Source: Betaproteobacteria bacterium (lineage in GTDB: Bacteria > Pseudomonadota > Gammaproteobacteria > Burkholderiales > SG8-39). From it: 45,722 nucleotides of DNA. Where the stretch lies: positions 1-45,722 of the forward strand of contig SCTX01000056.1 in NCBI GenBank assembly GCA_004298385.1, read 5' to 3'. This document shows positions 1 through 45,722 of the stretch, in pieces (position 1 is the stretch's first letter; each line of letters begins with the position of its first letter). A model generated the notes under the pieces. It saw only the letters and a list, made by a program, of their open reading frames with translations. It ran no database searches and was not told the DNA's origin. Made by a program: the position numbers and the translations under genes.

Positions 1-6
1 TGGGAG

Positions 7-1791
7 TTATAGAAGTGCCATGTCGGCCGGGATGGGCACCGGAAAATCGAGCAGCAGTTGCGCGTAGGCTTTGCCCTGCGGGTCCATGCGGACCGAGGCG
101 ATGCCGCCGCCGCCCAGGGCTTCGTCCAGCAGAAAATTCAGCGCCTGCGTGCCGGGCAGGTCGAAGCGTTGCACGCGGCCCTTGACGAGGTGGGCGAACC
201 AGGCCGCTACGGCGGCTTCCGTCAGGGCGGCGCGGATGAAGGGCAAGTACTGGGGTTTGCGCGCGAGGATGCCGATGTTGGCGGCGTCACCTTTGTCGCC
301 GCTGCGTCCCCAAGCCAGTCGCACCAGCGGCAGCGTGCGTGTGCCACGCGCGAAGGCGTCGGCGCCGGGCAGGGGGCCGCCGACCTCGCGCAGCGCCGCC
401 GGATCGAAGGGCTTGCCCGTCCACTGCGGCGCCGCCACGGCCTGGCCGCCCATGTCGATGCTCGCCGACACCTGCGTCTTGGGAATCAGGCAGGAGAACA
501 GCCGCACCACCGGCTGCACCTTGGGCCGGCCCCCGGTGAAGCCGGTGATGGCCGGGGCCGACATCAGCGCCATTGGCGCTACTTCGCGCGAGAACAGCTC
601 GAGCGCATCCTTGACCGGATGGCGCACGCCTACCTTGAGCATCACTTCGCGCGCCGCGGGCCGCGCATGCGGGCCGTAGGTGTCTTCGGCGCCGATGGCC
701 TCGACACAGGTATCGGTGAAATCGGGCCAACTGCGCTGCGCATAGTGGCGGCGCATGCGCGCCAGCAGGGCCGCGCCGACGCGCCGCGCCTTGGCGCCGG
801 CATCGATGCCGCCGATCATGAACAGGCTCATGGCCCTGAAGCCGTCGGCGTAGGTCACGCTGACCTTGGCCTGGTCGGTCGGCGCGAGACCGCGTGCACC
901 CTTGACCTCGACGCGGTCGGATCCGACCTGGGTCAGTGTGACGCCGGTGAAGTCGCACACCACGTCGGGCAGCACGTAGGCGCGCGGGTCGCCGATTTCG
1001 TAGAGCAGTTGCTCGCCCACCGTCGAGGGGCAGACCAGCCCGCCGGTGCCTTCGGGCTTGGTGATAATGAAGCTGCCGTCGGCGCGGCATTCGGCGATGG
1101 GGAAGCCCACGTCGTCCCAGCCCGGCACCGTCTCCCAGTCGGTGTAGTTGCCGCCGGTGACATGCGTGCCGCACTCGATCAGGTGACCTGCCAGGCTGCC
1201 TTGCGCGAGGCGGTCGTGGTCGGCGGCGGTCCAGCCAAAGGCATGGATCAGCGGCGCCAGCGCGACCGCGCTGTCGACACAGCGGCCAGTGACCACAATA
1301 TCGGCGCCGGCATCGAGCGCGGCGGCAATGGGGAACGCGCCGAGATAGGCGTTGGCGCTCATCACCTTCTGCGGGAACGGCTCGCCGGAGAACATTTCCT
1401 TGACGCCGGCCGCCCGCAACGCCTCGAGCCGGGGCATCAGGTCGTCGCCGAGCACCGCGGCAATCTTCAGATCGACGCCTTCGGCGCGGGCGGCCGCGAC
1501 CAGCGCCGCGCGACAAGCGGACGGGTTGACACCGCCGGCGTTGGCGATGACTTTGATGCCGCGCGACTTTAGCTCCTTCATCAAGGGCTGCATGGTCGTC
1601 ACGAAATCCGGTGCGTAGCCTAGCGCCGGGTCTTTGGCCTTGGCTCGGATCAGCAGCGACATGGTGATCTCGGCCAGATAGTCGAACACCAGAACATTGA
1701 TGCCGCCGCGCTGCACCAGTTGGGCGGCGGCGAACTCGCTGTCGCCCCAGAAGCCCGAGGCGCAACCGATGCGAAGCGTGCTTGGTTTCAT
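7..1791 (-). CDS. AtuA-like protein (DUF1446) with C-terminal ferredoxin-fold domain
   Basis: The product is 594 residues. The first ~460 residues match the AtuA/DUF1446 family (N-terminal RIGCASGFWGDSE, then TGRCVDSAVALAPL and GTHVTGGNYTDW). From about residue 485 there is the small AtuA-associated domain with GRSGDKGDAANIG, so both parts are fused here. The family is named after atuA of the Pseudomonas acyclic terpene utilisation cluster; its reaction is, to my knowledge, not firmly established, and I assign none. The ATG at 1791 is chosen over the longer open frame (to 1896) because it has AAAGGAG just upstream and begins the conserved family sequence. It is the last visible gene of a minus-strand operon, 70 bp after the metallo-hydrolase gene. 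Family identity is confident; role is inferred from context with the nearby acyl-CoA carboxylase. Confidence 0.9.
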   Translation of the reverse strand: MKPSTLRIGCASGFWGDSEFAAAQLVQRGGINVLVFDYLAEITMSLLIRAKAKDPALGYAPDFVTTMQPLMKELKSRGIKVIANAGGVNPSACRAALVAAARAEGVDLKIAAVLGDDLMPRLEALRAAGVKEMFSGEPFPQKVMSANAYLGAFPIAAALDAGADIVVTGRCVDSAVALAPLIHAFGWTAADHDRLAQGSLAGHLIECGTHVTGGNYTDWETVPGWDDVGFPIAECRADGSFIITKPEGTGGLVCPSTVGEQLLYEIGDPRAYVLPDVVCDFTGVTLTQVGSDRVEVKGARGLAPTDQAKVSVTYADGFRAMSLFMIGGIDAGAKARRVGAALLARMRRHYAQRSWPDFTDTCVEAIGAEDTYGPHARPAAREVMLKVGVRHPVKDALELFSREVAPMALMSAPAITGFTGGRPKVQPVVRLFSCLIPKTQVSASIDMGGQAVAAPQWTGKPFDPAALREVGGPLPGADAFARGTRTLPLVRLAWGRSGDKGDAANIGILARKPQYLPFIRAALTEAAVAAWFAHLVKGRVQRFDLPGTQALNFLLDEALGGGGIASVRMDPQGKAYAQLLLDFPVPIPADMALL

Positions 1792-1861
1792 GCTTGTCTC
1801 CTTTCGTGGTCTGGGTATTGAATCAGGCGCGAGTGGAAGCGGTGGCAGCGCCGGCGGGTGT

Positions 1862-3505
1862 TCAAAGCAGCGCCAGTTGCTCGATGCGTTGCACATGTGC
1901 TGCCAGTGATCGCTTGGCCAGTGGCCAGAGCGCTTCGGGTGTGTCGTCGTAGGCGAGAGCCACCCACGCGTCGGGGCCGGCCCGTGGCGCCGAACGCATG
2001 GCGGCCAGTACCTTGGTCTCGCGCCGCAGCCGGTGCGCTTTCAACTGCGCAATGGCCCGTGCGGCAAAGCCGATCACATGACCATGCGCCGGCAAGATGA
2101 ACTCGATATTGTCTTGCTCGCAAGCCGCCGCCAGACGGTCCAGCGAATCGAGGTAGGCGCTCATGTCGCCGTCCGGCGGGTCGATGATGGTGGTGCTGCC
2201 GCTCAGGATGTGGTCGCCCGAGAACAGCAGCCCGTCCTGTTCGAGCACCAGGCAGAGGTGATTGGCGGCATGGCCCGGTGTGTGCACCACGCGCAGGGTG
2301 ATCGGGTGGTCGCCGTCGCGCAGCGCCAGACGCTCGCCGTCGCCCAAGACGCGGTCGGGTGTGAACTGCGAAGCCGCTCGGGCGGTTGCGGCCGACGCTA
2401 AACCCAAAACAGGCGGCGTGCGGCCTGTCAGTCGGGCGCAGGCGGCGGCCAGCGGCCGCGCCGCCGGCGAGTGATCGGGGTGCGAATGGGTGCAGACGAT
2501 CGCCTCGACCTCACCCGCGGTCAGCGCGAGCAGGCGTTCGACGTGGTCCATGTGCAGGGCGCCCGGGTCGATGACGATGTAGCCGCTGCGCGCGCTGCCC
2601 ACGATGTAGCTGTTGGTGCCGGGCCCCGTCATGACGCCGGCGTTGGGAGCCGTCAAGCGCCGCAGGTGCCGCAGCAGCGGAACCGGCCGCTCATGCTGCC
2701 AGTCGAGCGAGTGTTCAATCTGCCCGTCCGGGCACACCAGCGCGAGCTCGCCGTAGGGCGGTTCGTGTTCCATGAAGCGCTGCGCTTGACCGTCGACAAG
2801 GCCGCCTCGCGGGCAGGAGTTCCACAGCGGTTCGTCTTGCGCACAAGCCGCGAGTGCCTGCTCGGCCCGCTCGAATGCCGACAACCAGAGCAAGGTGTGG
2901 ATGGTCGGAAAGATCATGAAGAAGTTGCCGGCCCGGTGGCGCGCGAGCGCGTCATGCGGCCTGACCCAGACCGGTTCAAACTGCTCCAGTTCGTCGGCCA
3001 ACGGCTCCTGCCGCTCTGGCATCAGCGCGGCAAAGAAGGCGGTGTCGAAACGCTTGGGCCCGTCGCGGTCGGTGGTCCAGCGTGCCAGCGGGCGCACCTT
3101 ATCGACAGCCAGCAACCAGCCCCTGGATTGCAATTGCGGGTACAGCGCAAGGCCGCGGTCCAGACCTTGAAGGTCCGCCGTGGTGACCGGCGTGCCGTCC
3201 GGGCGCGCCGCCAGCAGGACGCCCAATTCCTCGAAGGTTTCGCGCAGGGCCGCCAGCACCGCTGCGTGCCGCAGCTCCTCCATGCCCGGCTTGGTTCGCG
3301 CCAGCCGGTGTGCGTGCCGGTCTTCCGCGTCGATGCGCCCTCCCGGGAACACGTAGGCGCCGGGCAGGAAGCTCGCGTTCGGCGAGCGCCGGGTCATCAA
3401 CACCTCGACCCCGTGCTCGCCATCGCGCAACAGCAGCAGTGTGGCAGCCGGGAGCGCGGCTACGGGTTCCTTTCGCGGGTGTAGTTGCTGTGCGGCGCGG
3501 ACCAT
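1862..3505 (-). CDS. Nudix hydrolase / metallo-beta-lactamase-fold hydrolase fusion
   Basis: The 547-residue protein joins two hydrolases. Residues ~15-200 form a Nudix domain: PGAYVFPGGRID near 48-59, and a Nudix-box-like helix ending RETFEELG (88-95), as in the CoA-diphosphatase/NUDT19-like branch. Residues ~275-547 are a metallo-beta-lactamase fold of the LACTB2/glyoxalase II type, with the zinc motif HSHPDH at 340-345, then HTPGHAANH, SGDHILSGS and PAHGH. Known relatives cleave (di)phosphate esters of CoA and thioesters or phosphoesters respectively. A housekeeping role in clearing stalled or damaged acyl-CoA would suit this operon, but that is inference. It starts 25 bp after the VWA gene on the same strand, so co-transcription is likely. 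Confidence 0.88.
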   Translation of the reverse strand: MVRAAQQLHPRKEPVAALPAATLLLLRDGEHGVEVLMTRRSPNASFLPGAYVFPGGRIDAEDRHAHRLARTKPGMEELRHAAVLAALRETFEELGVLLAARPDGTPVTTADLQGLDRGLALYPQLQSRGWLLAVDKVRPLARWTTDRDGPKRFDTAFFAALMPERQEPLADELEQFEPVWVRPHDALARHRAGNFFMIFPTIHTLLWLSAFERAEQALAACAQDEPLWNSCPRGGLVDGQAQRFMEHEPPYGELALVCPDGQIEHSLDWQHERPVPLLRHLRRLTAPNAGVMTGPGTNSYIVGSARSGYIVIDPGALHMDHVERLLALTAGEVEAIVCTHSHPDHSPAARPLAAACARLTGRTPPVLGLASAATARAASQFTPDRVLGDGERLALRDGDHPITLRVVHTPGHAANHLCLVLEQDGLLFSGDHILSGSTTIIDPPDGDMSAYLDSLDRLAAACEQDNIEFILPAHGHVIGFAARAIAQLKAHRLRRETKVLAAMRSAPRAGPDAWVALAYDDTPEALWPLAKRSLAAHVQRIEQLALL

Positions 3506-3530
3506 GGGGCAAATAGCGTCGGGGGGCGCC

Positions 3531-4964
3531 TCAGGCGCTGGCCGAGTGGGCGCGCAGCAGTGCGTCGAGGGTGCGCTCGAGGTGCATGATGGAGTTGCAT
3601 TCGCGGGCTATGTGGCAATAGGGCGCGTAGTGCTTCATTTCCGAGTCGCCCAGACCCCAGAACGCGACCGGCTCGGGGTTGAGCCAGATGACCCGGCGGG
3701 CGCGCTGGTAGAGCAACTGCATGATTTCGGCGCGGGCTTCGCCGCGGTTGTTGCGCGCGTCGCCGAGGATCAGCACCGTGGTGCGGCGACCGATGTCATC
3801 GAGCAACTGCTCGTGGATGTCGAGCAGCACCTGCCCGTAGTCGGTGCCGCTGCCGCCCACCGCCTGCATCACTTTGTCGACCGCCTGTTCGACCGGGAGC
3901 GATTCGAAGGTCTCGCTCACGTCGACGAGGTGATTGGTGAACGCGAAGCTGCGCAGGTCGCTCACCTGCTCGCCCAGGCTGTGCAGGAACAACAGCAGGA
4001 AGCGCGCGTATTGGCGCACCGAGCCGCTGACGTCGCAGATGGCCACCACGCGCGGCCGATCGACTACCTTGGCGCGCCAGAAGGTCTCGAACATCACGCC
4101 GTCGTAGGCCGCGTTCTTGCGCAGGGTCCTGCGGAAGTCGAGCTGGCCGCGCACCCGGCGCTTCTTGCGCCGCGAGTGGCGCTCGGCCAAGCGCTTGGCC
4201 ATCTTGTACACGATGACGTGCATGCGCGCGAAATCGCGCGCCTCGATGTTGGACAGCCTCTGCGACAGGAGGAAGTCGTCGTGCAACTGGCGCGTAGGCG
4301 CCGTTCCGTAGAGCGCAAGCTTGCGCTCCACGTAGTTACGCACCTCCGCGTACAGCCGTTTGCGCGCCAGCTCGAGCCGGCGGGCATGCTCGGGCGCGAG
4401 GGTCTGCCGGCGCGCGTCGGCAATCTCGCGCTCCAGCGATTCCAGACCCATGGCCTGCTGTATCTTCAGCGTGTAGTAGCCCTTTTGCGTGAAGAACCAG
4501 ATGTCGGTCAGGCCGATCTCACGCGCCGCTTCCTGCATGCGCTTGGCCAGCGCCGCCGAGTCGCCCGACAGCAGCAACTGCGACAGCGCCTGGCCGCCGC
4601 CGCCGCGGCAGCCGCCGGAGCCGCCCGAGCCGGCGGCGCCCTGCGACTTCGCCGGCTCATCGCCCGGTGGCGCTGTCGCCTCGCTCGGGCCGGCGCCCGA
4701 AGCGGGTTCTGCCGGGGGCTGCGGCGCAAGCGCCTTTTCGAAGTCGAAGGATTCGAAGTGAAAGAAACGCTCGAAAACGTCGTCGCAGAGGGCTCGGTCG
4801 GAGATCGTCTTCGCCAGCGTCGCGCCGAGCGCGCTTTTCAGCAGAGTGCGGTCGCTCCAGCCGACCAACTGGACGGCGCGAGCCGCATCCACCTGCGCGT
4901 TCAGGCTGACATCGAGGTCGCTGCCGCGCAGCGCCTTGAAGAAGTCTTCAAGCGTGGCTTGCAT
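3531..4964 (-). CDS. VWA domain protein of the CoxE family
   Basis: The product has 477 residues. The C-terminal half carries a von Willebrand A domain whose metal-ion site is DVSGS at 311-315, followed by GSGTDYG (T374), as in CoxE-like proteins. The N-terminal part is helical and contains a low-complexity Pro/Ala/Gly/Ser linker at about residues 80-125, then a very basic stretch (RRKKRRVRG, ~265-273). CoxE-type VWA proteins work with a MoxR AAA+ ATPase as a chaperone or cofactor-insertion pair. That partner is encoded immediately upstream and overlaps it by 17 bp, indicating translational coupling. No client metalloenzyme gene is visible in the window. Family assignment is firm; the client is unknown. 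Confidence 0.9.
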   Translation of the reverse strand: MQATLEDFFKALRGSDLDVSLNAQVDAARAVQLVGWSDRTLLKSALGATLAKTISDRALCDDVFERFFHFESFDFEKALAPQPPAEPASGAGPSEATAPPGDEPAKSQGAAGSGGSGGCRGGGGQALSQLLLSGDSAALAKRMQEAAREIGLTDIWFFTQKGYYTLKIQQAMGLESLEREIADARRQTLAPEHARRLELARKRLYAEVRNYVERKLALYGTAPTRQLHDDFLLSQRLSNIEARDFARMHVIVYKMAKRLAERHSRRKKRRVRGQLDFRRTLRKNAAYDGVMFETFWRAKVVDRPRVVAICDVSGSVRQYARFLLLFLHSLGEQVSDLRSFAFTNHLVDVSETFESLPVEQAVDKVMQAVGGSGTDYGQVLLDIHEQLLDDIGRRTTVLILGDARNNRGEARAEIMQLLYQRARRVIWLNPEPVAFWGLGDSEMKHYAPYCHIARECNSIMHLERTLDALLRAHSASA

Positions 4965-5916
4965 GGTGGATCTCGGCGTCCTTGCGCGCCTGGTTCAGCA
5001 GGGCCGGCAGTTGCTCGTCCGCCGAGTCGATGTCGCCCTCGAATTTCAGGAACACGTTCAGGGTTTCGCGCACCAGGTCGAGGCTCAGATGTTCGGCATT
5101 GAGCAGCAGCAGCGTCTTGGCCCAGTCGATGGTCTCGCTGATCGAGGGCTGCTTCTTCAAGTCAAGCTGGCGCACCGCCTGGATGAAGGCGACCAACTCA
5201 CGGTTCAGCGCGGCCGACAAACCCGGCACGCGCCGCTCCAGAATGCGCCGCTCGAGCGCCGGCTCGGGAAACGGAATGTGCAGGTGCAGGCAGCGGCGCT
5301 TGAGCGCATCGCTCATCTCGCGCGTGTTGTTGCTGGTGAGGAAGACGATGGGCTTGACCTTGGCCTTGATCGTGCCCAGTTCGGGGACCGACACCTGAAA
5401 GTCCGACAGCACCTCGAGCAGGAAGGCCTCGAACTCGGGGTCGGACTTGTCCACCTCGTCCACCAGCAGCACGCAGCCGCGTTCCTGGTGCAAGGCCTGG
5501 TACAGCGGCCGCGGCTCGAGGAAATGCGCGGAGAAGAACAGGTCGTCATGCGCATGCAGCCGCTCCATCGACGCGGCCAGCCCGATGGCGCCGGCCATCA
5601 TCTCGCCCAGCTTGTCCTTCAGCAGTTGCGTGTACAGCATTTGCTTGCCGTATTTCCATTCGTACAGCGCCTTCGACTCGTCCAGGCCTTCGTAGCACTG
5701 CATGCGGATCAAGGGGACGTCGAGAATCTGTGCCATGGCCTTGGCCAGCTCGGTTTTGCCGACGCCGGCCGGACCTTCAACCAGGATCGGCTTTTCCAGG
5801 TTGAAGCCAAGGTAGACGGCGGTCGCGATCCCGCGGCTGGCGATGTAGTCGACCGCAGCGAAACGCCGTGCCAGCACATCGACGGAATCAAAGTGCGGTT
5901 GGTGAAATGACTTCAT
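4948..5916 (-). CDS. MoxR-family AAA+ ATPase
   Basis: A 322-residue cytoplasmic AAA+ ATPase. Walker A is GPAGVGKT (48-55), Walker B LLVDEVD (150-156), sensor 1 TSNN (194-197) with the following arginines RRC (207-209). Length and motifs fit MoxR/CoxD-like ATPases, which remodel or activate protein complexes with a VWA partner; that partner is the next gene. The ATG at 5916 was chosen because AAGGAA lies just upstream and typical MoxR sequence begins there. The frame stays open up to 6129, directly beside the operator, so an N-terminal extension of 71 residues cannot be excluded, but that extension is unlike the family. The probable promoter lies at 6149-6177. Confidence 0.9.
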   Translation of the reverse strand: MKSFHQPHFDSVDVLARRFAAVDYIASRGIATAVYLGFNLEKPILVEGPAGVGKTELAKAMAQILDVPLIRMQCYEGLDESKALYEWKYGKQMLYTQLLKDKLGEMMAGAIGLAASMERLHAHDDLFFSAHFLEPRPLYQALHQERGCVLLVDEVDKSDPEFEAFLLEVLSDFQVSVPELGTIKAKVKPIVFLTSNNTREMSDALKRRCLHLHIPFPEPALERRILERRVPGLSAALNRELVAFIQAVRQLDLKKQPSISETIDWAKTLLLLNAEHLSLDLVRETLNVFLKFEGDIDSADEQLPALLNQARKDAEIHHASHA

Positions 5917-6129
5917 GAGTTTCCTTGGCGCGCAGCAGTTTCTCGCCGGCTTGGAGTTGTCGGAAATCGGCGACGCCGCGCGCGAATGCCCTGCACCAGG
6001 CGCAGGTCGCGCCCCAGCGCAAGCAGTGCGTGTTTGTCGGTGAAGCGTGTGCGCGGAATCATGGATTTTGATGGCCTTGTTGATCGAGCCGAGCGTCGGG
6101 CGGTAGTTGGCGTTGACGTAAGCAGACAC
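5888..6129 (-). other. Leader of the moxR operon, possibly a frame-broken small gene
   Basis: This ~210-bp stretch separates the probable transcription start from the moxR ATG. Read from the ATG at 6129, protein-like sequence appears successively in three frames: MSAYVNANYRPTLGSINKAI, then FTDKHALLALGRDLRLVQ near 6045-5992, then FARGVADFRQLQAGEKLLRA ending at a TGA at 5888-5890 inside moxR. That pattern is what a short gene with two frameshifts (real or from sequencing) would leave. I do not recognise the protein. It may equally be an untranslated leader, since GC-rich DNA yields plausible peptides by chance. Confidence 0.25.
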
Positions 6130-6134
6130 TCGAC

Positions 6135-6177
6135 CTAACGCTCGTTAGAGTATATCCGTGGCCGCCGACAAAGACAA
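6135..6177 (-). promoter_or_regulatory. Promoter and palindromic operator of the moxR-atuA operon
   Basis: Reading leftward there is a -35 TTGTCT (6172-6177), a 17-bp spacer and a -10 TATACT (6149-6154). Directly downstream, covering the expected start of transcription, is the perfect palindrome CTAACG-CT-CGTTAG (6135-6148). Nearly the same 14-mer occurs at the carboxylase promoter (14123-14136), and a 12/14 match occurs at the tetR promoter (37266-37279). A repressor bound here would block initiation. Assignment to the TetR protein at 36401-37030 is inference. Confidence 0.7.
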
Positions 6178-6277
6178 CCATGGGGTCCCAAAAATCAAGT
6201 AACGCAAAAATAAGAGCCTCCCGCGTTTTGTCCTTCGTAAGATCAAATGAGACCGCTACCCAGCCGTTTCCCAGCAG

Positions 6278-6303
6278 CTAACGGACACTCGTTCTGTTAT
6301 ACT
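6278..6303 (+). promoter_or_regulatory. Probable extended -10 promoter of the crotonase-CoA transferase operon
   Basis: TGTTATACT (6295-6303) is an extended -10 element (TG, one base, TATACT); no convincing -35 lies 16-18 bp upstream. Just before it are the half-sites CTAACG (6278-6283) and CGTT (6290-6293), the operator arms of the neighbouring promoter but with a 6-bp instead of 2-bp centre, so control by the same repressor is possible but unproven. Between the two divergent promoters (6178-6277) nothing else was recognised. Confidence 0.45.
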
Positions 6304-6377
6304 GAACATTGTTGTCATAACCCGGTTGGCCCATCGCATAGACCGTGCGCCAATCATACCCGCATGGGAGATCCAGA

Positions 6378-7166
6378 TTGCCTGCCGAACCCCCGATTCG
6401 ATTTGACACCGATGCCGACGGCATCGGCACGCTGACGCTCAACCGGCCGGAGCAGCTCAACGCGTTCGACCTCAACATGATCGATGCCTGGCGCGCGGCG
6501 CTCGAACGGGCCGAGGTCGATGATCGCGTCAAGGTCATCGTCGTCACCGGCGCGGGCCGCGGCTTTTGTGCCGGCGGCGACTTCGAGGAAATGGCCAAGT
6601 TCAGCGAACTCGACAGTTTGGAACGCAAGAACTTTCTCTATCGGCACGTTCACCTCATCGCGCTGGCGATCGAGCGGATGGAAAAGCCGATTATCGCCGC
6701 CATCAACGGCCCGGCGCGCGGCGCCGGGTGTGACATGGCGCTGATGTGCGACCTGCGGCTGATGGCGCAATCGGCCACGCTGGCGGAGAGCTACATCAAC
6801 ATCGGACTGATCGCCGGTGACGGCGGCGCCTGGTTCCTGCCGCGCCTCATCGGCAGCGCGCGCGCGCTCGAGCTGCTCTGGACCGGTCGTGTGGTCGCCG
6901 CCGAAGAAGCGGAGCGTATCGGCATGGTCAATCGCGTGGTGCCCGACGCCGAGCTGATGAACGCCACCCGCGAGCTGGCGCGCAGCATCGCCGCCAAGCC
7001 GCAGCAGGCCGTGCGCTTTTTCCGCCGCGCCGTCTACCAGAGCCAGAGCATTGCGCTTTCGACCCACCTCGACATGGTGTCGTCGCACATGGCGGTGCTC
7101 GAAGACACGCCCGAACATCGCGCCGGCATTGCCGCTTTCCGCGGCCGCTCGCGCGGCGCCAAGTAA
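6378..7166 (+). CDS. Crotonase-family enoyl-CoA hydratase/isomerase
   Basis: 262 residues from the chosen TTG, the usual length of the family. GGGAG lies 7 bp upstream of this TTG; an in-frame GTG at 6345 would add 11 residues. The CoA-binding and oxyanion features are clear: TLNRPEQLNAFD, GAGRGFCAGGDF and GPARGAGCDMALMCDLR. The two glutamates used by classical enoyl-CoA hydratase (GGCE and QPE) are Asp (GAGCD) and Tyr (AESY) here, so simple hydration may not be its reaction; isomerase or other crotonase chemistry is possible. It is the first gene of a two-gene plus-strand operon with a CoA transferase, which suggests catabolism of one activated acid. Family is certain, reaction is not. Confidence 0.88.
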   Translation: MPAEPPIRFDTDADGIGTLTLNRPEQLNAFDLNMIDAWRAALERAEVDDRVKVIVVTGAGRGFCAGGDFEEMAKFSELDSLERKNFLYRHVHLIALAIERMEKPIIAAINGPARGAGCDMALMCDLRLMAQSATLAESYINIGLIAGDGGAWFLPRLIGSARALELLWTGRVVAAEEAERIGMVNRVVPDAELMNATRELARSIAAKPQQAVRFFRRAVYQSQSIALSTHLDMVSSHMAVLEDTPEHRAGIAAFRGRSRGAK

Positions 7167-7180
7167 GAGGAGGCAGCGCC

Positions 7181-8374
7181 ATGACGGGCATTCTCAAAGA
7201 CATCACCGTCGTCGACTTATCGCGGCTGATCGCGGGACCCTATGTGGGGATGGTGCTTGCCGACCTCGGCGCGCGCGTCATCAAGGTCGAGGCGGTGAGC
7301 GGTGAGGAGGGGCGTCATTTCGGCCCGCCGTTCTACGGCGAGTCCAGCGTCACTTTCATGACCTGCAACCGTGGCAAGGAGTCGCTCGCGCTGGACATCC
7401 GCACGCCCGCGGGGCGCAAGGTGCTGGAGCGCCTGATCGTCAAGTCGCAGGCGCTGGTGCACAACTTCCGCCCCGACTTTGTCGAGGCCAATGCCTTGAC
7501 CTACGACGCGGTACGGCGGCTCAACCCCGCGATCGTGTACTACATGGTCACCGCTTTCGGTGAACGAGGCGGCTACCGGCTGAGGCCTTCAGTGGACAGC
7601 GTGGTGCAAGGTATGGCGGGCGCCTTCTTCGCCAGTGGCGAGGCGGGGGATCCGCCGATTCGCGTCGGCCTGCCGATCATCGACGTGGCGGCGGGAATGT
7701 GCGGCGCCCTAGGCGTGCTTGCCGCGGTGATGCACTTGCAGCAGACCGGCCGGGGGCAGCGTGTGGAGGCTACGCTGGCCGACACCATGTTCAATTTCAT
7801 GGCGTGCAAGGTGGGCGAATTCGCGGTCGACAAGCGTGAGCCGGTGCGCTCGGTGAACCTGCCGATCGCCGTGCCGAGCCGCCACTTTCGCGCCTCCGAT
7901 GGCGCCTGGTTCAGCGTGTCGGTGGTGAACGAAGGCGCCTTCCGGCGCTTTTGCGGCGTCGTCAACCGGCCCGATTGGCTGGCCGATTCGCGCTATAGCC
8001 GAAACGCCGCGCGCGTTGCCAACCGGTCTGCGCTGCTGGCCGAGCTAGAGGCGATCTTCATCACCCGTCCGGCTGCCGAGTGGGTGGCCGCATTCGAGGC
8101 CAACGACATTCCCTGCGGTCCGGTGAACAGCGTGTCCCAGGCGATGTCCGACCCGGTGCTGGCCGGCCGTTTCGTCGAGCATCCGGCAATGCCCGGCCTG
8201 CCGCTGATTCCGTTTCCGGCGCAACTCGCCGAGGGCATGCTCCGGCCGGATGCGATGTCGCCGCCGCCCAAGCTCGGTGAGCACAGTGAGAGCATTCTCC
8301 GCGAATTGGGTTACGCTCCTGCCGAAGTAGCCCAGCTCGCGCGCGACGGCGTGGTGCGACTGCACTCGAACTAA
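7181..8374 (+). CDS. Family III CoA transferase (CaiB/BaiF type)
   Basis: 397 residues, a full-length CaiB/BaiF-family CoA transferase. The N-terminus (VVDLSRLIAGPYVGMVLADLGARVIKVE) is the family signature, and Asp168 in PIIDVAAG aligns with the catalytic aspartate that carries the acyl and CoA intermediates. Such enzymes move CoA from a donor thioester to a free acid in the cytoplasm without ATP. GAGGAGG lies 7 bp before the ATG, and the gene starts 14 bp after the crotonase stop, so the two are co-transcribed. The transferase could activate the acid that the crotonase then handles; the specific acid cannot be deduced. Downstream the gene converges with the minus-strand SDR operon. Confidence 0.93.
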   Translation: MTGILKDITVVDLSRLIAGPYVGMVLADLGARVIKVEAVSGEEGRHFGPPFYGESSVTFMTCNRGKESLALDIRTPAGRKVLERLIVKSQALVHNFRPDFVEANALTYDAVRRLNPAIVYYMVTAFGERGGYRLRPSVDSVVQGMAGAFFASGEAGDPPIRVGLPIIDVAAGMCGALGVLAAVMHLQQTGRGQRVEATLADTMFNFMACKVGEFAVDKREPVRSVNLPIAVPSRHFRASDGAWFSVSVVNEGAFRRFCGVVNRPDWLADSRYSRNAARVANRSALLAELEAIFITRPAAEWVAAFEANDIPCGPVNSVSQAMSDPVLAGRFVEHPAMPGLPLIPFPAQLAEGMLRPDAMSPPPKLGEHSESILRELGYAPAEVAQLARDGVVRLHSN

Positions 8375-8381
8375 AGACGGT

Positions 8382-8420
8382 CTCGGCCGCCAGCGCAGGC
8401 CCGATGACCCGGCAGCCGAG
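8382..8420. terminator. Hairpin between convergent operons
   Basis: CTCGGCCGCC (8382-8391) and GGCAGCCGAG (8411-8420) pair over 10 bp with one G-T position around a 19-nt loop, in the 78-bp gap between two converging operons. There is no T-run on either side, so this is a candidate bidirectional transcription end rather than a textbook intrinsic terminator. Confidence 0.4.
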
Positions 8421-8452
8421 CCACGAATTCCGGTGGCAGCAAGCCGTAACTA

Positions 8453-9325
8453 TCATTCGACCTTGAAATAGTCGGGTCTGCCGGCGGGCCAGAACTCGCC
8501 CCAGAGCATCATGCCGCCCTCGACGTTGATCACCTCGCCGGTAATGAACTTGCCCGAGGGCGCGGCCAGGTAGACCACCGCCTCGGCGATGTCCTGCACG
8601 TCGCCGGCGCGTTTCATCGGGTTGCAGATGTAGAACCCGGGCACATGTTCTTGCCGGTAGTTGTTGAATCCGGTGCTCTCGATCGCGCCCGCGCCGATGC
8701 AGTTGAGGCGAATGCCGTGTTCTGCCCATTCGACGGCGAGCGTGCGCGACAGCGCGATCACGCCGGCGCGAGAGGCGGTCGTGTGGGCCATGCCGGTGAG
8801 GCCGCGGTCGATCGCGGCGGTGATGTTGACGATGTTGCCGGGGCGCCCCTGCGCCACCCAGCGCTTGGCCGCGCCCTGCATCATGTACCAACTGCCGTTG
8901 AGATTGGTGTCGATCACCGCGTTCCAGCCTTTGATGGTGAAGTCCATCGCATGGGCGGCGAATTGGCCGCCGGCGTTGTTGACCAGCACGTCCAGCCCAC
9001 CGTGACGCTCCCACACCGCAGTGAGCAGCGCGTCGACCTGGTCCGGCTCCCGGATCGTCATCTGATGCCAGTAGACCTCACGGCCAGACAGAGCACGCAG
9101 TTTATCGGCGCAGTCCTCGAGCTTGTCCGCCTTGCGACCGCAGATCGCCACCGTGGCGCCGAGCCGCGCGAACAGGAACGCGATGGCCTTGCCGATGCCG
9201 CTGCCGGCGCCCGACACCAGCGCCACCTTGCCGGCGAACAGGTCGGCGCGATAGACCGTCGGCAAGGCGGCCAGCGCCTCATCTCCCGGCCCGAACTTGG
9301 GCTGTCGTGTGGTGGCCGAACTCAT
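8453..9325 (-). CDS. SDR oxidoreductase resembling peroxisomal trans-2-enoyl-CoA reductase (copy A)
   Basis: 290 residues with a Rossmann fold: SGAGSGIG (38-45) for NADP(H)/NAD(H) and NNAGGQF (116-122). In place of the classical YxxxK pair it has T182 and R186 in the string AHTTASRAG. Together with GGQF and the following KGWNAVIDTNLNG this resembles peroxisomal trans-2-enoyl-CoA reductase (PECR) and 2,4-dienoyl-CoA reductases rather than ordinary alcohol-type SDRs. The expected role is NADPH reduction of an unsaturated acyl-CoA. It is the last gene of the carboxylase operon and overlaps copy B by 4 bp (ATGA). The start at 9325 follows from that overlap and the N-terminus shared with copy B. 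The enoyl-CoA reductase call is by resemblance. Confidence 0.85.
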   Translation of the reverse strand: MSSATTRQPKFGPGDEALAALPTVYRADLFAGKVALVSGAGSGIGKAIAFLFARLGATVAICGRKADKLEDCADKLRALSGREVYWHQMTIREPDQVDALLTAVWERHGGLDVLVNNAGGQFAAHAMDFTIKGWNAVIDTNLNGSWYMMQGAAKRWVAQGRPGNIVNITAAIDRGLTGMAHTTASRAGVIALSRTLAVEWAEHGIRLNCIGAGAIESTGFNNYRQEHVPGFYICNPMKRAGDVQDIAEAVVYLAAPSGKFITGEVINVEGGMMLWGEFWPAGRPDYFKVE

Positions 9326-10185
9326 GCGTTCACCTTGAAGTAATCGGGTTTGGCGATGGCCCAGACGTCGCCCCACAGCACGCCGCCGCCGTCCACGGTG
9401 AGCAGTTCGCCGGTGACGAACTTGCCGCTGGGCGCGCTGAGGTAGACCACCGCCTCGGCGATGTCCTGCACGTCGCCGACGTGTTTCATCGGATTGGTCG
9501 TGGGGAAGGCCTTCACTGCCTCGGGCGAGTACTGCCGAAAACCGCTGCTCGCGATCGCGCCCGGAGCGACGCAGTTGACGCGGATCCGGAACTGCGCCCA
9601 TTCGACCGCCACGGTCTTGGACAGGTAGGTAACCGCCGCGCGTGCCGCGCAGGTGTGCGCCACGCCCGGCATGCCGCGCTGGAAGGTGGCGACGATGTTG
9701 ACGATATTGCCCGGCACGCCGGTGTCGCGCCAGCGCCGTGCCATGGCGTGCATCATGTACCAGGTGCCGTTCAGGTTGGTGTCGATGACCGCCTTCCAGC
9801 CTTTGACGCTGCAGTCCAGCGCCCGCTGCGGGAATTGGCCGCCGGCGTTGTTGACAAGCACGTCGACGCGTCCGAAGCGCAGCCATGCCGCATCCATCAA
9901 CTGTTCGATCTGCTCGGGCTCGCGGATGCTCATGGGCTGCGCCAGTACGTCAGGGCTGCCCAGGCGGCGCAGCCACGCGACGCAGGCTTCGAGCTTGACC
10001 GGGTCGCGCCCGCAGATAACCAGTTTGGCCCCCAGGCGCGCGTAGAGGAAGGCGATGGCCTTGCCGATGCCGCTGCCGGCCCCGGAGACCATCACCACCT
10101 GAGCGTCGAACAGCCCGGGCTGGTAGACGGTGGGGCGCCTTGCAAGGGCTTCGTCATCGAATCCGAAGGTGGTGACGTCGCTCAT
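9322..10185 (-). CDS. SDR oxidoreductase resembling peroxisomal trans-2-enoyl-CoA reductase (copy B)
   Basis: 287 residues, clearly paralogous to the next gene: shared blocks include SGAGSGIGKAIAFL near residue 34, NNAGGQF near 112 and TNLNG near 136. The usual Tyr and Lys positions are T178 and R182 (AHTCAARAA), the same replacement as in copy A. The N-terminal ~25 residues before the Rossmann fold (ending TVYQPGLF) are also shared, an extension short SDRs often lack. The two may form a heteromer or act on successive unsaturated intermediates; both are inference. It lies 9 bp downstream of the carboxyltransferase gene, consistent with processing of the carboxylated or unsaturated product. 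An acyclic-terpene cluster such as atu also carries two SDR genes, which fits but does not prove the pathway. Confidence 0.86.
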   Translation of the reverse strand: MSDVTTFGFDDEALARRPTVYQPGLFDAQVVMVSGAGSGIGKAIAFLYARLGAKLVICGRDPVKLEACVAWLRRLGSPDVLAQPMSIREPEQIEQLMDAAWLRFGRVDVLVNNAGGQFPQRALDCSVKGWKAVIDTNLNGTWYMMHAMARRWRDTGVPGNIVNIVATFQRGMPGVAHTCAARAAVTYLSKTVAVEWAQFRIRVNCVAPGAIASSGFRQYSPEAVKAFPTTNPMKHVGDVQDIAEAVVYLSAPSGKFVTGELLTVDGGGVLWGDVWAIAKPDYFKVNA

Positions 10186-10194
10186 TTCGTGTCC

Positions 10195-11793
10195 CTAGAA
10201 GCGGAAGATACCGTAATGCGGGTCGGCGATCGGTGCGTGGGCGGCGGCCGAAAGCGCCATGCCCAGCGCGTTGCGTGTATCGGTCGGCGCCAGCAGGCCG
10301 TCGTCCCACAGGCGCGAGGTGGCGAAGTAGGCGTTGGACTCGCGCTCGGCCTTTTCGTACACGCGCCGGCGCAACTGCGTCATCTCGGTCGCGTCGGGCG
10401 CGTGGCCGTTGCGGCGCAATTGCGCGATCTTCACGTCGGCCAGCGTGTTGGCCGCCTGCTCCGGGCCCATCACGCCCATGTGCACGTTCGGCCACGCCCA
10501 GATGAATCGCGGATCCCAGGCTCGGCCGCACATGCCGTAGTAGCCCGCGCCGAAGGCCGCGCTGGTGATCACGGTAAACTTAGGCACTTCGCTGCCGGCC
10601 TGCGCCATCAGCATCTTGGCGCCGTCCTTGGTGATACCTTCCATCTCGTAGTTGCGGCCGATCATGTAACCGGTGGTGTTCTGCAGGAACAGCAGCGGCG
10701 TGCGGTTCTGGTTGCACAGCGAGATGAAGTGCGCCGCCTTCTTCGAGCTGTCGCTGAAGAGTACGCCGTTGTTGGCGAGGATGCCGACGCGGTAGCCCCA
10801 GACGTAGGCATAGCCGCAGACCAGCGTCGTGCCGTAGGCGGGCTGGTACTCGTGGAAGCGGCTGCCGTCGACGATGCGGGCGATGATTTCGCGCTGGTCG
10901 AATAGCACCTTGTGGTCGGGCGAGACGATGCCGTGGATTTCATCCGGGTCGTAGTACGGCGGCTCGGGGTCGCGCTCGGGCAGGAAACTGCGCACGGCAG
11001 GCTTGAACTGGGCCACGATCTCGCGGCAGATCTCGATCGCCTGGGCTTCGCTGTCGGCCGGGTAGTCCACGGTGCCCGAGACCTGGGTGTGCAGCTCGCA
11101 TCCGCCGATCTCGTCGGCCGTGTGCTCCTCGCCCGTCGCCGCTTTCACCAGCGGCGGGCCGCCGAGGAACACGCCGCCCGTGCCGCGCACGATGATGCTG
11201 TAGTCGCACAGTGCCGGGATGTAGGCGCCGCCCGCGGTACAGTGGCCGAACACCATCGCGACCTGCGGTACCCCCGCCTTGGACAGCAAGCACTGGTTGC
11301 GGAACACCCGGCCACCCTCGATGTACACGCCTGACAGTTCCTCGAGGAAGGCGCCGCCGCTGTCGCACAGGTGGATCACCGGCAGGCGGTTCTCCAGCGC
11401 AATGTCCAGCATGCGGACCAGCTTGCGCGGCGTCAGCGTGTACCAGACTCCGCCTTTGACGCTCGAGTCGTCGGCGTGGATCAGCACCTCGCGTCCGCTG
11501 ACGACGCCCAAGCCGGTGACCACGTTGGCGCCCGGCACTTCGCCGTCGTAGTCCTCGCAGGCGGCCAGCGCCGACAGCTCGAGGAAGGGCGTGCCGGGGT
11601 CGAGCAGCAAGTCGAGGCGCTCACGCACCAGCAGCTTGCCCTGATTGCGCACACGCTTGATTTCGTGCGCTGGCCTCCGGTGGCGGGTGATCTCCATGCG
11701 TTCGCGGAACCTCGCGACGATGGCGCTCATGGCTGCGTGGTTGCGCCGGAACGCCTCGGACGAGGTGTCGATGCGGGATTCGATGCGTTTCAT
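10195..11793 (-). CDS. Acyl-CoA carboxylase beta subunit (carboxyltransferase)
   Basis: 532 residues, the full length of methylcrotonyl-/geranyl-CoA carboxylase beta subunits. It shows the two crotonase-like halves: the acyl-CoA side with GHCTAGGAYIPA and FLGGPPLVKAATGE, and the carboxybiotin side with GAGYYGMCGRA and MGPEQAAN. The ending (DDGLLAPTDTRNALGMALSA, then YGIFRF) is that of the methylcrotonyl/geranyl branch rather than propionyl-CoA carboxylase. The enzyme transfers CO2 from biotin to the gamma carbon of a beta-methyl enoyl-CoA. Which acyl chain is used cannot be decided by eye. The biotin carrier and biotin carboxylase genes lie directly upstream. Of the family names, LiuB/MccB and AtuC are the closest candidates. 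Confidence 0.93.
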   Translation of the reverse strand: MKRIESRIDTSSEAFRRNHAAMSAIVARFRERMEITRHRRPAHEIKRVRNQGKLLVRERLDLLLDPGTPFLELSALAACEDYDGEVPGANVVTGLGVVSGREVLIHADDSSVKGGVWYTLTPRKLVRMLDIALENRLPVIHLCDSGGAFLEELSGVYIEGGRVFRNQCLLSKAGVPQVAMVFGHCTAGGAYIPALCDYSIIVRGTGGVFLGGPPLVKAATGEEHTADEIGGCELHTQVSGTVDYPADSEAQAIEICREIVAQFKPAVRSFLPERDPEPPYYDPDEIHGIVSPDHKVLFDQREIIARIVDGSRFHEYQPAYGTTLVCGYAYVWGYRVGILANNGVLFSDSSKKAAHFISLCNQNRTPLLFLQNTTGYMIGRNYEMEGITKDGAKMLMAQAGSEVPKFTVITSAAFGAGYYGMCGRAWDPRFIWAWPNVHMGVMGPEQAANTLADVKIAQLRRNGHAPDATEMTQLRRRVYEKAERESNAYFATSRLWDDGLLAPTDTRNALGMALSAAAHAPIADPHYGIFRF

Positions 11794-11819
11794 GGCGTCC
11801 GGTCCGTAGATGGGAGGGA

Positions 11820-12319
11820 TCAGGCGTCGGCCAGTGTCACCAGCGTGGCCTTGAGCCCGAAGCTGCTGCCGACGCCGAAGTGGACGGCCCTGACACGCCC
11901 GTCGCGCGGCGCGATAAGAGTGGTTTCGAGCTTCATGCTCTCGATCACGATCAGCGGCTGCCCGGCGACTATCGCGTCCCCGACGGCCACGTGGACCGCG
12001 ATGACGGTGCCGGGCATCGGCGCGCTAAGCGCATCCGCGGCGCCGGCGCGAGCGTGGCCGTCGGCGGCCGCGGGGTCCACGGTTTCGACCTCGGCGGCGC
12101 CAGTGGCGTTGCCGTGCACGAACACCGAATCCGCGCTGGAGGCGATCCAGACGGCGTGATCACGCCCGTCGATGGTGAGGCGATGGCGGCCGTCGGGCAA
12201 CGGCTCGGCGCGCGCGCTGATGCGGCGCCCGGCCCGGTCGATCTGCAGTGCGCCATCGGCGCCGCGGGTCACCACCACGTCGTGGGTCTGTCCGTCGATC
12301 AGATAACGGCGGCGCATCG

Positions 12320-12332
<13 letters not shown>
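11820..12332 (-). CDS. Separate biotin carrier (BCCP) domain of the acyl-CoA carboxylase
   Basis: 170 residues. The C-terminal ~75 form a biotinyl domain with ESMKLE (131-136), Lys134 being the biotinylation site, preceded by APMPGTVIAVHVAVGD. Residues 5-70 are a small beta-rich region corresponding to the linker domain of carboxylase alpha subunits. In most methylcrotonyl-/geranyl-CoA carboxylases this region is fused to biotin carboxylase; here it is a separate protein. Its start ATG lies in the end of the biotin carboxylase gene with a 13-bp overlap in another frame. The two products together (491 + 170 residues) equal one normal alpha subunit of about 660, pointing to a split by frameshift that kept translational coupling. 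It needs biotin ligase in trans. Confidence 0.9.
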
Positions 12333-13795
<1,463 letters not shown>

Positions 13796-14119
13796 GGTTC
13801 GGCTACGCGGTCCTTGGCTGTCGGCACATCTAGACGGAGATGGATGTCAATCCGTCACGGGGATAGGGTCGGATACGCGCTCGAACCTGGAGTTCTTGGG
13901 GCAGATCGTCAGGATCGCAGCCGCGGCCGTGCAGCCATTTGCTCCGGACGGTCCGGGGCAATGGACGCGACCATTGCCTGTGGTGCGCAGGGCATCGGTC
14001 CAAGGCTCAGTAAGTGTTGTCAAAGTTTGTCCTATGTTGGCCGCGTTGAGGGAGGTGGGTTGCCCGTCTTGTGTCTTATTGTCAGGCAAGACCTGCATCA
14101 TTCCTTGTTCAGGGGTGCT
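13796..14119 (-). other. Long leader of the carboxylase operon, no recognised gene
   Basis: About 320 nt lie between the probable transcription start and the biotin carboxylase ATG. One minus-strand frame (13847-14101) could give an 84-residue peptide, but it has no proper ribosome binding site spacing and no recognisable domain, and I do not call it. I found no riboswitch pattern I can name. The length of the leader in an otherwise tightly packed region is itself unusual. Confidence 0.5.
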
Positions 14120-14148
14120 AATCTAACGCTAGTTAGGCTGCTGGTCAA
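14120..14148 (-). promoter_or_regulatory. Promoter with embedded operator for the carboxylase operon
   Basis: Reading leftward: -35 TTGACC (14143-14148), 17-bp spacer, -10 TAGATT (14120-14125). The palindrome CTAACGCTAGTTAG (14123-14136) lies in the spacer and touches the -10. It differs from the moxR-operon operator at one of 14 positions. Position between -35 and -10 predicts repression by blocking RNA polymerase. The preceding 65 bp to the SDR stop at 14214 contain only a short CGGG/CCCG inverted repeat (14152-14162). Confidence 0.7.
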
Positions 14149-14213
14149 CTCGGGAAATCCCGTTGACCGATCGAGACTGCGACCCGGTCTACCGCGCAAA
14201 CCGCATTATGGAA

Positions 14214-14990
14214 TCAGCGCGCCCGCAGGCGCGCAGCCGCGTCGAGCCGTATGCACTCGCCGTTCAGGTACGCGTTTTCGCAGATGTACGCACACAGGCT
14301 GGCAAATTCAGCCATGTCGCCGAATCGCTTCGGGAACTCGATCATCGTCGTCAGCGACTCGATCACCTTCGGGCCGAGCGACTGCGCCATCGGCGTGTTG
14401 AACAGGCCCGGAGCGATCGAATTGACGCGCACGCCGATCGCCGCGAGTTCGCGCGCCGCCGGCAGCGACAGACCGACGACGCCAGCCTTGCTCGACGAAT
14501 ACGCGGTCTGCCCGACCTGGCCGTCAAATGCGGCGCCCGACGCAATGTTGACCACGACACCGCGCTCCTCGCCGTTTTCCGGCTCGTTCCTGGCCATTTG
14601 CTCGATGCAGTACGCCATCACCTGGAATGTTCCGACCAGATTAACCATCACGGTGCGCTGGAACTTGCCGCAATTGGATGCGCGTCCACTCTTGTCGAGT
14701 ATCTTCATCGGCGTTGGAATACCCGCACAGTTGACGCAGACGTCGATCCGGCCGAAGCGCTTGACGCACGCCTGCACGCCGGCCGCGACCCCGGCCTCGT
14801 CGGTGACGTCGACCCGCTGGTAGTTTGCGTTTTGCCCGCCCAGTTGCGCGACCAGCGCCGCGCCGGCCTCGTCGTTGAGGTCGAACAGCGCAACTTTGGC
14901 GCCCTTGTCGCGCACGAAATACTCCGCGGTGCGCCGGCCCAGCCCAGACGCGCCGCCCGTGATCAGCGCCACCTTGCCTTGAAGTTTCAT
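14214..14990 (-). CDS. SDR dehydrogenase of the 3-hydroxyacyl-CoA dehydrogenase type II (HSD10) kind
   Basis: 258 residues with a complete classical SDR set: TGGASGLG (11-18), NCAG (87-90), Ser151, Tyr164 and Lys168 (YSSSK). The string IPTPMKILDKSG after NCAG, and GVRVNSIAPGLFNTPM, are typical of bacterial homologues of human HSD17B10, which oxidise 3-hydroxyacyl-CoA, including 2-methyl-branched substrates, with NAD+. It would supply the second oxidation step for the hydratase and thiolase encoded in the same operon. It lies 46 bp after livF and is the last gene of that operon. Some relatives act on other secondary alcohols, so substrate range is uncertain. Confidence 0.88.
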   Translation of the reverse strand: MKLQGKVALITGGASGLGRRTAEYFVRDKGAKVALFDLNDEAGAALVAQLGGQNANYQRVDVTDEAGVAAGVQACVKRFGRIDVCVNCAGIPTPMKILDKSGRASNCGKFQRTVMVNLVGTFQVMAYCIEQMARNEPENGEERGVVVNIASGAAFDGQVGQTAYSSSKAGVVGLSLPAARELAAIGVRVNSIAPGLFNTPMAQSLGPKVIESLTTMIEFPKRFGDMAEFASLCAYICENAYLNGECIRLDAAARLRAR

Positions 14991-15036
14991 GATTCGCCCC
15001 TACGTTCCGCGCGAAGCCCAGGTCGGGCAACGCCGC

Positions 15037-15828
15037 TCAGCCGAGCCAGCGCTTGCGCCGGCGGTAGTGCTTGACCTCGCGATAGCTCTTGCGCCCGCCC
15101 TCGGCGGTCATGCCGAGGTAGAACTCGCGCACGTCCTCGTTGCGCCCGAGCTCGTCGGCCGTGCCCTCGAGCACCACCCGGCCGTTTTCCATCACGTAGC
15201 CGTGATCGGCCAGCTCGAGCGCCACCCGGCTGTTCTGCTCGACCACCAGCAGCGTGGTGCCCTCGGTCTTCAGTCGTGCGAGCAGCGCGAACACGTCCTG
15301 CACCATCATCGGTGCCAGACCCAGCGACGGCTCGTCGATCAGCATTATCTTGGGCACCGCCATCATCGCGCGTCCGATTACCAGCATTTGCTGTTCACCG
15401 CCGGACAGATAGCCGGCGGTGCGCTCGCGCAGTCCACCCAGCGGCGGGATGAAGCTGTAGACGCGATCGAGCCGCCGGCGCAGCTCGGCCGCGCCGGGCG
15501 CTAGGTGGCCGCCGACGATCAGGTTCTGCTCGGCGCTCAGATGGCGCAGCACGCGCCGGCCCTCCATCACGTGCACCAGCCCGCGGCGCACCACCTCAGC
15601 GGGGTCGAGGCCGTCGATGCGCTCTCCTTCGAACGTGATCGACCCGCCGCTGACCTCTCCGTCCTCGGACTCGATGGTGCCCGAGACCGCCTTCAGAGTG
15701 GTGCTCTTGCCGGCGCCGTTGCCCCCTAGGATTGCCACGCAGGTACCCGGCTGAACCGCGAGGGTGATGCCCTTTAGCGCGAGAATCACCTCGCTGTACA
15801 TCACCTCGACATTGTTCAACACGAGCAC
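15037..15828 (-). CDS. LivF-type ABC transporter ATPase with basic C-terminal tail (cassette 1)
   Basis: 263 residues: Walker A GGNGAGKST, signature YLSGGEQQM, Walker B IMLIDEPSLGLAP. It is one of the two ATPases of a branched-chain-amino-acid-type (HAAT) importer. The start codon is GTG at 15828, preceded by GGGGAG; it lies 16 bp after the binding-protein stop. Normal LivF proteins end near the EFYLG motif; this one continues about 25 residues to end KHYRRRKRWLG, a strongly basic tail also found on the LivF proteins at 29062 and 41525 and therefore probably functional. Paired ATPase (LivG) is at 21158. Confidence 0.93.
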   Translation of the reverse strand: MLVLNNVEVMYSEVILALKGITLAVQPGTCVAILGGNGAGKSTTLKAVSGTIESEDGEVSGGSITFEGERIDGLDPAEVVRRGLVHVMEGRRVLRHLSAEQNLIVGGHLAPGAAELRRRLDRVYSFIPPLGGLRERTAGYLSGGEQQMLVIGRAMMAVPKIMLIDEPSLGLAPMMVQDVFALLARLKTEGTTLLVVEQNSRVALELADHGYVMENGRVVLEGTADELGRNEDVREFYLGMTAEGGRKSYREVKHYRRRKRWLG

Positions 15829-15844
15829 GCGCGGCTCCCCGGAC

Positions 15845-17083
15845 TCACCACTTCTTGACCGCGGGCGTGTCGACGTTGGTCGCGGCGGTAAGGTACTTGC
15901 CGCCCGTGATGGTCGCGATGTTGACCTTTAGTCCCTCGACCGGAAACGGCGCTTCCTTGGTAAACTTCAGCGTCGGCAGCGTGCCGAAGGTTTCCGCGGT
16001 GGTCACCGGCTCGGCGTACAGGGTTTCGCGCACTTTGGCCCCGGTCAGGTTCTGCGCGCCGTGTTTCTTGATCGCGTGCTCGATCACCCGCACCGTGTAC
16101 AAGCCCTGGCTCATCCCCATCAGCGTCAGCACGTTCCACGGCGCGGCCAGTTTGTAGTCGGCCTTCAGCTTCTCGTAGAAGCGATGCGCGGGCGTGTCCT
16201 CGTCCGAGGCGATGCCCATGCCGTAGGCCTCGTAATCGCCTTCCATCTGGTTCAGGCCGCCGATGGCTTTGCCCGAGGCCGGCAAGCCGTTGTGCGAGCT
16301 GGTGACCACCGGCACCTTGGCGCCGAGCGCCTGCAGTGCGCGCTTGGTCGCGACGACCGCTGCGGTATTGGTCTGGATCGAGATCGCCTCGACCCCGCCG
16401 CGAACGAGGCGCCGCACCTGCGTGCTGATATCGGTGGGCTGCACCTCGGTGAATATCGTTTCTACGACTTGGATCTCGTTCGGATTGTCCTTGGCGTAAC
16501 GCTCGATGCCGCGGGCGATGTCGACGTAGGCGGGCGAAGCTTCCGAGCTGATGATGCCGACCTTCAGCGGCTGGCTGCCGCCACGCTTCGCCTTCAGCCA
16601 CTTGAAGGCCGCGGCGGCTTCATGCGCGTAGGTCGGCCGCGGGTTGATGATCCAGGAATCGGGCTTCCACGCATAGCCGTAGCCGGCAGTCGACATGAAC
16701 AGCGGAATGCCGTCGTCGGGCAGGCGCTGGCCGAGCGCGGCGACGTCGGGGCCGCCCAGGCCCAGCACCGCGATCGGCTTCATCTCCGACTTGATCCCCG
16801 GCCACAGGCTGGCGGTCTGCGCCGCGTCGTAGCGGGTGTCGAAGTTTTTGTGGTTCAGCTTGACGCCGAGCTTGGCGCCGACTTCGGCGTTCCACCAGTC
16901 GAGCACCACTTCCCGCGAGCGCCCGAGCATCGGCATGATGTCGGCGTACGGACCGGAGTAGTCCGAGAGCATCGCCACGCCGTAGGACGTCTGGGCGAGC
17001 GCGGCGCCGGGTGCCGCCAGTGCGCATGCGAGGGCGGCGGCGCACGCCAGCGCGGCAAAGCCGGTTGCGCGTGGTTTGGACAT
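15845..17083 (-). CDS. Periplasmic substrate-binding protein of a Liv-type importer (cassette 1)
   Basis: 412 residues from ATG 17083. The N-terminus is a Sec signal peptide (MSKPRATGF, hydrophobic Ala-rich core, likely cleavage after ALA before QTSYG). The mature protein has the periplasmic type I binding fold of HAAT receptors, beginning GVAMLSDYSGPYADI. It captures the imported solute for LivH/LivM; the neighbouring acyl-CoA synthetase and beta-oxidation genes suggest a carboxylic acid rather than an amino acid. The start is ambiguous: two more in-frame ATGs at 17143 and 17203, each with its own ribosome binding site, are part of a 60-nt tandem repeat, and the GGAGG before 17143 is the best of the three. 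I prefer 17083 because it gives a normal signal peptide. Confidence 0.9.
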   Translation of the reverse strand: MSKPRATGFAALACAAALACALAAPGAALAQTSYGVAMLSDYSGPYADIMPMLGRSREVVLDWWNAEVGAKLGVKLNHKNFDTRYDAAQTASLWPGIKSEMKPIAVLGLGGPDVAALGQRLPDDGIPLFMSTAGYGYAWKPDSWIINPRPTYAHEAAAAFKWLKAKRGGSQPLKVGIISSEASPAYVDIARGIERYAKDNPNEIQVVETIFTEVQPTDISTQVRRLVRGGVEAISIQTNTAAVVATKRALQALGAKVPVVTSSHNGLPASGKAIGGLNQMEGDYEAYGMGIASDEDTPAHRFYEKLKADYKLAAPWNVLTLMGMSQGLYTVRVIEHAIKKHGAQNLTGAKVRETLYAEPVTTAETFGTLPTLKFTKEAPFPVEGLKVNIATITGGKYLTAATNVDTPAVKKW

Positions 17084-17237
17084 GATGCGACCTTCGGCTG
17101 TGCGTGGATGTGTGTGGTCACCGAGTTTGCGTAAGTTGGACATGGTGTGGCCTCCGTCTGTGAATGAATATGGGTTGTCTCTGGGTGTGCGTGGATTGAA
17201 CATGGTGCGATCTCCCTCAGTTAATGGATGTGGGTTA
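17063..17237 (-). repeat. Three in-frame 60-nt repeats, each with Shine-Dalgarno and ATG
   Basis: Three degenerate tandem units of 60 nt lie at the 5' end of the binding-protein gene, with ATGs at 17203, 17143 and 17083. Each unit carries a purine-rich site (GGGAGA, GGAGG, GAAGG) 7-8 nt before its ATG and the start of each coding stretch is similar (MFNPR, MSNLR, MSKPR). Since 60 is a multiple of three, all starts feed the same frame. The units have diverged, so the duplication is not recent. Confidence 0.85.
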
Positions 17238-18290
17238 TCAGTACGGGAAGGGCCATAGCCGGTAACCGGCCTTGACGATGTTCCACCGATGCATCAGGCC
17301 CTTGGGTTCGATGATCAGGAACAGGGCGATGGCGCCGCCCAGGAACACGTTCATGCTGGCGAACACGATGTCGCCTCCGAGGAAGGGTACACTGGCGGCC
17401 AACTCCGGTCCGAGCGAGGTGATCAGTTCTTGGATCGCGCGGATCACGAACACGCCGATCAGCGCGCCCACCACCGATCCCATGCCGCCCACGATGATCA
17501 TCGCTATGAAGAACACCGAATTGAACAGCGTGAACTGGTCGACCGCGACGAAGCGCAGCATGTAGGCCCACAGCGCGCCGCCGACCCCGGCGTAGAACGC
17601 GCCGACCAGGAATGCCGTGGCCTTGGTGGCGACCACGTTGATGCCCATGATGCCGGCAGCCACGTCGTCGTCGCGCACCGCGATGAAGGCGCGACCGAAG
17701 CGGCTGCGCACGATGCCGAACGCGCCGTAGACCATGATCACGGTGCAGACCAGGCACAGGTAGTACAGGCTCGTGTCCGACGCGATCCGGTAGCCGAACA
17801 GGGTCGCCGGCGGCACCGTGGCCCCGTTGGAGCCACCGAGCCAGCTCCCGGGCAGGTTCAGCACCGCGAAGTGGAACACGAACTGCGCGGCGATGGTCGT
17901 AAGCGCCAGGTAGAAGCCCTTGATGCGCGCGGCCGACAGGCCGAACACAAAGCCGAAACCCGCGGCGGCCACGCCCGACAGCGGGATCGTCAGCAGAAAC
18001 GACAGTCCGGTCCTTTCGGCGAGTACGGCGGCGGTGTAGGCGCCCACGCCCATGAACGCCGCCTGACCGAGGTTGACCTGTCCGGCGTAGCCGGTGCAGA
18101 TCTGCAAGCCGACCACGACGATGGCGCTGATCAGCATGATGTTGGCGACCGCGATGAGACGCGGGCCGACCAGCAGCGGCAGCGCCGCCAGCGCGGCCAG
18201 GAACACGGCCAGCGCGAACCACTGCTTGCGGGTGCGCAGCAGCGCACGGTCCTGGGAGTAGCGAACGGCGAATACGCCAGCGGGATCCAT
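17238..18290 (-). CDS. LivM-type ABC transporter permease (cassette 1)
   Basis: 350 residues, a multi-pass inner-membrane permease of the HAAT family. Recognisable LivM features are the cytoplasmic N-terminal stretch, GYAGQVNLGQAAFMGVGAYT, the loop RSRFGRAFIAVRDDDVAAG (the EAA-like ATPase contact) and IIVGGMGSVVGALIGVF. The protein ends GLMHRWNIVKAGYRLWPFPY, and a very similar ending occurs in the LivM at 29908. It pairs with LivH, whose stop is 4 bp upstream, to form the translocation path. Downstream its stop lies at the edge of the 60-nt repeats of the binding-protein gene. Confidence 0.93.
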   Translation of the reverse strand: MDPAGVFAVRYSQDRALLRTRKQWFALAVFLAALAALPLLVGPRLIAVANIMLISAIVVVGLQICTGYAGQVNLGQAAFMGVGAYTAAVLAERTGLSFLLTIPLSGVAAAGFGFVFGLSAARIKGFYLALTTIAAQFVFHFAVLNLPGSWLGGSNGATVPPATLFGYRIASDTSLYYLCLVCTVIMVYGAFGIVRSRFGRAFIAVRDDDVAAGIMGINVVATKATAFLVGAFYAGVGGALWAYMLRFVAVDQFTLFNSVFFIAMIIVGGMGSVVGALIGVFVIRAIQELITSLGPELAASVPFLGGDIVFASMNVFLGGAIALFLIIEPKGLMHRWNIVKAGYRLWPFPY

Positions 18291-18294
18291 CGCG

Positions 18295-19182
18295 TCAAAC
18301 CCTCTCGATCGTGCGCCAGCCGAACAGGCCGGTCGGGCGCGCCAGCAGGATCAGCAGCATGATTGCGAAAGGCAGCACCGAACCGACCGCGCCACCCACC
18401 AGCGGGTCCAGATACGCCGTGGCAAGACCCTGGATCACGCCGACGATAACTCCGGCCAGCAGCAGCCCGCCGATCGACTCGAGCCCCGCCAGCAGCGCGA
18501 CCGGCAGTGCCGCGAACCCGATTTCAGAAGCGAGGAAGTTCAGCGATTTGCCGGACAGGAAGACCACCGCGCCCAGCGTCGAGAGCACGCAACCTAGCAC
18601 CCAGGCGAAGGCGATCGAGCGCTTGACCGAGATTCCCATCGACAGCGCAACCTGGTGATCTTCGGCGACGGCGGTCATCGTCAGGCCGGTGCGCGTGCGG
18701 TTGAAGAACCAGGACAAGCCGATGGCCGCGAGCACGGTCAGCACGCCGCCCCACAGCAGGTTGGTCGGAATCATCAACTCGCCGATCACCAGCGGCTGCA
18801 GGGGAAACACGATCGGAAACGGCCGAACCTGCGGGCCGAACGCCACCAGCACGACGCCGCGCAGCAGCACCAGCAGGCCGATCGTGACCATCACCATCGC
18901 AAACACCGACTCGCCGACCAGGCGCGCGAAGAAGATACGCTCGATCAGCAAGCCGACCACGCCGGCCAGCACGAAGGCCAGCGGGATGCCGACGATCATC
19001 GGCAGCCCCATGCTGACAACCATCCACCACTGCAAGAAACCGCCGAGCACAACCAGCTCGCCCTGGGCGAAGTTGAATACCTTGCTGGCGCGGTAGATGA
19101 CGACGAACCCCATTGCGATCAGCGCGTACAGCAAGCCCAGCAGCGCGCCGTTGATCGCGTAGTTGACGAAGTCGATGATCAT
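18295..19182 (-). CDS. LivH-type ABC transporter permease (cassette 1)
   Basis: 295 residues, multi-pass inner-membrane permease. Typical LivH elements: GLLYALIAMGFVVIYRAS, FNFAQGELVVLGGF, the contact loop with AVAEDHQVALSMGISV, and GLESIGGLLLAGVIVGV, ending ARPTGLFGWRTIERV. It forms a heterodimer with the LivM just downstream. Its ATG overlaps the stop of the acyl-CoA synthetase gene by 4 bp (ATGA), so synthesis of permease and synthetase is coupled. The open frame extends far upstream inside the synthetase, but the conserved LivH sequence begins exactly at this ATG. Confidence 0.93.
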   Translation of the reverse strand: MIIDFVNYAINGALLGLLYALIAMGFVVIYRASKVFNFAQGELVVLGGFLQWWMVVSMGLPMIVGIPLAFVLAGVVGLLIERIFFARLVGESVFAMVMVTIGLLVLLRGVVLVAFGPQVRPFPIVFPLQPLVIGELMIPTNLLWGGVLTVLAAIGLSWFFNRTRTGLTMTAVAEDHQVALSMGISVKRSIAFAWVLGCVLSTLGAVVFLSGKSLNFLASEIGFAALPVALLAGLESIGGLLLAGVIVGVIQGLATAYLDPLVGGAVGSVLPFAIMLLILLARPTGLFGWRTIERV

Positions 19183-21161
19183 CGCGCCCCTTCCGTTGCG
19201 GCCGTGCGGTGCTGCGGCGGCGCCTTCCCGGCGGCGGTGGCGGTCACTTCGGTGACTGCCACGTTTGCGTTGAGCACCCCCTTGCGCCCGTCCTGGTAGG
19301 TGACCGCCACGGTGATCGTGACCACGTCCTCGCCCGCGTACAGGCCGTCGATCAGCCGGGCGTAGCGTTCCTCGAGAAAATCCCGGCGCAGCTTGCGCGA
19401 TCGGGTGAGTTCGCCCTCGTCGGGATCCAGTTCCTTGGGGAAATTCGCGAAGCGCAGCACCCGCGCTTGCTCGGGGAGGAAGGCGTTGATGCGGGCGATC
19501 TCGCCCCGGATCAGCTCGCGCACCTCGGGTCGCTGCGACAGGTCGGTGAAAGTCGAGAAACCGATGTTGCGCTCCTCGGCCCAGCGGCCCACTACCTCCA
19601 TGTCGATGTTGATCAGGGCGGCAACGTAATCGCGCCGCTCGTCGCCCAGCGTCATCAGGTCCTTGATGAACGGGCTGAAGCGCAGCCGGGTCTCGATGAA
19701 CTGCGGCGGGAAACCGTGACCCGAACGCAGGCGGCGCATGTCCTTGACCCGTTCGAGGAAGACCAGCTCGCCTCCCCCGGTCTGCGACACCGCGTCGCCG
19801 GTGCGGTACCACTCGCCCTCGAGCGCCTCTGCGGTCTTGTCCGGCTTGCCGTGATAGCCCATGAAGCCGGAGCCGCCCTTGACCAGCAGTTCGCCGTCGT
19901 CCGACACCCGCCACTGCAGCGGCGCGCCATGCCGCGGGTCGCACTTCATCCAGTGACCCACGGTCTCCAGGTCGTACTTCTCGCCCTGATGCAGCGTCAG
20001 CAGCCCGATCTCGGTGGTGCCGTAGGCGTTGCGCAGGTGCACGCCCATCGCGTGGAACAGCTTGAACACCTCGGGCGCCATCGCCGAACCGCCGCACAGC
20101 GTGATCTGGGCACGGACCAGGCCCAGCTTGTCTCGGAGCGGCTCGAGTACCAGCGCCTCGGCCAGCGGATACATCAGCCGCGCCGCGAGCGCCGGCTGCC
20201 GACCCTCGAGCCGGCCGACATTGACCTCTCGCCCGACCGCGACGCCCCAATCGTAGATCGCTCGCCGCACCGGCCCTACATCCAGCATGCGCGCCTGCAC
20301 CACCGACGCGAGGCTCTCCCACTGCCTGGGGCTGAACAGCATCGCCTCGACCGCCAGCTCGCGCAGGTTGGCCAGCACCTGCTCCGGCCGCTCGGGAAAG
20401 TTGACGACCATCGGCACCAGCAGGCCGAGCGTAATGCCGAAAAACTGCTCCGTCGCCCAGGCCGGCGCGATGTAGGTTAGGTACTCGCAGCCCGGCTTGA
20501 AGGCGAGCGCGCCGGTGATGCGTGCGGCGTTGTCGAACAGGTAGCGCTGCGTGAGGGTCACGCCCTTGGGCCGCCCGGTCGTGCCCGAGGTGTAGGAGAG
20601 CACGGCGACATCGTCGGCTCGGCCCGCGGCCACCTCGCATTCGTAGCGACCGGGCTCGCCTGCGTGCACCTCGCGTCCGCTGTGTTGCACGTCCTCGAAC
20701 GAGTGCAGCAGCGGGTCGCGGTAGTTCCACAGGCCCGCGTCGTCCCAGTAGACAATCGCCTTCACCGCGCTCACCTCGCGCGCGACCGCCAGCGCCTTGT
20801 CGACCTGTTCCTGGTCCTGCGCGACGATGATCGTCGTGCCCGAGTCCTGCGCCAGGTAGGCGATCTCGTCGGTGTTCTGGTCCGGATAGAGAGAAACCAC
20901 CGCGGCGCCCAGCGCGTGCGCGGCGTACTCGGTCCAGAAGTGCTCGGGCTCGTTCTCTCCGATCGCCATCACGGCGCCGCCGCGCCTCAGTCCGAGCGCC
21001 TGCAAGCCCAACGCGAGCGAGCGCACGTTGTCCTGCACTTGCGCCCAGGTGAACTCGTGCCAGATGCCGAGCCGCTTATGCCGTTCGCATACGGCTCCGG
21101 GGCTGAGTCTTGCGCGCTCGGCCAGCGCCTGCGCCAGGGTCTGCGCCTGCTCGAGCGTCAT
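19179..21161 (-). CDS. Large AMP-forming acyl-CoA synthetase inside the importer operon (cassette 1)
   Basis: 660 residues, adenylate-forming family, long-chain/bubblegum-like in size. The ATP loop is YTSGTTGRPKG (190-200); YGTTEIG follows as the A5 motif, and EWYRTGD near the hinge. The lysine of the last core motif is kept in ELTRSRKLRR. About 60 further residues follow, ending in beta-like sequence (VAVTYQDGRKGVLNANVAV) that recurs in the synthetases at 31845 and 44357. It makes an acyl-CoA from acid, ATP and CoA. The gene overlaps livG (upstream) and livH (downstream) by 4 bp each, so it is built into the transporter operon; acting on the imported acid is the obvious inference. No membrane segment is evident. 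Confidence 0.92.
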   Translation of the reverse strand: MTLEQAQTLAQALAERARLSPGAVCERHKRLGIWHEFTWAQVQDNVRSLALGLQALGLRRGGAVMAIGENEPEHFWTEYAAHALGAAVVSLYPDQNTDEIAYLAQDSGTTIIVAQDQEQVDKALAVAREVSAVKAIVYWDDAGLWNYRDPLLHSFEDVQHSGREVHAGEPGRYECEVAAGRADDVAVLSYTSGTTGRPKGVTLTQRYLFDNAARITGALAFKPGCEYLTYIAPAWATEQFFGITLGLLVPMVVNFPERPEQVLANLRELAVEAMLFSPRQWESLASVVQARMLDVGPVRRAIYDWGVAVGREVNVGRLEGRQPALAARLMYPLAEALVLEPLRDKLGLVRAQITLCGGSAMAPEVFKLFHAMGVHLRNAYGTTEIGLLTLHQGEKYDLETVGHWMKCDPRHGAPLQWRVSDDGELLVKGGSGFMGYHGKPDKTAEALEGEWYRTGDAVSQTGGGELVFLERVKDMRRLRSGHGFPPQFIETRLRFSPFIKDLMTLGDERRDYVAALINIDMEVVGRWAEERNIGFSTFTDLSQRPEVRELIRGEIARINAFLPEQARVLRFANFPKELDPDEGELTRSRKLRRDFLEERYARLIDGLYAGEDVVTITVAVTYQDGRKGVLNANVAVTEVTATAAGKAPPQHRTAATEGAR

Positions 21162-21922
21162 TGCGCCTCGCCCAGGTAGGCGCGGATCACGTCCGGGTTG
21201 CGCTGCATCTCGGCCGGCGTGCCCTCGGCGATCACGCGTCCGAAGTCCAGCACGACGATGCGGTCGGCCAAGTCCATGACCACGCCCATGTCGTGCTCGA
21301 CCAGCACGACCGGCGTCTTGCGCGCCTCGCGCACGTCGAGGATGAAGCGCGCGAGGTCTTCCTTCTCCTCGGAGTTCATGCCGGCCATCGGCTCGTCCAT
21401 CAACAGAATGCGCGGCTCCTGCGCCAGCGCCCTTCCGAGGTCGACGCGCTTGCGCAAGCCGTAGCCCAGCGTTCCGACACGCTCGTTGCGGATCGACTCG
21501 ATCTCGAGGAATTCGATGATCTCCTCGACCGCGCGCCGGTGCTCGTCCTCCTCGCGCGCCACCCACGGGAAGTAGCAGAACGCCTGCAGGATGTTCGTGC
21601 GCATATGGACGTCGCGACCGACGAGGATGTTCTCGACCACCGTCTGCCCGGCGAACAGGTGCGTGCCCTGGAAGGTGCGGGCGACGCCACTGCGGGCGAC
21701 TTGGTCGACGCGCAGCGACCGGATGGTCTCGCCTTCGAGTTCGACCTGGCCGGAGTGAGGCCGGTAGAAGCCCGACAGCACGTTCAGCAGCGAAGTCTTG
21801 CCGGCGCCGTTGGGACCGATGATCGCCAGCAGCTCGTCCGGCCGAACCTCGACCGTTACGCGGTCCAGCGCGATGACGCCGCCGAAGCGTAGCGTCACGT
21901 CGCGCGCCGCGAGGGGCGTCAT
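21158..21922 (-). CDS. LivG-type ABC transporter ATPase (cassette 1)
   Basis: 254 residues with Walker A GPNGAGKTS, Walker B ILLMDEPMAGMN and the switch histidine in VEHDMGVVM. In place of the LSGGQ signature it has GYGLRKRVDLGRAL; the LivG at 33898 has the same string, unlike the YGQQRRLEIARAL I know from standard LivG proteins. The ATG at 21922 is fixed by a 4-bp overlap with the acyl-CoA dehydrogenase stop, though the frame stays open farther upstream. Its own stop overlaps the synthetase start by 4 bp. With LivF (15037) it powers the LivH-LivM importer. Confidence 0.93.
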   Translation of the reverse strand: MTPLAARDVTLRFGGVIALDRVTVEVRPDELLAIIGPNGAGKTSLLNVLSGFYRPHSGQVELEGETIRSLRVDQVARSGVARTFQGTHLFAGQTVVENILVGRDVHMRTNILQAFCYFPWVAREEDEHRRAVEEIIEFLEIESIRNERVGTLGYGLRKRVDLGRALAQEPRILLMDEPMAGMNSEEKEDLARFILDVREARKTPVVLVEHDMGVVMDLADRIVVLDFGRVIAEGTPAEMQRNPDVIRAYLGEAQ

Positions 21923-23088
21923 GAGAATGCCGACACCCCGAGTGTGTTGCGGCCGATGATCAGCTTCTGGATTTCGGTGGTGCCGTCCGGGATCGGCAGG
22001 ATGCGCGCGTTGCGGAAGTGGCGCTCCACCTTGAAATCCTTGGTGATACCCACGCCGCCGTGGATCTGGATCGCCTTCGAGGTGACGCGCACCGCCATCT
22101 CGGTCGCGTACCACTTCGCCATCGAGGTCTGGGTGTCGCAGCGAACGCCCAAGTCGAGCAGGCGCAGCGCGCGCTGGCACAGCAGCCGCGCGGCATCCAG
22201 CTCGGTGGCCATCTCGGCGATATAGGTTTGCATCAGCTGGTGGCCGGCGATGACCTTGCCGTGCTGGCGACGCTGCTTTGCATATTCGATCGCCTCCTCC
22301 AGCGCCGCCTGCGCGATGCCGACCGCGGTCAACCCGACGAAGACGCGCGCGCTCTCGAACAGCTTCAGCGTCTGGTAGAGGCCCCCTCCCGATCGCCCCA
22401 GCACGTGGCTAACGGGCGCCAACGCGTCGTCGAGGAAAATCTCGCAGGTGGATGCGCTGACGAACCCCATCTTTTCGAGTTCGCGGTGCTGGTAGTTGTC
22501 GCCGTCGCGGTCGACCAGCAGCATGTCCAGTTTGCCGTCGATGCGGCAGACCACTATGGCGAAGTCCGACTGTGCGCCGTTGGAGATCCACAGCTTCTGG
22601 CCGTGCAGCCGGTAGCGGGTACCCTCGAGCGTCGCTCGGGTCTGCACCTCAGCGACACTCGAGCCCGCGTTCGGCTCGGAGATGCAGGAGCAGCCGATGC
22701 GCTGCGCGCGCAGCAACGGCTCCAGGTGGCTCTTCTTGATCTCCGGCGTGCCCAGTTCGACCAGCGTCAACGCGACGTGGCTCTGGATCAGGATCGCGAT
22801 CGCCATGTCCGGCCACGCACGCGCGAGTTCCTCGTACAGCAGCCCGTAGGTGAAGCGATCGATGCCCGGCCCGCCGTCGGCCGCGGGAATCAGGCCGCTG
22901 ACCAGTCCGTAGTCGTCGAGCCGGCGGAACAGATCGAGCATCGCGGCGCGCTCGGGCGGGCAGCCGAGTTTCTCGTACTTGTCGGCCAGCGGCCTCAGCT
23001 CGGCTTCGGCGAACCGGCGAAAGCCGGCGATCGCCAGTCGTTGCTCCTCGCTATAGAGCATCTGCATGACCGGCAGCGTGTCGTTCAT
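21919..23088 (-). CDS. Acyl-CoA dehydrogenase
   Basis: 389 residues, standard length. FAD/substrate motifs: SCISEPNAGSSVAEVQTRA, LWISNGAQSDF, and the C-terminal QIHGGVGITKDFKVER. At the site of the catalytic glutamate of short/medium-chain enzymes (E in YEGT) it has Asp368 in IPDGTTEIQ. An Asp could still act as base, or the base may be elsewhere as in isovaleryl-CoA dehydrogenase. It would introduce the alpha,beta double bond into the acyl-CoA made by the co-encoded synthetase, passing electrons to electron-transfer flavoprotein (genes not in the window). It sits between thiolase (15 bp upstream) and livG (ATGA overlap). Confidence 0.9.
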   Translation of the reverse strand: MNDTLPVMQMLYSEEQRLAIAGFRRFAEAELRPLADKYEKLGCPPERAAMLDLFRRLDDYGLVSGLIPAADGGPGIDRFTYGLLYEELARAWPDMAIAILIQSHVALTLVELGTPEIKKSHLEPLLRAQRIGCSCISEPNAGSSVAEVQTRATLEGTRYRLHGQKLWISNGAQSDFAIVVCRIDGKLDMLLVDRDGDNYQHRELEKMGFVSASTCEIFLDDALAPVSHVLGRSGGGLYQTLKLFESARVFVGLTAVGIAQAALEEAIEYAKQRRQHGKVIAGHQLMQTYIAEMATELDAARLLCQRALRLLDLGVRCDTQTSMAKWYATEMAVRVTSKAIQIHGGVGITKDFKVERHFRNARILPIPDGTTEIQKLIIGRNTLGVSAFS

Positions 23089-23103
23089 GGTCTCATCTCC
23101 AGT

Positions 23104-24342
23104 TCAGCGTCCGAGCACGGTGACGCAGGCAACCGCTTCCTCGACCCCGTGCAGGCCGCCGCCGTTCTCCGCCAGCGCGATGCATGCGCCCGCCACCTGG
23201 CGCCGGCCGGCCTCGCCGCGCAACTGGGTCACCAACTCGGCGATCTGTGCCAGGCCCGTCGCGCCGATCGGGTGGCCTTTCGATTCCAGCCCCCCCGATG
23301 GGTTCACCGGGATGCGCCCGCCGATGCGCGTGTCGCCGCGCTCGCTGACCGGCCCGCCGTCGCCGAACGCGCAGAACCCCAGATTCTCGATCTGGATGAT
23401 CTCGCCGACCGCGGTCGCGTCGTGCACCTCGGCCACCGACACGTCCGCCGGGCCGAGGCCCGCGAGCTCGTAGGCGCGCTTCGCCGCCAGGTGCGTGCAG
23501 TGCTGGGCGACCTCCTCGGGCAGGCGGTCCGAACCGGTCTGCATCACCGAGGCGAGCACGCGAACCGCGCGGCTGCGGTCGGCGCCGAGCCGCTTCAGCG
23601 CCGCTTCGGTGCACAGCACCGCGGCGGCCGCGCCGTCGCTGATCGGCGCGCACATCGGTAGCGTGAGCGGGTAGGTAATCGGCGGCGCGCCGAGCACTTC
23701 GTCAAGCGTGAACGCCTTGCGGTACTGCGACAAGGGATTCTCGACCGAATGCTCGTGGTTCTTCGCGGCCACCGCCGCAAACTGGCGCTGCGTGGTGCCG
23801 AAGCGGCGCATGTGGTAGCGGGCGAACGCCGCGTACACGTCCATGAACACGCTATAGGGCCGCGGCGACGTGGTTCCGGGCGGCACTTCGACACCTTCGC
23901 CGAGCTTGACTAGCCGCGCGCGAATCGCGTCGGCGCTGGTGATGTCCCAGCCGCTGTCGAACGCGCTGAACATGCGCTCGCGGTCGTCGGAGAACATCTT
24001 CTCTGCGCCGACGGCGAGCGCCACGTCGCCCGCGCCCGCGCGCAGGAAGTTCAGCGCGAGGTTGAACGCGGAACTCGCACTCGCGCAGGCGTTCTCGACG
24101 TTGACCACCGGGATGCGCTGGATGCCCATTTCGCGCAGCGCGATCTGCCCGCGGATAATGTGCTGGCCCTCCATGTGGCCCTGCACCGCGTTGGCGAAGA
24201 ACGCGCCCTCGAGATCGCCGGTCTGGCAGCCCGCGTCCTTCAGCGCAGCCTCCACCGACAGCCGCGTCAGGTCCTTGACGCTGAGGTTGGCGAGCTTGCC
24301 GAACGGCGTCATGCCGACGCCGATCACGTAGACGTTGCCCAT
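23104..24342 (-). CDS. Thiolase-family acyl-CoA acyltransferase (SCP2-type), copy 1
   Basis: 412 residues. The nucleophilic Cys86 lies in VENACASASSAF, and the active-site histidine in GGLESKGHPIGATG. The late motif that holds the second cysteine in ordinary biosynthetic thiolases reads ALAENGGG here, as in the SCP2/lipid-transfer thiolase branch. The protein would cleave a 3-oxoacyl-CoA with CoA, completing a beta-oxidation round. ATG 24342 is 2 bp after the enoyl-CoA hydratase stop; the frame is open beyond, but conserved sequence (VYVIGVGMTPFGK) begins here. It is paralogous to the thiolase at 26490, with the same position of Cys86. Confidence 0.92.
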   Translation of the reverse strand: MGNVYVIGVGMTPFGKLANLSVKDLTRLSVEAALKDAGCQTGDLEGAFFANAVQGHMEGQHIIRGQIALREMGIQRIPVVNVENACASASSAFNLALNFLRAGAGDVALAVGAEKMFSDDRERMFSAFDSGWDITSADAIRARLVKLGEGVEVPPGTTSPRPYSVFMDVYAAFARYHMRRFGTTQRQFAAVAAKNHEHSVENPLSQYRKAFTLDEVLGAPPITYPLTLPMCAPISDGAAAAVLCTEAALKRLGADRSRAVRVLASVMQTGSDRLPEEVAQHCTHLAAKRAYELAGLGPADVSVAEVHDATAVGEIIQIENLGFCAFGDGGPVSERGDTRIGGRIPVNPSGGLESKGHPIGATGLAQIAELVTQLRGEAGRRQVAGACIALAENGGGLHGVEEAVACVTVLGR

Positions 24343-24344
24343 CG

Positions 24345-25124
24345 CTAGTACCCCTTGAAAATCGGTTTGCGCTTCTCGCGGAACGCGGCGAGGCCTTCGT
24401 GCATGTCGTAGGAGCGCGAGTGTTCGCGCAGGTTGAGCATTTCGTCGGTGAGCGCCGCCTGCTGGCTCTGGTCCGTCGAACGGTTGGCCACCGCCTTCAT
24501 CCGGCGCAGCACCGCGGGACTCTTTTGCGCGAGCTTCTCGACGAATTCCTCCACCGCCGACGCGAGCTCGGCGTCGGGCGTCACCCGGTTCACCAGTCCC
24601 ATTTCCATCATCTCGCGCGCCGACAGGTGGTCGCCGCTGAACAGCAGGTACTTCGCGCGGTTCAGGCCGATGCGCCGCGGCAGGAGCGCTGCGCCGCCGG
24701 CGCCGGGAAACACGCCGAAGTTGGAGTGGGCGTCGCCCAGCCTCGCGCCTTCGGCCGCGAACACCAAGTCGCACGCCATCACCAGTTCCATGCCGCCGGC
24801 AAGCGCAAGGCCGTTGACCGCCGCGATCACCGGCTTCGGAAACGCGCGCAGCTCGTCGAAGATCGTCCGCACCACCTCCAGGAAATCCGGGTCGCCGGGC
24901 TTGGCGCGCGCCTGCATCTCGGCCACCTCCTTCAGATCGGCGCCCGCGCAGAATGCGCGGCCGATTCCCGTGATCACGAGCGCGCGCACCGCGTCGTCGG
25001 ATCGTGCCTGCGCGAGCGTATCACCCAGCTCGCGCATCAGGCCGAACGAAAGGGCATTCAGCGCATCCGGCCGGTTCAGCGTGATCCATGCGCCCGCGCC
25101 GCGGCGCTCGTAGTTGACTGCCAT
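24345..25124 (-). CDS. Enoyl-CoA hydratase/isomerase family protein
   Basis: 259 residues. Crotonase signatures: ITLNRPDALNALS, GRAFCAGADLKEV and LALAGGMELVMACDLVFA. The first catalytic glutamate is present (GGME); at the second position, normally Glu in QPE, a histidine occurs (GDAH). Activity may therefore be hydration of an unusual substrate or isomerisation. It is the promoter-proximal gene of the operon running to the SDR at 14214 (hydratase, thiolase, dehydrogenase, importer with synthetase, SDR), giving nearly a full beta-oxidation spiral with its own uptake system. Confidence 0.9.
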   Translation of the reverse strand: MAVNYERRGAGAWITLNRPDALNALSFGLMRELGDTLAQARSDDAVRALVITGIGRAFCAGADLKEVAEMQARAKPGDPDFLEVVRTIFDELRAFPKPVIAAVNGLALAGGMELVMACDLVFAAEGARLGDAHSNFGVFPGAGGAALLPRRIGLNRAKYLLFSGDHLSAREMMEMGLVNRVTPDAELASAVEEFVEKLAQKSPAVLRRMKAVANRSTDQSQQAALTDEMLNLREHSRSYDMHEGLAAFREKRKPIFKGY

Positions 25125-25162
25125 GCCGTCCCCCTCGCTGTCGCCCGATGTTTCGCAGCCAG

Positions 25163-25189
25163 TCTATACTCCGATTTAGGCGAGGGCAA
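25163..25189 (-). promoter_or_regulatory. Possible promoter of the beta-oxidation/importer operon
   Basis: Leftward TTGCCC (25184-25189) and TATAGA (25163-25168) are separated by 15 bp, shorter than the ideal 17. It is the best sigma-70-like pair in the gap before the enoyl-CoA hydratase. No copy of the CTAAC...GTTAG operator was seen in this gap. Confidence 0.3.
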
Positions 25190-25278
25190 TAGCGGGCCAC
25201 GGGGGAACGTCGGGCCTGCACGGCGAGACCACCGTGGTAGCATTCCAAGAGGATTATTGCCGACAGAGGGGGTGAGCC

Positions 25279-25360
25279 ATGACTACCGTCTCCGACCGCG
25301 CCGTCGAAACCCCGATCCTGCTGCGTTCGCGCCAGGGCTCCGTGCTGACCCTGAGGCTGA
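25279..25360 (+). pseudogene. Orphan 5' end of an enoyl-CoA hydratase gene
   Basis: A plus-strand ATG with GAGGGGGTGAG just upstream opens a frame reading MTTVSDRAVETPILLRSRQG and then SVLTLRL, a recognisable crotonase N-terminus in which NRPE should follow. Instead, after LTLRL at about 25356-25360 the sequence switches to the antisense of the metallo-hydrolase gene, whose stop codon is at 25361-25363. Only about 27 codons of the gene remain. This looks like a rearrangement junction that cut a crotonase gene and brought cassette 2 next to it. The fragment is not the start of either intact crotonase in the window. Confidence 0.55.
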
Positions 25361-26503
25361 TCAAGCGGGTTGTTCGCGGCGCGCGCGAAATCTGCGCACG
25401 CCCGATTCGTCCAGCGCGCTGGCGACATCGCCGCGGCGCGCGAGGTAATGCAGGTGGGCGAGGCTCTCACCGAGCGCGAGCACGTGCGCAATTCCCTTCA
25501 ACGGCCCCGGAAACAGCGCCTTGCTGACCTGGTAGGTGCTGCACGGCTGTTCGGTGCAGGTGGCGAGCGTTCTGTTCAATACGCGCGCATGGTGCGACTG
25601 CAACTGCGCGACGCGCGCGTGGAGGCCGCGAAACGGCAGGCCGTGGGCCGGCAGCACCAGCGTAGCGTCCGGAATCGCCAGCAGGCGCTCGAGCGAAGCG
25701 AGCCACTCCGACAGCGGCTCGGCCGCCGGGTCGATCGCGGTGACCGAGATGTTGGTCGAGATTTGCGGCAGCAACTGGTCGCCCGAGATCAGCACCGATC
25801 GCGCCGCGCTGTAGAGCATCGCGTGCTCCGGCGAGTGGCCGTGGCCGATGAGTACGCGCCAGTCGTCGTCGGTGTGCGGCAAAGCGTCGTGCTCGCGCAG
25901 CCTGCGAAAACTGAGCGGCAGCGGCTGGATCAAGGCGAAAGTGGCGAAGATCTCGTTGGCCTCAAGCGCCATGTCGGCGGGGAAGCCGCACTCGTGATAG
26001 TACGCCGCGTGCTCGGCAGGTAGCTCGGTCAATACTCCGGGCCAAGCCAGCCGCCAGAAGTACTCCATCGGCGTCATCAACAGGGGCGCGCCCGATCGGG
26101 CGCAGAGCATCCGCGCCAAGCCGGAGTGGTCGGCGTGAAAATGGGTGCAGACGACACCGGCGATGCGCGCGCCCGCAAGCGGTCCGGCAAACAGCGACTT
26201 CCAGACCGCCATGGCCTCGGGCGTGGCCGGGCCGGTGTCGACGACGAGCCAGCCGTCGCCCGCCGCGAGCAGGTACAGGTTGATGTGGTTAAGCACCATC
26301 GGCATCGGCATGCGCAGCCACAGGATGCCGGGCGCAATTTCGGTCAGCGAGCCGGCTACGGGGGCGCGATACGGATAGACCAGCGCCGCCCGTTTCCCGG
26401 CCGCGGCCGCCGCGACGACCTGGTGGTGCCGCGCCGGAGTTGCTTCGGTGGCCAGCGCAGACCGCGCAAATACGTCCACTGGTTCGATCTCAGGCAGCGG
26501 CAT
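25361..26503 (-). CDS. Metallo-beta-lactamase-fold hydrolase
   Basis: 380 residues. The zinc motif HFHADH is at 121-126, followed by GHGHSPEH, SGDQLLPQ and PAHGLP, as in the glyoxalase II-like branch that hydrolyses thioesters or related esters. A thioesterase or CoA-salvage function would fit, but the substrate is unknown. ATG 26503 overlaps the thiolase end by 14 bp; an in-frame TTG at 26512 is also possible. It is the last gene of the cassette 2 operon. Its stop lies exactly at the presumed rearrangement point with the crotonase fragment, so its last few residues (RFRARREQPA) may not be original. Confidence 0.88.
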   Translation of the reverse strand: MPLPEIEPVDVFARSALATEATPARHHQVVAAAAAGKRAALVYPYRAPVAGSLTEIAPGILWLRMPMPMVLNHINLYLLAAGDGWLVVDTGPATPEAMAVWKSLFAGPLAGARIAGVVCTHFHADHSGLARMLCARSGAPLLMTPMEYFWRLAWPGVLTELPAEHAAYYHECGFPADMALEANEIFATFALIQPLPLSFRRLREHDALPHTDDDWRVLIGHGHSPEHAMLYSAARSVLISGDQLLPQISTNISVTAIDPAAEPLSEWLASLERLLAIPDATLVLPAHGLPFRGLHARVAQLQSHHARVLNRTLATCTEQPCSTYQVSKALFPGPLKGIAHVLALGESLAHLHYLARRGDVASALDESGVRRFRARREQPA

Positions 26504-27731
26504 AGATGCCAATATGGGCCGCCGACTCCTCGATGCCCCAAATTCCGCCGCCGTTCTCCTGTATCGCGATGCGCGCCCCTTCGACCTGGCGCGCGCCGCA
26601 CTCGCCGCGCAACTGGCCGACCAGTTCGAAGATCTGCCCTAGGCCGGTCGCCCCGATCGGGTGGCCCTTGGACTCCAGACCGCCCGACGTATTCACCGGA
26701 ATGCGGCCGCCGAGGCTGGTCGCGCCCGACTCGGCAAACCCGCCGCCTTCGCCGAAGCCGCAAAAGCCGAGCATCTCGGTCTGCATCAGCTCGCCCATCG
26801 AGGTCGCATCGTGCACCTCGGCGACGTGAATATCCTGCGGGCCGAGACCGGCCTGTTCGTAGGCGCTTTTGGCGGCCAGCCGAGTTAGGTGGTGTTCCAG
26901 GTCATCGGCGTCGCGCGCCGATGCCGAGCGCATCACGCTGGCGAGCACGCGCACCGCGCGCTTGCGATCGAATCCGTAACGCGATAGCGCCTCCCCGGTG
27001 CAGACGATCGCCGCGGCCGAACCGTCGGAGATCGGCGAACACATCGGCAGCGTCAGCGGGTAAGTGATCGGCGCGGCCGCCAGCACTTCATCGGTGCTCA
27101 TTGCCGCGCGAAACTGCGAGCGCGGATTGTGCACCGAGTGCGCGTGATTCTTTGAGGCAATGAGCGCCAACTGCCGTTGCGTGATGCCGAAACGTTTCAT
27201 ATAGCGGCGTGCAAAGCCTGCGTAGATGTCCATGAACGGGCTGTAAGGCTTGGGCGAGGTCGACCCCGCGGGCGGCTCGATGCCCTTGCCCATGGCAATG
27301 AAGCCGTTGCGCGTTTGCTCGACGAGGTCCAGGTCCCAGGCGGAGTCGAACACGCCGAACATTTTCGCGCGGTCGGTCGAGTACATTTTCTCGCTGCCGA
27401 CCGCCAGCGCGACGTCGGCGCTGCCTGAGCGCACGTAGGCGAGCGCCATGTGGAACGCGGTGCTCGCGGTGGCGCACGCGTTCTCGACATTGGTCACCGG
27501 AATGCCCTGCAGGCCCAGCGGCAACAGCGCGACCTGGCCGCGGATCATGTGCTGGCCTTGCATGTACCCCTGCCCGCAGTTGCCGTAGAACGCCGCGCCG
27601 AGCCGCTTCCGCTCGCACGCGGCGTCGCGCAGCGCGTCTTCGACCGCCTGCGCGGTCAACTGTTTCTCGGTCCGGTCGAGGTGACGCCCGAAAGGCGTCA
27701 TCCCGACCCCGACAATATAGACATCCTGCAT
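26490..27731 (-). CDS. Thiolase-family acyl-CoA acyltransferase (SCP2-type), copy 2
   Basis: 413 residues, colinear with the thiolase at 23104 (VYIVGVGMTPFGR start, nucleophile Cys86 in VENACATAS, GGLESKGHPIGATG, late motif IQENGGG). ATG 27731 has GGGAGGT upstream. It is encoded 38 bp after the binding protein of cassette 2 and probably serves the acid taken up by that cassette. Having two diverged thiolases, one per importer cassette, suggests different substrates rather than redundancy. Confidence 0.92.
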   Translation of the reverse strand: MQDVYIVGVGMTPFGRHLDRTEKQLTAQAVEDALRDAACERKRLGAAFYGNCGQGYMQGQHMIRGQVALLPLGLQGIPVTNVENACATASTAFHMALAYVRSGSADVALAVGSEKMYSTDRAKMFGVFDSAWDLDLVEQTRNGFIAMGKGIEPPAGSTSPKPYSPFMDIYAGFARRYMKRFGITQRQLALIASKNHAHSVHNPRSQFRAAMSTDEVLAAAPITYPLTLPMCSPISDGSAAAIVCTGEALSRYGFDRKRAVRVLASVMRSASARDADDLEHHLTRLAAKSAYEQAGLGPQDIHVAEVHDATSMGELMQTEMLGFCGFGEGGGFAESGATSLGGRIPVNTSGGLESKGHPIGATGLGQIFELVGQLRGECGARQVEGARIAIQENGGGIWGIEESAAHIGIYAAA

Positions 27732-27769
27732 AACGTACCTCCCAAGACCGTGTGAACCGCCGCCGTTGT

Positions 27770-29008
27770 CTACCACTTCGTCACGTCGGAGGGAATCGTC
27801 AGCCAGTTCGGCGTTGCCAACTGATACTTGCCGTTCTTGACCCACTCGACCCTGACCTTGCCGTTTTGCAGCGGAAACGGCGCCTCCTTGCTGTATTTCA
27901 TCGCCGGCAGGATGCCCATCAGTTCATCTTCGGTAAACGCGCTGCTCGTCAGTGCTTCGTAGACGGCCGTGCCGGTGAGCTTGTCGGCGCCGACCTTCCT
28001 CGCCGCGTGCTCGACCGCGCGAACCGCCAGCAGCCCTTGGCTGATGCCCAGCAGGTTCAGCGGATTCCACTCGGCCGGCAAACCGTAGCCCTTGGCGAGC
28101 ACCTGATAGAACTGCCAGGCCTTCGACTCTTTCTCCGTGGACGAGGCGATTCCGGTGACCACCATGTGGCCTTCCCAGGGCGCGTAGCTCTTCATCGCCT
28201 GGGCCAGCGGCCAGATCGTGTGCCACGGCGCGGCAATCGTCGGGATGTTGACGCCGTGCAACTGCATCGCGCGCAGCGCGGCGGCGGCCATCGTCGTGTT
28301 TGCGGTGCCGGTGATGACGTCGGCCTTCGCGTCGATGATTTTCTTCATCTGGCTGGACAGGTCCACCGGCTGCATGTCGATCCACTCGGTTACCACCACC
28401 GTCGCGATGCCCTTGGGCTCGAGCACGGTCTTGATGTACTTGTCCATGCCCTTGACGATGTCGACGAAGGCCGGCGACGACTGGGTCGACAGGAACGCGA
28501 CCTTCAGCGGCCGTTTCTGCGGGTTCTGCCCGGCATACCAGGCGAGCGCCGTCACCCACTCGTGCACGTAGGTGGCGCGCGCGTTGAACACCCACTGGTT
28601 GGGCAGCCAGCCGAAGCCGTAGCCGGGCGGCGCGTAGATCAACGGCACCTTGTCGTTGGGCAGCCGCTGCTGCAGCGCGGAGAGGTCGGCTCCGCCGAGC
28701 CCGAGCCCGATGATCGGCTTCATCTCGGCAAGGATGCCGGGCCACATGCTGGCCACGACGGTGCCGTCGTAGCGCGTGTCGTAATTCTTCACGGTAAGCT
28801 TGATGCCGAGCTTCTTGCCGTCGTTGTCGTTCCACCACTTGATCACCGCATCGCGCGCCACCAGGTGCTTGCTCACGTCCGCGAACGGCCCGGAAAAGTC
28901 AGCCAGCGCCGGCACCTTGTACTCGACCTCGCCCGTCGCCGCGCCCGCGGCCGTTGCCATCGCCAGCGCCAAGACCACCCTTGAAAGTCCACGCCAAATC
29001 GTTGCCAT
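27770..29008 (-). CDS. Periplasmic substrate-binding protein of a Liv-type importer (cassette 2)
   Basis: 412 residues from ATG 29008: a signal peptide (MATIWRGLSRVVLALAMATA, likely cut soon after) and a HAAT-type binding domain starting VPALADFSGPFADV. It is homologous to the binding protein at 15845: both share GLGGADLSAL/GLGGPDVAAL, YGFGWLP/YGYAWKP and a C-terminal KYSKEAPFP/KFTKEAPFP segment. The start is chosen as the ATG that begins a normal signal peptide; a second in-frame ATG with an equally good GAGGAGA site lies 30 nt upstream (29038) in a tandem repeat. The gene follows livF, whereas in cassette 1 the binding protein precedes it. Confidence 0.9.
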   Translation of the reverse strand: MATIWRGLSRVVLALAMATAAGAATGEVEYKVPALADFSGPFADVSKHLVARDAVIKWWNDNDGKKLGIKLTVKNYDTRYDGTVVASMWPGILAEMKPIIGLGLGGADLSALQQRLPNDKVPLIYAPPGYGFGWLPNQWVFNARATYVHEWVTALAWYAGQNPQKRPLKVAFLSTQSSPAFVDIVKGMDKYIKTVLEPKGIATVVVTEWIDMQPVDLSSQMKKIIDAKADVITGTANTTMAAAALRAMQLHGVNIPTIAAPWHTIWPLAQAMKSYAPWEGHMVVTGIASSTEKESKAWQFYQVLAKGYGLPAEWNPLNLLGISQGLLAVRAVEHAARKVGADKLTGTAVYEALTSSAFTEDELMGILPAMKYSKEAPFPLQNGKVRVEWVKNGKYQLATPNWLTIPSDVTKW

Positions 29009-29055
29009 CGCTGTCTCCTCGAAAAAAATCGTTGCCATCGCCGTCTCCTCGAAAA
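28996..29055 (-). repeat. Tandem 30-nt repeat carrying Shine-Dalgarno and ATG
   Basis: Two adjacent 30-nt units (28996-29025 and 29026-29055) differ at a single base. Each contains GAGGAGA followed by an ATG and the codons for ATI, so both ATGs (29038, 29008) are in the same frame and would add the decapeptide ATIFFEETAM-type unit. A further partial copy is visible toward the end of livF. High identity implies a recent duplication or continuing slippage. Confidence 0.85.
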
Positions 29056-29061
29056 ATGTTG

Positions 29062-29859
<798 letters not shown>

Positions 29860-29907
29860 TGCCCATTCTCGATTCTGTTGTCCCCATCGCTTGCCCGCTG
29901 CGCCGCG

Positions 29908-30963
29908 TCAGTGCGGGAACGGCCAGATGCGGTAGCTCTCCTTGACGATGTTCCAGCGATGCACCAGCCCGCGCGGCTCGAAGATCACGAACACGATGAT
30001 CAGCCCGCCCAGCAGCATGTTCATCGCCGCGAACACGAACTGGCCGCCAAGCGCCGGCAGCACGTCGGCGACTTGCGGGCCCGCCACCGTGATCAGCTCC
30101 TGCAGCAGGCGGATCACCACGGCGCCGATGATGGCGCCCAGGATCGAGCCCATGCCGCCGACGATCAGCATGCCGAGGTACCAGACCGACAGCCACAGCG
30201 TGAACTGATCTGCCTGGACGTAGCGCACGTAGTACGCCCACAACGCGCCGGCGATCCCGGCGTAGAAGGCGCCGATGAAGAACGCCAGCGTCTTGTAGTA
30301 GAACACGTTGATGCCGATGACCTCGGCGGCGTTGTCGTTGTCGCGCACGGCGATGAAGGCGCGGCCGGTGCGGCTGCGCATCAGGCCCCAGGCGCCGTAG
30401 GTCATCAGCGCCGCGACCGCGAGCACCAGGTAGTAGATGCGGTTGTCGGTGTTGAAAGCGAACGAACCCAGCGCGGCCGGATCCAGGCGCAGACCCTCCG
30501 ATTGCCCGAACCACTCCTTGGGCAGCTTGAGCATGGCGAAGGTGAAGATAAACTGCGCGGCGATGGTGGTGAGCGCCAGGTAGAAGCCCTTGATGCGCAG
30601 CGCGGCGAGTCCGAAGACTGCGCCGAACACTGCCGCGCTGATGCCACCGATCGGAATCGTCAGCAGGAACGACCAGTGCAGGTTCGCCGCGAGCGCGCCG
30701 GCCGCGTAGGCGCCGACGCCCATGAACGCCGACTGCCCCATGTTGATTTGCCCGGCGCAACCCGAGGTCAGTTGCAATCCCAGCACCGCGATCAGGGTGA
30801 TGCCGATGACCGTGGCGATGCCGACCGCCTTGCCGATGCCGATGAACGGCAGCAGCAGCAGCACCGCGACGAACCCGGCGAACCACAGCCACTGCCAGCG
30901 CGTGCGGATCAATGCGCGGTCCTGCTGATACGTTTCGGCGTGCACGCCACCCGGCAAGGTCAT
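29908..30963 (-). CDS. LivM-type ABC transporter permease (cassette 2)
   Basis: 351 residues, multi-pass inner-membrane protein homologous to the LivM at 17238: GCAGQINMGQSAFMGVGAYA, the ATPase-contact loop RSRTGRAFIAVRDNDNAAEV, LIVGGMGSILGAIIGAV, and the ending LVHRWNIVKESYRIWPFPH. The N-terminal string YQQDRALIRTRWQW also parallels the YSQDRALLRTRKQW of cassette 1, so the two cassettes derive from a common duplicated ancestor. It lies 4 bp after livH. Confidence 0.93.
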   Translation of the reverse strand: MTLPGGVHAETYQQDRALIRTRWQWLWFAGFVAVLLLLPFIGIGKAVGIATVIGITLIAVLGLQLTSGCAGQINMGQSAFMGVGAYAAGALAANLHWSFLLTIPIGGISAAVFGAVFGLAALRIKGFYLALTTIAAQFIFTFAMLKLPKEWFGQSEGLRLDPAALGSFAFNTDNRIYYLVLAVAALMTYGAWGLMRSRTGRAFIAVRDNDNAAEVIGINVFYYKTLAFFIGAFYAGIAGALWAYYVRYVQADQFTLWLSVWYLGMLIVGGMGSILGAIIGAVVIRLLQELITVAGPQVADVLPALGGQFVFAAMNMLLGGLIIVFVIFEPRGLVHRWNIVKESYRIWPFPH

Positions 30964-30967
30964 GCTG

Positions 30968-31852
30968 CTAGATCCTTTCGATGGTCTTCCAGCCGAACAG
31001 CCCGGTGGGGCGGATCAGCAGGATGACGACCATGATCACGAACGGGAACACCGCGGCGACGCCACCGTGGAAGATCGGGTCGAGGAAATAGGCGGCCAGC
31101 CCCACCGCGATGCCGACAATGAGGCCGCCCAGGACGACCCCGCCGATCGATTCGAGTCCCGCGAGCAGCGCCACCGGCAGCGCGGCGAAGCCGATGTCCG
31201 AGGCGAGGAACGTCATGCCCTTGCCGTTGAGGAAGATGATCGCAGCCAGCGTCGACAGCAGGCCGCTGATGCCCCATGCTACTGCGATCGAGCGTTTGAC
31301 TGAGATGCCGAGGGACAACGCTATCTGGTGGTCTTCCGCGACGGCGGTCATCTCCAACCCGAGCTGGGTGCGGTTGAAGAACCAGGAGGCCGCCGCCGCG
31401 ACCACCAGCGTTACCGCCGCGCCGATCACCAGCGCCCGGTCGAACACCAGCGGCCCGACCTTGACCGCCGCCATCGGCAGAACGGCGGGGAAGAACCGTA
31501 CCTCCGGTCCCCAGGCGACCAGCACAACCCCGCGGATAAAGATCAGCAAGCCGATCGTGACCATCACGAACGCGAACAACTCCTCGCCGACCAGGGGCCG
31601 CAAGATTAGCCGCTCGATCAACACGCCGAGCAGCAAGCTCGAGAGTAGGGCGAGAGGGACCGAGACCCAAACCGGCAGGTCGAACGCCGACATGAAGGTC
31701 CAGACCAGGAAGGCGCCGACGATGACTATTTCGCCCTGGGCGAAATTGAACACCCGCGCCGAGCGATAAATGATCACGAAGCTCATCGCGATCAGCGCGT
31801 AGAGCAGGCCCGTCAACGCGCCGTTGGCCACGTACGACAGCAGGCTAAGCAT
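30968..31852 (-). CDS. LivH-type ABC transporter permease (cassette 2)
   Basis: 294 residues from ATG 31852. LivH features: GLLYALIAMSFVIIYRSA, VFNFAQGEIVIVG, AVAEDHQIALSLGISVKRS and GLESIGGVVLGGLIVGI, ending RPTGLFGWKTIERI. The start overlaps the end of the synthetase gene by 8 bp. The frame is open for another 28 codons upstream, but those lie inside the synthetase and lack LivH character. With LivM it forms the translocation channel. Confidence 0.92.
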   Translation of the reverse strand: MLSLLSYVANGALTGLLYALIAMSFVIIYRSARVFNFAQGEIVIVGAFLVWTFMSAFDLPVWVSVPLALLSSLLLGVLIERLILRPLVGEELFAFVMVTIGLLIFIRGVVLVAWGPEVRFFPAVLPMAAVKVGPLVFDRALVIGAAVTLVVAAAASWFFNRTQLGLEMTAVAEDHQIALSLGISVKRSIAVAWGISGLLSTLAAIIFLNGKGMTFLASDIGFAALPVALLAGLESIGGVVLGGLIVGIAVGLAAYFLDPIFHGGVAAVFPFVIMVVILLIRPTGLFGWKTIERI

Positions 31853-33887
31853 GACCGGCCTGCGCCAGGCGTGAACCCGCTCCAAGCGCGCCGGCCGCGG
31901 CGCGACCGGCGTCCGACTGATCGAGCTCGTTGACATACACCGTCGCGTTCAGCGTGCCGGTGCGTCCGTCCTGGTACTTGATCGGCACGGTGGCGCTGAA
32001 TTCTTGCGCGCCCGAGTAGATCGCATCGATGAAAGCCGCATACTTCTGCTCGAGGTGCTTGCGCCGCAGCTTGCGCGAGCGGGTCAGCTCGTCCTCATCC
32101 GGGTCGAGTTCCTTGGGCAGGTTGATGAAGCGGCGCACGCGCGAACTCTGCGGCAGCAGATCGTTGACGGCGCGCAGTTCCTGCCGGATCAGCTCGCGTA
32201 TCGCCGGGCTCTGCGAGAGGTCGGTGAACGAAGTGTAGCCGATGCCGCGTTGCTCGGCCCAGCGCCCGAGCGTGCTCGAGTCGATATTGATGAACGCCGC
32301 GACAAACGGCTTGTCCGTATCGCCCAGGGTCATCGCGTCCTTGATGAATGGGCTGAAGCGCAGGCGGTTCTCGATGAACTGCGGCGGATACCGATGACCA
32401 TCGGCGAGCTGGCGCATGTCCTCGACTCGCTCGAGGTAGACCAGCTCGCCGCGTTCGGTAAGGTTTACCGCGTCTTCGGTTCGGTACCAGCCGTCCATGA
32501 GCTTCTTCGCGGTGGCTTCGGGGTTCTTGTAGTAGCCGGCAAAGCCAACCCCGCCGCGCACCTGCAGTTCGCCTTCATCGCTGACCCGGTACTCGATCGG
32601 CGTGCCCAGCCTGGGGTGCACCGGCAGCCAGGACCCGACCGTCTCCAGGTCGTAGGCGCTGCCCTGGTGCAGCGTCAGCAGACCGACTTCGGTGGTGCCG
32701 AAGATATTTCTCAGCGGCACGCCCATCGCCTGGAAGAAGCGGAACACCTCTGGCGCCATGCCCGATCCGCCCGACAGCGCGATGTCGGCCGACTGCAGCC
32801 CGAGGCTGTCGCGCAGGTGGCGCAACACTGCCAAATCTGCCAGCGCATACAGAAACCGCCACCCGGGGCCCACCTGCCCACCGCCCAACACGGATAGATT
32901 GACGCGACGGCCGACACCCATGGCGGCGTCGTAGCAAGTGCGCCGGATGTGCCCGGCATCCATCATCTTGGCCTCGACCAGGGCCGCAAGGCTCTCCCAC
33001 TGCCGCGGACTCAGCACCAGCACTTCAGTGCCGATCTCGCGGATATTGTCCTGTACGGTTTCGGGCTCCTCGGGAAAATTGACGACGAACGGCGCCACCA
33101 GGCCGAGCGTCAGGCCGAAAAACTGCTCCGTAGCCCACGCCGGCGAGATGTAGGAAAGATACCGCGTGAACGGCTTGAAGCGCACTGCGCCGAGCATTCG
33201 CGCGGGCGCCTCGAGCAGGTAACGGTGGGTCAGGATGCACGCCTTGGGCAGGCCGGTGGTTCCCGAGGTGTAACTGAGCACGGCGATGTCGTCGCCGCTT
33301 CCCGCGGCGAGCGCCTGGTCGAATTCGTCTGGGTAACGTTCGCTGCGCGAACGTCCCCTGGCTTGCACCTGCTCGAACGACAGCAGTTTTGGATGCTGGT
33401 ATTTCCACATGCCGCGCTTGTCCCAGCAGACGATCGAATGCACCGCGCCGAGCTTGGGCTCGAGCTCGAGCGCCTTGTCGACCTGCTCCTGGTCCTCGCA
33501 AACAACGAGCACCGCCTCGGAGTGTTGCAGGATGTACTCCATCTGCGCGGCGGTCAGGTCCGGGTAAAGGCATGTCACCTTCGCGCCGATGCACTGCGCC
33601 GCGTATTGGCTCCAGAACAACTGAGGCTCGTTCTCCCCGACCAGCGCCACCGTCTCGCCGCGCCTGACGCCGAGTTCGGCCATACCGATCGCGAGCGCGC
33701 GCACCTGGCCGTATACCTCGCCCCAGGTGTAGCGCTGCCAGATGCCGTAATCCTTTTTTCGGTGCAGTACGCGCTCGCGGAAACGCGACTCTTGGTGCCT
33801 TAGCAACTTCGGAATGGTGTCGACGCCCGCATCGAGGATGGCTTCGAGATCGTCCCACGAACCCGGCAGCGGCCCGGGCAGGTTCAT
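31845..33887 (-). CDS. Large AMP-forming acyl-CoA synthetase inside the importer operon (cassette 2)
   Basis: 680 residues, homologous over its length to the synthetase at 19179. The ATP loop SYTSGTTGLPKA is near 205-216, A5 motif FGTTEVG, hinge-region WYRTEDAVN (the usual TGD reads TED), and the final-motif lysine is kept in ELTRSRKLRR. A C-terminal extension again contains PIKYQDGRTGTLNATVYV. It would convert the solute imported by cassette 2 to its CoA ester. It lies 10 bp after livG and overlaps livH by 8 bp. The Gly-to-Glu change in TGD is worth noting but need not abolish activity. Confidence 0.91.
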   Translation of the reverse strand: MNLPGPLPGSWDDLEAILDAGVDTIPKLLRHQESRFRERVLHRKKDYGIWQRYTWGEVYGQVRALAIGMAELGVRRGETVALVGENEPQLFWSQYAAQCIGAKVTCLYPDLTAAQMEYILQHSEAVLVVCEDQEQVDKALELEPKLGAVHSIVCWDKRGMWKYQHPKLLSFEQVQARGRSRSERYPDEFDQALAAGSGDDIAVLSYTSGTTGLPKACILTHRYLLEAPARMLGAVRFKPFTRYLSYISPAWATEQFFGLTLGLVAPFVVNFPEEPETVQDNIREIGTEVLVLSPRQWESLAALVEAKMMDAGHIRRTCYDAAMGVGRRVNLSVLGGGQVGPGWRFLYALADLAVLRHLRDSLGLQSADIALSGGSGMAPEVFRFFQAMGVPLRNIFGTTEVGLLTLHQGSAYDLETVGSWLPVHPRLGTPIEYRVSDEGELQVRGGVGFAGYYKNPEATAKKLMDGWYRTEDAVNLTERGELVYLERVEDMRQLADGHRYPPQFIENRLRFSPFIKDAMTLGDTDKPFVAAFINIDSSTLGRWAEQRGIGYTSFTDLSQSPAIRELIRQELRAVNDLLPQSSRVRRFINLPKELDPDEDELTRSRKLRRKHLEQKYAAFIDAIYSGAQEFSATVPIKYQDGRTGTLNATVYVNELDQSDAGRAAAGALGAGSRLAQAGHA

Positions 33888-33897
33888 CGGCGCACCC

Positions 33898-34722
33898 TCA
33901 TCGACGCACCTCGGCGCCCAGGTAGGCCTTGATCACCGCCGGATCGCCCTTGATCGCCTGCGGGCCGCCCCGCGCTATCACGTGACCCCAGTCGAGCACG
34001 GTGATCCGGTCCGCGATGTCCATCACGACGTGCATGTCGTGCTCGACGATGACGACCGGAATGTCGAGCGCTTCGCGGATGTCGATCACGAAGCGGACCA
34101 TATCCTCCTTTTCCTCGAGGTTCATGCCCGCCATCGGCTCGTCCATCAGCAATACCCTCGGGTCCATCGCCAGCGCGCGCCCGAGGTCGACCCGCTTGCG
34201 CAGGCCGTAACTGAGCGAGCCGACGAGCTTGTGGCGGATGTTCTTGATCTCGAGGAAGTCGATGATCTCCTCGACGCGGCGACGCTCGCGCAGCTCTTCC
34301 GCGTGGGCCCAGCCGCGGTAGACGAAACCCTGCAGCGCGCCGGTCTTCATGTGCATATGCCTGCCGGTGAGCAGGTTGTCGACCACGCTAAGGCCGGCAA
34401 ACAACTGCAGCCCCTGAAACGTGCGCCCGACCCCGAGCCGCGCGATGCGGTGCGGCGGCAGACCGGTTATGTCCTGCTCGCGAAAGAACAAGCGCCCCTG
34501 CTGCGGCAGGCTGAACCCGTTCATGCAATTGAGCGTGCAACTCTTGCCGGCGCCGTTGGGCCCGATAATCGCGTGGATCTCGCTGGCGCCGATTTCGAAT
34601 GAGACGTCCGACAGCGCGGTGACCCCGCCGAAACGCAAGGTGATGCCATCGGCGCGCATGATCGGCGCGGTGGCCGGAGCCGGCACTGCGGCCAGTTCGG
34701 GCGCCGCGGCCAACTCAGGCAT
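33898..34722 (-). CDS. LivG-type ABC transporter ATPase (cassette 2)
   Basis: 274 residues from ATG 34722, with an Ala/Pro-rich N-terminal extension of about 20 residues (PELAAAPELAAVPAPATAP) before the ATPase domain. Walker A GPNGAGKSC, Walker B VLLMDEPMAGMN, switch VEHDMHVVM; the signature is SYGLRKRVDLGRAL, as in the cassette 1 LivG. It overlaps the end of the short synthetase gene by 8 bp and precedes the large synthetase by 10 bp, so the order synthetase-LivG-synthetase-LivH is translated almost continuously. Confidence 0.92.
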   Translation of the reverse strand: MPELAAAPELAAVPAPATAPIMRADGITLRFGGVTALSDVSFEIGASEIHAIIGPNGAGKSCTLNCMNGFSLPQQGRLFFREQDITGLPPHRIARLGVGRTFQGLQLFAGLSVVDNLLTGRHMHMKTGALQGFVYRGWAHAEELRERRRVEEIIDFLEIKNIRHKLVGSLSYGLRKRVDLGRALAMDPRVLLMDEPMAGMNLEEKEDMVRFVIDIREALDIPVVIVEHDMHVVMDIADRITVLDWGHVIARGGPQAIKGDPAVIKAYLGAEVRR

Positions 34723-36238
34723 CGGCGAATTCCTGCTTGACCCGGGCGCGATCGAGCAAGCCTTGGGCGTTCTTCGGCAGCGCGGCGCTGAACACCAGGT
34801 GTTTGGGCCGCTTGAAGCGCGCAATGCGATTGCCGACGAACTCGATCAGCTCCGCGGCCGCAACCGCCTGCCCCGCGCGGCAGACGCACACCGCCTTGAT
34901 CGCCTCGCCCCACTGGGCGTCGGGCACGCCGAACACCACCGCCTCGGCAACGGCCGGGTGCTCGAGCAGCGCTTTCTCGACCTCGGCGGGGTAGACGTTT
35001 TCGCCACCCGGTTTGATCAGCTCCTTCGCCGGCGTTCGCCCGCCGTACCACAGGTAACCTTCATCGTCGAAACGACCCATGTCGCCGGTGTGGTGCCAAC
35101 CGTTGCGGAAGGTGAATTCGTTGTCGGCATCGCAGTTCCAGTAACCACTGAACACCACCGGTCCGCGCACCACGATCTCGCCGGACTGGCCGGCCGGCAG
35201 CAACTGGTCCAGGTCGTCGACGATACAGACGCGGTTGAGCATGGTCGGCTTGCCGGCCGAACCGGGCCGATCGCGGAACGGGGCGATGGTGACCATGCCC
35301 GACACCTCGGACTGCCCATACCCGGCCCAGAAGCGCGCCGACGGACACAGGGATTCGAAGCGGCTGATCGTGTCCGGGGTGTCGATTCCGGTGACGTGGC
35401 GCAGGCTAGTCAGGTCATCGCCGTCCTTGGCCGCCTTGTCGAGCAGGGTGCCCAGCATCGGCGGGAACTCGGCGAACACGCTGACCCTCTCGGCGCTGAC
35501 CGCCTGCATCACCGCCTGCGGATCGAACCGGGGCAACACCACGGTGGCGCCCCCGGCCTGCTGCACCGCCAGCATCAGTCCGAGTCCGGACACGTGAAAC
35601 AGCGGCAGCACGCCGAGGTGCACGTCCTGCTCAGACAGATTCCAGCACCCGGCGAGTTGCAGGTTCGCGGCCAGCAGTCCGGCGTGCGACAGCAGCGCGC
35701 CGCGCGGCCGGCCGCCCACGGCTGCCGTATGGATGATCACGAAGCCGCTGTCGCCGGTGACGTCGGTGGCCGGCGCGCCCGCGGCCGCGCCGACGCGCGC
35801 GAGATCTTCGAGGGCGCCGAAGGCGCCGCTTGCCGCGCCGAGCGAGAAACAGCGCTCGACAAACGGAAACCGGTCGCGCGCCGCTTCCATGATCGGCAGG
35901 TATTCGGCGCCCGCGACGATCGCTTTTGGCATAGTGTCGGTGATCACGTAGGCAATCTCTTCGGCGCTGAGACGCCAGTTCACCGGCACCAGGATCAGGC
36001 CGAGGCGCGCCGCGGCGCCGTACAGGTCCACGTATGCCAGACAATTTTGCGCCAGCACCGCGACGCGTTCGCCGGCGACTAGCCCGATGCCCGCCAGACC
36101 GGCGGCAAGGCGCTCGACCCGCAGCGCGTATTCGCGGTGGCTGATGCGCTCGCCGCCGGCAACGAACGCGAGCCGCTCGCCGTGCAACCGCGCATTGCGT
36201 TCGATGACGTCAAACAGGGTGAAATCACGCAGTCCCAT
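34715..36238 (-). CDS. Acyl-CoA synthetase-like protein with degenerate catalytic motifs
   Basis: 507 residues, the class I AMP-binding fold in the usual fatty-acid/aryl-CoA ligase size. The A5 motif is intact (GYGQSEVSG), as are HHTGDMGRFD and the hinge KELIKPGGENVYPAEVE. However the ATP loop reads HTAAVGGRPRG (170-180), lacking the Ser/Thr-rich stretch and with Arg for Lys, and the last core motif reads PKNAQGLLDR, with Leu494 where the adenylation lysine is expected. It may therefore be impaired in adenylation, work as a thioesterifying or binding partner, or be decaying. GGAGGAG precedes the ATG. It is the first structural gene after tetR. Confidence 0.85.
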   Translation of the reverse strand: MGLRDFTLFDVIERNARLHGERLAFVAGGERISHREYALRVERLAAGLAGIGLVAGERVAVLAQNCLAYVDLYGAAARLGLILVPVNWRLSAEEIAYVITDTMPKAIVAGAEYLPIMEAARDRFPFVERCFSLGAASGAFGALEDLARVGAAAGAPATDVTGDSGFVIIHTAAVGGRPRGALLSHAGLLAANLQLAGCWNLSEQDVHLGVLPLFHVSGLGLMLAVQQAGGATVVLPRFDPQAVMQAVSAERVSVFAEFPPMLGTLLDKAAKDGDDLTSLRHVTGIDTPDTISRFESLCPSARFWAGYGQSEVSGMVTIAPFRDRPGSAGKPTMLNRVCIVDDLDQLLPAGQSGEIVVRGPVVFSGYWNCDADNEFTFRNGWHHTGDMGRFDDEGYLWYGGRTPAKELIKPGGENVYPAEVEKALLEHPAVAEAVVFGVPDAQWGEAIKAVCVCRAGQAVAAAELIEFVGNRIARFKRPKHLVFSAALPKNAQGLLDRARVKQEFADA

Positions 36239-36265
36239 CCGCTCCTCCGCTGAGTAATCCGAGCC

Positions 36266-36295
36266 ATGCTATCACTGGGTAGAATGCCCGCGCAA
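36266..36295 (-). promoter_or_regulatory. Possible internal promoter between tetR and the cassette 2 genes
   Basis: Leftward TTGCGC (36290-36295) and TAGCAT (36266-36271) with an 18-bp spacer lie in the 162-bp gap before the short synthetase gene. Both boxes are weak (about 4 of 6 positions). No CTAAC...GTTAG operator is seen here. The rest of the gap (36296-36400) holds nothing I recognise. Confidence 0.35.
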
Positions 36296-36400
36296 CGACG
36301 AATTCGCGCTGTCGCGGCCTTGGTCGAAGTCGAACCCGGCGATGAGCTGTTTGCCCAGGTGAGCGCGTACCGGCGCGATCGCAGCGCGTTGTCAGCCTAT

Positions 36401-37030
36401 TCATGCCTTGTCGTGCGTGAGGATTCCATCGAACACGATCGCGGTGATTTGGCGCACGAAGTCTTGGAACGAACCGCGCTTGGGGTCGTACCACTCCACG
36501 GTCCAGTTCAACGCGCCGATCACGAAAAGTCGAATCACCGCCGTGCCGGCGTCTTGGCGTAATTCGCCGCGAGCCAGCGCCGATTCGAACAGCCGATCCC
36601 AATAGTCCGCGTAGGCCCGACGGACAACCCGGTGGCGCTTCTTTGCGCTGGTAGGGATCTGGCCGTAGATGCGAACGTTGGCCGAGGTGAAGTCCCCATG
36701 GTGGAGCATTCCCCAGAGGTGGCCTTCGATGCCCGCCGCGATCCGGTCGCGCCAAGTGGCATCCGCCGGCAGCGACTCCACGCGTTGACGCACGGCGTCA
36801 ATGACGATCTGGATGCCTTTGTCGAGCACTTCTCCGAGTATCTCCTCCTTCGACGCGAAGTGGTAGTAGATACTGCCCGCCTTGATCCCGGCTGCATCGG
36901 CAACCTCACGCAGAGTGGTGGCCGCATAACCGTGGTGTCTGAACAGGCGCGCCGCCTCGAGCAGTACGCGTTCCCGGGTGGCGGACTCCGCGTCGCTGGT
37001 GGCGGCGCCGGGCGGGATCTTCGTTGTCAT
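36401..37030 (-). CDS. TetR-family transcriptional regulator
   Basis: 209 residues. The N-terminal helix-turn-helix is typical: ARLFRHHGYAATTLREVADA followed by GIKAGSIYYHFASKEEIL (about residues 27-66). The C-terminal ligand/dimer domain (TetR_C-like) has no specific identity to me; in this kind of locus such proteins usually respond to an acyl-CoA. It is the only regulator in the window, is encoded ahead of the cassette 2 genes on the same strand, and has a near-match of the CTAACGCTnGTTAG palindrome at its own probable promoter, so autoregulation and control of the two other operator-bearing operons is the simplest model. AtuR of Pseudomonas is a TetR repressor in a comparable cluster. Confidence 0.92.
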   Translation of the reverse strand: MTTKIPPGAATSDAESATRERVLLEAARLFRHHGYAATTLREVADAAGIKAGSIYYHFASKEEILGEVLDKGIQIVIDAVRQRVESLPADATWRDRIAAGIEGHLWGMLHHGDFTSANVRIYGQIPTSAKKRHRVVRRAYADYWDRLFESALARGELRQDAGTAVIRLFVIGALNWTVEWYDPKRGSFQDFVRQITAIVFDGILTHDKA

Positions 37031-37254
37031 TTCGGTCGTTAGTTAGAACCAGGCGAGCGCTGCCGGCAGGGGCGGCGATGACAGGCGCATCCGGGTTGGC
37101 CGGTCCTAACAGATCTGCCGCCAGGGAGGTTCATTTCCGCTGTACCTATTGGCCGATGCTTGAGTCGCTTACCGGTGGCGATGAGCGATTTGCCTTTGAC
37201 ATCAAGATCCATATTGACGCAATGCGGTATAGAGCGCCGCACTTTCTTTGTGAC
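37031..37254 (-). other. Leader of tetR, no gene recognised
   Basis: About 220 nt between the probable promoter and the tetR ATG. Just before the ATG the minus strand reads TTCTAACTAACGACCG, which contains one CTAAC half-site but not a full palindrome; CTAAC also appears near 37115. No Shine-Dalgarno site of good quality lies before the ATG. Frames on either strand are short and unlike known proteins. The stretch is visibly richer in A+T than the surrounding genes. Confidence 0.5.
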
Positions 37255-37283
37255 AGTTTAGCTGTCAAACGGTAGTTAGGCAA
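37255..37283 (-). promoter_or_regulatory. Probable tetR promoter with operator-like site
   Basis: Leftward: -35 TTGCCT (37278-37283), 17-bp spacer, -10 TAAACT (37255-37260). The 14-mer CAAACGGTAGTTAG (37266-37279, plus strand) matches 12 of 14 positions of the operator at 14123 and lies in the spacer, touching the -35. Placement parallels the carboxylase promoter and suggests autorepression. Confidence 0.55.
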
Positions 37284-37383
37284 GGCGCATTTGGCGACAG
37301 GCGCCATTGCCATCGGCTAGGATCGACCGATCAATCCATGACGGTTGACGGCCTGAGCGCAGGATGTGCGAGTGCGGCGGAAT

Positions 37384-37421
37384 CGGACACGGCCGCAGCT
37401 CGATGAGCTCGCCCGCGTCCG
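37384..37421 (-). terminator. Nested hairpin after the triplicated binding-protein genes
   Basis: CGGACACGG (37384-37392) pairs with CCGCGTCCG (37413-37421) with one mismatch, and the enclosed AGCTC-GAT-GAGCT forms an inner stem. It starts 15 nt after the last binding-protein stop and would end transcription of cassette 3 before the tetR promoter. No T-run follows, so termination may need Rho or the hairpin may protect the mRNA end. Confidence 0.5.
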
Positions 37422-37436
37422 TTACTAGGCGTATCG

Positions 37437-38693
37437 CTACGGGTTGGTCTTGGCGAACTCCGCCGATTCCTTTTTGACGACTTCCCAAACAACATCGTCG
37501 TAGGCGGAAAACCAGCCGGTCTGGGGCACCCACTTGGCGCCGTCCCACATGTCGATGCGCGTCTTGCCGCCACCGCCGTGATCCTTGGCCGTCACCGTCA
37601 TCGGCGCCATGAAGCCGTTGGCGTCGAAGTTGCGCAAGCTCTCCAGGCCACGCCGCATGTTGTCAGGGGTCAGCGGCCAGCCATACTGCTTGATCGCCAG
37701 CCGCGCCCCTTCGAAGACGCTGGAATAGATGGCCAGACCGGTGTTGTAGTAGGTGTCGTTGAGATGCTTCCGGTCGCCGCTGCCCTTGCCCTTGTCATAC
37801 AGGTCCTTCAGGATCTGCTGGAGCAGCGGATGGTCCTGACCGCCTGTCACGTTGGTGGCGCGCTTGAGGCCCTTGGCCGCGTCGGCGCCGATGTTGGCGA
37901 TGTCCACTTCGTTGAACCAGTTGACCACGATGTACTTGTGCATCGGGATGCCGTTACGCTTCATCTCGCGCGAGGCGACGACGTTCATGTTGGACAGACT
38001 CCAACTGATGATCCAATCGGGGTTGAAGCGCCGGATCAGGGTCCACGCCGAGGCCTGGTCGTTGCCGGGCAGCGGGTACGGGAACAGTTGCAGCTCGAAG
38101 CCTTCGCGCGCCGCCAGCGTCTTCAGCACCTGGATCGGCTCCTGCCCGAACGGGTAGTCGATGTACAGGAAGGCGACCTTCACGCCCTTCAGCTTGTTGT
38201 TCGATTTGGTCTTGATGTACTGGATGTCGTTGGCCGCCTGGCCCCAGTAGGTCGGCCCGATCGGGAAAATCCACTTGAACACCTCGCCGTCGATCGCATC
38301 GCCGCGGCCGACCAAGGCTTGCAACATCACATTGCCGTCCTTCATCGCGCGCGGCAGCACCGCGCGCGACACCGGCGTGGATAGCAAATCGAAGGTGATC
38401 GCGCCGTCGCGCTTCATCTTTTCGTAGCACTCGATGCCGCGCTGCGGCTCGTTGCCGTGGTCTTGAACCAAGAGCTCGATCGGGTGGCCTTCGATGCCGC
38501 CTTTCTGGTTGAGGATCTGGGCATAGTCGCGCACCGCCTGGACGACCTGCGGCGTGGCGAAGGTGTAGACCTTGCTCAGGTCGTAACAAAGAGCGAACTT
38601 GACCGGCTGCGCCTGTGCTTGGGCCTGCGCGGACAGCACACCGGCCAGCGCCAATCCCAGACCGGCCACAACGGAAAGCAACTTGGATCTCAT
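37437..38693 (-). CDS. Periplasmic substrate-binding protein, tandem copy 3 of 3 (cassette 3)
   Basis: 418 residues. A signal peptide (MRSKLLSVVAGLGLALAGVL, then SAQAQAQAQ with cleavage likely in this Ala-Gln run) precedes a type I periplasmic binding domain starting FALCYDLSKVYTFATPQ and containing IEGHPIELLVQDHGNEPQRG and FPIGPTYWGQAANDIQY. It belongs to the HAAT receptor superfamily but is a different branch from the two binding proteins at 15845 and 27770. AAAGGAGGAG precedes the ATG. The cassette 3 permeases are the likely partners. It is farthest from the permease genes of the three copies and is followed by a strong hairpin. Confidence 0.92.
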   Translation of the reverse strand: MRSKLLSVVAGLGLALAGVLSAQAQAQAQPVKFALCYDLSKVYTFATPQVVQAVRDYAQILNQKGGIEGHPIELLVQDHGNEPQRGIECYEKMKRDGAITFDLLSTPVSRAVLPRAMKDGNVMLQALVGRGDAIDGEVFKWIFPIGPTYWGQAANDIQYIKTKSNNKLKGVKVAFLYIDYPFGQEPIQVLKTLAAREGFELQLFPYPLPGNDQASAWTLIRRFNPDWIISWSLSNMNVVASREMKRNGIPMHKYIVVNWFNEVDIANIGADAAKGLKRATNVTGGQDHPLLQQILKDLYDKGKGSGDRKHLNDTYYNTGLAIYSSVFEGARLAIKQYGWPLTPDNMRRGLESLRNFDANGFMAPMTVTAKDHGGGGKTRIDMWDGAKWVPQTGWFSAYDDVVWEVVKKESAEFAKTNP

Positions 38694-38788
38694 GTGCGTC
38701 TCCTCCTCCTTTAAGTCGTACGGATTGAGATACAGTCCGGAGGGGCACGCCGTACGCTCGTGCCCTGGGACCCGACCGAGGCGTAGCG

Positions 38789-40045
38789 CTACGGGTTGGA
38801 CTTGGCGAACTCCGCCGATTCCTTCTTGGCGACTTCCCAAACGACATCGTCGTAGGCGGAGAACCAGCCGGTCTGGGGCACCCATTTGGCGCCATCCCAC
38901 ATGTCGATGCGCGTCTTGCCGCCACCGCCGTGATCCTTGGCCGTCACCGTTATCGGCGCGGTGAGGCCGTTGGCGTCGAAGTTGCGGATGCTCTCCAGGC
39001 CGCGCCGCATCTTGTCGGGCGTCAGCGGCGAGCCATATTGCTTGATCGCCAGCCGCGCCCCTTCGAAGACGCTGGAATAGATGGCCAGACCGGTGTTGTA
39101 GTAGATGTCGTTGAGATGCTTGCGGTCGCCGCTGCCCTTGCCCTTGTCATACAGCTCCTTCAGAATTTGCTGGATCAGCGGATGGTTCTGGCCGCCGATC
39201 ACGTTGGAGCCGCGCTTGAGGCCCTTGGCCGCTTCGAAGCCGATGTTGGCGAGGTCCACTTCGTTGAGCCAGTTGACCGAAATGTACTTGTCCATCGGAA
39301 TGCCGTTGCGTTTCATCTCGCGCGAGGCGACGACGTGCATCGACGAGAAGCCCCAGTTGATGATCCAATCGGGTTTGAAGCGGCGGATCAGAGACCACGC
39401 CGAGGCCTGGTCGTTGCCGGGCAGCGGGTACGGGAACAGTTGCAGCTCGAAGCCCTCGCGCGCCGCCAGCGTCTTCAGCACCGGGATCGGCTCCTGCCCG
39501 AACGGGTAGTCGATGTACAGGAAGGCGACCTTCACGCCTTTCAGGTTGTTTTTCGATTTGGTCTTGATGTAGTGGATGTCGTTGACCGCCTGGCCCCAGT
39601 AGGTCGGCCCGATCGGAAAGATCCACTTGAATACCTCGCCGTCGATCGCATCGCCGCGGCCGACCAAGGATTGCATCATCACATTGCCGTCCTTCATCGC
39701 GCGCGGCAGCACCGCGCGCGACACCGGCGTGGACAGCAAATCGAAGGTGATCGCGCCCTCGCGCTTGGTCTTTTCGTAGCACTCGATGCCGCGCTGCGGC
39801 TCGTTGCCGTGGTCCTGAACCAACATCTCGATCGGATGGCCTTCGATGCCGCCCTTCTGGTTGAGGATCTGCGCATAGTCGCGCGCGGCCTGGGCGATCT
39901 GCGGCGTGATGAAACTGTAGACCTTGCTCAGGTCGATGCAAAGAGCGAACTTGATCGGCTGCGCCTGCGCCTGGGCCTGTGCAGATAACACGCCGGCCAA
40001 AACCAATCCCAGACCGGCCGCAACGGAAAGCAACTTGGATCTCAT
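38789..40045 (-). CDS. Periplasmic substrate-binding protein, tandem copy 2 of 3 (cassette 3)
   Basis: 418 residues, the same length and domain order as its two neighbours, with scattered substitutions. Examples: FALCIDLSKVYSFITPQIAQ here against FALCYDLSKVYTFATPQVVQ in the next copy, and NWGFSSMHVVASREM against SWSLSNMNVVASREM. Several differences fall in loops facing the solute cleft in this fold, which could alter specificity, but that is inference. The Cys-to-Ile context CID is specific to this copy. It has its own ribosome binding site (AGAGGAGACAC). Confidence 0.92.
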   Translation of the reverse strand: MRSKLLSVAAGLGLVLAGVLSAQAQAQAQPIKFALCIDLSKVYSFITPQIAQAARDYAQILNQKGGIEGHPIEMLVQDHGNEPQRGIECYEKTKREGAITFDLLSTPVSRAVLPRAMKDGNVMMQSLVGRGDAIDGEVFKWIFPIGPTYWGQAVNDIHYIKTKSKNNLKGVKVAFLYIDYPFGQEPIPVLKTLAAREGFELQLFPYPLPGNDQASAWSLIRRFKPDWIINWGFSSMHVVASREMKRNGIPMDKYISVNWLNEVDLANIGFEAAKGLKRGSNVIGGQNHPLIQQILKELYDKGKGSGDRKHLNDIYYNTGLAIYSSVFEGARLAIKQYGSPLTPDKMRRGLESIRNFDANGLTAPITVTAKDHGGGGKTRIDMWDGAKWVPQTGWFSAYDDVVWEVAKKESAEFAKSNP

Positions 40046-40137
40046 GTGTGTCTCCTCTCTTAAGTCGTACGGGGTGAAATGCAGTCCGGAGGGGCACGCC
40101 GTACAGTCGTGCCCTGGGACCTGATGGAGGCGTGTCG

Positions 40138-41394
40138 CTACGGCGTGGATTTAGCGAACTCCGCTGAATCCTTCTTGACGGCTTCCCAGACGAGGTCGTC
40201 GTAGGCGGAAAACCAGCCGGTCTGGGGCACCCATTTGGCGCCGTCCCACATGTCGATGCGCGTCTTGCCGCCACCGCCGTGATCCTTGGCCGTCACCGTC
40301 ATCGGCGCCATGAGGCCGTTGGCGTCGAAGTTGCGAATGCTCTCCATGCCGCGCCGCATCTTGTCGGGTGTCAGCGGCCAGCCATCCTGCTTGATCGCCA
40401 GTCGCGCTCCTTCGAAGACGCTGGAATAGATGGCCAAACCCATGTTGTAGTAGATGTCGTTGAGATGCTTGCGCTCGCCGCTGCCCTTGCCCTTGTCATA
40501 CAGGTCCTTCAGAATCTGCCGGATCAGCGGATGGCCCTGGCCGCCCACCACGTTGGTGTTGCGCTTGAGGCCCTTGGCCGTGTCGGCGCCGATGTTGGCG
40601 AGATCCACTTCGTTGAACCAGTTGACCGCGATGTACTTGTCCATCGGGATGCCGTTGCGCTTCATTTCGCGCGAGGCAACGACGTGCATGTTGGACAGAC
40701 TCCAACTGATGATCCAATCGGGTTTGAAGCGGCGCATCAGAGTCCACGCCGAGGCCTGGTCGTTGCCGGGCAGCGGGTACGGGAACAGTTGCAGGTCGAA
40801 GCCTTCGCGCGCCGCCAGCGTCTTCAGAATCGAGATCGGCTCCTGCCCGAACGGGTAGTCGATGTACAGGAAGGCGACCTTCACGCCCTTCAGCTTGTTG
40901 TTCGACTTGGTCTTGATGTACTGGATGTCGTTGACCGCCTGGCCCCAGTAGGTCGGCCCGATCGGGAAGATCCACTTGAACACCTCGCCGTCGACCGCAT
41001 CGCCGCGGCCATGGAAGGCTTGTATCATCACATTGCCGTCTTTCATCGCGCGCGGCAGCACCGCCTTGGACACCGGCGTGGAAAAGAAGTCGAAGACGAT
41101 CGCGCCGTCGCGCTTCATTTTTTCGTAGCATTCGATGCCGCGCTGCGGCTCGTTGCCATGGTCCTGAACCAAAATCTCGATCGGATGGCCTTCGATGCCG
41201 CCCTTCTGGTTGAGGATCTGCGCGTAGTCGCGCACCGCCTGGGAGACCTGCGGCGAGATGAACGTGTAGGCCTTGCTCAGGTCGTAACAAAGAGCGAACT
41301 TGACCGGCTGGGCCTGCGCCTGGGCCTGCGCGGACAGCACGCTGGCCAGAGCCAATCCCAGACTGGCCGCAACGTAAAGCAACTTGGATTTCAT
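40138..41394 (-). CDS. Periplasmic substrate-binding protein, tandem copy 1 of 3 (cassette 3)
   Basis: 418 residues, first of the three copies in transcription order, 130 bp after livF. Signal peptide MKSKLLYVAASLGLALASVL, then the shared Ala-Gln run. Distinguishing features are FISPQVSQAVRDYA, VFDFFSTPVSKAVLP and IQAFHGRGDAVDG where the other copies have TFDLLSTPVSRAVLP and LVGRGDAIDG. The His in FHGRGDA and the Phe pair lie in a region that is otherwise strictly conserved among the copies, so this copy may bind a different ligand. The intergenic stretches flanking it are also duplicated. Confidence 0.92.
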   Translation of the reverse strand: MKSKLLYVAASLGLALASVLSAQAQAQAQPVKFALCYDLSKAYTFISPQVSQAVRDYAQILNQKGGIEGHPIEILVQDHGNEPQRGIECYEKMKRDGAIVFDFFSTPVSKAVLPRAMKDGNVMIQAFHGRGDAVDGEVFKWIFPIGPTYWGQAVNDIQYIKTKSNNKLKGVKVAFLYIDYPFGQEPISILKTLAAREGFDLQLFPYPLPGNDQASAWTLMRRFKPDWIISWSLSNMHVVASREMKRNGIPMDKYIAVNWFNEVDLANIGADTAKGLKRNTNVVGGQGHPLIRQILKDLYDKGKGSGERKHLNDIYYNMGLAIYSSVFEGARLAIKQDGWPLTPDKMRRGMESIRNFDANGLMAPMTVTAKDHGGGGKTRIDMWDGAKWVPQTGWFSAYDDLVWEAVKKDSAEFAKSTP

Positions 41395-41524
41395 GTGTGT
41401 CTCCTCTTTTAAGTCGTACGGGTTGAAATGCAGTACGGAAGTGTACGCCGTAAGCTTATCCCCTGGGCCTAAGGCCGGAGTGCGAGGCGACTCGGACAGG
41501 GTCCATGGCTACGCGAAGCCTGTT

Positions 41525-42379
41525 TCAGGTCAGCCAGCGCTTGCGCCGGCGGTAGTGCTTGACGTCGCGAAACTCATGTCCCTTGGCGCCGCCGAGGTAG
41601 AATTCCTGGATGTCGGGGTTCTGCTTCATCGCCTCGGCGCTGTCGTGCATCACGACGCGGCCTCTTTCCATGAGATAGCCGTGCGACACGACTTCCAGCG
41701 CGGCGATCGCGTTCTGTTCCACCAGCAGCACCGATAGACCTTCCTCCTTGTTGATGCGCCGGACGATGTCGAAAATCTCGGCCACGAGAAAGGGGGCCAG
41801 CCCGAGGCTGGGTTCGTCGAGCATCAGCAGCTTGGGCTGGGTCATCAGGGCGCGGCCGATCGCCAGCATCTGCTGTTCGCCGCCCGACAGATAACCCGAC
41901 TGCGCGGTACGCCGCTCGTGCAAGCGCGGGAAGTAGGCGTAGACCCTGTCCTTGTTGCGCGCCATGTCCTGGCGGCTGCCGCGCACCGCCGACGCGGCAA
42001 TCAGGTTCTCGTCGGGCGTGAGGTGCTCGAACACGCGCCGGCCTTCGAGCACCTGCGCGATCCCCAGCTTGACGCGGCGCTGCGGCGCCAGCGCGTCGAT
42101 GTTGTGGCCCATGAAGTGAACCTCGCCGCGGGTCACCAGGCCGCGTTCGGCGCGCAGCAGGCCGCTGATCGACTTCAGCGTTGTGCTCTTGCCGGCGCCG
42201 TTGGCGCCGAGCAGCGCCACCATGCCGCCTTGCGGCACCTCGATCGACACGCCCTTGATCGCCAGTGAAACATGGTCGTAGATCACCTCGACGTTGTTCA
42301 GCGACAGCACCGGCGCCGCGGTTGCAGCCGGGCTGGGCGCCGCGGTCGCGGCCGGGGAGGGTAATGGAGCGGTTTGCAT
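41525..42379 (-). CDS. LivF-type ABC transporter ATPase with basic C-terminal tail (cassette 3)
   Basis: 284 residues from ATG 42379. Walker A GANGAGKST, signature YLSGGEQQM, Walker B LLMLDEPSLGLAP. After EFYLGG the extra tail ends KHYRRRKRWLT, the third occurrence of this tail in the window. The N-terminus holds an exact repeat PSPAATAA-PSPAATAA (24-nt direct repeat), a flexible leader absent from the other two LivF proteins. The alternative ATG at 42403 would overlap livM by 14 bp and lacks a ribosome binding site; the chosen one is 10 bp after the livM stop with only a weak site. Confidence 0.9.
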   Translation of the reverse strand: MQTAPLPSPAATAAPSPAATAAPVLSLNNVEVIYDHVSLAIKGVSIEVPQGGMVALLGANGAGKSTTLKSISGLLRAERGLVTRGEVHFMGHNIDALAPQRRVKLGIAQVLEGRRVFEHLTPDENLIAASAVRGSRQDMARNKDRVYAYFPRLHERRTAQSGYLSGGEQQMLAIGRALMTQPKLLMLDEPSLGLAPFLVAEIFDIVRRINKEEGLSVLLVEQNAIAALEVVSHGYLMERGRVVMHDSAEAMKQNPDIQEFYLGGAKGHEFRDVKHYRRRKRWLT

Positions 42380-42389
42380 GGCGTGGGAG

Positions 42390-43463
42390 TCACTTGCGGG
42401 CATAGCCGAAGGGCCAGACCAGCAGATAATTGCGCAGATTATTGTACATCTTGCCCAGGCCCATCGGTTCGACCAGCAGGAAGACAATGATCAGCGCGCC
42501 ATACACCGCATGCGGGATGTGCGCCAGCGCCTCTACGCCGAGCGCGGCCCCCATGAGCTGCGCCACCCAGGCGATCAAGCTGTTCATCAGGCCGGGCATC
42601 AACAGAATGAATGCGGCGCCGAAGTAACTGCCGATGATGCTGCCCAGCCCGCCGACGATGACCATCGCCAGCAATTCGATCGACACGTTGACCGCAAACT
42701 GCTCCGGTGTCGCCGCCCGGTAGAAGGTGAAGATCAGGATTGCGCCGCTGATGCCGCCGATGAAGGACGAGGTGGCAAACGCCACCAGCTTGTAGTACAG
42801 GCTGTGCACGCCGATGACCGCCGCGGCGAAGTCCTTTTCGCGCACCGCGACGAGCGCGCGGCCGAGCGCGGTGCGGCGCAGATTGAGCATGAACACGGTG
42901 ACGATCAGGCACCAGCCCAGCGCCACGTAATACAAGGCGATCTCCGAGGTGACGGCCTGGCCGAGCAAGCGCATCCCCGGCGCCTGCAGCGTCGCCTGGG
43001 TACCGCCGCTGATGGCCGGCACGTGGGAGATCACCCAGTCCATCACGTATTGCAGCGCCAGCGTGCTGAGCGCCAGATACAGGCCCTTCACGCGCAGCGC
43101 CGCGAAAGCGAAAACGACGCCGATCACGCTGGCCATCAGGCCGCCCAGCACTACCGCAATCTCCCACGGAATGCCGTTGCGCGCGCCGTGCACCGCGGTG
43201 TAGGCGCCGATGCCCATGATGGCGGCGTAGCCGAAGTGGAACTGCCCGGCCCAGCCCAGGATCAGGTTCAGACCGAGCGCAGCGGAAGTCCAAACCAGCC
43301 ACGGCAGGACGTTGGTGCTCAGCAGCAGCGAACTCATGGTGAACGGCGCGCTCAGCGCCAGCAGCAGCAGGATGATGATCATCCAGCGGTCCGCCGGCAG
43401 CGGGAACAGCGCGCGGTTCGTGGCGTAGTCGGTGTGAAAAATGCCGGCTTGGCGGAACAGCAT
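42390..43463 (-). CDS. LivM-type ABC transporter permease (cassette 3)
   Basis: 357 residues, multi-pass inner-membrane permease: GWAGQFHFGYAAIMGIGAYTA, the contact loop RRTALGRALVAVREKDFAAA, and IVGGLGSIIGSYFGAAF. The ending (GKMYNNLRNYLLVWPFGYARK) differs from the HRWNIVK endings of the other two LivM proteins, and the residues lining the GWAGQFHFG segment differ too, in keeping with a separate branch of importer and a different binding protein. It lies 3 bp after livH. Confidence 0.93.
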   Translation of the reverse strand: MLFRQAGIFHTDYATNRALFPLPADRWMIIILLLLALSAPFTMSSLLLSTNVLPWLVWTSAALGLNLILGWAGQFHFGYAAIMGIGAYTAVHGARNGIPWEIAVVLGGLMASVIGVVFAFAALRVKGLYLALSTLALQYVMDWVISHVPAISGGTQATLQAPGMRLLGQAVTSEIALYYVALGWCLIVTVFMLNLRRTALGRALVAVREKDFAAAVIGVHSLYYKLVAFATSSFIGGISGAILIFTFYRAATPEQFAVNVSIELLAMVIVGGLGSIIGSYFGAAFILLMPGLMNSLIAWVAQLMGAALGVEALAHIPHAVYGALIIVFLLVEPMGLGKMYNNLRNYLLVWPFGYARK

Positions 43464-43466
43464 GGC

Positions 43467-44354
43467 TTAGATCCTCTCGATATCATGCCGGCCGAACAGG
43501 CCGTGCGGCCGGATCAGGATGGTCAGGATCAGCGTCATGGCAATCACTAGATCGCGGCTGCCGCCGCCGACCAGCGGATCCAGGTAGCCCGATGCCACGC
43601 CCTCGAAAATGCCGAGCAGCAGGCCGGCCAGGATGGCGCCGCCGATGCTGTCCAGCCCCCCGAGCACGGCGACGGCCACGCCCTTGAGCAGCAGCAGCGC
43701 CAGCGACTGGTCCACCCCCTGCACCGATCCCCACAGCACGCCGGCGGTGGTGGCCACCACCGAGGACAGTGCCCAGGACAGCGCCACCCCGCGCTCGACC
43801 GAAATACCCACCGACCAGGACGCGGTGTAGTCGTCGGAGATGGCGCGCAGCACGATGCCCATGCGGGTGCGGAAGAACAGCAGGAAGAGCACAAACAGCG
43901 CAATGGCCACCACGGCGCCCACCACGTAGGTGCGGTTCAGCAGCAGCGGCCCCAGGAACAGCGGCGTGTCGCTGATGCCGAGTTGCATCGGTCGGTTGGT
44001 TCCGCCCCAGATGGTCATCGAGGTAGCGCGCACGAAGATGTCCAGTCCCAGTGTCATCATCAGGATCATGATGATCGGCCGTCCGGCCAGCCGGCGCAGC
44101 GCCACTCGCTCGATGCCCACGCCGACCAGGAACATCGTCGCCAGCGCCAGCGGAATCGCCACCCACAGGGGCGCGCCGAAGCCGCCGGCGATGGCCAGCA
44201 CCACGTAGCCGCCGAGCATCGTCATCGCACCCTGGGCCAGGTTGGGCACCGCGGAAGACTTGTAGATCAGCACGATCCCCATGGCGACCAGCGAATACAT
44301 CAGTCCGGTCATGGCGCCGTTGATAGCCAACTCGCCGAACAGCGTCAGATCCAT
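43467..44354 (-). CDS. LivH-type ABC transporter permease (cassette 3)
   Basis: 295 residues. LivH features: GLMYSLVAMGIVLIYKSSAV, NLAQGAMTMLGGYVV, the contact loop AISDDYTASWSVGISVERG, GLDSIGGAILAGLLLGI, and the ending IRPHGLFGRHDIERI. The string NLAQG replaces the NFAQGE of cassettes 1 and 2. It starts 2 bp after the synthetase stop, so the synthetase-livH junction is again close to overlapping. Confidence 0.93.
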   Translation of the reverse strand: MDLTLFGELAINGAMTGLMYSLVAMGIVLIYKSSAVPNLAQGAMTMLGGYVVLAIAGGFGAPLWVAIPLALATMFLVGVGIERVALRRLAGRPIIMILMMTLGLDIFVRATSMTIWGGTNRPMQLGISDTPLFLGPLLLNRTYVVGAVVAIALFVLFLLFFRTRMGIVLRAISDDYTASWSVGISVERGVALSWALSSVVATTAGVLWGSVQGVDQSLALLLLKGVAVAVLGGLDSIGGAILAGLLLGIFEGVASGYLDPLVGGGSRDLVIAMTLILTILIRPHGLFGRHDIERI

Positions 44355-44356
44355 GA

Positions 44357-45722
44357 TTAAGATTCCCGCACCGTAAGCAGGCGCTCGGTAATGCCGATGT
44401 CACCGGATTCGTAGGTGATCCGCGCCTTCATTGTAACCGCGCTCTGGCCGGCGTAGATCGCGTCGACGATCGGCGCGTAGCGCTCTTCCACCACGCTGCG
44501 GCGCAACTTGCGCGTGCGCGTGATTTCTCCATCATCCGCGTCGAACTCCTTGTGCAGGCACACAAAGTGGCGCAGTTTGAGCCCTTCCGGCAGCGTGGCG
44601 TTGACGCGCTTGACCGCGGCGGCGATCAGTTCGATCACCTCGGGTTCTTGGGACAGGTCGGCGTAGGACATGTACGAGATACCGCGCATTTCGGCCCAAT
44701 GGCCGACTGTTTCCTTGTCGATGCAGATGATCGCCGCCAGCGTGTCGCGGCCGCGCCCGAGTACCGCCGCGTCCTTGACATACGGGCTGAACTTCAGGCG
44801 ATTCTCTATGTAATTGGGGATGTAGCGCTCGCCTTTGGCGGTATGCACCACTTCCGACAGGCGGCCGAGCACCACCAGGTGGCCGTCGGCTTCGCGATAA
44901 CCGGCGTCGCCGGTGTGCAGCCAGCCATCCTCAAGCGCTTCGCGCGAGGCTTCTTCCTGTTTGTAATAGCCACTGAACACGCTCTCCGAGCGGATCAGGA
45001 TCTCGCCGCTATCGCTGATCCTGATGTCGACGCCCGGCAGCGGGTTGCCGACAGTGTGCAGGCGGACCTCGCCGATGTCCTGTATGGCGTTGAAGGCGCT
45101 GGTCTCGGTCTGGCCGTAGAGTTGCCGCAGCTTCACGCCGAGCGCGCGGTAGAAGACGAAGGTGTCCTCTCCGATCGCCTCGCCGCCGGTGAAGGCGTGG
45201 CGCAGGCGGGTCAGGCCGAGTTGGTCCTTGATCGGGCCGCACACCAGCAACTCGCCGAGCGGCCGCAGAAGGCGCTCCTTCAAGGTCGGCTGACCTCCTT
45301 CGAGCTTGCGCCGTTCGGCCGCGAGCGCGGAGTTCATGAACAGGTCGTAGATCCACTTCTTCAGCCGGGTCGAGTCCTCCATGCGCACCTGGATGGTGGT
45401 CAGCATGTTGTCCCAGCTTCGCGGCGCGGCCAGATATAAAGTGGGGGCAATCTCGCGCAGGTCGTGCAGCACCGTTTCCTGGCGCTCGGGAATGTTGATG
45501 GTGAAACGCAGCGCGATACCGGCGCCCATGGTAAACGCAAAGTCGCCGATCCAAGCGATCGGCAGATAGGCGAGAACGCTTTCGTCGAACGCGAAGGCGC
45601 CGCCGCGGTAGGCATTGCGCACTCCGGCGAGCAGGTTGCGGTGGTTCAGCAGCACGCCCTTGGGCTTGCCGGTGGTGCCCGAGGAGTGCACGAACACCGC
45701 CCGGCCCGAAGGCCCGGCGGTG
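44357..45722 (-). CDS. Large AMP-forming acyl-CoA synthetase (cassette 3), 5' end beyond the window
   Basis: About 454 C-terminal residues are visible; the N-terminal ~200 lie outside the window. The ATP loop VHSSGTTGKPKG is at the very edge, followed by YGQTETS (A5), WLHTGDAGYRE, and EITRTRKLRR with the final-motif lysine. The C-terminal extension (MKARITYESGDIG) corresponds in position to those of the synthetases at 19179 and 31845. As in the other cassettes it directly precedes livH. The matching livG is presumably upstream, outside the window. The frame is open to the last base, so it is incomplete rather than broken. Confidence 0.9.
   Translation of the reverse strand, partial: TAGPSGRAVFVHSSGTTGKPKGVLLNHRNLLAGVRNAYRGGAFAFDESVLAYLPIAWIGDFAFTMGAGIALRFTINIPERQETVLHDLREIAPTLYLAAPRSWDNMLTTIQVRMEDSTRLKKWIYDLFMNSALAAERRKLEGGQPTLKERLLRPLGELLVCGPIKDQLGLTRLRHAFTGGEAIGEDTFVFYRALGVKLRQLYGQTETSAFNAIQDIGEVRLHTVGNPLPGVDIRISDSGEILIRSESVFSGYYKQEEASREALEDGWLHTGDAGYREADGHLVVLGRLSEVVHTAKGERYIPNYIENRLKFSPYVKDAAVLGRGRDTLAAIICIDKETVGHWAEMRGISYMSYADLSQEPEVIELIAAAVKRVNATLPEGLKLRHFVCLHKEFDADDGEITRTRKLRRSVVEERYAPIVDAIYAGQSAVTMKARITYESGDIGITERLLTVRES

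What the first reader, a model, noticed from the sequence alone, without database searches (positions are those of the whole stretch)
14214..45722. Acyl-CoA synthetase built into a Liv-type importer operon, three times over
Seen: in two complete cassettes the order is livG - large synthetase - livH - livM, with junctions of -4/-4 bp and +10/-8 bp; in the third the synthetase stops 2 bp before livH. The three synthetases share size class, a lysine-bearing ELTRSRKLRR-type motif and an unusual C-terminal extension. Known: Liv/HAAT importers normally carry amino acids, and synthetases such as FadD can pull fatty acids inward by trapping them as CoA esters. Inference: these are import-and-activation units in which a carboxylic acid leaves the permease and is thioesterified at once, possibly by a synthetase docked on the ATPases. 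A stable physical complex of this kind would be new to my knowledge.
Basis: partly seen in the sequence, partly recalled or inferred. Interest (0 to 1): 0.75.

Follow-up and report, generated by a model that had tools for sequence, protein, structure and literature searches.

The report
ABC importers paired with acyl-CoA synthetase
A widespread branch of bacterial importers usually labelled "branched-chain amino acid" carries its own acyl-CoA synthetase gene and an extra tail on one ATPase, which suggests machines that import carboxylic acids and activate them at once; whether importer and enzyme touch is still open.

Summary
The window holds three Liv/HAAT cassettes with a built-in acyl-CoA synthetase (ACS); the genome holds nine, beside eleven Liv cassettes without an ACS of this kind. 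The ACS forms one clade (support 1.0): 107 of 108 members have liv genes on the same stretch, in nine complete gene orders. ACS and transporter trees agree as well as transporter subunits agree with each other (r 0.88-0.90 versus 0.81-0.93). New here: every LivF of these cassettes (102 of 102) has a 19-28 residue basic-aromatic C-terminal tail (KHYKRRKRWL type), absent from 42 LivFs outside them. A tail peptide searched blind in 349 genomes hit 57 foreign genomes, all with the ACS; 64 of 66 hits lie within 8.2 kb of it, the other two at contig ends. The C-terminal ACS extension is real but confined to some gene orders. AtuA and biotin-carboxylase genes suggest terpenoid acids as substrate. Import plus activation is well supported; physical docking is unproven (AlphaFold gave no confident contact). 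Tail-less Liv cassettes near ordinary CoA ligases also exist here (5 of 11).

The parts
33898..34722 (-). LivG2, ATPase of cassette 2
   Evidence: PF00005 + PF12399; junctions
31845..33887 (-). ACS2, acyl-CoA synthetase of cassette 2 (680 aa)
   Evidence: PF00501, PF23562; AlphaFold pLDDT 92.1, pTM 0.90, C-terminal beta-hairpin 629-654
30968..31852 (-). LivH2 permease
   Evidence: PF02653
29908..30963 (-). LivM2 permease with C-tail ...RIWPFPH
   Evidence: PF02653; tail
29062..29859 (-). LivF2 ATPase with C-tail KSFKDVKHYKRRKRWLG
   Evidence: PF00005; tail
27770..29074 (-). SBP2, periplasmic binding protein (start uncertain)
   Evidence: PF13458
21158..21925 (-). LivG1
   Evidence: PF00005 + PF12399; start taken from homologue match
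19179..21161 (-). ACS1 (660 aa)
   Evidence: PF00501, PF23562
18295..19182 (-). LivH1
   Evidence: PF02653
17238..18290 (-). LivM1 with C-tail ...RLWPFPY
   Evidence: PF02653
15845..17203 (-). SBP1
   Evidence: PF13458
15037..15828 (-). LivF1 with C-tail KSYREVKHYRRRKRWLG
   Evidence: PF00005
44357..45722 (-). ACS3, 5' end cut by the contig end
   Evidence: PF00501, PF23562; contig C83 ends here
43467..44354 (-). LivH3
   Evidence: PF02653
42390..43463 (-). LivM3 with C-tail ...VWPFGYARK
   Evidence: PF02653
41525..42403 (-). LivF3 with C-tail FRDVKHYRRRKRWLT (start inferred)
   Evidence: PF00005
37437..41394 (-). three tandem binding proteins of cassette 3 (86-89% identical)
   Evidence: PF13458; identities
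21919..27845 (-). beta-oxidation block between cassettes 2 and 1: thiolase, MBL-fold, ECH, thiolase, acyl-CoA dehydrogenase (some starts inferred)
34715..36238 (-). second synthetase of the ordinary PF13193 type, first gene of the run
10195..13795 (-). biotin carboxylase, biotin carrier (MCC-type BT domain, just below its Pfam cut-off), carboxyltransferase
7..1896 (-). AtuA-family protein (acyclic terpene utilisation)
   Evidence: PF07287, E 1.7e-149

Best explanation
These cassettes are a distinct branch of HAAT-type ABC importers for carboxylic acids, each with its own acyl-CoA synthetase as a sixth component. A binding protein captures the acid, LivHM with LivGF pump it in, and the co-made synthetase converts it at once to the CoA thioester, which traps it and feeds the neighbouring beta-oxidation genes. 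Shown: lasting co-inheritance of synthetase and importer through many gene-order changes, matching trees, and LivF and LivM tails that mark these importers. Inferred: that the substrate is the carboxylic acid which the synthetase activates; in this window probably an isoprenoid (terpenoid) acid, because of AtuA, an MCC/geranyl-CoA-carboxylase-like set and SCP2-type thiolases. Not shown: that the synthetase binds the importer.
For: Window and genome anatomy. ACS clade: 102 linked cassettes plus 6 more members, support 1.0, 55 other homologues outside. Nine complete gene orders among the 102 cassettes. Tree agreement: ACS against LivF/G/H/M r 0.88-0.90 over 99 cassettes, Liv subunits among themselves 0.81-0.93; 53 dereplicated 0.82-0.86 with permutation maxima of at most 0.21, eight paralogues of this genome 0.71-0.91. 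Blind tail search: 57 of 57 foreign tail genomes have the ACS. Second tail type: 15 strong hits in 14 genomes, all with ACS. Catabolic context.
Against: No substrate, transport or enzyme activity is measured. A single common origin (one parsimony change for the tail) explains the shared tails by descent alone. L237 carries a clade ACS without liv genes on its 13.4 kb stretch; L219 and L249 have the ACS 6-7 kb from the liv genes. Activation near a Liv importer does not need this ACS or the tail: 5 of the 11 tail-less Liv cassettes of this genome have an ordinary (PF13193-like) CoA ligase within about 3 kb, and L108 (Streptomyces) has an ACS outside the clade 1.4 kb upstream of tail-less liv genes. 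No natural ACS-Liv fusion in 175 loci, although Liv-Liv joined frames occur. Few residues distinguish clade from other ACS (5 positions).
Confidence: 0.8

Rival explanations
1. Physical complex: the basic-aromatic C-tail of LivF (perhaps with the LivM WPF tail) recruits the synthetase to the cytoplasmic face, so that the acid is thioesterified as it leaves the permease.
For: Tail on 102 of 102 ACS-linked LivFs, absent from 42 LivFs outside such cassettes, among them two that lie in a second Liv set directly upstream of an ACS cassette (L179, L184); tailed LivFs without a visible ACS were met only at contig ends; tail-less importers near ordinary CoA ligases show that the tail tracks this ACS clade, not CoA activation in general; the nearest solved LivF homologue 1ji0 ends where the tail begins; tail net charge +4 to +10.
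Against: AlphaFold of a natural LivF-stop-ACS read-through (L231): tail region pLDDT about 58 falling to 32, pTM 0.73, no confident placement. No acidic docking surface identified. Common descent could explain the correlation.
Confidence: 0.35
2. No complex: the ACS is only co-expressed and traps the acid by mass action (vectorial acylation in the loose sense); the tails have another role, such as lipid contact, LivF-LivM contact or regulation of the ATPase.
For: Same co-inheritance data; tails are basic and aromatic, as membrane-contact tails often are (general knowledge); LivM tails co-vary with LivF tails by subgroup; AlphaFold without a confident contact; tail-less Liv cassettes beside other CoA ligases.
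Against: Mere co-expression does not by itself explain why tails are confined to importers that have this ACS and were seen in every one of them.
Confidence: 0.45
3. Ordinary branched-chain amino acid importers with a hitch-hiking synthetase gene.
For: Annotation as branched-chain amino acid permeases; PF02653 and PF13458 domains.
Against: Kept together in nine complete gene orders and in named loci of three phyla (phyla recalled from family names); tree agreement equal to that of real subunits; curated E. coli-type LivF, LivM and LivH cut-offs not met.
Confidence: 0.05

Closest known systems
HAAT / Liv ABC importers (E. coli LivFGHMK; TCDB 3.A.1.4, recalled)
   Same: Two PF02653 permeases, two ATPases, PF13458 binding protein
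   Different: Own ACS; LivF and LivM tails; below NCBIfam cut-offs for E. coli LivF, LivM and LivH; other substrate inferred
Peroxisomal ABC transporter CTS/ABCD with LACS6/7 (PMC6767901, passages seen)
   Same: ABC transporter whose substrate must be activated by an acyl-CoA synthetase on the receiving side, reported there to interact with it
   Different: Eukaryotic ABCD transporter with thioesterase activity, not a HAAT importer; relatedness of the parts was not tested
FadL/FadD vectorial acylation (E. coli; recalled)
   Same: Acid pulled in by CoA esterification
   Different: No ABC importer there; synthetase not encoded with the transporter (recalled)
Pimelate ABC transporter with pimeloyl-CoA ligase of neighbouring locus number (ABZR87_RS12600-20 and RS12625, Ralstonia sp. 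CL21; PMC12543098, section 7 part 1 and passages read)
   Same: RB-TnSeq links an ABC transporter and a CoA ligase to one carboxylic acid
   Different: Sequences were not compared here; whether that ABC system is HAAT or of this clade is unknown

Membership tests
HAAT/Liv ABC importer | Two PF02653 permeases per cassette | tested here: met
HAAT/Liv ABC importer | LivG with PF12399 tail, and LivF | tested here: met
   Cassettes 1 and 2; cassette 3 lacks LivG because the contig ends
HAAT/Liv ABC importer | PF13458 binding protein | tested here: met
E. coli-type high-affinity branched-chain amino acid importer (NCBIfam models) | Score over curated cut-offs for LivF, LivM and LivH | tested here: not met
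   LivF1 210 of 441 bits, LivM2 112 of 366, LivH1 79 of 379 (one copy of each tested)
HAAT/Liv ABC importer | Transport of hydrophobic amino acids | not testable with these tools
   no assay
Acyl-CoA synthetase (ANL superfamily) | PF00501 and C-terminal subdomain over cut-off; catalytic residues kept | tested here: met
   PF00501 and PF23562 over cut-off; T207, S208, G209, K215, E400, D472, R487, K606 invariant in 49 sequences (their catalytic roles recalled); fold matches adenylating enzymes
FadD11 family (NF038343), best NCBIfam hit | Score over 950 bits | tested here: not met
   241.5, 266.6 and 227.5 bits (the third is a fragment)
Acyclic terpene utilisation (Atu) gene set | AtuA present | tested here: met
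   window 7-1896, PF07287
Acyclic terpene utilisation (Atu) gene set | Carboxylase acting on geranyl-CoA | tested here: inconclusive
   biotin carboxylase, biotin carrier with a sub-threshold BT_MCC_alpha match and carboxyltransferase present; substrate specificity not resolved

The most novel reading that the evidence does not exclude
A bacterial ABC importer class in which an acyl-CoA synthetase is a true sixth subunit: the LivF C-tail holds it at the exit of LivHM, so that import and thioesterification form one coupled, ATP-driven group translocation for fatty, terpenoid or dicarboxylic acids, a bacterial counterpart of peroxisomal ABCD-LACS coupling evolved in another ABC family.
Probability: 0.3. 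Interest if true: 0.85.

Novelty: new variant of a known kind. Interest (0 to 1): 0.63.

Why it matters
Many importers annotated as "branched-chain amino acid" systems in Proteobacteria would be carboxylic-acid importers wired to activation, recognisable from a short LivF tail. That would correct annotation at scale, suggest how fatty, dicarboxylic and terpenoid acids may enter such cells, and give a simple tail-deletion test of whether uptake and CoA activation form one machine.

Tried and rejected
The C-terminal ACS extension as the general dock: rejected, in 57 of 102 cassettes only (55 of 55 G-ACS-H-M-F and ACS-G-H-M-F, 2 of 3 ACS-H-M-F, 0 of 44 in the other orders, one of these, L052, being cut by its contig end).

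The KLRR-type lysine motif as a mark of this group: rejected, 48 of the 61 homologues outside the counted cassettes have it, six of the 61 being clade members.

Natural ACS-Liv fusions (Rosetta stone): none in 175 loci; joined Liv-Liv open frames were found in L108, L148 and L152.

LivF-ACS interface by AlphaFold: inconclusive. ACS-LivG read-through: the alignment put the C-terminal half of most ACS rows onto LivG, so it was not folded; ACS2 alone was folded instead.

ACS signature: only D137, L140, E273, N507 and I535 distinguish the clade at the thresholds used.

Literature: ten library searches. Nothing in their listings pointed to a description of this synthetase-Liv unit or of the LivF tail; I saw titles and abstract starts, and passages or a section of four papers. 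The library is open-access only. Binding-protein sequences matched no solved structure that names a substrate other than branched-chain amino acids (SBP1 and one of the tandem proteins searched).

The check added: 5 of 11 tail-less cassettes near an ordinary CoA ligase, the L108 case, and contig ends close to five of the eleven.
Full report
What is in the window. On the minus strand there are two complete Liv/HAAT cassettes and one cut by the contig end, each with a large AMP-forming acyl-CoA synthetase (ACS) next to LivH and, in the two complete ones, between LivG and LivH. From 36.2 to 14.2 kb the genes form one tight run: a second synthetase (PF13193 type), LivG2, ACS2, LivH2, LivM2, LivF2, SBP2, thiolase, MBL-fold protein, ECH, thiolase, acyl-CoA dehydrogenase, LivG1, ACS1, LivH1, LivM1, SBP1, LivF1, SDR; the largest gap among them is 236 bp (with some inferred starts). 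The window is the whole contig C83, so ACS3 lacks its start.

In the same genome. PF02653 finds 41 places. I fetched 19 stretches around the liv genes outside the window and around the other strong ACS hits and typed them with the window. ACS-linked cassettes: the three of the window, L145, L146, L147, L154 and L155. A ninth is split: L142 (LivH-LivM-LivF) and L157 (LivG-ACS) both start at contig ends, and a genus mate has this order intact (L240). Eleven Liv cassettes have no ACS of this kind: L140, L141, L143, L144, L148-L153, L156. Two limits apply: in five of them (L140, L141, L149, L153, L156) a contig ends within 1.6 kb of the outermost liv gene, so a more distant ACS could be missed; and five (L143, L144, L148, L151, L156) have an ordinary PF13193-like CoA ligase within about 3.1 kb, against 5 of 102 ACS-linked cassettes with one within 6 kb. 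L158 held only a LivM fragment and was not counted.

Wider survey. Of the 80 best named loci, typed, 25 are in liv operons (L031-L052, L062, L068, L102), one (L104) is cut within the ACS, and 54 have an ACS that is not in such an operon; these last are at most 30% identical to ACS1. One of the 54, L108 (Streptomyces), has tail-less liv genes starting 1.4 kb downstream. The linked ones include a Saprospiraceae (L052) and a Smithellaceae (L040) genome. In 349 genomes of the phylum, 59 (own included) have the ACS at E <= 1e-60; the search scored only three candidates per genome. I fetched 75 stretches and 18 more. Requiring an ACS plus at least three Liv genes gave 102 cassettes (the stretches were not added). 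Ignoring binding proteins they show these orders: ACS-G-H-M-F 37, H-M-G-F-ACS 21, G-ACS-H-M-F 18, G-H-M-F-ACS 9, ACS-H-M-F-G 8, ACS-H-M-F 3, G-F-ACS-M-H 2, H-M-F-G-ACS 2, M-H-G-F-ACS 1, F-G-ACS-H-M 1. On plasmids 79 records match, most of them of alphaproteobacterial genera; one (L281, the only one opened) has LivG-ACS-LivH-LivM-SBP-LivF downstream of methylcrotonoyl-CoA carboxylase and HMG-CoA lyase genes.

One clade. In a tree of 163 ACS sequences (102 linked plus 61 set aside as unlinked) a clade with support 1.0 holds all 102 and six of the 61: L045, L157, L226 (liv genes adjacent, cassette cut by a contig end), L219 and L249 (liv genes 6-7 kb away) and L237, which has no liv gene on its stretch. 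The other 55 lie outside: the 54 above and L224 (G251). L104 was too short and was dropped.

Trees agree. Patristic distances of ACS against LivF, LivG, LivH and LivM correlate at r 0.877, 0.899, 0.889 and 0.888 over the 99 cassettes that have all five; the Liv subunits among themselves give 0.807-0.930. With 53 dereplicated cassettes the ACS values are 0.82-0.86, and the largest value among 2000 permutations each is 0.21. Among the eight paralogous cassettes of this genome, where species history cancels, they are 0.71-0.91 (LivG: 21 pairs, the others 28). The ACS behaves like a transporter subunit.

The LivF tail. All LivFs of the 102 cassettes end in a tail of 19-28 residues after the YLG motif, net charge +4 to +10: KHYKRRKRWL, KQYRRSRRWYG, RLYRKKRRW or RRWKKKKTWR types. 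LivFs of the eleven other cassettes of this genome have none of these; nine end at or within a few residues of the YLG position, L149 and L150 have longer ends of another kind. In a LivF tree from core columns only (150 LivFs), 108 tailed ones form a single clade (support 0.99, one change). It holds the 102 linked LivFs and six not scored as linked, all of which are near an ACS or at a contig end: L142, L219, L228, L249, L264, L270. The 42 tail-less LivFs are in no ACS cassette of this clade; those were seen with 1.5 kb flanks only, and two (L179, L184) lie in a second Liv set directly upstream of an ACS cassette, an internal control.

Blind reverse test. A 35-residue tail peptide hit 58 of 349 genomes (57 foreign). 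All 57 have the ACS; G251 has an ACS hit but no tail, and its ACS lies outside the clade. Of 66 foreign tail hits, 64 lie within 8.2 kb of an ACS hit; the other two (G388, G508) sit on contigs that end within the cassette, with the missing part on another contig of the same genome. The genome-level overlap has a hypergeometric probability near 7e-66, but genomes are not independent. The second tail type gave 15 hits at E <= 2.2e-9 in 14 genomes, all with ACS; two hits without a listed ACS nearby were fetched and have one (L282, L283). In a class-wide sample of 143 genomes nine foreign ones had tail hits: six show the ACS in the same cassette (G166, five) and three end at the contig (L284, L288, L289). 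In 12 genomes with 125 LivF-family hits, 11 coincide with tail hits, and all 11 are beside an ACS. LivM shows a parallel mark: a WPF-like end in 81 of 81 cassettes outside the H-M-G-F-ACS order, and FxRQKxF in 19 of 21 of that order; of 17 LivMs not scored as linked, four have such an end (L142, L219, L249, and a second Liv set cut by the contig end in L048) and 13 do not. The nearest solved LivF homologue, 1ji0, ends where the tail would begin.

Structure. ACS2 folds with pLDDT 92.1 and pTM 0.90 as an adenylating enzyme, nearest to carboxylic acid reductase adenylation domains and luciferases, with a beta-hairpin at 629-637/643-654 as the C-terminal extension. The LivF-ACS read-through of L231 gave good domains, but the tail region only at pLDDT 58 falling to 32, and pTM 0.73: no evidence for docking, no proof against it. 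The alignment there was mostly unpaired (5 joined rows of 109).

Substrate. The window holds an AtuA-family gene, a biotin carboxylase, a biotin carrier, a carboxyltransferase, two thiolases whose best NCBIfam hits are lipid-transfer-protein models, ECH, acyl-CoA dehydrogenase and SDR genes. That suggests an isoprenoid acid. Leads only, not sequence-matched here: transposon mutants in an ABC multidrug or branched-chain amino acid transporter (three mutants) were linalool-growth deficient in Thauera linaloolentis (PMC4847356, one passage seen) and LivH insertions are listed with impaired growth on monoterpenes in Castellaniella defragrans (PMC5876002, table passages seen); RB-TnSeq links ABC transporters to pimelate and to C7-C8 fatty acids in Ralstonia and Cupriavidus (PMC12543098, section 7 part 1 and passages read).

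Verdict. A real, widespread branch of HAAT importers with its own acyl-CoA synthetase and diagnostic tails, for which the literature searches named under Tried and rejected showed no description. Functional coupling is likely; physical coupling is open and easy to test by tail deletion.

Noticed in passing
window 37437-41394: Three tandem periplasmic binding proteins, 86-89% identical, beside cassette 3; recent duplication, perhaps substrate diversification.
   Followed up: partly
window 3531-6129: MoxR-type ATPase and VWA-domain pair resembling MadB/MadC, below the NCBIfam cut-offs, near the AtuA gene.
   Followed up: no
window 7-1896: AtuA-family protein of acyclic terpene utilisation.
   Followed up: partly
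L143, L144, L148, L151, L156: Tail-less Liv cassettes of the same genome with an ordinary PF13193-like CoA ligase within about 3 kb: import next to activation may be commoner than the tailed type alone.
   Followed up: partly
L108 8481-14883: Streptomyces ACS outside the clade, 1.4 kb upstream of a joined LivH-LivM-LivF frame and LivG without the tail; possibly an independent pairing.
   Followed up: partly
L148, L152: Other joined Liv open frames without ACS: LivM-LivG (L148), LivH-LivM (L152).
   Followed up: no
L237, ACS from about 2540: The one clade ACS with no liv gene on its stretch, behind what looks like a RecQ-type helicase gene (judged by eye); possibly a relocated synthetase.
   Followed up: partly
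L291 8616 onwards: LivF beside an ACS with a degenerate tail (KYYHRRKPAFT) in a 1.1 Mb genome; may show tail decay under genome reduction.
   Followed up: no
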